A stretch of 64,000 nucleotides of DNA from Sabellastarte sp. h YS-2021 (Eukaryota > Annelida > Polychaeta > Sabellida > Sabellidae): positions 32,281,596-32,345,595 of the forward strand of contig OZ024935.1 in NCBI GenBank assembly GCA_964017235.1, written 5' to 3'. Under the pieces are notes generated by a model that was not told the origin of the DNA, searched no databases, and saw nothing but the letters and a program-made list of their open reading frames with translations. Position 1 is the first letter of the stretch. Each line of letters opens with the position of its first letter. Both the position numbers and the translations under genes were made by a program. Positions 1 through 64,000 of the stretch are shown one piece after another.

Positions 1-5
1 TCTGT

Positions 6-158
6 AAATAAGTCAAATATTGAGATGTAACGCTGGAATTTGGGTAGGATGTTAGTTTTGTGGCACTTGTGATTATAGCAATGATTTCAGACTTACATCT
101 ACATGGAAAATTCATGTCACAACCTGTCCAAGTTCCCAGAGCACCGTTTATCCTCCAC
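6..158 (+). repeat. Monomer A, reference copy (153 bp)
   Basis: A is the shortest monomer. Its first part carries TAACGCTGGAATTTGGGTAGG and TTAGTTTTGTGGCACTTGTG, shared with C apart from small changes, and its second part has ACATGGAAAATTCATGTCAC. Compared with C it has one extra G (CTTGTGATTAT against CTTGTATTAT) and lacks about 14 bp, corresponding to 448-461 in C (AAGGCTACATCGCC), which B, C and D all keep. Net length is 153. This copy has the type I markers GGATGTTAG, CACAACC, CCCAGAG and TTATCC, all different from the commoner GGACGTTAG, CACGACC, CCCGGAG and TTTTCC. Confidence 0.95.
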
Positions 159-325
159 AATTAAGTCAAATATTGAGATGTAATGCTGAAATTTGGGCAG
201 GACGTTAGATTCATGTTACTGGTGATGATAGAATAGATTTCAGACTTACATCTATGTGGGAAACTAGTGTTGCGACCTGTCAAGGCTACATCGCCCAAGT
301 ACCCGGAGCGCCTTTTTTCCTCTGT
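159..325 (+). repeat. Monomer B, reference copy (167 bp)
   Basis: B is recognised by TGGGCAGGACGTTAGATTC, ATGTTACTGGTGATGATAG and CTATGTGGGAAACTAGTG followed by TTGCGACC. It ends with the long pyrimidine tract CCTTTTTTCCTCT. It is closest to D, differing mainly at GATGATAG against GATAATAG and TTGCGACC against TCACGACC. This copy has AGAATAG, a marker of types I and V and of several region 2 units, where types III and IV have AGAAAAG. Confidence 0.95.
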
Positions 326-491
326 AACTAAGTGAAATTTTGAGATGAAACCCTGGATATTGGGCAGGAGATTAGTTTTGTGGCACTTGTATTATAGCAA
401 TGATTTCAGACTTAAATCTACATGGGAAACTAGTGTCATGACCCGTCAAGGCTACATCGCCAAAGTACCTGGAGCGCTGTTTTTCCTCCAA
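326..491 (+). repeat. Monomer C, reference copy (166 bp)
   Basis: C begins AACTAAGTGAAATTTTGAG, with GATGAAACCCTGG where the other monomers have GATGTAA. It shares TTAGTTTTGTGGCACTTGT with A, has ACTTAAATCTACATGGG where the others have ACTTACATCT, and ends with GGAGCGCTGTTTTTCC. This copy carries GGATATTGGGCAGGAG, the type I form. Other forms are GGAATTTGGCCAGGACATT (type III), GGAATTTGGGCAGGAGATT (type IV) and GGAATTTGGGCAGGACATT (type V). C keeps the 14-bp segment at 448-461 that A lacks. Confidence 0.95.
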
Positions 492-658
492 AACTAAGTC
501 AAATATTGAGATGTAATGCTGAAATTTGGGCTGGACGTTAGATTCATGTTACTGGTGATAATAGAAAAGATTTCAGACTTACATCTATGTGGGAAACTAG
601 TGTCACGACCTGTCAAGGCTACATCGCCCAAGTACCCGGAGCGCCTTTTTTCCTCTGT
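492..658 (+). repeat. Monomer D, reference copy (167 bp)
   Basis: D carries GGGCTGGACGTTAGATTC, GGTGATAATAG, GAAACTAGTGTCACGACC and the same CCCGGAGCGCC plus T6 pyrimidine tract as B. About 69 of its 167 bases are G or C (41%, counted by eye). D is the most informative monomer for typing: GAGCTGG, AGTAAAG, CAGAGTT and ACATGTC mark type III and V; TATATCT and CCCAGAG mark one form of type IV; GGTCATAAT marks unit II and many region 2 tetramers. Confidence 0.95.
646..656 (+). other. Pyrimidine tract with T6, example of the monomer-end tract
   Basis: B and D end with CCTTTTTTCCTCT, and A and C with a shorter GTTTTTCCTCC, so each monomer has one pyrimidine tract at nearly constant spacing. In A and C it is preceded by GGAG and ends CTCC, a weak 4-bp dyad. 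Such tracts can stiffen or bend DNA or exclude nucleosomes; that is general knowledge, not shown here. Confidence 0.6.
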
Positions 659-992
659 AAATAAGTCAAATATTGAGATGTAACGCTGGAATTTGGGTAG
701 GACGTTAGTTTTGTGGCACTTGTGATTATAGCAATGATTTCAGACTTAAATCTACATGGGAAACTAGTGTCATGACCCGTCAAGGCTACATCGCCAAAGT
801 ACCTGGAGCGCTGTTTTTCCTCCAAAACTAAGTCAAATATTGAGATGTAATGCTGAAATTTGGGCTGGACGTTAGATTCATGTTACTGGTCATAATAGAA
901 AAGATTTCAGACTTACATCTATGTGGGAAACTAGTGTCACGACCTGTCAAGGCTACATCGCCCAAGTACCCGGAGCGCCTTTTTTCCTCTGT
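659..992 (+). repeat. Unit II: A/C hybrid monomer plus D (334 bp)
   Basis: The first monomer (659-825) starts as A (AAATAAG, TAACGCTGG, CTTGTGATTAT) and ends as C (AAATCTACATGGG, CATGACCCGTC, GCGCTGTTTTTCC). The switch lies inside the 24 bp that A and C share at 725-748. The result is a 167-bp monomer followed by a D (826-992) with GGTCATAAT. Compared with a full tetramer, 319 bp (the rest of A, B and the first part of C) are missing, as expected from one unequal crossover. The same unit recurs at 2953, 5247, 14065, 17012, 19972, 22919, 25213, 26200, 28494, 33070, 33404, 37980 and 40275. Confidence 0.95.
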
Positions 993-2299
993 AAATAAGT
1001 CAAATATTGAGATGTAACGCTGGAATTTGGGTAGGACGTTAGTTTTGTGGCACTTGTGATTATAGCAATGATTTCAGACTTACATCTACATGGAAAATTC
1101 ATGTCACGACCTGTCCAAGTTCCCGGAGCACCGTTTTTCCTCCATAATAAAGTCAAATATTGAGATGTAATGTTGAAATTTGGGCAGGACGTTAGATTCA
1201 TGTTACTGGTGATGATAGAAAAGATTTCAGACTTACATCTATGTGGGAAACTAGTGTTGCGACCTGTCAAGGCTACATCGCCCAAGTACCTGGAGCGCCT
1301 TTTTTCCTCTGTAACTAAGTGAAATTTTGAGATGAAACCCTGGAATTTGGCCAGGACATTAGTTTTGTGGCACTTGTATTATAGCAATGATTTCAGACTT
1401 AAATCTACATGGGAAACTAGTGTCATGACCCGTCAAGGCTACATCGCCAAAGTACCTGGAGCGCTGTTTTTCCTCCAAAACTAAGTCAAATATTGAGATG
1501 TAATGCTGAAATTTGAGCTGGACGTTAGATTCATGTTACTGGTGATAATAGTAAAGATTTCAGAGTTACATCTATGTGGGAAACTAGTGTCACGACATGT
1601 CAAGGCTACATCGCCCAAGTACCCGGAGCGCCTTTTTTCCTCTGTAAATAAGTCAAATATTGAGATGTAACGCTGGAATTTGGGTAGGACGTTAGTTTTG
1701 TGGCACTTGTGATTATAGCAATGATTTCAGACTTACATCTACATGGAAAATTCATGTCACGACCTGTCCAAGTTCCCGGAGCACCGTTTTTTCCTCCATA
1801 ATTAAGTCAAATATTGCGATGTAATGCTGAAATTTGGGCAGGACGTTAGATTCATGTTACTGGTGATGATAGAAAAGATTTCAGACTTACATCTATGTGG
1901 GAAACTAGTGTTGCGAACTGTCAAGGCTACATCGCCCAAGTACCCGGAGCGCCTTTTTTCCTCTGTAACTAAGTGAAATTTTGAGATGAAACCCTGGAAT
2001 TTGGGCAGGAGATTAGTTTTGTGGCACTTGTATTATAGCAATGATTTCAGACTTAAATCTACATGGGAAACTAGTGTTATCACCCGTCAAGGCTACATCG
2101 CCAAAGTACCTGGAGCGCTGTTTTTCCTCCAAAACTAAGTCAAATATTGAGATGTAATGCTGAAATTTGGGCTGGACGTTAGATTCATGTTACTGGTGAT
2201 AATAGAAAAGATTTCAGACTTATATCTATGTGGGAAACTAGTGTCACGACCTGTCAAGGCTACATCGCCCAAGTACCCAGAGCGCCTTTTTTCCTCTGT

Positions 2300-4593
2300 A
2301 AATAAGTCAAATATTGAGATGTAACGCTGGAATTTGGGTAGGATGTTAGTTTTGTGGCACTTGTGATTATAGCAATGATTTCAGACTTACATCTACATGG
2401 AAAATTCATGTCACAACCTGTCCAAGTTCCCAGAGCACCGTTTATCCTCCACAATTAAGTCAAATATTGAGATGTAATGCTGAAATTTGGGCAGGACGTT
2501 AGATTCATGTTACTGGTGATGATAGAATAGATTTCAGACTTACATCTATGTGGGAAACTAGTGTTGCGACCTGTCAAGGCTACATCGCCCAAGTACCCGG
2601 AGCGCCTTTTTTCCTCTGTAACTAAGTGAAATTTTGAGATGAAACCCTGGATATTGGGCAGGAGATTAGTTTTGTGGCACTTGTATTATAGCAATGATTT
2701 CAGACTTAAATCTACATGGGAAACTAGTGTCATGACCCGTCAAGGCTACATCGCCAAAGTACCTGGAGCGCTGTTTTTCCTCCAAAACTAAGTCAAATAT
2801 TGAGATGTAATGCTGAAATTTGGGCTGGACGTTAGATTCATGTTACTGGTGATAATAGAAAAGATTTCAGACTTACATCTATGTGGGAAACTAGTGTCAC
2901 GACCTGTCAAGGCTACATCGCCCAAGTACCCGGAGCGCCTTTTTTCCTCTGTAAATAAGTCAAATATTGAGATGTAACGCTGGAATTTGGGTAGGACGTT
3001 AGTTTTGTGGCACTTGTGATTATAGCAATGATTTCAGACTTAAATCTACATGGGAAACTAGTGTCATGACCCGTCAAGGCTACATCGCCAAAGTACCTGG
3101 AGCGCTGTTTTTCCTCCAAAACTAAGTCAAATATTGAGATGTAATGCTGAAATTTGGGCTGGACGTTAGATTCATGTTACTGGTCATAATAGAAAAGATT
3201 TCAGACTTACATCTATGTGGGAAACTAGTGTCACGACCTGTCAAGGCTACATCGCCCAAGTACCCGGAGCGCCTTTTTTCCTCTGTAAATAAGTCAAATA
3301 TTGAGATGTAACGCTGGAATTTGGGTAGGACGTTAGTTTTGTGGCACTTGTGATTATAGCAATGATTTCAGACTTACATCTACATGGAAAATTCATGTCA
3401 CGACCTGTCCAAGTTCCCGGAGCACCGTTTTTCCTCCATAATAAAGTCAAATATTGAGATGTAATGTTGAAATTTGGGCAGGACGTTAGATTCATGTTAC
3501 TGGTGATGATAGAAAAGATTTCAGACTTACATCTATGTGGGAAACTAGTGTTGCGACCTGTCAAGGCTACATCGCCCAAGTACCTGGAGCGCCTTTTTTC
3601 CTCTGTAACTAAGTGAAATTTTGAGATGAAACCCTGGAATTTGGCCAGGACATTAGTTTTGTGGCACTTGTATTATAGCAATGATTTCAGACTTAAATCT
3701 ACATGGGAAACTAGTGTCATGACCCGTCAAGGCTACATCGCCAAAGTACCTGGAGCGCTGTTTTTCCTCCAAAACTAAGTCAAATATTGAGATGTAATGC
3801 TGAAATTTGAGCTGGACGTTAGATTCATGTTACTGGTGATAATAGTAAAGATTTCAGAGTTACATCTATGTGGGAAACTAGTGTCACGACATGTCAAGGC
3901 TACATCGCCCAAGTACCCGGAGCGCCTTTTTTCCTCTGTAAATAAGTCAAATATTGAGATGTAACGCTGGAATTTGGGTAGGACGTTAGTTTTGTGGCAC
4001 TTGTGATTATAGCAATGATTTCAGACTTACATCTACATGGAAAATTCATGTCACGACCTGTCCAAGTTCCCGGAGCACCGTTTTTTCCTCCATAATTAAG
4101 TCAAATATTGCGATGTAATGCTGAAATTTGGGCAGGACGTTAGATTCATGTTACTGGTGATGATAGAAAAGATTTCAGACTTACATCTATGTGGGAAACT
4201 AGTGTTGCGAACTGTCAAGGCTACATCGCCCAAGTACCCGGAGCGCCTTTTTTCCTCTGTAACTAAGTGAAATTTTGAGATGAAACCCTGGAATTTGGGC
4301 AGGAGATTAGTTTTGTGGCACTTGTATTATAGCAATGATTTCAGACTTAAATCTACATGGGAAACTAGTGTTATCACCCGTCAAGGCTACATCGCCAAAG
4401 TACCTGGAGCGCTGTTTTTCCTCCAAAACTAAGTCAAATATTGAGATGTAATGCTGAAATTTGGGCTGGACGTTAGATTCATGTTACTGGTGATAATAGA
4501 AAAGATTTCAGACTTACATCTATGTGGGAAACTAGTGTCACGACCTGTCAAGGCTACATCGCCCAAGTACCCAGAGCGCCTTTTTTCCTCTGT
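2300..4593 (+). repeat. Super-unit 2: I-II-III-IV (2294 bp)
   Basis: Units are I 2300-2952, II 2953-3286, III 3287-3939 and IV 3940-4593. It copies super-unit 1 at a spacing of 2294 bp. The difference I noticed is in the type IV D: TACATCT here (C at 4517) against TATATCT (T at 2223). Confidence 0.95.
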
Positions 4594-6233
4594 AAATAAG
4601 TCAAATATTGAGATGTAACGCTGGAATTTGGGTAGGATGTTAGTTTTGTGGCACTTGTGATTATAGCAATGATTTCAGACTTACATCTACATGGAAAATT
4701 CATGTCACAACCTGTCCAAGTTCCCAGAGCACCGTTTATCCTCCACAATTAAGTCAAATATTGAGATGTAATGCTGAAATTTGGGCAGGACGTTAGATTC
4801 ATGTTACTGGTGATGATAGAATAGATTTCAGACTTACATCTATGTGGGAAACTAGTGTTGCGACCTGTCAAGGCTACATCGCCCAAGTACCCGGAGCGCC
4901 TTTTTTCCTCTGTAACTAAGTGAAATTTTGAGATGAAACCCTGGATATTGGGCAGAAGATTAGTTTTGTGGCACTTGTATTATAGCAATGATTTCAGACT
5001 TAAATCTACATGGGAAACTAGTGTCATGACCCGTCAAGGCTACATCGCCAAAGTACCTGGAGCGCTGTTTTTCCTCCAAAACTAAGTCAAATATTGAGAT
5101 GTAATGCTGAAATTTGGGCTGGACGTTAGATTCATGTTACTGGTGATAATAGAAAAGATTTCAGACTTACATCTATGTGGGAAACTAGTGTCACGACCTG
5201 TCAAGGCTACATCGCCCAAGTACCCGGAGCGCCTTTTTTCCTCTGTAAATAAGTCAAATATTGAGATGTAACGCTGGAATTTGGGTAGGACGTTAGTTTT
5301 GTGGCACTTGTGATTATAGCAATGATTTCAGACTTAAATCTACATGGGAAACTAGTGTCATGACCCGTCAAGGCTACATCGCCAAAGTACCTGGAGCGCT
5401 GTTTTTCCTCCAAAACTAAGTCAAATATTGAGATGTAATGCTGAAATTTGGGCTGGACGTTAGATTCATGTTACTGGTCATAATAGAAAAGATTTCAGAC
5501 TTACATCTATGTGGGAAACTAGTGTCACGACCTGTCAAGGCTACATCGCCCAAGTACCCGGAGCGCCTTTTTTCCTCTGTAAATAAGTCAAATATTGAGA
5601 TGTAACGCTGGAATTTGGGTAGGACGTTAGTTTTGTGGCACTTGTGATTATAGCAATGATTTCAGACTTACATCTACATGGAAAATTCATGTCACGACCT
5701 GTCCAAGTTCCCGGAGCACCGTTTTTCCTCCATAATAAAGTCAAATATTGAGATGTAATGTTGAAATTTGGGCAGGACGTTAGATTCATGTTACTGGTGA
5801 TGATAGAAAAGATTTCAGACTTACATCTATGTGGGAAACTAGTGTTGCGACCTGTCAAAGCTACATCGCCCAAGTACCTGGAGCGCCTTTTTTCCTCTGT
5901 AACTAAGTGAAATTTTGAGATGAAACCCTGGAATTTGGCCAGGACATTAGTTTTGTGGCACTTGTATTATAGCAATGATTTCAGACTTAAATCTACATGG
6001 GAAACTAGTGTCATGACCCGTCAAGGCTACATCGCCAAAGTACCTGGAGCGCTGTTTTTCCTCCAAAACTAAGTCAAATATTGAGATGTAATGCTGAAAT
6101 TTGAGCTGGACGTTAGATTCATGTTACTGGTGATAATAGTAAAGATTTCAGAGTTACATCTATGTGGGAAACTAGTGTCACGACATGTCAAGGCTACATC
6201 GCCCAAGTACCCGGAGCGCCTTTTTTCCTCTGT

Positions 6234-6554
6234 AAATAAGTCAAATATTGAGATGTAACGCTGGAATTTGGGTAGGACGTTAGTTTTGTGGCACTTGTGA
6301 TTATAGCAATGATTTCAGACTTACATCTACATGGAAAATTCATGTCACGACCTGTCCAAGTTCCCGGAGCACCGTTTTTTCCTCCATAATTAAGTCAAAT
6401 ATTGCGATGTAATGCTGAAATTTGGGCAGGACGTTAGATTCATGTTACTGGTGATGATAGAAAAGATTTCAGACTTACATCTATGTGGGAAACTAGTGTT
6501 GCGAACTGTCAAGGCTACATCGCCCAAGTACCCGGAGCGCCTTTTTTCCTCTGT
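6234..6554 (+). repeat. Unit IV': truncated type IV, A and B only (321 bp)
   Basis: A (154 bp, T6 form) and B (167 bp, ATTGCGATG, GCGAACTG) of type IV are followed directly by A of a type III tetramer; C and D (333 bp) are absent. The exchange lies in the roughly 50 bp shared by the ends of B and D, from TGTCAAGG to CTCTGTAA. Further copies are at 10476, 15052, 20959, 29481, 34391, 41262 and 47462. Confidence 0.93.
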
Positions 6555-7861
6555 AAATAAGTCAAATATTGAGATGTAACGCTGGAATTTGGGTAGGACG
6601 TTAGTTTTGTGGCACTTGTGATTATAGCAATGATTTCAGACTTACATCTACATGGAAAATTCATGTCACGACCTGTCCAAGTTCCCGGAGCACCGTTTTT
6701 CCTCCATAATAAAGTCAAATATTGAGATGTAATGTTGAAATTTGGGCAGGACGTTAGATTCATGTTACTGGTGATGATAGAAAAGATTTCAGACTTACAT
6801 CTATGTGGGAAACTAGTGTTGCGACCTGTCAAGGCTACATCGCCCAAGTACCTGGAGCGCCTTTTTTCCTCTGTAACTAAGTGAAATTTTGAGATGAAAC
6901 CCTGGAATTTGGCCAGGACATTAGTTTTGTGGCACTTGTATTATAGCAATGATTTCAGACTTAAATCTACATGGGAAACTAGTGTCATGACCCGTCAAGG
7001 CTACATCGCCAAAGTACCTGGAGCGCTGTTTTTCCTCCAAAACTAAGTCAAATATTGAGATGTAATGCTGAAATTTGAGCTGGACGTTAGATTCATGTTA
7101 CTGGTGATAATAGTAAAGATTTCAGAGTTACATCTATGTGGGAAACTAGTGTCACGACATGTCAAGGCTACATCGCCCAAGTACCCGGAGCGCCTTTTTT
7201 CCTCTGTAAATAAGTCAAATATTGAGATGTAACGCTGGAATTTGGGTAGGACGTTAGTTTTGTGGCACTTGTGATTATAGCAATGATTTCAGACTTACAT
7301 CTACATGGAAAATTCATGTCACGACCTGTCCAAGTTCCCGGAGCACCGTTTTTTCCTCCATAATTAAGTCAAATATTGCGATGTAATGCTGAAATTTGGG
7401 CAGGACGTTAGATTCATGTTACTGGTGATGATAGAAAAGATTTCAGACTTACATCTATGTGGGAAACTAGTGTTGCGAACTGTCAAGGCTACATCGCCCA
7501 AGTACCCGGAGCGCCTTTTTTCCTCTGTAACTAAGTGAAATTTTGAGATGAAACCCTGGAATTTGGGCAGGAGATTAGTTTTGTGGCACTTGTATTATAG
7601 CAATGATTTCAGACTTAAATCTACATGGGAAACTAGTGTTATCACCCGTCAAGGCTACATCGCCAAAGTACCTGGAGCGCTGTTTTTCCTCCAAAACTAA
7701 GTCAAATATTGAGATGTAATGCTGAAATTTGGGCTGGACGTTAGATTCATGTTACTGGTGATAATAGAAAAGATTTCAGACTTATATCTATGTGGGAAAC
7801 TAGTGTCACGACCTGTCAAGGCTACATCGCCCAAGTACCCAGAGCGCCTTTTTTCCTCTGT

Positions 7862-8515
7862 AAATAAGTCAAATATTGAGATGTAACGCTGGAATTTGGG
7901 TAGGATGTTAGTTTTGTGGCACTTGTGATTATAGCAATGATTTCAGACTTACATCTACATGGAAAATTCATGTCACGACCTGTCCAAGTTCCCGGAGCAC
8001 CGTTTTTTCCTCCATAATTAAGTCAAATATTGCGATGTAATGCTGAAATTTGGGCAGGACGTTAGATTCATGTTACTGGTGATGATAGAATAGATTTCAG
8101 ACTTACATCTATGTGGGAAACTAGTGTTGCAACCTTTCAAGGCTACATCGCCCAAGTACCCGGAGCGCCTTTTTTCCTCTGTAACTAAGTGAAATTTTGA
8201 GATGAAACCCTGGAATTTGGGCAGGACATTAGTTTTGTGGCACTTGTATTATAGCAATGATTTCAGACTTAAATCTACATGGGAAACTAGTGTCATGACC
8301 CGTCAAGGCTACATCGCCAAAGTACCTGGAGCGCTGTTTTTCCTCCAAAACTAAGTCAAATATTGAGATGTAATGCTGAAATTTGAGCTGGACGTTAGAT
8401 TCATGTTACTGGTGATAATAGTAAAGATTTCAGAGTTACATCTATGTGGGAAACTAGTGTCACGACATGTCAAGGCTACATCGCCCAAGTACCCGGAGCG
8501 CCTTTTTTCCTCTGT
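7862..8515 (+). repeat. Type V tetramer, mosaic of I, III and IV (654 bp)
   Basis: A starts with GGATGTTAG like type I but ends with CACGACC and the T6 tract of type IV. B has ATTGCGATG as in type IV, then AGAATAG as in type I, then the private TTGCAACCTTTC. C has GGGCAGG as in type IV with ACATT as in III. D is that of type III (GAGCTGG, AGTAAAG, CAGAGTT). This patchwork suggests gene conversion. Copies are at 12104, 31109, 36019, 38314 and 42890, with a relative at 48436. Confidence 0.9.
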
Positions 8516-9169
8516 AAATAAGTCAAATATTGAGATGTAACGCTGGAATTTGGGTAGGACGTTAGTTTTGTGGCACTTGTGATTATAGCAATGATTTCAG
8601 ACTTACATCTACATGGAAAATTCATGTCACGACCTGTCCAAGTTCCCGGAGCACCGTTTTTTCCTCCATAATTAAGTCAAATATTGCGATGTAATGCTGA
8701 AATTTGGGCAGGACGTTAGATTCATGTTACTGGTGATGATAGAAAAGATTTCAGACTTACATCTATGTGGGAAACTAGTGTTGCGAACTGTCAAGGCTAC
8801 ATCGCCCAAGTACCCGGAGCGCCTTTTTTCCTCTGTAACTAAGTGAAATTTTGAGATGAAACCCTGGAATTTGGGCAGGAGATTAGTTTTGTGGCACTTG
8901 TATTATAGCAATGATTTCAGACTTAAATCTACATGGGAAACTAGTGTTATCACCCGTCAAGGCTACATCGCCAAAGTACCTGGAGCGCTGTTTTTCCTCC
9001 AAAACTAAGTCAAATATTGAGATGTAATGCTGAAATTTGGGCTGGACGTTAGATTCATGTTACTGGTGATAATAGAAAAGATTTCAGACTTACATCTATG
9101 TGGGAAACTAGTGTCACGACCTGTCAAGGCTACATCGCCCAAGTACCCAGAGCGCCTTTTTTCCTCTGT

Positions 9170-12100
9170 AAATAAGTCAAATATTGAGATGTAACGCTGG
9201 AATTTGGGTAGGATGTTAGTTTTGTGGCACTTGTGATTATAGCAATGATTTCAGACTTACATCTACATGGAAAATTCATGTCACAACCTGTCCAAGTTCC
9301 CAGAGCACCGTTTATCCTCCACAATTAAGTCAAATATTGAGATGTAATGCTGAAATTTGGGCAGGACGTTAGATTCATGTTACTGGTGATGATAGAATAG
9401 ATTTCAGACTTACATCTATGTGGGAAACTAGTGTTGCGACCTGTCAAGGCTACATCGCCCAAGTACCCGGAGCGCCTTTTTTCCTCTGTAACTAAGTGAA
9501 ATTTTGAGATGAAACCCTGGATATTGGGCAGGAGATTAGTTTTGTGGCACTTGTATTATAGCAATGATTTCAGACTTAAATCTACATGGGAAACTAGTGT
9601 CATGACCCGTCAAGGCTACATCGCCAAAGTACCTGGAGCGCTGTTTTTCCTCCAAAACTAAGTCAAATATTGAGATGTAATGCTGAAATTTGGGCTGGAC
9701 GTTAGATTCATGTTACTGGTGATAATAGAAAAGATTTCAGACTTACATCTATGTGGGAAACTAGTGTCACGACCTGTCAAGGCTACATCGCCCAAGTACC
9801 CGGAGCGCCTTTTTTCCTCTGTAAATAAGTCAAATATTGAGATGTAACGCTGGAATTTGGGTAGGACGTTAGTTTTGTGGCACTTGTGATTATAGCAATG
9901 ATTTCAGACTTACATCTACATGGAAAATTCATGTCACGACCTGTCCAAGTTCCCGGAGCACCGTTTTTCCTCCATAATAAAGTCAAATATTGAGATGTAA
10001 TGTTGAAATTTGGGCAGGACGTTAGATTCATGTTACTGGTGATGATAGAAAAGATTTCAGACTTACATCTATGTGGGAAACTAGTGTTGCGACCTGTCAA
10101 AGCTACATCGCCCAAGTACCTGGAGCGCCTTTTTTCCTCTGTAACTAAGTGAAATTTTGAGATGAAACCCTGGAATTTGGCCAGGACATTAGTTTTGTGG
10201 CACTTGTATTATAGCAATGATTTCAGACTTAAATCTACATGGGAAACTAGTGTCATGACCCGTCAAGGCTACATCGCCAAAGTACCTGGAGCGCTGTTTT
10301 TCCTCCAAAACTAAGTCAAATATTGAGATGTAATGCTGAAATTTGAGCTGGACGTTAGATTCATGTTACTGGTGATAATAGTAAAGATTTCAGAGTTACA
10401 TCTATGTGGGAAACTAGTGTCACGACATGTCAAGGCTACATCGCCCAAGTACCCGGAGCGCCTTTTTTCCTCTGTAAATAAGTCAAATATTGAGATGTAA
10501 CGCTGGAATTTGGGTAGGACGTTAGTTTTGTGGCACTTGTGATTATAGCAATGATTTCAGACTTACATCTACATGGAAAATTCATGTCACGACCTGTCCA
10601 AGTTCCCGGAGCACCGTTTTTTCCTCCATAATTAAGTCAAATATTGCGATGTAATGCTGAAATTTGGGCAGGACGTTAGATTCATGTTACTGGTGATGAT
10701 AGAAAAGATTTCAGACTTACATCTATGTGGGAAACTAGTGTTGCGAACTGTCAAGGCTACATCGCCCAAGTACCCGGAGCGCCTTTTTTCCTCTGTAAAT
10801 AAGTCAAATATTGAGATGTAACGCTGGAATTTGGGTAGGACGTTAGTTTTGTGGCACTTGTGATTATAGCAATGATTTCAGACTTACATCTACATGGAAA
10901 ATTCATGTCACGACCTGTCCAAGTTCCCGGAGCACCGTTTTTCCTCCATAATAAAGTCAAATATTGAGATGTAATGTTGAAATTTGGGCAGGACGTTAGA
11001 TTCATGTTACTGGTGATGATAGAAAAGATTTCAGACTTACATCTATGTGGGAAACTAGTGTTGCGACCTGTCAAGGCTACATCGCCCAAGTACCTGGAGC
11101 GCCTTTTTTCCTCTGTAACTAAGTGAAATTTTGAGATGAAACCCTGGAATTTGGCCAGGACATTAGTTTTGTGGCACTTGTATTATAGCAATGATTTCAG
11201 ACTTAAATCTACATGGGAAACTAGTGTCATGACCCGTCAAGGCTACATCGCCAAAGTACCTGGAGCGCTGTTTTTCCTCCAAAACTAAGTCAAATATTGA
11301 GATGTAATGCTGAAATTTGAGCTGGACGTTAGATTCATGTTACTGGTGATAATAGTAAAGATTTCAGAGTTACATCTATGTGGGAAACTAGTGTCACGAC
11401 ATGTCAAGGCTACATCGCCCAAGTACCCGGAGCGCCTTTTTTCCTCTGTAAATAAGTCAAATATTGAGATGTAACGCTGGAATTTGGGTAGGACGTTAGT
11501 TTTGTGGCACTTGTGATTATAGCAATGATTTCAGACTTACATCTACATGGAAAATTCATGTCACGACCTGTCCAAGTTCCCGGAGCACCGTTTTTTCCTC
11601 CATAATTAAGTCAAATATTGCGATGTAATGCTGAAATTTGGGCAGGACGTTAGATTCATGTTACTGGTGATGATAGAAAAGATTTCAGACTTACATCTAT
11701 GTGGGAAACTAGTGTTGCGAACTGTCAAGGCTACATCGCCCAAGTACCCGGAGCGCCTTTTTTCCTCTGTAACTAAGTGAAATTTTGAGATGAAACCCTG
11801 GAATTTGGGCAGGAGATTAGTTTTGTGGCACTTGTATTATAGCAATGATTTCAGACTTAAATCTACATGGGAAACTAGTGTTATCACCCGTCAAGGCTAC
11901 ATCGCCAAAGTACCTGGAGCGCTGTTTTTCCTCCAAAACTAAGTCAAATATTGAGATGTAATGCTGAAATTTGGGCTGGACGTTAGATTCATGTTACTGG
12001 TGATAATAGAAAAGATTTCAGACTTATATCTATGTGGGAAACTAGTGTCACGACCTGTCAAGGCTACATCGCCCAAGTACCCAGAGCGCCTTTTTTCCTC

Positions 12101-13411
12101 TGTAAATAAGTCAAATATTGAGATGTAACGCTGGAATTTGGGTAGGATGTTAGTTTTGTGGCACTTGTGATTATAGCAATGATTTCAGACTTACATCTAC
12201 ATGGAAAATTCATGTCACGACCTGTCCAAGTTCCCGGAGCACCGTTTTTTCCTCCATAATTAAGTCAAATATTGCGATGTAATGCTGAAATTTGGGCAGG
12301 ACGTTAGATTCATGTTACTGGTGATGATAGAATAGATTTCAGACTTACATCTATGTGGGAAACTAGTGTTGCAACCTTTCAAGGCTACATCGCCCAAGTA
12401 CCCGGAGCGCCTTTTTTCCTCTGTAACTAAGTGAAATTTTGAGATGAAACCCTGGAATTTGGGCAGGACATTAGTTTTGTGGCACTTGTATTATAGCAAT
12501 GATTTCAGACTTAAATCTACATGGGAAACTAGTGTCATGACCCGTCAAGGCTACATCGCCAAAGTACCTGGAGCGCTGTTTTTCCTCCAAAACTAAGTCA
12601 AATATTGAGATGTAATGCTGAAATTTGAGCTGGACGTTAGATTCATGTTACTGGTGATAATAGTAAAGATTTCAGAGTTACATCTATGTGGGAAACTAGT
12701 GTCACGACATGTCAAGGCTACATCGCCCAAGTACCCGGAGCGCCTTTTTTCCTCTGTAAATAAGTCAAATATTGAGATGTAACGCTGGAATTTGGGTAGG
12801 ACGTTAGTTTTGTGGCACTTGTGATTATAGCAATGATTTCAGACTTACATCTACATGGAAAATTCATGTCACGACCTGTCCAAGTTCCCGGAGCACCGTT
12901 TTTTCCTCCATAATTAAGTCAAATATTGCGATGTAATGCTGAAATTTGGGCAGGACGTTAGATTCATGTTACTGGTGATGATAGAAAAGATTTCAGACTT
13001 ACATCTATGTGGGAAACTAGTGTTGCGAACTGTCAAGGCTACATCGCCCAAGTACCCGGAGCGCCTTTTTTCCTCTGTAACTAAGTGAAATTTTGAGATG
13101 AAACCCTGGAATTTGGGCAGGAGATTAGTTTTGTGGCACTTGTATTATAGCAATGATTTCAGACTTAAATCTACATGGGAAACTAGTGTTATCACCCGTC
13201 AAGGCTACATCGCCAAAGTACCTGGAGCGCTGTTTTTCCTCCAAAACTAAGTCAAATATTGAGATGTAATGCTGAAATTTGGGCTGGACGTTAGATTCAT
13301 GTTACTGGTGATAATAGAAAAGATTTCAGACTTACATCTATGTGGGAAACTAGTGTCACGACCTGTCAAGGCTACATCGCCCAAGTACCCAGAGCGCCTT
13401 TTTTCCTCTGT
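9170..13411 (+). repeat. Super-unit 4: I-III-IV'-III-IV-V-IV (4242 bp)
   Basis: Units are I 9170-9822, III 9823-10475, IV' 10476-10796, III 10797-11449, IV 11450-12103, V 12104-12757 and IV 12758-13411. It equals super-unit 3 minus unit II, and is the only type I tetramer in region 1 not followed by II. The 3589-bp block from III to the last IV matches 5581-9169 in order and length. Confidence 0.94.
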
Positions 13412-16358
13412 AAATAAGTCAAATATTGAGATGTAACGCTGGAATTTGGGTAGGATGTTAGTTTTGTGGCACTTGTGATTATAGCAATGATTTCAGACTT
13501 ACATCTACATGGAAAATTCATGTCACAACCTGTCCAAGTTCCCAGAGCACCGTTTATCCTCCACAATTAAGTCAAATATTGAGATGTAATGCTGAAATTT
13601 GGGCAGGACGTTAGATTCATGTTACTGGTGATGATAGAATAGATTTCAGACTTACATCTATGTGGGAAACTAGTGTTGCGACCTGTCAAGGCTACATCGC
13701 CCAAGTACCCGGAGCGCCTTTTTTCCTCTGTAACTAAGTGAAATTTTGAGATGAAACCCTGGATATTGGGCAGGAGATTAGTTTTGTGGCACTTGTATTA
13801 TAGCAATGATTTCAGACTTAAATCTACATGGGAAACTAGTGTCATGACCCGTCAAGGCTACATCGCCAAAGTACCTGGAGCGCTGTTTTTCCTCCAAAAC
13901 TAAGTCAAATATTGAGATGTAATGCTGAAATTTGGGCTGGACGTTAGATTCATGTTACTGGTGATAATAGAAAAGATTTCAGACTTACATCTATGTGGGA
14001 AACTAGTGTCACGACCTGTCAAGGCTACATCGCCCAAGTACCCGGAGCGCCTTTTTTCCTCTGTAAATAAGTCAAATATTGAGATGTAACGCTGGAATTT
14101 GGGTAGGACGTTAGTTTTGTGGCACTTGTGATTATAGCAATGATTTCAGACTTAAATCTACATGGGAAACTAGTGTCATGACCCGTCAAGGCTACATCGC
14201 CAAAGTACCTGGAGCGCTGTTTTTCCTCCAAAACTAAGTCAAATATTGAGATGTAATGCTGAAATTTGGGCTGGACGTTAGATTCATGTTACTGGTCATA
14301 ATAGAAAAGATTTCAGACTTACATCTATGTGGGAAACTAGTGTCACGACCTGTCAAGGCTACATCGCCCAAGTACCCGGAGCGCCTTTTTTCCTCTGTAA
14401 ATAAGTCAAATATTGAGATGTAACGCTGGAATTTGGGTAGGACGTTAGTTTTGTGGCACTTGTGATTATAGCAATGATTTCAGACTTACATCTACATGGA
14501 AAATTCATGTCACGACCTGTCCAAGTTCCCGGAGCACCGTTTTTCCTCCATAATAAAGTCAAATATTGAGATGTAATGTTGAAATTTGGGCAGGACGTTA
14601 GATTCATGTTACTGGTGATGATAGAAAAGATTTCAGACTTACATCTATGTGGGAAACTAGTGTTGCGACCTGTCAAAGCTACATCGCCCAAGTACCTGGA
14701 GCGCCTTTTTTCCTCTGTAACTAAGTGAAATTTTGAGATGAAACCCTGGAATTTGGCCAGGACATTAGTTTTGTGGCACTTGTATTATAGCAATGATTTC
14801 AGACTTAAATCTACATGGGAAACTAGTGTCATGACCCGTCAAGGCTACATCGCCAAAGTACCTGGAGCGCTGTTTTTCCTCCAAAACTAAGTCAAATATT
14901 GAGATGTAATGCTGAAATTTGAGCTGGACGTTAGATTCATGTTACTGGTGATAATAGTAAAGATTTCAGAGTTACATCTATGTGGGAAACTAGTGTCACG
15001 ACATGTCAAGGCTACATCGCCCAAGTACCCGGAGCGCCTTTTTTCCTCTGTAAATAAGTCAAATATTGAGATGTAACGCTGGAATTTGGGTAGGACGTTA
15101 GTTTTGTGGCACTTGTGATTATAGCAATGATTTCAGACTTACATCTACATGGAAAATTCATGTCACGACCTGTCCAAGTTCCCGGAGCACCGTTTTTTCC
15201 TCCATAATTAAGTCAAATATTGCGATGTAATGCTGAAATTTGGGCAGGACGTTAGATTCATGTTACTGGTGATGATAGAAAAGATTTCAGACTTACATCT
15301 ATGTGGGAAACTAGTGTTGCGAACTGTCAAGGCTACATCGCCCAAGTACCCGGAGCGCCTTTTTTCCTCTGTAAATAAGTCAAATATTGAGATGTAACGC
15401 TGGAATTTGGGTAGGACGTTAGTTTTGTGGCACTTGTGATTATAGCAATGATTTCAGACTTACATCTACATGGAAAATTCATGTCACGACCTGTCCAAGT
15501 TCCCGGAGCACCGTTTTTCCTCCATAATAAAGTCAAATATTGAGATGTAATGTTGAAATTTGGGCAGGACGTTAGATTCATGTTACTGGTGATGATAGAA
15601 AAGATTTCAGACTTACATCTATGTGGGAAACTAGTGTTGCGACCTGTCAAGGCTACATCGCCCAAGTACCTGGAGCGCCTTTTTTCCTCTGTAACTAAGT
15701 GAAATTTTGAGATGAAACCCTGGAATTTGGCCAGGACATTAGTTTTGTGGCACTTGTATTATAGCAATGATTTCAGACTTAAATCTACATGGGAAACTAG
15801 TGTCATGACCCGTCAAGGCTACATCGCCAAAGTACCTGGAGCGCTGTTTTTCCTCCAAAACTAAGTCAAATATTGAGATGTAATGCTGAAATTTGGGCTG
15901 GACGTTAGATTCATGTTACTGGTGATGATAGAAAAGATTTCAGACTTACATCTATGTGGGAAACTAGTGTTGCGAACTGTCAAGGCTACATCGCCCAAGT
16001 ACCCGGAGCGCCTTTTTTCCTCTGTAACTAAGTGAAATTTTGAGATGAAACCCTGGAATTTGGGCAGGAGATTAGTTTTGTGGCACTTGTATTATAGCAA
16101 TGATTTCAGACTTAAATCTACATGGGAAACTAGTGTTATCACCCGTCAAGGCTACATCGCCAAAGTACCTGGAGCGCTGTTTTTCCTCCAAAACTAAGTC
16201 AAATATTGAGATGTAATGCTGAAATTTGGGCTGGACGTTAGATTCATGTTACTGGTGATAATAGAAAAGATTTCAGACTTATATCTATGTGGGAAACTAG
16301 TGTCACGACCTGTCAAGGCTACATCGCCCAAGTACCCAGAGCGCCTTTTTTCCTCTGT
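13412..16358 (+). repeat. Super-unit 5: I-II-III-IV'-six-monomer hybrid (2947 bp)
   Basis: Units are I 13412-14064, II 14065-14398, III 14399-15051 and IV' 15052-15372, followed by a six-monomer block at 15373-16358 that begins as type III and ends as type IV. The first III carries CAAAGCTAC in B. Confidence 0.93.
15373..16358 (+). repeat. Six-monomer unit A-B-C-(D/B)-C-D, type III into IV (986 bp)
   Basis: A 15373-15525, B 15526-15692 and C 15693-15858 are type III. The fourth monomer, 15859-16025, starts as D (GGGCTGG) and ends as type IV B (GATGATAG, TTGCGAACTG). The switch lies in the 27 bp shared by B and D at 15900-15926. C 16026-16191 and D 16192-16358 are type IV (TTATCACCC, TATATCT, CCCAGAG). 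Compared with III plus IV (1307 bp) it lacks 321 bp, about two monomers. The same block is at 21280-22265. Confidence 0.93.
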
Positions 16359-19318
16359 AAATAAGTCAAATATTGAGATGTAACGCTGGAATTTGGGTAG
16401 GATGTTAGTTTTGTGGCACTTGTGATTATAGCAATGATTTCAGACTTACATCTACATGGAAAATTCATGTCACAACCTGTCCAAGTTCCCAGAGCACCGT
16501 TTATCCTCCACAATTAAGTCAAATATTGAGATGTAATGCTGAAATTTGGGCAGGACGTTAGATTCATGTTACTGGTGATGATAGAATAGATTTCAGACTT
16601 ACATCTATGTGGGAAACTAGTGTTGCGACCTGTCAAGGCTACATCGCCCAAGTACCCGGAGCGCCTTTTTTCCTCTGTAACTAAGTGAAATTTTGAGATG
16701 AAACCCTGGATATTGGGCAGGAGATTAGTTTTGTGGCACTTGTATTATAGCAATGATTTCAGACTTAAATCTACATGGGAAACTAGTGTCATGACCCGTC
16801 AAGGCTACATCGCCAAAGTACCTGGAGCGCTGTTTTTCCTCCAAAACTAAGTCAAATATTGAGATGTAATGCTGAAATTTGGGCTGGACGTTAGATTCAT
16901 GTTACTGGTGATAATAGAAAAGATTTCAGACTTACATCTATGTGGGAAACTAGTGTCACGACCTGTCAAGGCTACATCGCCCAAGTACCCGGAGCGCCTT
17001 TTTTCCTCTGTAAATAAGTCAAATATTGAGATGTAACGCTGGAATTTGGGTAGGACGTTAGTTTTGTGGCACTTGTGATTATAGCAATGATTTCAGACTT
17101 AAATCTACATGGGAAACTAGTGTCATGACCCGTCAAGGCTACATCGCCAAAGTACCTGGAGCGCTGTTTTTCCTCCAAAACTAAGTCAAATATTGAGATG
17201 TAATGCTGAAATTTGGGCTGGACGTTAGATTCATGTTACTGGTCATAATAGAAAAGATTTCAGACTTACATCTATGTGGGAAACTAGTGTCACGACCTGT
17301 CAAGGCTACATCGCCCAAGTACCCGGAGCGCCTTTTTTCCTCTGTAAATAAGTCAAATATTGAGATGTAACGCTGGAATTTGGGTAGGACGTTAGTTTTG
17401 TGGCACTTGTGATTATAGCAATGATTTCAGACTTACATCTACATGGAAAATTCATGTCACGACCTGTCCAAGTTCCCGGAGCACCGTTTTTCCTCCATAA
17501 TAAAGTCAAATATTGAGATGTAATGTTGAAATTTGGGCAGGACGTTAGATTCATGTTACTGGTGATGATAGAAAAGATTTCAGACTTACATCTATGTGGG
17601 AAACTAGTGTTGCGACCTGTCAAGGCTACATCGCCCAAGTACCTGGAGCGCCTTTTTTCCTCTGTAACTAAGTGAAATTTTGAGATGAAACCCTGGAATT
17701 TGGCCAGGACATTAGTTTTGTGGCACTTGTATTATAGCAATGATTTCAGACTTAAATCTACATGGGAAACTAGTGTCATGACCCGTCAAGGCTACATCGC
17801 CAAAGTACCTGGAGCGCTGTTTTTCCTCCAAAACTAAGTCAAATATTGAGATGTAATGCTGAAATTTGAGCTGGACGTTAGATTCATGTTACTGGTGATA
17901 ATAGTAAAGATTTCAGAGTTACATCTATGTGGGAAACTAGTGTCACGACATGTCAAGGCTACATCGCCCAAGTACCCGGAGCGCCTTTTTTCCTCTGTAA
18001 ATAAGTCAAATATTGAGATGTAACGCTGGAATTTGGGTAGGACGTTAGTTTTGTGGCACTTGTGATTATAGCAATGATTTCAGACTTACATCTACATGGA
18101 AAATTCATGTCACGACCTGTCCAAGTTCCCGGAGCACCGTTTTTTCCTCCATAATTAAGTCAAATATTGCGATGTAATGCTGAAATTTGGGCAGGACGTT
18201 AGATTCATGTTACTGGTGATGATAGAAAAGATTTCAGACTTACATCTATGTGGGAAACTAGTGTTGCGAACTGTCAAGGCTACATCGCCCAAGTACCCGG
18301 AGCGCCTTTTTTCCTCTGTAACTAAGTGAAATTTTGAGATGAAACCCTGGAATTTGGGCAGGAGATTAGTTTTGTGGCACTTGTATTATAGCAATGATTT
18401 CAGACTTAAATCTACATGGGAAACTAGTGTCATGACCCGTCAAGGCTACATCGCCAAAGTACCTGGAGCGCTGTTTTTCCTCCAAAACTAAGTCAAATAT
18501 TGAGATGTAATGTTGAAATTTGGGCAGGACGTTAGATTCATGTTACTGGTGATGATAGAAAAGATTTCAGACTTACATCTATGTGGGAAACTAGTGTTGC
18601 GACCTGTCAAGGCTACATCGCCCAAGTACCTGGAGCGCCTTTTTTCCTCTGTAACTAAGTGAAATTTTGAGATGAAACCCTGGAATTTGGCCAGGACATT
18701 AGTTTTGTGGCACTTGTATTATAGCAATGATTTCAGACTTAAATCTACATGGGAAACTAGTGTCATGACCCGTCAAGGCTACATCGCCAAAGTACCTGGA
18801 GCGCTGTTTTTCCTCCAAAACTAAGTCAAATATTGAGATGTAATGCTGAAATTTGGGCTGGACGTTAGATTCATGTTACTGGTGATGATAGAAAAGATTT
18901 CAGACTTACATCTATGTGGGAAACTAGTGTTGCGAACTGTCAAGGCTACATCGCCCAAGTACCCGGAGCGCCTTTTTTCCTCTGTAACTAAGTGAAATTT
19001 TGAGATGAAACCCTGGAATTTGGGCAGGAGATTAGTTTTGTGGCACTTGTATTATAGCAATGATTTCAGACTTAAATCTACATGGGAAACTAGTGTTATC
19101 ACCCGTCAAGGCTACATCGCCAAAGTACCTGGAGCGCTGTTTTTCCTCCAAAACTAAGTCAAATATTGAGATGTAATGCTGAAATTTGGGCTGGACGTTA
19201 GATTCATGTTACTGGTGATAATAGAAAAGATTTCAGACTTATATCTATGTGGGAAACTAGTGTCACGACCTGTCAAGGCTACATCGCCCAAGTACCCAGA
19301 GCGCCTTTTTTCCTCTGT
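16359..19318 (+). repeat. Super-unit 6: I-II-III-eight-monomer hybrid (2960 bp)
   Basis: Units are I 16359-17011, II 17012-17345 and III 17346-17998, followed by a unique eight-monomer block at 17999-19318. The super-unit occurs once in the window. Confidence 0.93.
17999..19318 (+). repeat. Eight-monomer unit with two D/B hybrids (1320 bp)
   Basis: Order is A 17999-18152, B 18153-18319, C 18320-18485, D/B 18486-18652, C 18653-18818, D/B 18819-18985, C 18986-19151 and D 19152-19318. The first hybrid switches into type III B (AATGTTGAAATT) within the shared 18490-18512, and the second into type IV B (GCGAACTG). The C at 18320 is itself mixed: GGGCAGGAG as in type IV, then CATGACCC as in type III. 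At least two, perhaps three, exchanges are stacked here. No other copy was found in the window. Confidence 0.9.
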
Positions 19319-22265
19319 AAATAAGTCAAATATTGAGATGTAACGCTGGAATTTGGGTAGGATGTTAGTTTTGTGGCACTTGTGATTATAGCAATGATTT
19401 CAGACTTACATCTACATGGAAAATTCATGTCACAACCTGTCCAAGTTCCCAGAGCACCGTTTATCCTCCACAATTAAGTCAAATATTGAGATGTAATGCT
19501 GAAATTTGGGCAGGACGTTAGATTCATGTTACTGGTGATGATAGAATAGATTTCAGACTTACATCTATGTGGGAAACTAGTGTTGCGACCTGTCAAGGCT
19601 ACATCGCCCAAGTACCCGGAGCGCCTTTTTTCCTCTGTAACTAAGTGAAATTTTGAGATGAAACCCTGGATATTGGGCAGGAGATTAGTTTTGTGGCACT
19701 TGTATTATAGCAATGATTTCAGACTTAAATCTACATGGGAAACTAGTGTCATGACCCGTCAAGGCTACATCGCCAAAGTACCTGGAGCGCTGTTTTTCCT
19801 CCAAAACTAAGTCAAATATTGAGATGTAATGCTGAAATTTGGGCTGGACGTTAGATTCATGTTACTGGTGATAATAGAAAAGATTTCAGACTTACATCTA
19901 TGTGGGAAACTAGTGTCACGACCTGTCAAGGCTACATCGCCCAAGTACCCGGAGCGCCTTTTTTCCTCTGTAAATAAGTCAAATATTGAGATGTAACGCT
20001 GGAATTTGGGTAGGACGTTAGTTTTGTGGCACTTGTGATTATAGCAATGATTTCAGACTTAAATCTACATGGGAAACTAGTGTCATGACCCGTCAAGGCT
20101 ACATCGCCAAAGTACCTGGAGCGCTGTTTTTCCTCCAAAACTAAGTCAAATATTGAGATGTAATGCTGAAATTTGGGCTGGACGTTAGATTCATGTTACT
20201 GGTCATAATAGAAAAGATTTCAGACTTACATCTATGTGGGAAACTAGTGTCACGACCTGTCAAGGCTACATCGCCCAAGTACCCGGAGCGCCTTTTTTCC
20301 TCTGTAAATAAGTCAAATATTGAGATGTAACGCTGGAATTTGGGTAGGACGTTAGTTTTGTGGCACTTGTGATTATAGCAATGATTTCAGACTTACATCT
20401 ACATGGAAAATTCATGTCACGACCTGTCCAAGTTCCCGGAGCACCGTTTTTCCTCCATAATAAAGTCAAATATTGAGATGTAATGTTGAAATTTGGGCAG
20501 GACGTTAGATTCATGTTACTGGTGATGATAGAAAAGATTTCAGACTTACATCTATGTGGGAAACTAGTGTTGCGACCTGTCAAGGCTACATCGCCCAAGT
20601 ACCTGGAGCGCCTTTTTTCCTCTGTAACTAAGTGAAATTTTGAGATGAAACCCTGGAATTTGGCCAGGACATTAGTTTTGTGGCACTTGTATTATAGCAA
20701 TGATTTCAGACTTAAATCTACATGGGAAACTAGTGTCATGACCCGTCAAGGCTACATCGCCAAAGTACCTGGAGCGCTGTTTTTCCTCCAAAACTAAGTC
20801 AAATATTGAGATGTAATGCTGAAATTTGAGCTGGACGTTAGATTCATGTTACTGGTGATAATAGTAAAGATTTCAGAGTTACATCTATGTGGGAAACTAG
20901 TGTCACGACATGTCAAGGCTACATCGCCCAAGTACCCGGAGCGCCTTTTTTCCTCTGTAAATAAGTCAAATATTGAGATGTAACGCTGGAATTTGGGTAG
21001 GACGTTAGTTTTGTGGCACTTGTGATTATAGCAATGATTTCAGACTTACATCTACATGGAAAATTCATGTCACGACCTGTCCAAGTTCCCGGAGCACCGT
21101 TTTTTCCTCCATAATTAAGTCAAATATTGCGATGTAATGCTGAAATTTGGGCAGGACGTTAGATTCATGTTACTGGTGATGATAGAAAAGATTTCAGACT
21201 TACATCTATGTGGGAAACTAGTGTTGCGAACTGTCAAGGCTACATCGCCCAAGTACCCGGAGCGCCTTTTTTCCTCTGTAAATAAGTCAAATATTGAGAT
21301 GTAACGCTGGAATTTGGGTAGGACGTTAGTTTTGTGGCACTTGTGATTATAGCAATGATTTCAGACTTACATCTACATGGAAAATTCATGTCACGACCTG
21401 TCCAAGTTCCCGGAGCACCGTTTTTCCTCCATAATAAAGTCAAATATTGAGATGTAATGTTGAAATTTGGGCAGGACGTTAGATTCATGTTACTGGTGAT
21501 GATAGAAAAGATTTCAGACTTACATCTATGTGGGAAACTAGTGTTGCGACCTGTCAAGGCTACATCGCCCAAGTACCTGGAGCGCCTTTTTTCCTCTGTA
21601 ACTAAGTGAAATTTTGAGATGAAACCCTGGAATTTGGCCAGGACATTAGTTTTGTGGCACTTGTATTATAGCAATGATTTCAGACTTAAATCTACATGGG
21701 AAACTAGTGTCATGACCCGTCAAGGCTACATCGCCAAAGTACCTGGAGCGCTGTTTTTCCTCCAAAACTAAGTCAAATATTGAGATGTAATGCTGAAATT
21801 TGGGCTGGACGTTAGATTCATGTTACTGGTGATGATAGAAAAGATTTCAGACTTACATCTATGTGGGAAACTAGTGTTGCGAACTGTCAAGGCTACATCG
21901 CCCAAGTACCCGGAGCGCCTTTTTTCCTCTGTAACTAAGTGAAATTTTGAGATGAAACCCTGGAATTTGGGCAGGAGATTAGTTTTGTGGCACTTGTATT
22001 ATAGCAATGATTTCAGACTTAAATCTACATGGGAAACTAGTGTTATCACCCGTCAAGGCTACATCGCCAAAGTACCTGGAGCGCTGTTTTTCCTCCAAAA
22101 CTAAGTCAAATATTGAGATGTAATGCTGAAATTTGGGCTGGACGTTAGATTCATGTTACTGGTGATAATAGAAAAGATTTCAGACTTATATCTATGTGGG
22201 AAACTAGTGTCACGACCTGTCAAGGCTACATCGCCCAAGTACCCAGAGCGCCTTTTTTCCTCTGT
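19319..22265 (+). repeat. Super-unit 7: I-II-III-IV'-six-monomer hybrid (2947 bp)
   Basis: Units are I 19319-19971, II 19972-20305, III 20306-20958, IV' 20959-21279 and the III/IV six-monomer block 21280-22265. It copies super-unit 5 in order and length. One visible difference is that the first III has CAAGGCTAC, where super-unit 5 has CAAAGCTAC. Confidence 0.94.
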
Positions 22266-24559
22266 AAATAAGTCAAATATTGAGATGTAACGCTGGAATT
22301 TGGGTAGGATGTTAGTTTTGTGGCACTTGTGATTATAGCAATGATTTCAGACTTACATCTACATGGAAAATTCATGTCACAACCTGTCCAAGTTCCCAGA
22401 GCACCGTTTATCCTCCACAATTAAGTCAAATATTGAGATGTAATGCTGAAATTTGGGCAGGACGTTAGATTCATGTTACTGGTGATGATAGAATAGATTT
22501 CAGACTTACATCTATGTGGGAAACTAGTGTTGCGACCTGTCAAGGCTACATCGCCCAAGTACCCGGAGCGCCTTTTTTCCTCTGTAACTAAGTGAAATTT
22601 TGAGATGAAACCCTGGATATTGGGCAGGAGATTAGTTTTGTGGCACTTGTATTATAGCAATGATTTCAGACTTAAATCTACATGGGAAACTAGTGTCATG
22701 ACCCGTCAAGGCTACATCGCCAAAGTACCTGGAGCGCTGTTTTTCCTCCAAAACTAAGTCAAATATTGAGATGTAATGCTGAAATTTGGGCTGGACGTTA
22801 GATTCATGTTACTGGTGATAATAGAAAAGATTTCAGACTTACATCTATGTGGGAAACTAGTGTCACGACCTGTCAAGGCTACATCGCCCAAGTACCCGGA
22901 GCGCCTTTTTTCCTCTGTAAATAAGTCAAATATTGAGATGTAACGCTGGAATTTGGGTAGGACGTTAGTTTTGTGGCACTTGTGATTATAGCAATGATTT
23001 CAGACTTAAATCTACATGGGAAACTAGTGTCATGACCCGTCAAGGCTACATCGCCAAAGTACCTGGAGCGCTGTTTTTCCTCCAAAACTAAGTCAAATAT
23101 TGAGATGTAATGCTGAAATTTGGGCTGGACGTTAGATTCATGTTACTGGTCATAATAGAAAAGATTTCAGACTTACATCTATGTGGGAAACTAGTGTCAC
23201 GACCTGTCAAGGCTACATCGCCCAAGTACCCGGAGCGCCTTTTTTCCTCTGTAAATAAGTCAAATATTGAGATGTAACGCTGGAATTTGGGTAGGACGTT
23301 AGTTTTGTGGCACTTGTGATTATAGCAATGATTTCAGACTTACATCTACATGGAAAATTCATGTCACGACCTGTCCAAGTTCCCGGAGCACCGTTTTTCC
23401 TCCATAATAAAGTCAAATATTGAGATGTAATGTTGAAATTTGGGCAGGACGTTAGATTCATGTTACTGGTGATGATAGAAAAGATTTCAGACTTACATCT
23501 ATGTGGGAAACTAGTGTTGCGACCTGTCAAGGCTACATCGCCCAAGTACCTGGAGCGCCTTTTTTCCTCTGTAACTAAGTGAAATTTTGAGATGAAACCC
23601 TGGAATTTGGCCAGGACATTAGTTTTGTGGCACTTGTATTATAGCAATGATTTCAGACTTAAATCTACATGGGAAACTAGTGTCATGACCCGTCAAGGCT
23701 ACATCGCCAAAGTACCTGGAGCGCTGTTTTTCCTCCAAAACTAAGTCAAATATTGAGATGTAATGCTGAAATTTGAGCTGGACGTTAGATTCATGTTACT
23801 GGTGATAATAGTAAAGATTTCAGAGTTACATCTATGTGGGAAACTAGTGTCACGACATGTCAAGGCTACATCGCCCAAGTACCCGGAGCGCCTTTTTTCC
23901 TCTGTAAATAAGTCAAATATTGAGATGTAACGCTGGAATTTGGGTAGGACGTTAGTTTTGTGGCACTTGTGATTATAGCAATGATTTCAGACTTACATCT
24001 ACATGGAAAATTCATGTCACGACCTGTCCAAGTTCCCGGAGCACCGTTTTTTCCTCCATAATTAAGTCAAATATTGCGATGTAATGCTGAAATTTGGGCA
24101 GGACGTTAGATTCATGTTACTGGTGATGATAGAAAAGATTTCAGACTTACATCTATGTGGGAAACTAGTGTTGCGAACTGTCAAGGCTACATCGCCCAAG
24201 TACCCGGAGCGCCTTTTTTCCTCTGTAACTAAGTGAAATTTTGAGATGAAACCCTGGAATTTGGGCAGGAGATTAGTTTTGTGGCACTTGTATTATAGCA
24301 ATGATTTCAGACTTAAATCTACATGGGAAACTAGTGTTATCACCCGTCAAGGCTACATCGCCAAAGTACCTGGAGCGCTGTTTTTCCTCCAAAACTAAGT
24401 CAAATATTGAGATGTAATGCTGAAATTTGGGCTGGACGTTAGATTCATGTTACTGGTGATAATAGAAAAGATTTCAGACTTACATCTATGTGGGAAACTA
24501 GTGTCACGACCTGTCAAGGCTACATCGCCCAAGTACCCAGAGCGCCTTTTTTCCTCTGT
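22266..24559 (+). repeat. Super-unit 8: I-II-III-IV (2294 bp)
   Basis: Units are I 22266-22918, II 22919-23252, III 23253-23905 and IV 23906-24559. The type IV D has TACATCT, so this copy resembles super-unit 2 more than super-unit 1. Confidence 0.95.
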
Positions 24560-27500
24560 AAATAAGTCAAATATTGAGATGTAACGCTGGAATTTGGGTA
24601 GGATGTTAGTTTTGTGGCACTTGTGATTATAGCAATGATTTCAGACTTACATCTACATGGAAAATTCATGTCACAACCTGTCCAAGTTCCCAGAGCACCG
24701 TTTATCCTCCACAATTAAGTCAAATATTGAGATGTAATGCTGAAATTTGGGCAGGACGTTAGATTCATGTTACTGGTGATGATAGAATAGATTTCAGACT
24801 TACATCTATGTGGGAAACTAGTGTTGCGACCTGTCAAGGCTACATCGCCCAAGTACCCGGAGCGCCTTTTTTCCTCTGTAACTAAGTGAAATTTTGAGAT
24901 GAAACCCTGGATATTGGGCAGGAGATTAGTTTTGTGGCACTTGTATTATAGCAATGATTTCAGACTTAAATCTACATGGGAAACTAGTGTCATGACCCGT
25001 CAAGGCTACATCGCCAAAGTACCTGGAGCGCTGTTTTTCCTCCAAAACTAAGTCAAATATTGAGATGTAATGCTGAAATTTGGGCTGGACGTTAGATTCA
25101 TGTTACTGGTGATAATAGAAAAGATTTCAGACTTACATCTATGTGGGAAACTAGTGTCACGACCTGTCAAGGCTACATCGCCCAAGTACCCGGAGCGCCT
25201 TTTTTCCTCTGTAAATAAGTCAAATATTGAGATGTAACGCTGGAATTTGGGTAGGACGTTAGTTTTGTGGCACTTGTGATTATAGCAATGATTTCAGACT
25301 TAAATCTACATGGGAAACTAGTGTCATGACCCGTCAAGGCTACATCGCCAAAGTACCTGGAGCGCTGTTTTTCCTCCAAAACTAAGTCAAATATTGAGAT
25401 GTAATGCTGAAATTTGGGCTGGACGTTAGATTCATGTTACTGGTCATAATAGAAAAGATTTCAGACTTACATCTATGTGGGAAACTAGTGTCACGACCTG
25501 TCAAGGCTACATCGCCCAAGTACCCGGACCGCCTTTTTTCCTCTGTAAATAAGTCAAATATTGAGATGTAACGCTGGAATTTGGGTAGGACGTTAGTTTT
25601 GTGGCACTTGTGATTATAGCAATGATTTCAGACTTACATCTACATGGAAAATTCATGTCACGACCTGTCCAAGTTCCCGGAGCACCGTTTTTCCTCCATA
25701 ATAAAGTCAAATATTGAGATGTAATGTTGAAATTTGGGCAGGACGTTAGATTCATGTTACTGGTGATGATAGAAAAGATTTCAGACTTACATCTATGTGG
25801 GAAACTAGTGTTGCGACCTGTCAAAGCTACATCGCCCAAGTACCTGGAGCGCCTTTTTTCCTCTGTAACTAAGTGAAATTTTGAGATGAAACCCTGGAAT
25901 TTGGCCAGGACATTAGTTTTGTGGCACTTGTATTATAGCAATGATTTCAGACTTAAATCTACATGGGAAACTAGTGTCATGACCCGTCAAGGCTACATCG
26001 CCAAAGTACCTGGAGCGCTGTTTTTCCTCCAAAACTAAGTCAAATATTGAGATGTAATGCTGAAATTTGGGCTGGACGTTAGATTCATGTTACTGGTGAT
26101 AATAGAAAAGATTTCAGACTTACATCTATGTGGGAAACTAGTGTCACGACCTGTCAAGGCTACATCGCCCAAGTACCCGGAGCGCCTTTTTTCCTCTGTA
26201 AATAAGTCAAATATTGAGATGTAACGCTGGAATTTGGGTAGGACGTTAGTTTTGTGGCACTTGTGATTATAGCAATGATTTCAGACTTAAATCTACATGG
26301 GAAACTAGTGTCATGACCCGTCAAGGCTACATCGCCAAAGTACCTGGAGCGCTGTTTTTCCTCCAAAACTAAGTCAAATATTGAGATGTAATGCTGAAAT
26401 TTGGGCTGGACGTTAGATTCATGTTACTGGTCATAATAGAAAAGATTTTAGACTTACATCTATGTGGGAAACTAGTGTCACGACCTGTCAAGGCTACATC
26501 GCCCAAGTACCCGGAGCGCCTTTTTTCCTCTGTAAATAAGTCAAATATTGAGATGTAACGCTGGAATTTGGGTAGGACGTTAGTTTTGTGGCACTTGTGA
26601 TTATAGCAATGATTTCAGACTTACATCTACATGGAAAATTCATGTCACGACCTGTCCAAGTTCCCGGAGCACCGTTTTTCCTCCATAATAAAGTCAAATA
26701 TTGAGATGTAATGTTGAAATTTGGGCAGGACGTTAGATTCATGTTACTGGTGATGATAGAAAAGATTTCAGACTTACATCTATGTGGGAAACTAGTGTTG
26801 CGACCTGTCAAGGCTACATCGCCCAAGTACCTGGAGCGCCTTTTTTCCTCTGTAACTAAGTGAAATTTTGAGATGAAACCCTGGAATTTGGCCAGGACAT
26901 TAGTTTTGTGGCACTTGTATTATAGCAATGATTTCAGACTTAAATCTACATGGGAAACTAGTGTCATGACCCGTCAAGGCTACATCGCCAAAGTACCTGG
27001 AGCGCTGTTTTTCCTCCAAAACTAAGTCAAATATTGAGATGTAATGCTGAAATTTGAGCTGGACGTTAGATTCATGTTACTGGTGATAATAGTAAAGATT
27101 TCAGAGTTACATCTATGTGGGAAACTAGTGTCACGACATGTCAAGGCTACATCGCCCAAGTACCCGGAGCGCCTTTTTTCCTCTGTAAATAAGTCAAATA
27201 TTGAGATGTAACGCTGGAATTTGGGTAGGACGTTAGTTTTGTGGCACTTGTGATTATAGCAATGATTTCAGACTTACATCTACATGGAAAATTCATGTCA
27301 CGACCTGTCCAAGTTCCCGGAGCACCGTTTTTTCCTCCATAATTAAGTCAAATATTGCGATGTAATGCTGAAATTTGGGCAGGACGTTAGATTCATGTTA
27401 CTGGTGATGATAGAAAAGATTTCAGACTTACATCTATGTGGGAAACTAGTGTTGCGAACTGTCAAGGCTACATCGCCCAAGTACCCGGAGCGCCTTTTTT

Positions 27501-27840
27501 CCTCTGTAACTAAGTGAAATTTTGAGATGAAACCCTGGAATTTGGGCAGGAGATTAGTTTTGTGGCACTTGTATTATAGCAATGATTTCAGACTTAAATC
27601 TACATGGGAAACTAGTGTTATCACCCGTCAAGGCTACATCGCCAAAGTACCTGGAGCGCTGTTTTTCCTCCAAAACTAAGTCAAATATTGAGATGTAATG
27701 CTGAAATTTGGGCTGGACGTTAGATTCATGTTACTGGTGATAATAGAAAAGATTTCAGACTTACATCTATGTGGGAAACTAGTGTCACGACCTGTCAAGG
27801 CTACATCGCCCAAGTACCCAGAGCGCCTTTTTTCCTCTGT
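24560..27840 (+). repeat. Super-unit 9: I-II-(III/I)-II-III-IV (3281 bp, 20 monomers)
   Basis: Units are I 24560-25212, II 25213-25546, a III/I tetramer 25547-26199, II 26200-26533, III 26534-27186 and IV 27187-27840. The III/I tetramer has type III A, B and C (GGCCAGGACATT) but a type I D (GGGCTGG, GATAATAGAAAAG, CACGACC), and is then followed by II as a type I would be. The II at 25213 ends with GGACCGCC (C at 25529) instead of GGAGCGCC. The II at 26200 has a private GATTTTAGAC (T at 26449). Confidence 0.93.
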
Positions 27841-30800
27841 AAATAAGTCAAATATTGAGATGTAACGCTGGAATTTGGGTAGGATGTTAGTTTTGTGGCA
27901 CTTGTGATTATAGCAATGATTTCAGACTTACATCTACATGGAAAATTCATGTCACAACCTGTCCAAGTTCCCAGAGCACCGTTTATCCTCCACAATTAAG
28001 TCAAATATTGAGATGTAATGCTGAAATTTGGGCAGGACGTTAGATTCATGTTACTGGTGATGATAGAATAGATTTCAGACTTACATCTATGTGGGAAACT
28101 AGTGTTGCGACCTGTCAAGGCTACATCGCCCAAGTACCCGGAGCGCCTTTTTTCCTCTGTAACTAAGTGAAATTTTGAGATGAAACCCTGGATATTGGGC
28201 AGGAGATTAGTTTTGTGGCACTTGTATTATAGCAATGATTTCAGACTTAAATCTACATGGGAAACTAGTGTCATGACCCGTCAAGGCTACATCGCCAAAG
28301 TACCTGGAGCGCTGTTTTTCCTCCAAAACTAAGTCAAATATTGAGATGTAATGCTGAAATTTGGGCTGGACGTTAGATTCATGTTACTGGTGATAATAGA
28401 AAAGATTTCAGACTTACATCTATGTGGGAAACTAGTGTCACGACCTGTCAAGGCTACATCGCCCAAGTACCCGGAGCGCCTTTTTTCCTCTGTAAATAAG
28501 TCAAATATTGAGATGTAACGCTGGAATTTGGGTAGGACGTTAGTTTTGTGGCACTTGTGATTATAGCAATGATTTCAGACTTAAATCTACATGGGAAACT
28601 AGTGTCATGACCCGTCAAGGCTACATCGCCAAAGTACCTGGAGCGCTGTTTTTCCTCCAAAACTAAGTCAAATATTGAGATGTAATGCTGAAATTTGGGC
28701 TGGACGTTAGATTCATGTTACTGGTCATAATAGAAAAGATTTCAGACTTACATCTATGTGGGAAACTAGTGTCACGACCTGTCAAGGCTACATCGCCCAA
28801 GTACCCGGACCGCCTTTTTTCCTCTGTAAATAAGTCAAATATTGAGATGTAACGCTGGAATTTGGGTAGGACGTTAGTTTTGTGGCACTTGTGATTATAG
28901 CAATGATTTCAGACTTACATCTACATGGAAAATTCATGTCACGACCTGTCCAAGTTCCCGGAGCACCGTTTTTCCTCCATAATAAAGTCAAATATTGAGA
29001 TGTAATGTTGAAATTTGGGCAGGACGTTAGATTCATGTTACTGGTGATGATAGAAAAGATTTCAGACTTACATCTATGTGGGAAACTAGTGTTGCGACCT
29101 GTCAAAGCTACATCGCCCAAGTACCTGGAGCGCCTTTTTTCCTCTGTAACTAAGTGAAATTTTGAGATGAAACCCTGGAATTTGGCCAGGACATTAGTTT
29201 TGTGGCACTTGTATTATAGCAATGATTTCAGACTTAAATCTACATGGGAAACTAGTGTCATGACCCGTCAAGGCTACATCGCCAAAGTACCTGGAGCGCT
29301 GTTTTTCCTCCAAAACTAAGTCAAATATTGAGATGTAATGCTGAAATTTGAGCTGGACGTTAGATTCATGTTACTGGTGATAATAGTAAAGATTTCAGAG
29401 TTACATCTATGTGGGAAACTAGTGTCACGACATGTCAAGGCTACATCGCCCAAGTACCCGGAGCGCCTTTTTTCCTCTGTAAATAAGTCAAATATTGAGA
29501 TGTAACGCTGGAATTTGGGTAGGACGTTAGTTTTGTGGCACTTGTGATTATAGCAATGATTTCAGACTTACATCTACATGGAAAATTCATGTCACGACCT
29601 GTCCAAGTTCCCGGAGCACCGTTTTTTCCTCCATAATTAAGTCAAATATTGCGATGTAATGCTGAAATTTGGGCAGGACGTTAGATTCATGTTACTGGTG
29701 ATGATAGAAAAGATTTCAGACTTACATCTATGTGGGAAACTAGTGTTGCGAACTGTCAAGGCTACATCGCCCAAGTACCCGGAGCGCCTTTTTTCCTCTG
29801 TAAATAAGTCAAATATTGAGATGTAACGCTGGAATTTGGGTAGGACGTTAGTTTTGTGGCACTTGTGATTATAGCAATGATTTCAGACTTACATCTACAT
29901 GGAAAATTCATGTCACGACCTGTCCAAGTTCCCGGAGCACCGTTTTTCCTCCATAATAAAGTCAAATATTGAGATGTAATGTTGAAATTTGGGCAGGACG
30001 TTAGATTCATGTTACTGGTGATGATAGAAAAGATTTCAGACTTACATCTATGTGGGAAACTAGTGTTGCGACCTGTCAAGGCTACATCGCCCAAGTACCT
30101 GGAGCGCCTTTTTTCCTCTGTAACTAAGTGAAATTTTGAGATGAAACCCTGGAATTTGGCCAGGACATTAGTTTTGTGGCACTTGTATTATAGCAATGAT
30201 TTCAGACTTAAATCTACATGGGAAACTAGTGTCATGACCCGTCAAGGCTACATCGCCAAAGTACCTGGAGCGCTGTTTTTCCTCCAAAACTAAGTCAAAT
30301 ATTGAGATGTAATGCTGAAATTTGAGCTGGACGTTAGATTCATGTTACTGGTGATAATAGTAAAGATTTCAGAGTTACATCTATGTGGGAAACTAGTGTC
30401 ACGACATGTCAAGGCTACATCGCCCAAGTACCCGGAGCGCCTTTTTTCCTCTGTAAATAAGTCAAATATTGAGATGTAACGCTGGAATTTGGGTAGGACG
30501 TTAGTTTTGTGGCACTTGTGATTATAGCAATGATTTCAGACTTACATCTACATGGAAAATTCATGTCACGACCTGTCCAAGTTCCCGGAGCACCGTTTTT
30601 TCCTCCATAATTAAGTCAAATATTGCGATGTAATGCTGAAATTTGGGCAGGACGTTAGATTCATGTTACTGGTGATGATAGAAAAGATTTCAGACTTACA
30701 TCTATGTGGGAAACTAGTGTTGCGAACTGTCAAGGCTACATCGCCCAAGTACCCGGAGCGCCTTTTTTCCTCTGTAACTAAGTGAAATTTTGAGATGAAA

Positions 30801-32416
30801 CCCTGGAATTTGGGCAGGAGATTAGTTTTGTGGCACTTGTATTATAGCAATGATTTCAGACTTAAATCTACATGGGAAACTAGTGTTATCACCCGTCAAG
30901 GCTACATCGCCAAAGTACCTGGAGCGCTGTTTTTCCTCCAAAACTAAGTCAAATATTGAGATGTAATGCTGAAATTTGGGCTGGACGTTAGATTCATGTT
31001 ACTGGTGATAATAGAAAAGATTTCAGACTTATATCTATGTGGGAAACTAGTGTCACGACCTGTCAAGGCTACATCGCCCAAGTACCCAGAGCGCCTTTTT
31101 TCCTCTGTAAATAAGTCAAATATTGAGATGTAACGCTGGAATTTGGGTAGGATGTTAGTTTTGTGGCACTTGTGATTATAGCAATGATTTCAGACTTACA
31201 TCTACATGGAAAATTCATGTCACGACCTGTCCAAGTTCCCGGAGCACCGTTTTTTCCTCCATAATTAAGTCAAATATTGCGATGTAATGCTGAAATTTGG
31301 GCAGGACGTTAGATTCATGTTACTGGTGATGATAGAATAGATTTCAGACTTACATCTATGTGGGAAACTAGTGTTGCAACCTTTCAAGGCTACATCGCCC
31401 AAGTACCCGGAGCGCCTTTTTTCCTCTGTAACTAAGTGAAATTTTGAGATGAAACCCTGGAATTTGGGCAGGACATTAGTTTTGTGGCACTTGTATTATA
31501 GCAATGATTTCAGACTTAAATCTACATGGGAAACTAGTGTCATGACCCGTCAAGGCTACATCGCCAAAGTACCTGGAGCGCTGTTTTTCCTCCAAAACTA
31601 AGTCAAATATTGAGATGTAATGCTGAAATTTGAGCTGGACGTTAGATTCATGTTACTGGTGATAATAGTAAAGATTTCAGAGTTACATCTATGTGGGAAA
31701 CTAGTGTCACGACATGTCAAGGCTACATCGCCCAAGTACCCGGAGCGCCTTTTTTCCTCTGTAAATAAGTCAAATATTGAGATGTAACGCTGGAATTTGG
31801 GTAGGACGTTAGTTTTGTGGCACTTGTGATTATAGCAATGATTTCAGACTTACATCTACATGGAAAATTCATGTCACGACCTGTCCAAGTTCCCGGAGCA
31901 CCGTTTTTTCCTCCATAATTAAGTCAAATATTGCGATGTAATGCTGAAATTTGGGCAGGACGTTAGATTCATGTTACTGGTGATGATAGAAAAGATTTCA
32001 GACTTACATCTATGTGGGAAACTAGTGTTGCGAACTGTCAAGGCTACATCGCCCAAGTACCCGGAGCGCCTTTTTTCCTCTGTAACTAAGTGAAATTTTG
32101 AGATGAAACCCTGGAATTTGGGCAGGAGATTAGTTTTGTGGCACTTGTATTATAGCAATGATTTCAGACTTAAATCTACATGGGAAACTAGTGTTATCAC
32201 CCGTCAAGGCTACATCGCCAAAGTACCTGGAGCGCTGTTTTTCCTCCAAAACTAAGTCAAATATTGAGATGTAATGCTGAAATTTGGGCTGGACGTTAGA
32301 TTCATGTTACTGGTGATAATAGAAAAGATTTCAGACTTACATCTATGTGGGAAACTAGTGTCACGACCTGTCAAGGCTACATCGCCCAAGTACCCAGAGC
32401 GCCTTTTTTCCTCTGT
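27841..32416 (+). repeat. Super-unit 10: I-II-III-IV'-III-IV-V-IV (4576 bp)
   Basis: Units are I 27841-28493, II 28494-28827, III 28828-29480, IV' 29481-29801, III 29802-30454, IV 30455-31108, V 31109-31762 and IV 31763-32416. It matches super-unit 3 in order and length. The end of II again has GGACCGCC (28807-28814), as at 25529. Confidence 0.94.
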
Positions 32417-35400
32417 AAATAAGTCAAATATTGAGATGTAACGCTGGAATTTGGGTAGGATGTTAGTTTTGTGGCACTTGTGATTATAGCAATGATTTCA
32501 GACTTACATCTACATGGAAAATTCATGTCACAACCTGTCCAAGTTCCCAGAGCACCGTTTATCCTCCACAATTAAGTCAAATATTGAGATGTAATGCTGA
32601 AATTTGGGCAGGACGTTAGATTCATGTTACTGGTGATGATAGAATAGATTTCAGACTTACATCTATGTGGGAAACTAGTGTTGCGACCTGTCAAGGCTAC
32701 ATCGCCCAAGTACCCGGAGCGCCTTTTTTCCTCTGTAACTAAGTGAAATTTTGAGATGAAACCCTGGATATTGGGCAGGAGATTAGTTTTGTGGCACTTG
32801 TATTATAGCAATGATTTCAGACTTAAATCTACATGGGAAACTAGTGTCATGACCCGTCAAGGCTACATCGCCAAAGTACCTGGAGCGCTGTTTTTCCTCC
32901 AAAACTAAGTCAAATATTGAGATGTAATGCTGAAATTTGGGCTGGACGTTAGATTCATGTTACTGGTGATAATAGAAAAGATTTCAGACTTACATCTATG
33001 TGGGAAACTAGTGTCACGACCTGTCAAGGCTACATCGCCCAAGTACCCGGAGCGCCTTTTTTCCTCTGTAAATAAGTCAAATATTGAGATGTAACGCTGG
33101 AATTTGGGTAGGACGTTAGTTTTGTGGCACTTGTGATTATAGCAATGATTTCAGACTTAAATCTACATGGGAAACTAGTGTCATGACCCGTCAAGGCTAC
33201 ATCGCCAAAGTACCTGGAGCGCTGTTTTTCCTCCAAAACTAAGTCAAATATTGAGATGTAATGCTGAAATTTGGGCTGGACGTTAGATTCATGTTACTGG
33301 TGATAATAGAAAAGATTTCAGACTTACATCTATGTGGGAAACTAGTGTCACGACCTGTCAAGGCTACATCGCCCAAGTACCCGGAGCGCCTTTTTTCCTC
33401 TGTAAATAAGTCAAATATTGAGATGTAACGCTGGAATTTGGGTAGGACGTTAGTTTTGTGGCACTTGTGATTATAGCAATGATTTCAGACTTAAATCTAC
33501 ATGGGAAACTAGTGTCATGACCCGTCAAGGCTACATCGCCAAAGTACCTGGAGCGCTGTTTTTCCTCCAAAACTAAGTCAAATATTGAGATGTAATGCTG
33601 AAATTTGGGCTGGACGTTAGATTCATGTTACTGGTCATAATAGAAAAGATTTCAGACTTACATCTATGTGGGAAACTAGTGTCACGACCTGTCAAGGCTA
33701 CATCGCCCAAGTACCCGGAGCGCCTTTTTTCCTCTGTAAATAAGTCAAATATTGAGATGTAACGCTGGAATTTGGGTAGGACGTTAGTTTTGTGGCACTT
33801 GTGATTATAGCAATGATTTCAGACTTACATCTACATGGAAAATTCATGTCACGACCTGTCCAAGTTCCCGGAGCACCGTTTTTCCTCCATAATAAAGTCA
33901 AATATTGAGATGTAATGTTGAAATTTGGGCAGGACGTTAGATTCATGTTACTGGTGATGATAGAAAAGATTTCAGACTTACATCTATGTGGGAAACTAGT
34001 GTTGCGACCTGTCAAAGCTACATCGCCCAAGTACCTGGAGCGCCTTTTTTCCTCTGTAACTAAGTGAAATTTTGAGATGAAACCCTGGAATTTGGCCAGG
34101 ACATTAGTTTTGTGGCACTTGTATTATAGCAATGATTTCAGACTTAAATCTACATGGGAAACTAGTGTCATGACCCGTCAAGGCTACATCGCCAAAGTAC
34201 CTGGAGCGCTGTTTTTCCTCCAAAACTAAGTCAAATATTGAGATGTAATGCTGAAATTTGAGCTGGACGTTAGATTCATGTTACTGGTGATAATAGTAAA
34301 GATTTCAGAGTTACATCTATGTGGGAAACTAGTGTCACGACATGTCAAGGCTACATCGCCCAAGTACCCGGAGCGCCTTTTTTCCTCTGTAAATAAGTCA
34401 AATATTGAGATGTAACGCTGGAATTTGGGTAGGACGTTAGTTTTGTGGCACTTGTGATTATAGCAATGATTTCAGACTTACATCTACATGGAAAATTCAT
34501 GTCACGACCTGTCCAAGTTCCCGGAGCACCGTTTTTTCCTCCATAATTAAGTCAAATATTGCGATGTAATGCTGAAATTTGGGCAGGACGTTAGATTCAT
34601 GTTACTGGTGATGATAGAAAAGATTTCAGACTTACATCTATGTGGGAAACTAGTGTTGCGAACTGTCAAGGCTACATCGCCCAAGTACCCGGAGCGCCTT
34701 TTTTCCTCTGTAAATAAGTCAAATATTGAGATGTAACGCTGGAATTTGGGTAGGACGTTAGTTTTGTGGCACTTGTGATTATAGCAATGATTTCAGACTT
34801 ACATCTACATGGAAAATTCATGTCACGACCTGTCCAAGTTCCCGGAGCACCGTTTTTCCTCCATAATAAAGTCAAATATTGAGATGTAATGTTGAAATTT
34901 GGGCAGGACGTTAGATTCATGTTACTGGTGATGATAGAAAAGATTTCAGACTTACATCTATGTGGGAAACTAGTGTTGCGACCTGTCAAGGCTACATCGC
35001 CCAAGTACCTGGAGCGCCTTTTTTCCTCTGTAACTAAGTGAAATTTTGAGATGAAACCCTGGAATTTGGCCAGGACATTAGTTTTGTGGCACTTGTATTA
35101 TAGCAATGATTTCAGACTTAAATCTACATGGGAAACTAGTGTCATGACCCGTCAAGGCTACATCGCCAAAGTACCTGGAGCGCTGTTTTTCCTCCAAAAC
35201 TAAGTCAAATATTGAGATGTAATGCTGAAATTTGAGCTGGACGTTAGATTCATGTTACTGGTGATAATAGTAAAGATTTCAGAGTTACATCTATGTGGGA
35301 AACTAGTGTCACGACATGTCAAGGCTACATCGCCCAAGTACCCGGAGCGCCTTTTTTCCTCTGTAAATAAGTCAAATATTGAGATGTAACGCTGGAATTT

Positions 35401-37326
35401 GGGTAGGACGTTAGTTTTGTGGCACTTGTGATTATAGCAATGATTTCAGACTTACATCTACATGGAAAATTCATGTCACGACCTGTCCAAGTTCCCGGAG
35501 CACCGTTTTTTCCTCCATAATTAAGTCAAATATTGCGATGTAATGCTGAAATTTGGGCAGGACGTTAGATTCATGTTACTGGTGATGATAGAAAAGATTT
35601 CAGACTTACATCTATGTGGGAAACTAGTGTTGCGAACTGTCAAGGCTACATCGCCCAAGTACCCGGAGCGCCTTTTTTCCTCTGTAACTAAGTGAAATTT
35701 TGAGATGAAACCCTGGAATTTGGGCAGGAGATTAGTTTTGTGGCACTTGTATTATAGCAATGATTTCAGACTTAAATCTACATGGGAAACTAGTGTTATC
35801 ACCCGTCAAGGCTACATCGCCAAAGTACCTGGAGCGCTGTTTTTCCTCCAAAACTAAGTCAAATATTGAGATGTAATGCTGAAATTTGGGCTGGACGTTA
35901 GATTCATGTTACTGGTGATAATAGAAAAGATTTCAGACTTATATCTATGTGGGAAACTAGTGTCACGACCTGTCAAGGCTACATCGCCCAAGTACCCAGA
36001 GCGCCTTTTTTCCTCTGTAAATAAGTCAAATATTGAGATGTAACGCTGGAATTTGGGTAGGATGTTAGTTTTGTGGCACTTGTGATTATAGCAATGATTT
36101 CAGACTTACATCTACATGGAAAATTCATGTCACGACCTGTCCAAGTTCCCGGAGCACCGTTTTTTCCTCCATAATTAAGTCAAATATTGCGATGTAATGC
36201 TGAAATTTGGGCAGGACGTTAGATTCATGTTACTGGTGATGATAGAATAGATTTCAGACTTACATCTATGTGGGAAACTAGTGTTGCAACCTTTCAAGGC
36301 TACATCGCCCAAGTACCCGGAGCGCCTTTTTTCCTCTGTAACTAAGTGAAATTTTGAGATGAAACCCTGGAATTTGGGCAGGACATTAGTTTTGTGGCAC
36401 TTGTATTATAGCAATGATTTCAGACTTAAATCTACATGGGAAACTAGTGTCATGACCCGTCAAGGCTACATCGCCAAAGTACCTGGAGCGCTGTTTTTCC
36501 TCCAAAACTAAGTCAAATATTGAGATGTAATGCTGAAATTTGAGCTGGACGTTAGATTCATGTTACTGGTGATAATAGTAAAGATTTCAGAGTTACATCT
36601 ATGTGGGAAACTAGTGTCACGACATGTCAAGGCTACATCGCCCAAGTACCCGGAGCGCCTTTTTTCCTCTGTAAATAAGTCAAATATTGAGATGTAACGC
36701 TGGAATTTGGGTAGGACGTTAGTTTTGTGGCACTTGTGATTATAGCAATGATTTCAGACTTACATCTACATGGAAAATTCATGTCACGACCTGTCCAAGT
36801 TCCCGGAGCACCGTTTTTTCCTCCATAATTAAGTCAAATATTGCGATGTAATGCTGAAATTTGGGCAGGACGTTAGATTCATGTTACTGGTGATGATAGA
36901 AAAGATTTCAGACTTACATCTATGTGGGAAACTAGTGTTGCGAACTGTCAAGGCTACATCGCCCAAGTACCCGGAGCGCCTTTTTTCCTCTGTAACTAAG
37001 TGAAATTTTGAGATGAAACCCTGGAATTTGGGCAGGAGATTAGTTTTGTGGCACTTGTATTATAGCAATGATTTCAGACTTAAATCTACATGGGAAACTA
37101 GTGTTATCACCCGTCAAGGCTACATCGCCAAAGTACCTGGAGCGCTGTTTTTCCTCCAAAACTAAGTCAAATATTGAGATGTAATGCTGAAATTTGGGCT
37201 GGACGTTAGATTCATGTTACTGGTGATAATAGAAAAGATTTCAGACTTACATCTATGTGGGAAACTAGTGTCACGACCTGTCAAGGCTACATCGCCCAAG
37301 TACCCAGAGCGCCTTTTTTCCTCTGT
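32417..37326 (+). repeat. Super-unit 11: I-II-II-III-IV'-III-IV-V-IV (4910 bp, 30 monomers)
   Basis: Units are I 32417-33069, II 33070-33403, II 33404-33737, III 33738-34390, IV' 34391-34711, III 34712-35364, IV 35365-36018, V 36019-36672 and IV 36673-37326. It is the 4576-bp arrangement plus one extra 334-bp II. The two II units are adjacent; the first has GGTGATAAT in D and the second GGTCATAAT. Confidence 0.94.
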
Positions 37327-39621
37327 AAATAAGTCAAATATTGAGATGTAACGCTGGAATTTGGGTAGGATGTTAGTTTTGTGGCACTTGTGATTATAGC
37401 AATGATTTCAGACTTACATCTACATGGAAAATTCATGTCACAACCTGTCCAAGTTCCCAGAGCACCGTTTATCCTCCACAATTAAGTCAAATATTGAGAT
37501 GTAATGCTGAAATTTGGGCAGGACGTTAGATTCATGTTACTGGTGATGATAGAATAGATTTCAGACTTACATCTATGTGGGAAACTAGTGTTGCGACCTG
37601 TCAAGGCTACATCGCCCAAGTACCCGGAGCGCCTTTTTTCCTCTGTAACTAAGTGAAATTTTGAGATGAAACCCTGGATATTGGGCAGGAGATTAGTTTT
37701 GTGGCACTTGTATTATAGCAATGATTTCAGACTTAAATCTACATGGGAAACTAGTGTCATGACCCGTCAAGGCTACATCGCCAAAGTACCTGGAGCGCTG
37801 TTTTTCCTCCAAAACTAAGTCAAATATTGAGATGTAATGCTGAAATTTGGGCTGGACGTTAGATTCATGTTACTGGTGATAATAGAAAAGATTTCAGACT
37901 TACATCTATGTGGGAAACTAGTGTCACGACCTGTCAAGGCTACATCGCCCAAGTACCCGGAGCGCCTTTTTTCCTCTGTAAATAAGTCAAATATTGAGAT
38001 GTAACGCTGGAATTTGGGTAGGACGTTAGTTTTGTGGCACTTGTGATTATAGCAATGATTTCAGACTTAAATCTACATGGGAAACTAGTGTCATGACCCG
38101 TCAAGGCTACATCGCCAAAGTACCTGGAGCGCTGTTTTTCCTCCAAAACTAAGTCAAATATTGAGATGTAATGCTGAAATTTGGGCTGGACGTTAGATTC
38201 ATGTTACTGGTCATAATAGAAAAGATTTCAGACTTACATCTATGTGGGAAACTAGTGTCACGACCTGTCAAGGCTACATCGCCCAAGTACCCAGAGCGCC
38301 TTTTTTCCTCTGTAAATAAGTCAAATATTGAGATGTAACGCTGGAATTTGGGTAGGATGTTAGTTTTGTGGCACTTGTGATTATAGCAATGATTTCAGAC
38401 TTACATCTACATGGAAAATTCATGTCACGACCTGTCCAAGTTCCCGGAGCACCGTTTTTTCCTCCATAATTAAGTCAAATATTGCGATGTAATGCTGAAA
38501 TTTGGGCAGGACGTTAGATTCATGTTACTGGTGATGATAGAATAGATTTCAGACTTACATCTATGTGGGAAACTAGTGTTGCAACCTTTCAAGGCTACAT
38601 CGCCCAAGTACCCGGAGCGCCTTTTTTCCTCTGTAACTAAGTGAAATTTTGAGATGAAACCCTGGAATTTGGGCAGGACATTAGTTTTGTGGCACTTGTA
38701 TTATAGCAATGATTTCAGACTTAAATCTACATGGGAAACTAGTGTCATGACCCGTCAAGGCTACATCGCCAAAGTACCTGGAGCGCTGTTTTTCCTCCAA
38801 AACTAAGTCAAATATTGAGATGTAATGCTGAAATTTGAGCTGGACGTTAGATTCATGTTACTGGTGATAATAGTAAAGATTTCAGAGTTACATCTATGTG
38901 GGAAACTAGTGTCACGACATGTCAAGGCTACATCGCCCAAGTACCCGGAGCGCCTTTTTTCCTCTGTAAATAAGTCAAATATTGAGATGTAACGCTGGAA
39001 TTTGGGTAGGACGTTAGTTTTGTGGCACTTGTGATTATAGCAATGATTTCAGACTTACATCTACATGGAAAATTCATGTCACGACCTGTCCAAGTTCCCG
39101 GAGCACCGTTTTTTCCTCCATAATTAAGTCAAATATTGCGATGTAATGCTGAAATTTGGGCAGGACGTTAGATTCATGTTACTGGTGATGATAGAAAAGA
39201 TTTCAGACTTACATCTATGTGGGAAACTAGTGTTGCGAACTGTCAAGGCTACATCGCCCAAGTACCCGGAGCGCCTTTTTTCCTCTGTAACTAAGTGAAA
39301 TTTTGAGATGAAACCCTGGAATTTGGGCAGGAGATTAGTTTTGTGGCACTTGTATTATAGCAATGATTTCAGACTTAAATCTACATGGGAAACTAGTGTT
39401 ATCACCCGTCAAGGCTACATCGCCAAAGTACCTGGAGCGCTGTTTTTCCTCCAAAACTAAGTCAAATATTGAGATGTAATGCTGAAATTTGGGCTGGACG
39501 TTAGATTCATGTTACTGGTGATAATAGAAAAGATTTCAGACTTACATCTATGTGGGAAACTAGTGTCACGACCTGTCAAGGCTACATCGCCCAAGTACCC
39601 AGAGCGCCTTTTTTCCTCTGT
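37327..39621 (+). repeat. Super-unit 12: I-II-V-IV (2295 bp)
   Basis: Units are I 37327-37979, II 37980-38313, V 38314-38967 and IV 38968-39621. The D of II begins as usual (GGTCATAAT) but ends with CCCAGAGCGCC, which normally ends the type IV that precedes V. An exchange inside this D therefore removed III, IV', III and IV. At 2295 bp it is almost the length of I-II-III-IV (2294) but differs in content. Confidence 0.93.
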
Positions 39622-42600
39622 AAATAAGTCAAATATTGAGATGTAACGCTGGAATTTGGGTAGGATGTTAGTTTTGTGGCACTTGTGATTATAGCAATGA
39701 TTTCAGACTTACATCTACATGGAAAATTCATGTCACAACCTGTCCAAGTTCCCAGAGCACCGTTTATCCTCCACAATTAAGTCAAATATTGAGATGTAAT
39801 GCTGAAATTTGGGCAGGACGTTAGATTCATGTTACTGGTGATGATAGAATAGATTTCAGACTTACATCTATGTGGGAAACTAGTGTTGCGACCTGTCAAG
39901 GCTACATCGCCCAAGTACCCGGAGCGCCTTTTTTCCTCTGTAACTAAGTGAAATTTTGAGATGAAACCCTGGATATTGGGCAGGAGATTAGTTTTGTGGC
40001 ACTTGTATTATAGCAATGATTTCAGACTTAAATCTACATGGGAAACTAGTGTCATGACCCGTCAAGGCTACATCGCCAAAGTACCTGGAGCGCTGTTTTT
40101 CCTCCAAAACTAAGTCAAATATTGAGATGTAATGCTGAAATTTGGGCTGGACGTTAGATTCATGTTACTGGTGATAATAGAAAAGATTTCAGACTTACAT
40201 CTATGTGGGAAACTAGTGTCACGACCTGTCAAGGCTACATCGCCCAAGTACCCGGAGCGCCTTTTTTCCTCTGTAAATAAGTCAAATATTGAGATGTAAC
40301 GCTGGAATTTGGGTAGGACGTTAGTTTTGTGGCACTTGTGATTATAGCAATGATTTCAGACTTAAATCTACATGGGAAACTAGTGTCATGACCCGTCAAG
40401 GCTACATCGCCAAAGTACCTGGAGCGCTGTTTTTCCTCCAAAACTAAGTCAAATATTGAGATGTAATGCTGAAATTTGGGCTGGACGTTAGATTCATGTT
40501 ACTGGTGATAATAGAAAAGATTTCAGACTTACATCTATGTGGGAAACTAGTGTCACGACCTGTCAAGGCTACATCGCCCAAGTACCCGGAGCGCCTTTTT
40601 TCCTCTGTAAATAAGTCAAATATTGAGATGTAACGCTGGAATTTGGGTAGGACGTTAGTTTTGTGGCACTTGTGATTATAGCAATGATTTCAGACTTACA
40701 TCTACATGGAAAATTCATGTCACGACCTGTCCAAGTTCCCGGAGCACCGTTTTTCCTCCATAATAAAGTCAAATATTGAGATGTAATGTTGAAATTTGGG
40801 CAGGACGTTAGATTCATGTTACTGGTGATGATAGAAAAGATTTCAGACTTACATCTATGTGGGAAACTAGTGTTGCGACCTGTCAAAGCTACATCGCCCA
40901 AGTACCTGGAGCGCCTTTTTTCCTCTGTAACTAAGTGAAATTTTGAGATGAAACCCTGGAATTTGGCCAGGACATTAGTTTTGTGGCACTTGTATTATAG
41001 CAATGATTTCAGACTTAAATCTACATGGGAAACTAGTGTCATGACCCGTCAAGGCTACATCGCCAAAGTACCTGGAGCGCTGTTTTTCCTCCAAAACTAA
41101 GTCAAATATTGAGATGTAATGCTGAAATTTGAGCTGGACGTTAGATTCATGTTACTGGTGATAATAGTAAAGATTTCAGAGTTACATCTATGTGGGAAAC
41201 TAGTGTCACGACATGTCAAGGCTACATCGCCCAAGTACCCGGAGCGCCTTTTTTCCTCTGTAAATAAGTCAAATATTGAGATGTAACGCTGGAATTTGGG
41301 TAGGACGTTAGTTTTGTGGCACTTGTGATTATAGCAATGATTTCAGACTTACATCTACATGGAAAATTCATGTCACGACCTGTCCAAGTTCCCGGAGCAC
41401 CGTTTTTTCCTCCATAATTAAGTCAAATATTGCGATGTAATGCTGAAATTTGGGCAGGACGTTAGATTCATGTTACTGGTGATGATAGAAAAGATTTCAG
41501 ACTTACATCTATGTGGGAAACTAGTGTTGCGAACTGTCAAGGCTACATCGCCCAAGTACCCGGAGCGCCTTTTTTCCTCTGTAAATAAGTCAAATATTGA
41601 GATGTAACGCTGGAATTTGGGTAGGACGTTAGTTTTGTGGCACTTGTGATTATAGCAATGATTTCAGACTTACATCTACATGGAAAATTCATGTCACGAC
41701 CTGTCCAAGTTCCCGGAGCACCGTTTTTCCTCCATAATAAAGTCAAATATTGAGATGTAATGTTGAAATTTGGGCAGGACGTTAGATTCATGTTACTGGT
41801 GATGATAGAAAAGATTTCAGACTTACATCTATGTGGGAAACTAGTGTTGCGACCTGTCAAGGCTACATCGCCCAAGTACCTGGAGCGCCTTTTTTCCTCT
41901 GTAACTAAGTGAAATTTTGAGATGAAACCCTGGAATTTGGCCAGGACATTAGTTTTGTGGCACTTGTATTATAGCAATGATTTCAGACTTAAATCTACAT
42001 GGGAAACTAGTGTCATGACCCGTCAAGGCTACATCGCCAAAGTACCTGGAGCGCTGTTTTTCCTCCAAAACTAAGTCAAATATTGAGATGTAATGCTGAA
42101 ATTTGAGCTGGACGTTAGATTCATGTTACTGGTGATAATAGTAAAGATTTCAGAGTTACATCTATGTGGGAAACTAGTGTCACGACATGTCAAGGCTACA
42201 TCGCCCAAGTACCCGGAGCGCCTTTTTTCCTCTGTAAATAAGTCAAATATTGAGATGTAACGCTGGAATTTGGGTAGGACGTTAGTTTTGTGGCACTTGT
42301 GATTATAGCAATGATTTCAGACTTACATCTACATGGAAAATTCATGTCACGACCTGTCCAAGTTCCCGGAGCACCGTTTTTTCCTCCATAATTAAGTCAA
42401 ATATTGCGATGTAATGCTGAAATTTGGGCAGGACGTTAGATTCATGTTACTGGTGATGATAGAAAAGATTTCAGACTTACATCTATGTGGGAAACTAGTG
42501 TTGCGAACTGTCAAGGCTACATCGCCCAAGTACCCGGAGCGCCTTTTTTCCTCTGTAACTAAGTGAAATTTTGAGATGAAACCCTGGAATTTGGGCAGGA

Positions 42601-44197
42601 GATTAGTTTTGTGGCACTTGTATTATAGCAATGATTTCAGACTTAAATCTACATGGGAAACTAGTGTTATCACCCGTCAAGGCTACATCGCCAAAGTACC
42701 TGGAGCGCTGTTTTTCCTCCAAAACTAAGTCAAATATTGAGATGTAATGCTGAAATTTGGGCTGGACGTTAGATTCATGTTACTGGTGATAATAGAAAAG
42801 ATTTCAGACTTATATCTATGTGGGAAACTAGTGTCACGACCTGTCAAGGCTACATCGCCCAAGTACCCAGAGCGCCTTTTTTCCTCTGTAAATAAGTCAA
42901 ATATTGAGATGTAACGCTGGAATTTGGGTAGGATGTTAGTTTTGTGGCACTTGTGATTATAGCAATGATTTCAGACTTACATCTACATGGAAAATTCATG
43001 TCACGACCTGTCCAAGTTCCCGGAGCACCGTTTTTTCCTCCATAATTAAGTCAAATATTGCGATGTAATGCTGAAATTTGGGCAGGACGTTAGATTCATG
43101 TTACTGGTGATGATAGAATAGATTTCAGACTTACATCTATGTGGGAAACTAGTGTTGCAACCTTTCAAGGCTACATCGCCCAAGTACCCGGAGCGCCTTT
43201 TTTCCTCTGTAACTAAGTGAAATTTTGAGATGAAACCCTGGAATTTGGGCAGGACATTAGTTTTGTGGCACTTGTATTATAGCAATGATTTCAGACTTAA
43301 ATCTACATGGGAAACTAGTGTCATGACCCGTCAAGGCTACATCGCCAAAGTACCTGGAGCGCTGTTTTTCCTCCAAAACTAAGTCAAATATTGAGATGTA
43401 ATGCTGAAATTTGAGCTGGACGTTAGATTCATGTTACTGGTGATAATAGTAAAGATTTCAGAGTTACATCTATGTGGGAAACTAGTGTCACGACATGTCA
43501 AGGCTACATCGCCCAAGTACCCGGAGCGCCTTTTTTCCTCTGTAAATAAGTCAAATATTGAGATGTAACGCTGGAATTTGGGTAGGACGTTAGTTTTGTG
43601 GCACTTGTGATTATAGCAATGATTTCAGACTTACATCTACATGGAAAATTCATGTCACGACCTGTCCAAGTTCCCGGAGCACCGTTTTTTCCTCCATAAT
43701 TAAGTCAAATATTGCGATGTAATGCTGAAATTTGGGCAGGACGTTAGATTCATGTTACTGGTGATGATAGAAAAGATTTCAGACTTACATCTATGTGGGA
43801 AACTAGTGTTGCGAACTGTCAAGGCTACATCGCCCAAGTACCCGGAGCGCCTTTTTTCCTCTGTAACTAAGTGAAATTTTGAGATGAAACCCTGGAATTT
43901 GGGCAGGAGATTAGTTTTGTGGCACTTGTATTATAGCAATGATTTCAGACTTAAATCTACATGGGAAACTAGTGTTATCACCCGTCAAGGCTACATCGCC
44001 AAAGTACCTGGAGCGCTGTTTTTCCTCCAAAACTAAGTCAAATATTGAGATGTAATGCTGAAATTTGGGCTGGACGTTAGATTCATGTTACTGGTCATAA
44101 TAGAAAAGATTTCAGACTTACATCTATGTGGGAAACTAGTGTCACGACCTGTCAAGGCTACATCGCCCAAGTACCCGGAGCGCCTTTTTTCCTCTGT
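39622..44197 (+). repeat. Super-unit 13: I-II-III-IV'-III-IV-V-IV, altered end (4576 bp)
   Basis: Units are I 39622-40274, II 40275-40608 (D with GGTGATAAT), III 40609-41261, IV' 41262-41582, III 41583-42235, IV 42236-42889, V 42890-43543 and IV 43544-44197. The last D is not the usual type IV one: it has GGTCATAAT and CCCGGAGCGCC, the form common in region 2. The switch from region 1 to region 2 probably lies inside this D. Confidence 0.93.
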
Positions 44198-46808
44198 AAA
44201 TAAGTCAAATATTGAGATGTAACGCTGGAATTTGGGTAGGACGTTAGTTTTGTGGCACTTGTGATTATAGCAATGATTTCAGACTTACATCTACATGGAA
44301 AATTCATGTCACGACCTGTCCAAGTTCCCGGAGCACCGTTTTTCCTCCATAATTAAATCAAATATTGAGATGTAATGCTGAAATTTGGGCAGGACGTTAG
44401 ATTCATGTTACTGGTGATGATAGAATAGATTTCAGACTTACATCTATGTGGGAAACTAGTGTTGCGACCTGTCAAGGCTACATCGCCCAAGTACCCGGAG
44501 CGCCTTTTTTCCTCTGTAACTAAGTGAAATTTTGAGATGAAACCCTGGAATTTGGGCAGGAGATTAGTTTTGTGGCACTTGTATTATAGCAATGATTTCA
44601 GACTTAAATCTACATGGGAAACTAGTGTCATGACCCGTCAAGGCTACATCGCCAAAGTACCTGGAGCGCTGTTTTTCCTCCAAAACTAAGTCAAATATTG
44701 AGATGTAATGCTGAAATTTGGGCTGGACGTTAGATTCATGTTACTGGTGATAATAGAAAAGATTTCAGACTTACATCTATGTGGGAAACTAGTGTCATGA
44801 CCTGTCAAGGCTACATCGCCCAAGTACCCGGAGCGCCTTTTTTCCTCTGTAAATAAGTCAAATATTGAGATGTAACGCTGGAATTTGGGTAGGACGTTAG
44901 TTTTGTGGCACTTGTGATTATAGCAATGATTTCAGACTTACATCTACATGGAAAATTCATGTCACGACCTGTCCAAGTTCCCGGAGCACCGTTTTTCCTC
45001 CACAATTAAGTCAAATATTGAGATGTAATGCTGAAATTTGGGCAGGACGTTAGATTCATGTTACTGGTGATGATAGAAAAGATTTCAGACTTACATCTAT
45101 GTGGGAAACCAGTGTTGCGAACTGTCAAGGCTACATCGCCCAAGTACCCGGAGCGCCTTTTTTCCTCTGTAACTAAGTGAAATTTTGAGATGAAACCCTG
45201 GAATTTGGGCAGGAGATTAGTTTTGTGGCACTTGTATTATAGCAATGATTTCAGACTTAAATCTACATGGGAAACTAGTGTCATGACCCGTCAAGGCTAC
45301 ATCGCCAAAGTACCTGGAGCGCTGTTTTTCCTCCAAAACTAAGTCAAATATTGAGATGTAATGCTGAAATTTGGGCTGGACGTTAGATTCATGTTACTGG
45401 TCATAATAAAAAAGATTTCAGACTTACATCTATGTGGGAAACTAGTGTCACGACCTGTCAAGGCTACATCGCCCAAGTACCCGGAGCGCCTTTTTTCCTC
45501 TGTAAATAAGTCAAATATTGAGATGTAACGCTGGAATTTGGGTAGGACGTTAGTTTTGTGGCACTTGTGATTATAGCAATGATTTCAGACTTACATCTAC
45601 ATGGAAAATTCATGTCACGACCTGTCCAAGTTCCCGGAGCACCGTTTTTCCTCCACAATTAAGTCAAATATTGAGATGTAATGCTGAAATTTGGGCAGGA
45701 CGTTAGATTCATGTTACTGGTGATGATAGAAAAGATTTCAGACTTACATCTATGTGGGAAACCAGTGTTGCGAACTGTCAAGGCTACATCGCCCAAGTAC
45801 CCGGAGCGCCTTTTTTCCTCTGTAACTAAGTGAAATTTTGAGATGAAACCCTGGAATTTGGCCAGGACATTAGTTTTGTGGCACTTGTATTATAGCAATG
45901 ATTTCAGATTTAAATCTACATGGAAAACTAGTGTCATGACCCGTCAAGGCTACATCGCCAAAGTACCTGGAGCGCTGTTTTCCTCCAAAACTAAGTCAAA
46001 TATTCAGATGTAATGCTGAAATTTGGGCTGGACGTTAGATTCATGTTACTGGTCATAATAGAAAAGATTTCAGACTTACATCTATGTGGGAAACTAGTGT
46101 CACGACCTGTCAAGGCTACATCGCCCAAGTACCCGGACCGCCTTTTTTCCTCTGTAAATAAGTCAAATATTGAGATGTAACGCTGGAATTTAAGTAGGAC
46201 GTTAGTTTTGTGGCACTTGTGATTATAGCAATGATTTCAGACTTACATCTACATGGAAAATTCATGTCACGACCTGTCCAAGTTCCCGGAGCACCGTTTT
46301 TCCTCCATAATTAAGTCAAATGTTGAGATGTAATGCTGAAATTTGGGCAGGACGTTAGATTCATGTTACTGGTGATGATACAATAGATTTCAGACTTACA
46401 TCTATGTGGGAAAATAGTGTTGCGACCTGTCAAGGCTACATCGCCCAAGTACCCGGAGCGCCTTTTTTCCTCTGTAACTAAGTGAAATTTTGAGATGAAA
46501 CCCTGGAATTTGGCCAGGACATTAGTTTTGTGGCACTTGTATTATAGCAATGATTTCAGACTTAAATCTACATGGGAAACTAGTGTCATGACCCGTCAAG
46601 GCTACATCGCCAAAGTACCTGGAGCGCTGTTTTTCCTCCAAAACTAAGTCAAATATTGAGATGTAATGCTGAAATTTGGGCTGGACGTTAGATTCATGTT
46701 ACTGGTCATAATAGAAAAGATTTCAGACTTACATCTATGTGGGAAACTAGTGTCACGACCTGTCAAGGCTACATCGCCCAAGTACCCGGAGCACCTTTTT
46801 TCCTCTGT
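44198..46808 (+). repeat. Region 2 block a-b-c-d, first copy (2611 bp)
   Basis: Tetramer a 44198-44850 has AATTAAATC at the A/B join, AGAATAG in B, and D with GATAAT and CATGACCTG. Tetramer b 44851-45503 has CCACAATT, AAACCAGTG and CATAATAAAAAAG. Tetramer c 45504-46155 (652 bp) has CAGATTTAAATC, GCTGTTTTCC (one T fewer), ATTCAGATG and GGACCGCC. Tetramer d 46156-46808 has GAATTTAAGTAGG, ATGTTGAGATG, GATACAATAG, AAAATAGTG and GGAGCACC. The block recurs 6199 bp downstream at 50397-53007. Confidence 0.93.
45906..45917. other. 12-bp perfect palindrome AGATTTAAATCT in tetramer c
   Basis: In most C monomers this place reads AGACTTAAATCT. In tetramer c a single C-to-T change makes it a perfect inverted repeat. 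The same change is in the other c tetramers that start at 51703, 53661 and 56925. Whether any protein binds it is unknown. Confidence 0.85.
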
Positions 46809-47461
46809 AAATAAGTCAAATATTGAGATGTAACGCTGGAATTTGGGTAGGACGTTAGTTTTGTGGCACTTGTGATTATAGCAATGATTTCAGACTTACA
46901 TCTACATGGAAAATTCATGTCACGACCTGTCCAAGTTCCCGGAGCACCGTTTTTCCTCCATAATTAAGTCAAATATTGAGATGTAATGCTGAAATTTGGG
47001 CAGGACGTTAGATTCATGTTACTGGTGATGATAGAATAGATTTCAGACTTACATCTATGTGGGAAACTAGTGTTGCGACCTGTCAAGGCTACATCGCCCA
47101 AGTACCCGGAGCGCCTTTTTTCCTCTGTAACTAAGTGAAATTTTGAGATGAAACCCTGGAATTTGGCCAGGACATTAGTTTTGTGGCACTTGTATTATAG
47201 CAATGATTTCAGACTTAAATCTACATGGGAAACTAGTGTCATGACCCGTCAAGGCTACATCGCCAAAGTACCTGGAGCGCTGTTTTTCCTCCAAAACTAA
47301 GTCAAATATTGAGATGTAATGCTGAAATTTGAGCTGGACGTTAGATTCATGTTACTGGTGATAATAGTAAAGATTTCAGAGTTACATCTATGTGGGAAAC
47401 TAGTGTCACGACATGTCAAGGCTACATCGCCCAAGTACCCGGAGCGCCTTTTTTCCTCTGT
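46809..47461 (+). repeat. Transitional tetramer, region 2 into type III (653 bp)
   Basis: A and B are region 2-like (CCATAATTAAG, AGAATAG, TTGCGACC). C has GGCCAGGACATT, a form found both in type III and in region 2. D is clearly type III (GAGCTGG, AGTAAAG, CAGAGTT, ACATGTC). The left edge of the embedded island therefore falls within C or at the start of D, about 47.1-47.3 kb. Confidence 0.88.
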
Positions 47462-49743
47462 AAATAAGTCAAATATTGAGATGTAACGCTGGAATTTGGG
47501 TAGGACGTTAGTTTTGTGGCACTTGTGATTATAGCAATGATTTCAGACTTACATCTACATGGAAAATTCATGTCACGACCTGTCCAAGTTCCCGGAGCAC
47601 CGTTTTTTCCTCCATAATTAAGTCAAATATTGCGATGTAATGCTGAAATTTGGGCAGGACGTTAGATTCATGTTACTGGTGATGATAGAAAAGATTTCAG
47701 ACTTACATCTATGTGGGAAACTAGTGTTGCGAACTGTCAAGGCTACATCGCCCAAGTACCCGGAGCGCCTTTTTTCCTCTGTAAATAAGTCAAATATTGA
47801 GATGTAACGCTGGAATTTGGGTAGGACGTTAGTTTTGTGGCACTTGTGATTATAGCAATGATTTCAGACTTACATCTACATGGAAAATTCATGTCACGAC
47901 CTGTCCAAGTTCCCGGAGCACCGTTTTTCCTCCATAATAAAGTCAAATATTGAGATGTAATGTTGAAATTTGGGCAGGACGTTAGATTCATGTTACTGGT
48001 GATGATAGAAAAGATTTCAGACTTACATCTATGTGGGAAACTAGTGTTGCGACCTGTCAAGGCTACATCGCCCAAGTACCTGGAGCGCCTTTTTTCCTCT
48101 GTAACTAAGTGAAATTTTGAGATGAAACCCTGGAATTTGGCCAGGACATTAGTTTTGTGGCACTTGTATTATAGCAATGATTTCAGACTTAAATCTACAT
48201 GGGAAACTAGTGTCATGACCCGTCAAGGCTACATCGCCAAAGTACCTGGAGCGCTGTTTTTCCTCCAAAACTAAGTCAAATATTGAGATGTAATGCTGAA
48301 ATTTGAGCTGGACGTTAGATTCATGTTACTGGTGATAATAGTAAAGATTTCAGAGTTACATCTATGTGGGAAACTAGTGTCACGACATGTCAAGGCTACA
48401 TCGCCCAAGTACCCGGAGCGCCTTTTTTCCTCTGTAAATAAGTCAAATATTGAGATGTAACGCTGGAATTTGGGTAGGACGTTAGTTTTGTGGCACTTGT
48501 GATTATAGCAATGATTTCAGACTTACATCTACATGGAAAATTCATGTCACGACCTGTCCAAGTTCCCGGAGCACCGTTTTTTCCTCCATAATTAAGTCAA
48601 ATATTGCGATGTAATGCTGAAATTTGGGCAGGACGTTAGATTCATGTTACTGGTGATGATAGAATAGATTTCAGACTTACATCTATGTGGGAAACTAGTG
48701 TTGCAACCTTTCAAGGCTACATCGCCCAAGTACCCGGAGCGCCTTTTTTCCTCTGTAACTAAGTGAAATTTTGAGATGAAACCCTGGAATTTGGGCAGGA
48801 CATTAGTTTTGTGGCACTTGTATTATAGCAATGATTTCAGACTTAAATCTACATGGGAAACTAGTGTCATGACCCGTCAAGGCTACATCGCCAAAGTACC
48901 TGGAGCGCTGTTTTTCCTCCAAAACTAAGTCAAATATTGAGATGTAATGCTGAAATTTGAGCTGGACGTTAGATTCATGTTACTGGTGATAATAGTAAAG
49001 ATTTCAGAGTTACATCTATGTGGGAAACTAGTGTCACGACATGTCAAGGCTACATCGCCCAAGTACCCGGAGCGCCTTTTTTCCTCTGTAAATAAGTCAA
49101 ATATTGAGATGTAACGCTGGAATTTGGGTAGGACGTTAGTTTTGTGGCACTTGTGATTATAGCAATGATTTCAGACTTACATCTACATGGAAAATTCATG
49201 TCACGACCTGTCCAAGTTCCCGGAGCACCGTTTTTTCCTCCATAATTAAGTCAAATATTGCGATGTAATGCTGAAATTTGGGCAGGACGTTAGATTCATG
49301 TTACTGGTGATGATAGAAAAGATTTCAGACTTACATCTATGTGGGAAACTAGTGTTGCGAACTGTCAAGGCTACATCGCCCAAGTACCCGGAGCGCCTTT
49401 TTTCCTCTGTAACTAAGTGAAATTTTGAGATGAAACCCTGGAATTTGGGCAGGAGATTAGTTTTGTGGCACTTGTATTATAGCAATGATTTCAGACTTAA
49501 ATCTACATGGGAAACTAGTGTTATCACCCGTCAAGGCTACATCGCCAAAGTACCTGGAGCGCTGTTTTTCCTCCAAAACTAAGTCAAATATTGAGATGTA
49601 ATGCTGAAATTTGGGCTGGACGTTAGATTCATGTTACTGGTCATAATAGAAAAGATTTCAGACTTACATCTATGTGGGAAACTAGTGTCACGACCTGTCA
49701 AGGCTACATCGCCCAAGTACCCGGAGCGCCTTTTTTCCTCTGT
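47462..49743 (+). repeat. Island of region 1-type units: IV'-III-V-IV (2282 bp)
   Basis: Units are IV' 47462-47782, III 47783-48435, a V-like tetramer 48436-49089 and IV 49090-49743. The V-like tetramer has TTGCAACCTTTC and AGAATAG but GGACGTTAG in A, where other V copies have GGATGTTAG. The final IV has TTATCACCC in C but a region 2 D (GGTCATAAT, CCCGGAG), as at 43544-44197. Compared with region 1, the order III-IV-V is shortened to III-V. Confidence 0.9.
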
Positions 49744-50396
49744 AAATAAGTCAAATATTGAGATGTAACGCTGGAATTTAAGTAGGACGTTAGTTTTGTG
49801 GCACTTGTGATTATAGCAATGATTTCAGACTTACATCTACATGGAAAATTCATGTCATGACCTGTCCAAGTTCCCGGAGCACCGTTTTTCCTCCATAATT
49901 AAGTCAAATATTGAGATGTAATGCTGAAATTTGGGCAGGACGTTAGATTCATGTTACTGGTGATGATAGAATAGATTTCAGACTTACATCTATGTGGGAA
50001 AATAGTGTTGCGACCTGTCAAGGCTACATCGCCCAAGTACCCGGAGCGCCTTTTTTCCTCTGTAACTAAGTGAAATTTTGAGATGAAACCCTGGATATTG
50101 GGCAGGAGATTAGTTTTGTGGCACTTGTATTATAGCAATGATTTCAGACTTAAATCTACATGGGAAACTAGTGTCATGACCCGTCAAGGCTACATCGCCA
50201 AAGTACCTGGAGCGCTGTTTTTCCTCCAAAACTAAGTCAAATATTGAGATGTAATGCTGAAATTTGGGCTGGACGTTAGATTCATGTTACTGGTCATAAT
50301 AGAAAAGATTTCAGACTTACATCTATGTGGGAAACTAGTGTCACGACCTGTCAAGGCTACATCGCCCAAGTACCCGGAGCGCCTTTTTTCCTCTGT
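49744..50396 (+). repeat. Region 2 transitional tetramer (653 bp)
   Basis: A has GAATTTAAGTAGG as in tetramer d, plus a private CATGACCTGTCC. B has AAAATAGTG as in d but the ordinary AATATTGAGATG. C has the GGATATTGGGCAGG form seen in type I and in tetramer f. D has GGTCATAAT. It appears to be d joined to f within C. Confidence 0.88.
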
Positions 50397-53007
50397 AAAT
50401 AAGTCAAATATTGAGATGTAACGCTGGAATTTGGGTAGGACGTTAGTTTTGTGGCACTTGTGATTATAGCAATGATTTCAGACTTACATCTACATGGAAA
50501 ATTCATGTCACGACCTGTCCAAGTTCCCGGAGCACCGTTTTTCCTCCATAATTAAATCAAATATTGAGATGTAATGCTGAAATTTGGGCAGGACGTTAGA
50601 TTCATGTTACTGGTGATGATAGAATAGATTTCAGACTTACATCTATGTGGGAAACTAGTGTTGCGACCTGTCAAGGCTACATCGCCCAAGTACCCGGAGC
50701 GCCTTTTTTCCTCTGTAACTAAGTGAAATTTTGAGATGAAACCCTGGAATTTGGGCAGGAGATTAGTTTTGTGGCACTTGTATTATAGCAATGATTTCAG
50801 ACTTAAATCTACATGGGAAACTAGTGTCATGACCCGTCAAGGCTACATCGCCAAAGTACCTGGAGCGCTGTTTTTCCTCCAAAACTAAGTCAAATATTGA
50901 GATGTAATGCTGAAATTTGGGCTGGACGTTAGATTCATGTTACTGGTGATAATAGAAAAGATTTCAGACTTACATCTATGTGGGAAACTAGTGTCATGAC
51001 CTGTCAAGGCTACATCGCCCAAGTACCCGGAGCGCCTTTTTTCCTCTGTAAATAAGTCAAATATTGAGATGTAACGCTGGAATTTGGGTAGGACGTTAGT
51101 TTTGTGGCACTTGTGATTATAGCAATGATTTCAGACTTACATCTACATGGAAAATTCATGTCACGACCTGTCCAAGTTCCCGGAGCACCGTTTTTCCTCC
51201 ACAATTAAGTCAAATATTGAGATGTAATGCTGAAATTTGGGCAGGACGTTAGATTCATGTTACTGGTGATGATAGAAAAGATTTCAGACTTACATCTATG
51301 TGGGAAACCAGTGTTGCGAACTGTCAAGGCTACATCGCCCAAGTACCCGGAGCGCCTTTTTTCCTCTGTAACTAAGTGAAATTTTGAGATGAAACCCTGG
51401 AATTTGGGCAGGAGATTAGTTTTGTGGCACTTGTATTATAGCAATGATTTCAGACTTAAATCTACATGGGAAACTAGTGTCATGACCCGTCAAGGCTACA
51501 TCGCCAAAGTACCTGGAGCGCTGTTTTTCCTCCAAAACTAAGTCAAATATTGAGATGTAATGCTGAAATTTGGGCTGGACGTTAGATTCATGTTACTGGT
51601 CATAATAAAAAAGATTTCAGACTTACATCTATGTGGGAAACTAGTGTCACGACCTGTCAAGGCTACATCGCCCAAGTACCCGGAGCGCCTTTTTTCCTCT
51701 GTAAATAAGTCAAATATTGAGATGTAACGCTGGAATTTGGGTAGGACGTTAGTTTTGTGGCACTTGTGATTATAGCAATGATTTCAGACTTACATCTACA
51801 TGGAAAATTCATGTCACGACCTGTCCAAGTTCCCGGAGCACCGTTTTTCCTCCACAATTAAGTCAAATATTGAGATGTAATGCTGAAATTTGGGCAGGAC
51901 GTTAGATTCATGTTACTGGTGATGATAGAAAAGATTTCAGACTTACATCTATGTGGGAAACCAGTGTTGCGAACTGTCAAGGCTACATCGCCCAAGTACC
52001 CGGAGCGCCTTTTTTCCTCTGTAACTAAGTGAAATTTTGAGATGAAACCCTGGAATTTGGCCAGGACATTAGTTTTGTGGCACTTGTATTATAGCAATGA
52101 TTTCAGATTTAAATCTACATGGAAAACTAGTGTCATGACCCGTCAAGGCTACATCGCCAAAGTACCTGGAGCGCTGTTTTCCTCCAAAACTAAGTCAAAT
52201 ATTCAGATGTAATGCTGAAATTTGGGCTGGACGTTAGATTCATGTTACTGGTCATAATAGAAAAGATTTCAGACTTACATCTATGTGGGAAACTAGTGTC
52301 ACGACCTGTCAAGGCTACATCGCCCAAGTACCCGGACCGCCTTTTTTCCTCTGTAAATAAGTCAAATATTGAGATGTAACGCTGGAATTTAAGTAGGACG
52401 TTAGTTTTGTGGCACTTGTGATTATAGCAATGATTTCAGACTTACATCTACATGGAAAATTCATGTCACGACCTGTCCAAGTTCCCGGAGCACTGTTTTT
52501 CCTCCATAATTAAGTCAAATGTTGAGATGTAATGCTGAAATTTGGGCAGGACGTTAGATTCATGTTACTGGTGATGATACAATAGATTTCAGACTTACAT
52601 CTATGTGGGAAAATAGTGTTGCGACCTGTCAAGGCTACATCGCCCAAGTACCCGGAGCGCCTTTTTTCCTCTGTAACTAAGTGAAATTTTGAGATGAAAC
52701 CCTGGAATTTGGCCAGGACATTAGTTTTGTGGCACTTGTATTATAGCAATGATTTCAGACTTAAATCTACATGGGAAACTAGTGTCATGACCCGTCAAGG
52801 CTACATCGCCAAAGTACCTGGAGCGCTGTTTTTCCTCCAAAACTAAGTCAAATATTGAGATGTAATGCTGAAATTTGGGCTGGACGTTAGATTCATGTTA
52901 CTGGTCATAATAGAAAAGATTTCAGACTTACATCTATGTGGGAAACTAGTGTCACGACCTGTCAAGGCTACATCGCCCAAGTACCCGGAGCACCTTTTTT
53001 CCTCTGT
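50397..53007 (+). repeat. Region 2 block a-b-c-d, second copy (2611 bp)
   Basis: Tetramers are a 50397-51049, b 51050-51702, c 51703-52354 (652 bp) and d 52355-53007. All the markers of 44198-46808 are present at a constant offset of 6199 bp, including the one-base deletion in c and GATACAATAG in d. One difference seen is GCACTG in d (T at 52494) where the first copy has GCACCG. Confidence 0.93.
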
Positions 53008-53660
53008 AAATAAGTCAAATATTGAGATGTAACGCTGGAATTTGGGTAGGACGTTAGTTTTGTGGCACTTGTGATTATAGCAATGATTTCAGACTTACAT
53101 CTACATGGAAAATTCATGTCACGACCTGTCCAAGTTCCCGGAGCACCGTTTTTCCTCCATAATTAAGTCAAATATTGAGATGTAATGCTGAAATTTGGGC
53201 AGGACGTTAGATTCATGTTACTGGTGATGATAGAATAGATTTCAGACTTACATCTATGTGGGAAACTAGTGTTGCGACCTGTCAAGGCTACATCGCCCAA
53301 GTACCCGGAGCGCCTTTTTTCCTCTGTAACTAAGTGAAATTTTGAGATGAAACCCTGGAATTTGGGCAGGAGATTAGTTTTGTGGCACTTGTATTATAGC
53401 AATGATTTCAGACTTAAATCTACATGGGAAACTAGTGTCATGACCCGTCAAGGCTACATCGCCAAAGTACCTGGAGCGCTGTTTTTCCTCCAAAACTAAG
53501 TCAAATATTGAGATGTAATGCTGAAATTTGGGCTGGACGTTAGATTCATGTTACTGGTGATAATAGAAAAGATTTCAGACTTACATCTATGTGGGAAACT
53601 AGTGTCATGACCTGTCAAGGCTACATCGCCCAAGTACCCGGAGCGCCTTTTTTCCTCTGT
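53008..53660 (+). repeat. Tetramer e (653 bp)
   Basis: Markers are CCATAATTAAG, AGAATAG with TTGCGACC in B, GGGCAGGAGATT in C, and D with GATAATAG and CATGACCTG. It differs from tetramer a by AATTAAG instead of AATTAAATC. Further copies are at 54966, 58230 and 60796. Confidence 0.92.
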
Positions 53661-55618
53661 AAATAAGTCAAATATTGAGATGTAACGCTGGAATTTGGGT
53701 AGGACGTTAGTTTTGTGGCACTTGTGATTATAGCAATGATTTCAGACTTACATCTACATGGAAAATTCATGTCACGACCTGTCCAAGTTCCCGGAGCACC
53801 GTTTTTCCTCCACAATTAAGTCAAATATTGAGATGTAATGCTGAAATTTGGGCAGGACGTTAGATTCATGTTACTGGTGATGATAGAAAAGATTTCAGAC
53901 TTACATCTATGTGGGAAACCAGTGTTGCGAACTGTCAAGGCTACATCGCCCAAGTACCCGGAGCGCCTTTTTTCCTCTGTAACTAAGTGAAATTTTGAGA
54001 TGAAACCCTGGAATTTGGCCAGGACATTAGTTTTGTGGCACTTGTATTATAGCAATGATTTCAGATTTAAATCTACATGGAAAACTAGTGTCATGACCCG
54101 TCAAGGCTACATCGCCAAAGTACCTGGAGCGCTGTTTTCCTCCAAAACTAAGTCAAATATTCAGATGTAATGCTGAAATTTGGGCTGGACGTTAGATTCA
54201 TGTTACTGGTCATAATAGAAAAGATTTCAGACTTACATCTATGTGGGAAACTAGTGTCACGACCTGTCAAGGCTACATCGCCCAAGTACCCGGACCGCCT
54301 TTTTTCCTCTGTAAATAAGTCAAATATTGAGATGTAACGCTGGAATTTAAGTAGGACGTTAGTTTTGTGGCACTTGTGATTATAGCAATGATTTCAGACT
54401 TACATCTACATGGAAAATTCATGTCACGACCTGTCCAAGTTCCCGGAGCACCGTTTTTCCTCCATAATTAAGTCAAATGTTGAGATGTAATGCTGAAATT
54501 TGGGCAGGACGTTAGATTCATGTTACTGGTGATGATAGAATAGATTTCAGACTTACATCTATGTGGGAAAATAGTGTTGCGACCTGTCAAGGCTACATCG
54601 CCCAAGTACCCGGAGCGCCTTTTTTCCTCTGTAACTAAGTGAAATTTTGAGATGAAACCCTGGAATTTGGCCAGGACATTAGTTTTGTGGCACTTGTATT
54701 ATAGCAATGATTTCAGACTTAAATCTACATGGGAAACTAGTGTCATGACCCGTCAAGGCTACATCGCCAAAGTACCTGGAGCGCTGTTTTTCCTCCAAAA
54801 CTAAGTCAAATATTGAGATGTAATGCTGAAATTTGGGCTGGACGTTAGATTCATGTTACTGGTCATAATAGAAAAGATTTCAGACTTACATCTATGTGGG
54901 AAACTAGTGTCACGACCTGTCAAGGCTACATCGCCCAAGTACCCGGAGCACCTTTTTTCCTCTGTAAATAAGTCAAATATTGAGATGTAACGCTGGAATT
55001 TGGGTAGGACGTTAGTTTTGTGGCACTTGTGATTATAGCAATGATTTCAGACTTACATCTACATGGAAAATTCATGTCACGACCTGTCCAAGTTCCCGGA
55101 GCACCGTTTTTCCTCCATAATTAAGTCAAATATTGAGATGTAATGCTGAAATTTGGGCAGGACGTTAGATTCATGTTACTGGTGATGATAGAATAGATTT
55201 CAGACTTACATCTATGTGGGAAACTAGTGTTGCGACCTGTCAAGGCTACATCGCCCAAGTACCCGGAGCGCCTTTTTTCCTCTGTAACTAAGTGAAATTT
55301 TGAGATGAAACCCTGGAATTTGGGCAGGAGATTAGTTTTGTGGCACTTGTATTATAGCAATGATTTCAGACTTAAATCTACATGGGAAACTAGTGTCATG
55401 ACCCGTCAAGGCTACATCGCCAAAGTACCTGGAGCGCTGTTTTTCCTCCAAAACTAAGTCAAATATTGAGATGTAATGCTGAAATTTGGGCTGGACGTTA
55501 GATTCATGTTACTGGTGATAATAGAAAAGATTTCAGACTTACATCTATGTGGGAAACTAGTGTCATGACCTGTCAAGGCTACATCGCCCAAGTACCCGGA
55601 GCGCCTTTTTTCCTCTGT
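53661..55618 (+). repeat. c-d-e triplet (1958 bp)
   Basis: Tetramers are c 53661-54312 (652 bp), d 54313-54965 and e 54966-55618. The c starts 1958 bp after the previous c at 51703, so 51703-53660 and this block are adjacent tandem copies of the triplet. The d here has GATAGAATAG where the earlier d copies have GATACAATAG. Confidence 0.92.
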
Positions 55619-56271
55619 AAATAAGTCAAATATTGAGATGTAACGCTGGAATTTGGGTAGGACGTTAGTTTTGTGGCACTTGTGATTATAGCAATGATTT
55701 CAGACTTACATCTACATGGAAAATTCATGTCACGACCTGTCCAAGTTCCCGGAGCACCGTTTTTCCTCCACAATTAAGTCAAATATTGAGATGTAATGCT
55801 GAAATTTGGGCAGGACGTTAGATTCATGTTACTGGTGATGATAGAAAAGATTTCAGACTTACATCTATGTGGGAAACCAGTGTTGCGAACTGTCAAGGCT
55901 ACATCGCCCAAGTACCCGGAGCGCCTTTTTTCCTCTGTAACTAAGTGAAATTTTGAGATGAAACCCTGGATATTGGGCAGGAGATTAGTTTTGTGGCACT
56001 TGTATTATAGCAATGATTTCAGACTTAAATCTACATGGGAAACTAGTGTCATGACCCGTCAAGGCTACATCGCCAAAGTACCTGGAGCGCTGTTTTTCCT
56101 CCAAAACTAAGTCAAATATTGAGATGTAATGCTGAAATTTGGGCTGGACGTTAGATTCATGTTACTGGTGATAATAGAAAAGATTTCAGACTTACATCTA
56201 TGTGGGAAACTAGTGTCATGACCTGTCAAGGCTACATCGCCCAAGTACCCGGAGCGCCTTTTTTCCTCTGT
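55619..56271 (+). repeat. Tetramer f (653 bp)
   Basis: Markers are CCACAATT, AAACCAGTG with GCGAACTG in B, and GGATATTGGGCAGG in C. The D of this copy has GATAATAG and CATGACCTG, whereas the f copies at 58883 and 61449 have GGTCATAATAG and CACGACC. Confidence 0.91.
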
Positions 56272-56924
56272 AAATAAGTCAAATATTGAGATGTAACGCT
56301 GGAATTTGGGTAGGACGTTAGTTTTGTGGCACTTGTGATTATAGCAATGATTTCAGACTTACATCTACATGGAAAATTCATGTCACGACCTGTCCAAGTT
56401 CCCGGAGCACCGTTTTTCCTCCACAATTAAGTCAAATATTGAGATGTAATGCTGAAATTTGGGCAGGACGTTAGATTCATGTTACTGGTGATGATAGAAA
56501 AGATTTCAGACTTACATCTATGTGGGAAACCAGTGTTGCGAACTGTCAAGGCTACATCGCCCAAGTACCCGGAGCGCCTTTTTTCCTCTGTAACTAAGTG
56601 AAATTTTGTGATGAAACCCTGGAATTTGGGCAGGAGATTAGTTTTGTGGCACTTGTATTATAGCAATGATTTCAGACTTAAATCTACATGGGAAACTAGT
56701 GTCATGACCCGTCAAGGCTACATCGCCAAAGTACCTGGAGCGCTGTTTTTCCTCCAAAACTAAGTCAAATATTGAGATGTAATGCTGAAATTTGGGCTGG
56801 ACGTTAGATTCATGTTACTGGTCATAATAAAAAAGATTTCAGACTTACATCTATGTGGGAAACTAGTGTCACGACCTGTCAAGGCTACATCGCCCAAGTA
56901 CCCGGAGCGCCTTTTTTCCTCTGT
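56272..56924 (+). repeat. Tetramer b, third copy (653 bp)
   Basis: It has CCACAATT, AAACCAGTG, GGGCAGGAGATT and CATAATAAAAAAG as at 44851 and 51050. A private change in C gives ATTTTGTGATG (T at 56609). Confidence 0.92.
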
Positions 56925-58882
56925 AAATAAGTCAAATATTGAGATGTAACGCTGGAATTTGGGTAGGACGTTAGTTTTGTGGCACTTGTGATTATAGCAA
57001 TGATTTCAGACTTACATCTACATGGAAAATTCATGTCACGACCTGTCCAAGTTCCCGGAGCACCGTTTTTCCTCCACAATTAAGTCAAATATTGAGATGT
57101 AATGCTGAAATTTGGGCAGGACGTTAGATTCATGTTACTGGTGATGATAGAAAAGATTTCAGACTTACATCTATGTGGGAAACCAGTGTTGCGAACTGTC
57201 AAGGCTACATCGCCCAAGTACCCGGAGCGCCTTTTTTCCTCTGTAACTAAGTGAAATTTTGAGATGAAACCCTGGAATTTGGCCAGGACATTAGTTTTGT
57301 GGCACTTGTATTATAGCAATGATTTCAGATTTAAATCTACATGGAAAACTAGTGTCATGACCCGTCAAGGCTACATCGCCAAAGTACCTGGAGCGCTGTT
57401 TTCCTCCAAAACTAAGTCAAATATTCAGATGTAATGCTGAAATTTGGGCTGGACGTTAGATTCATGTTACTGGTCATAATAGAAAAGATTTCAGACTTAC
57501 ATCTATGTGGGAAACTAGTGTCACGACCTGTCAAGGCTACATCGCCCAAGTACCCGGACCGCCTTTTTTCCTCTGTAAATAAGTCAAATATTGAGATGTA
57601 ACGCTGGAATTTAAGTAGGACGTTAGTTTTGTGGCACTTGTGATTATAGCAATGATTTCAGACTTACATCTACATGGAAAATTCATGTCACGACCTGTCC
57701 AAGTTCCCGGAGCACCGTTTTTCCTCCATAATTAAGTCAAATGTTGAGATGTAATGCTGAAATTTGGGCAGGACGTTAGATTCATGTTACTGGTGATGAT
57801 AGAATAGATTTCAGACTTACATCTATGTGGGAAAATAGTGTTGCGACCTGTCAAGGCTACATCGCCCAAGTACCCGGAGCGCCTTTTTTCCTCTGTAACT
57901 AAGTGAAATTTTGAGATGAAACCCTGGAATTTGGCCAGGACATTAGTTTTGTGGCACTTGTATTATAGCAATGATTTCAGACTTAAATCTACATGGGAAA
58001 CTAGTGTCATGACCCGTCAAGGCTACATCGCCAAAGTACCTGGAGCGCTGTTTTTCCTCCAAAACTAAGTCAAATATTGAGATGTAATGCTGAAATTTGG
58101 GCTGGACGTTAGATTCATGTTACTGGTCATAATAGAAAAGATTTCAGACTTACATCTATGTGGGAAACTAGTGTCACGACCTGTCAAGGCTACATCGCCC
58201 AAGTACCCGGAGCGCCTTTTTTCCTCTGTAAATAAGTCAAATATTGAGATGTAACGCTGGAATTTGGGTAGGACGTTAGTTTTGTGGCACTTGTGATTAT
58301 AGCAATGATTTCAGACTTACATCTACATGGAAAATTCATGTCACGACCTGTCCAAGTTCCCGGAGCACCGTTTTTCCTCCATAATTAAGTCAAATATTGA
58401 GATGTAATGCTGAAATTTGGGCAGGACGTTAGATTCATGTTACTGGTGATGATAGAATAGATTTCAGACTTACATCTATGTGGGAAACTAGTGTTGCGAC
58501 CTGTCAAGGCTACATCGCCCAAGTACCCGGAGCGCCTTTTTTCCTCTGTAACTAAGTGAAATTTTGAGATGAAACCCTGGAATTTGGGCAGGAGATTAGT
58601 TTTGTGGCACTTGTATTATAGCAATGATTTCAGACTTAAATCTACATGGGAAACTAGTGTCATGACCCGTCAAGGCTACATCGCCAAAGTACCTGGAGCG
58701 CTGTTTTTCCTCCAAAACTAAGTCAAATATTGAGATGTAATGCTGAAATTTGGGCTGGACGTTAGATTCATGTTACTGGTGATAATAGAAAAGATTTCAG
58801 ACTTACATCTATGTGGGAAACTAGTGTCATGACCTGTCAAGGCTACATCGCCCAAGTACCCGGAGCGCCTTTTTTCCTCTGT
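56925..58882 (+). repeat. c-d-e triplet, third copy (1958 bp)
   Basis: Tetramers are c 56925-57576 (652 bp), d 57577-58229 and e 58230-58882. The d ends with GGAGCGCC instead of the GGAGCACC of earlier d copies, and has GATAGAATAG. Confidence 0.92.
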
Positions 58883-59535
58883 AAATAAGTCAAATATTGA
58901 GATGTAACGCTGGAATTTGGGTAGGACGTTAGTTTTGTGGCACTTGTGATTATAGCAATGATTTCAGACTTACATCTACATGGAAAATTCATGTCACGAC
59001 CTGTCCAAGTTCCCGGAGCACCGTTTTTCCTCCACAATTAAGTCAAATATTGAGATGTAATGCTGAAATTTGGGCAGGACGTTAGATTCATGTTACTGGT
59101 GATGATAGAAAAGATTTCAGACTTACATCTATGTGGGAAACCAGTGTTGCGAACTGTCAAGGCTACATCGCCCAAGTACCCGGAGCGCCTTTTTTCCTCT
59201 GTAACTAAGTGAAATTTTGAGATGAAACCCTGGATATTGGGCAGGAGATTAGTTTTGTGGCACTTGTATTATAGCAATGATTTCAGACTTAAATCTACAT
59301 GGGAAACTAGTGTCATGACCCGTCAAGGCTACATCGCCAAAGTACCTGGAGCGCTGTTTTTCCTCCAAAACTAAGTCAAATATTGAGATGTAATGCTGAA
59401 ATTTGGGCTGGACGTTAGATTCATGTTACTGGTCATAATAGAAAAGATTTCAGACTTACATCTATGTGGGAAACTAGTGTCACGACCTGTCAAGGCTACA
59501 TCGCCCAAGTACCCGGAGCGCCTTTTTTCCTCTGT
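58883..59535 (+). repeat. Tetramer f, second copy (653 bp)
   Basis: It has CCACAATT, AAACCAGTG, GGATATTGGG, GGTCATAATAG and CACGACC. It is followed by the deleted tetramer g, as is the f at 61449. Confidence 0.92.
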
Positions 59536-60142
59536 AAATAAGTCAAATATTGAGATGTAACGCTGGAATTTGGGTAGGACGTTAGTTTTGTGGCACTTGT
59601 GATTATAGCAATGATTTCAGACTTACATCTACATGGAAAATTCATGTCACGACCTGTCCAAGTGTAATGCTGAAATTTGGGCAGGACGTTAGATTCATGT
59701 TACTGGTGATGATAGAAAAGATTTCAGACTTACATCTATGTGGGAAACCAGTGTTGCGAACTGTCAAGGCTACATCGCCCAAGTACCCGGAGCGCCTTTT
59801 TTCCTCTGTAACTAAGTGAAATTTTGAGATGAAACCCTGGAATTTGGGCAGGAGATTAGTTTTGTGGCACTTGTATTATAGCAATGATTTCAGACTTAAA
59901 TCTACATAGGAAACTAGTGTCATGACCCGTCAAGGCTACATCGCCAAAGTACCTGGAGCGCTGTTTTTCCTCCAAAACTAAGTCAAATATTGAGATGTAA
60001 TGCTGAAATTTGGGCTGGACGTTAGATTCATGTTACTGGTCATAATAGAAAAGATTTCAGACTTACATCTATGTGGGAAACTAGTGTCACGACCTGTCAA
60101 GGCTACATCGCCCAAGTACCCGGAGCGCCTTTTTTCCTCTGT
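59536..60142 (+). repeat. Tetramer g with a 46-bp deletion at the A/B join (607 bp)
   Basis: A is normal up to CCTGTCCAAG at 59662 and continues directly with TGTAATGCTG of B. The last part of A and the first bases of B, including the usual AAGTCAAATATTGAGA block, are missing. B then has AAACCAGTG, and C carries a private CTACATAGG (A at 59908). The same deletion and the same private base occur 2566 bp further on, so this is one event later copied. Confidence 0.95.
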
Positions 60143-60795
60143 AATTAAGTCAAATATTGAGATGTAACGCTGGAATTTGGGTAGGACGTTAGTTTTGTGG
60201 CACTTGTGATTATAGCAATGATTTCAGACTTACATCTACATGGAAAATTCATGTCACGACCTGTCCAAGTTCCCGGAGCATCGTTTTTCATCCATAATTA
60301 AGTCAAATATTGAGATGTAATGCTGAAATTTGGGCAGGACGTTAGATTCATGTTACTGGTGATGATAGAATAGATTTCAGACTTACATCTATGTGGGAAA
60401 CTAGTGTTGCGACCTGTCAAGGCTACATCGCCCAAGTACCCGGAGCGCCTTTTTTCCTCTGTAACTAAGTGAAATTTTGAGATGAAACCCTGGAATTTGG
60501 CCAGGACATTAGTTTTGTGGCACTTGTATTATAGCAATGATTTCAGACTTAAATCTACATGGGAAACTAGTGTCATGACCCGTCAAGGCTACATCGCCAA
60601 AGTACCTGGAGCGCTGTTTTTCCTCCAAAACTAAGTCAAATATTGAGATGTAATGCTGAAATTTGGGCTGGACGTTAGATTCATGTTACTGGTCATAATA
60701 GAAAAGATTTCAGACTTACATCTATGTGGGAAACTAGTGTCACGACCTGTCAAGGCTACATCGCCCAAGTACCCGGAGCGCCTTTTTTCCTCTGT
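60143..60795 (+). repeat. Tetramer h (653 bp)
   Basis: A begins TAATTAAG instead of TAAATAAG and has GAGCATCG (T at 60281) and TTTCATCC (A at 60290). B has AGAATAG, C has GGCCAGGACATT and D has GGTCATAAT. Confidence 0.92.
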
Positions 60796-62101
60796 AAATA
60801 AGTCAAATATTGAGATGTAACGCTGGAATTTGGGTAGGACGTTAGTTTTGTGGCACTTGTGATTATAGCAATGATTTCAGACTTACATCTACATGGAAAA
60901 TTCATGTCACGACCTGTCCAAGTTCCCGGAGCACCGTTTTTCCTCCATAATTAAGTCAAATATTGAGATGTAATGCTGAAATTTGGGCAGGACGTTAGAT
61001 TCATGTTACTGGTGATGATAGAATAGATTTCAGACTTACATCTATGTGGGAAACTAGTGTTGCGACCTGTCAAGGCTACATCGCCCAAGTACCCGGAGCG
61101 CCTTTTTTCCTCTGTAACTAAGTGAAATTTTGAGATGAAACCCTGGAATTTGGGCAGGAGATTAGTTTTGTGGCACTTGTATTATAGCAATGATTTCAGA
61201 CTTAAATCTACATGGGAAACTAGTGTCATGACCCGTCAAGGCTACATCGCCAAAGTACCTGGAGCGCTGTTTTTCCTCCAAAACTAAGTCAAATATTGAG
61301 ATGTAATGCTGAAATTTGGGCTGGACGTTAGATTCATGTTACTGGTGATAATAGAAAAGATTTCAGACTTACATCTATGTGGGAAACTAGTGTCATGACC
61401 TGTCAAGGCTACATCGCCCAAGTACCCGGAGCGCCTTTTTTCCTCTGTAAATAAGTCAAATATTGAGATGTAACGCTGGAATTTGGGTAGGACGTTAGTT
61501 TTGTGGCACTTGTGATTATAGCAATGATTTCAGACTTACATCTACATGGAAAATTCATGTCACGACCTGTCCAAGTTCCCGGAGCACCGTTTTTCCTCCA
61601 CAATTAAGTCAAATATTGAGATGTAATGCTGAAATTTGGGCAGGACGTTAGATTCATGTTACTGGTGATGATAGAAAAGATTTCAGACTTACATCTATGT
61701 GGGAAACCAGTGTTGCGAACTGTCAAGGCTACATCGCCCAAGTACCCGGAGCGCCTTTTTTCCTCTGTAACTAAGTGAAATTTTGAGATGAAACCCTGGA
61801 TATTGGGCAGGAGATTAGTTTTGTGGCACTTGTATTATAGCAATGATTTCAGACTTAAATCTACATGGGAAACTAGTGTCATGACCCGTCAAGGCTACAT
61901 CGCCAAAGTACCTGGAGCGCTGTTTTTCCTCCAAAACTAAGTCAAATATTGAGATGTAATGCTGAAATTTGGGCTGGACGTTAGATTCATGTTACTGGTC
62001 ATAATAGAAAAGATTTCAGACTTACATCTATGTGGGAAACTAGTGTCACGACCTGTCAAGGCTACATCGCCCAAGTACCCGGAGCGCCTTTTTTCCTCTG
62101 T
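60796..62101 (+). repeat. e-f pair (1306 bp)
   Basis: Tetramers are e 60796-61448 and f 61449-62101. With the flanking g and h units they form the second round of an e-f-g-h repeat of 2566 bp, the first round being 58230-60795. Confidence 0.92.
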
Positions 62102-62708
62102 AAATAAGTCAAATATTGAGATGTAACGCTGGAATTTGGGTAGGACGTTAGTTTTGTGGCACTTGTGATTATAGCAATGATTTCAGACTTACATCTACAT
62201 GGAAAATTCATGTCACGACCTGTCCAAGTGTAATGCTGAAATTTGGGCAGGACGTTAGATTCATGTTACTGGTGATGATAGAAAAGATTTCAGACTTACA
62301 TCTATGTGGGAAACCAGTGTTGCGAACTGTCAAGGCTACATCGCCCAAGTACCCGGAGCGCCTTTTTTCCTCTGTAACTAAGTGAAATTTTGAGATGAAA
62401 CCCTGGAATTTGGGCAGGAGATTAGTTTTGTGGCACTTGTATTATAGCAATGATTTCAGACTTAAATCTACATAGGAAACTAGTGTCATGACCCGTCAAG
62501 GCTACATCGCCAAAGTACCTGGAGCGCTGTTTTTCCTCCAAAACTAAGTCAAATATTGAGATGTAATGCTGAAATTTGGGCTGGACGTTAGATTCATGTT
62601 ACTGGTCATAATAGAAAAGATTTCAGACTTACATCTATGTGGGAAACTAGTGTCACGACCTGTCAAGGCTACATCGCCCAAGTACCCGGAGCGCCTTTTT
62701 TCCTCTGT
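62102..62708 (+). repeat. Tetramer g, second copy of the 46-bp deletion (607 bp)
   Basis: The A/B junction CCAAG/TGTAATG is at 62228/62229, and the private CTACATAGG is at 62474. Both lie exactly 2566 bp after the first copy. Confidence 0.95.
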
Positions 62709-63361
62709 AATTAAGTCAAATATTGAGATGTAACGCTGGAATTTGGGTAGGACGTTAGTTTTGTGGCACTTGTGATTATAGCAATGATTTCAGACTTACA
62801 TCTACATGGAAAATTCATGTCACGACCTGTCCAAGTTCCCGGAGCATCGTTTTTCATCCATAATTAAGTCAAATATTGAGATGTAATGCTGAAATTTGGG
62901 CAGGACGTTAGATTCATGTTACTGGTGATGATAGAATAGATTTCAGACTTACATCTATGTGGGAAACTAGTGTTGCGACCTGTCAAGGCTACATCGCCCA
63001 AGTACCCGGAGCGCCTTTTTTCCTCTGTAACTAAGTGAAATTTTGAGATGAAACCCTGGAATTTGGGCAGGAGATTAGTTTTGTGGCACTTGTATTATAG
63101 CAATGATTTCAGACTTAAATCTACATGGGAAACTAGTGTCATGACCCGTCAAGGCTACATCGCCAAAGTACCTGGAGCGCTGTTTTTCCTCCAAAACTAA
63201 GTCAAATATTGAGATGTAATGCTGAAATTTGGGCTGGACGTTAGATTCATGTTACTGGTGATAATAGAAAAGATTTCAGACTTACATCTATGTGGGAAAC
63301 TAGTGTCATGACCTGTCAAGGCTACATCGCCCAAGTACCCGGAGCGCCTTTTTTCCTCTGT
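62709..63361 (+). repeat. Tetramer h/e (653 bp)
   Basis: A carries all the h markers (TAATTAAG, T at 62847, A at 62856). C and D are those of e (GGGCAGGAGATT, GATAATAG, CATGACCTG). The switch from h to e falls between the shared B and the start of C. Confidence 0.91.
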
Positions 63362-64000
63362 AAATAAGTCAAATATTGAGATGTAACGCTGGAATTTGGG
63401 TAGGACGTTAGTTTTGTGGCACTTGTGATTATAGCAATGATTTCAGACTTACATCTACATGGAAAATTCATGTCACGACCTGTCCAAGTTCCCGGAGCAC
63501 CGTTTTTCCTCCACAATTAAGTCAAATATTGAGATGTAATGCTGAAATTTGGGCAGGACGTTAGATTCATGTTACTGGTGATGATAGAAAAGATTTCAGA
63601 CTTACATCTATGTGGGAAACCAGTGTTGCAAACTGTCAAGGCTACATCGCCCAAGTACCCGGAGCGCCTTTTTTCCTCTGTAACTAAGTGAAATTTTGAG
63701 ATGAAACCCTGGATATTGGGCAGGAGATTAGTTTTGTGGCACTTGTATTATAGCAATGATTTCAGACTTAAATCTACATGGGAAACTAGTGTCATGACCC
63801 GTCAAGGCTACATCGCCAAAGTACCTGGAGCGCTGTTTTTCCTCCAAAACTAAGTCAAATATTGAGATGTAATGCTGAAATTTGGGCTGGACGTTAGATT
63901 CATGTTACTGGTCATAATAGAAAAGATTTCAGACTTACATCTATGTGGGAAACTAGTGTCATGACCTGTCAAGGCTACATCGCCCAAGTACCCGGAGCGC
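63362..64000 (+). repeat. Tetramer f, cut by the window end (639 of 653 bp)
   Basis: It has CCACAATT, AAACCAGTG and GGATATTGGG, a private TTGCAAACTG in B (A at 63630), and D with GGTCATAAT and CATGACCTG. The last 14 bases of D lie outside the window, so the array continues. Confidence 0.93.

Follow-up and report, generated by a model that had tools for sequence, protein, structure and literature searches.

Where did the layered higher-order repeats (HORs) of animal satellites come from, and can such layering arise more than once? The origin of these repeats is known mostly from primates, and the locus described here raises the question in a very different animal. The window, by which we mean the whole 64,000-nucleotide stretch of DNA that was analysed (positions 1 to 64000, forward strand), is one head-to-tail satellite array throughout its 64 kb. 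It occupies positions 32,281,596-32,345,595 of contig C11 (chromosome 9) in the 1.786-Gb genome of Sabellastarte sp. h YS-2021, and belongs to an array of about 269 kb, from about 32,252,081 to about 32,521,000, whose edges were placed by sampling. All samples of this array share one strand, the right-edge sample (L042) giving two short reverse matches against ten forward ones, and the window has no 16-mer in common with its own reverse complement. The first-pass annotation had placed this layering outside primates, and the host is indeed a sabellid annelid.

The published assembly of this animal comprises 1786.39 Mb in 14 chromosomes and a 15.35-kb mitochondrion (PMC13234546). Chromosomes of 193.65, 190.50, 189.25, 181.91, 155.04, 143.65 and 120.81 Mb in that paper equal contigs C1 to C7 after rounding, and its chromosome 9, of 104.61 Mb, equals contig C11 plus the two next contigs. 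The assembly analysed here has 647 contigs, and the published one has 723 scaffolds and a slightly larger total (PMC13234546), so some pieces differ. Among the contigs listed, at least 14 measure 31 Mb or more. In the mitochondrial contig of 15,345 bp, COX1 translates with AGR as serine. Within the main text of PMC13234546, neither "centromer" nor "satellite" is used anywhere.

We cut the window into monomers at a conserved anchor, which gave 390 starts and 389 intervals. Nearly all intervals are 153-167 bp long (207 of 167 bp, 85 of 166, 59 of 153, 32 of 154 and four of 165), and two measure 274 bp. They comprise 47 distinct monomers, which fall into types A (91), B (95), C (89) and D (98), a hybrid H (14) and a fusion X (2). 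The two half-types alternate at all 384 junctions that do not touch X, and the two half-motifs named in the first-pass annotation occur 196 times each. Among the commonest variants, A and C are 86.2% identical and B and D 94.0%, compared with 84.9% for A and B and 79.5% for C and D; these identities fit the earlier proposal that the 653-bp ABCD tetramer is a diverged, doubled dimer. On average a monomer is 81.6% identical to its neighbour, 91.0% to the next but one and 95.9% to the fourth. Folding of the monomer consensus showed nothing unusual (z 0.12). The layering itself is real: ungapped self-match, with a mean of 0.26, rises to 0.548 at 167 bp, 0.499 at 333 bp, 0.603 at 653 bp, 0.458 at 2294 bp and 0.397 at 4576 bp, which are the peaks that had been anticipated.

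Above the tetramer, we compared the matching of monomer variants at each distance with 200 shuffles of the variants within type, the types being kept in place. Matching exceeded every shuffle at 14 monomers (0.168, highest shuffle 0.109), 28 (0.161, 0.108), 72 (0.158, 0.107), 142 (0.215, 0.162) and 214 (0.240, 0.166), and at further distances as well. At four monomers it fell below the null mean (0.042 vs 0.109), which indicates that adjacent tetramers are made of different variants. The homogenised units are a 14-mer of 2294 bp and 26-, 28- and 30-mers of 4242, 4576 and 4910 bp. The 14-mer consists of three tetramers and one H-D dimer, in the variant string A3 B1 C3 D2 H1 D3 A2 B3 C1 D1 A1 B2 C2 D4 (or D5), where numbered letters denote monomer variants; the exact string stands at three places, all on the forward strand (10-2303, 2304-4597 and 22270-24563). 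The super-units are built from dimers, and not from ordered tetramer types as had been supposed. The 28-mer recurs on the same strand at 4594-9169, 27841-32416 and 39622-44197, the three places first noted for the 4576-bp pattern, in copies that are 99.91-99.96% identical. A 26-mer variant without the H-D dimer follows at 9174-13415 (+), and a 30-mer variant with one additional H-D dimer at 32421-37330 (+). The exact string of 28 variants has no match anywhere in the window because copies differ in single monomers, and a 21-monomer core is found five times.

HORs have been defined by monomers that are 70-90% identical within the unit and by corresponding monomers that are more than 95% identical between units (PMC5615363). 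Here, neighbouring monomers are 81.6% identical, B and D being closer at 94.0%, and copies of the 4576-bp unit differ by less than one base in a thousand. In apes, some HORs are cascading, with internal repetition within the unit, e.g., the orangutan Y 58-mer (PMC12428378). The 28-mer is of this cascading kind because monomer types recur within it (28 monomers, 20 types); the 14-mer, unlike it, has all types distinct and is a plain HOR. We are almost certain of the structural reading, in which an HOR satellite grew by unequal exchange. The stricter proposal of five nested levels is not supported as it was put: monomers, dimers, tetramers and units that comprise 14 to 30 monomers are present, but the fifth level consists of irregular duplications, at offsets of 11,781, 23,247 and 35,028, without a regular period.

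The super-units lie mostly in the left 70% of the window, and the right 30% consists mostly of tetramer multiples. From the monomer string and the periodicity by domain, we distinguish a left domain (1-44700, +), with the 14-mer, the 26-, 28- and 30-mers and all 14 H monomers, from a right domain (44700-64000, +), with mostly tetramer multiples of 1958, 2566 and 3264 bp, no H and both X; the boundary at about 44.7 kb was chosen by eye. The two domains have 17 variants in common, and a left-type fragment stands inside the right domain, where an exact 2315-bp repeat of the sequence at 43980 begins at 50179.

With exact internal repeats of up to 4934 bp, it is important to consider whether the order of unit types arose in assembly, the more so as the average HiFi read is only about 9.1 kb (computed from totals in PMC13234546). 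Reads of that length nevertheless exceed the longest exact repeat in the window, 4934 bp; neither the window nor sampled loci L001-L024 contain a single N; the hybrid monomer occurs 14 times and in more than one context; and units longer than the base unit are also present in the arrays sampled on contigs C1 and C2. We consider an artefact of this kind very improbable.

The hybrids suggest how the longer units may have formed. The first of the 14 H monomers, H1 (663-829, +), has the 5' part of A and the 3' part of C: its first 85 nt are 100% identical to A variants and its last 82 nt to C variants. At their maximum, identity to an A variant runs through base 86 and identity to a C variant covers the last 105 of 167 bases, and since these parts overlap, the exchange lay inside a 24-bp identical stretch. 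All H monomers lie left of about 44.7 kb. Judged from its sequence, variant B8 looks like a D/B hybrid, less sharp than H1. The X monomer, X1 (59540-59813, +), is a 274-bp A-B fusion that is 47 bp shorter than A (154 bp) plus B (167 bp), with one shared junction base; its second copy (62106-62379, +) begins 2566 bp after the first. H1, B8 and X1 are the products expected from unequal exchange and deletion. An ancestral dimer would have doubled and then diverged into the tetramer, unequal exchange between neighbouring units may have given rise to hybrid monomers and to units of increasing length, and the 2294-bp family would then have expanded through the central part of the array, with tetramer-based stretches on either side.

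Samples from the rest of the array show where this family lies. Besides the window itself, the preceding 10 kb (L005) show the 2294-bp period, and samples further left (L006) and further right (L014 and L015) contain tetramer multiples that are homogenised to 99.2-100%. Because these tetramer stretches are as homogenised as the 2294-bp domain, the domain need not be younger, and no age gradient appears within the array. Among 600-bp tiles for which the sample itself contains a partner, best identity has a median, sample by sample, of 98.8-100% in all 11 samples from contigs C1, C2 and C11, and of 76% at the edge of the array on contig C5 (six of nine tiles with a partner). Four array edges were read, of which three have diverged monomers (right on C5, right on C11, left on C2) and one, the left edge on C11, is abrupt.

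Among the matches listed, related arrays are located on six of the 14 chromosomes (contigs C1, with two, C2, C5, C7, C8 and C11), and large arrays lie well inside contigs C1, C2, C5, C7 and C11. For C8 the evidence is ten matches over 20 kb only, and for the arrays on C5 and C7 and the second one on C1 it is a few short samples and the match lists. The base unit is a 487-bp trimer on contig C1, a 654-bp tetramer and an 823-bp pentamer on C2, and a 653-bp tetramer on C11; on C7, the first among the matches listed are spaced by 487-488 and 654 bp. One pattern that is frequent in the window has 514 occurrences genome-wide, compared with 553 predicted for the C11 array by scaling from sampled C11 DNA, and among the matches listed it lies at one place on contig C1, one on C2 and otherwise on C11. 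On the chromosomes read, the units are therefore chromosome-specific, as they are in human alpha satellite. The mean identity of sampled monomers is 81.0-83.6% between contigs C1, C2 and C11 and 85.2-88.5% within each; at the C5 edge it is 78.6% within the sample. The two large arrays on contig C1, at 58.5-58.7 Mb (minus) and 138.3-138.6 Mb (plus), differ in unit structure and have opposite orientations, perhaps the result of a fusion that left a relict centromere.

The arrays also have short monomers in common. Short monomers account for 63 of 182 short and long monomers on contig C1, 173 of 702 on C11 and 22 of 101 on C2, i.e., roughly a third, a quarter and a fifth. A 14-bp deletion occurs at the same position in 167 of 173 short monomers on C11, 63 of 64 on C1, 20 of 22 on C2 and two of seven on C5 (the last total being counted from lengths), and in the two further short monomers on C2 the deletion is shifted by two bases. 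A tree of monomers did not unite the short monomers of different chromosomes in one clade with support; it is the position of the deletion that speaks for its common descent.

On contigs C3 and C21, short islands were all that was seen. The island on C21 (L086, 9,681,000-9,684,000) is diverged, yields nine monomers over about 1.6 kb and lies in non-satellite DNA; that on C3 (L116, at 98,551,150) is likewise diverged and short, and one of its monomers seems by eye to have the 14-bp deletion. Such islands might be expected if the monomer had been spread by a mobile element in which it formed an internal tandem repeat, the large arrays being secondary expansions. Inspection by eye revealed no element ends flanking the C21 island, however, and the window has no open reading frame of 150 aa or more. 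We see very little chance that this explanation is correct.

What, then, is the array? We consider it a major satellite of this sabellid annelid and, most likely, the one at its centromeres. The size of the array, its interior position and its chromosome-specific units give it the look of a primate-type centromere. On this proposed reading, the array would be retained as the carrier of kinetochore chromatin (CENP-A). We scanned the monomers for the consensus of the CENP-B box. On C11, the best match has three mismatches among nine fixed positions in 689 of 708 monomers and four in the other 19; two mismatches are reached by 84 of 183 monomers on contig C1, 28 of 101 on C2 and six of 17 on C5, which is chance level, as 154 of 500 shuffles have two or fewer. 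Centromeres need neither a CENP-B box nor unusual folding.

A separate satellite with a 680-bp repeat (L007, L025-L031) ends 20-25 kb left of the 167-bp array on C11. It is homogenised at least as much (in L007, median 100%, minimum 99.7%), and 680-bp-like repeats also stand at 59.0 Mb on contig C1 and 30.9 Mb on C2. A 90-bp stretch of the repeat resembles the monomer: aligned with B it scores 52, where 300 shuffles reach 36 at best; aligned with A it scores 38, which is not above the shuffles (up to 39). The first 100 bases (L071) of contig C18, which is 94.9 Mb long, resemble the 680-bp repeat at 77% identity.

Several observations speak against a centromeric array: a reading with one centromere must explain the two large arrays on contig C1, the homogenised 680-bp satellite nearby could be the centromeric repeat instead, and arrays were located, among the matches listed, on only six of 14 chromosomes. 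The first two, together with the 680-bp-like repeats on contigs C1 and C2, are what would be expected of a pericentromeric or interstitial heterochromatin satellite, with the kinetochore elsewhere, e.g., on the 680-bp satellite. Chromosome-specific HORs are, however, the usual look of the core of a primate centromere, and the 680-bp-like sequence at the start of C18 means that this repeat is not confined to regions with arrays. We therefore judge a heterochromatin satellite to be unlikely, at perhaps the level of a serious minority opinion, and retain the centromeric satellite as the preferred reading.

With primate alpha satellite (PMC12428378), the array has in common monomers of about 170 bp, units of tens of monomers, internal repetition of types and copies that are more than 99% identical, a likeness of architecture. 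It differs in having no CENP-B box beyond chance, an annelid host, a class of short monomers with a 14-bp deletion and a size of about 269 kb. The HORs of beetles are likewise higher-order units in an invertebrate satellite; as a rule they are dimers, and their complex units owe their form to interspersed or inverted pieces (PMC5615363), whereas the Sabellastarte array has base units of three to five monomers, lies on one strand and reaches 30 monomers per unit. BIV160 of bivalves has monomers of about 160 bp and a short similarity, AGACTTAYAT (PMC5139131). We rejected kinship with BIV160 on a comparison with two published primer sequences: both align at chance level (shuffles equalled or beat their scores in 254 and 741 of 1000 cases), and the exact 20-mer of one has no occurrence in the genome.

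The family, which was not recognised at first sight, gave no Rfam match at gathering score in the window, nor did the 680-bp repeat locus L007. Five 18-21-mers were unmatched in the literature searched by sequence, where the monomer returned only the BIV160 paper (PMC5139131) and chance 11-mer matches, and a 21-mer of the monomer is absent from viral_contigs and genome_contigs. Literature searches found no nested HORs outside primates, and on satellites returned mainly other animals and no Sabellastarte satellite; the available part of PMC12692304 holds nothing on HORs.

These comparisons suggest an independent origin of a primate-like layered architecture in an animal very remote from primates. 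A bolder version is that this annelid independently evolved the full centromere style of alpha satellite: short and long monomers set apart by a 14-bp indel, roughly one short copy to each base unit; base units of three, four or five monomers that are specific to chromosomes; cascading 26- to 30-mers formed via hybrids; and diverged edges. Chromosome 1, with two arrays of differing units in opposite orientation, would then be a fusion product with an active and a silenced centromere. We put this forward tentatively, as a possibility against which the odds still lean. The Sabellastarte array, lying in a readable HiFi assembly, is a candidate centromere for annelids, a phylum for which a literature search on centromeres returned grasshopper work only. 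If independent, the annelid case would be a test of whether cascading units and chromosome-specific families result from unequal exchange where there is no CENP-B box.
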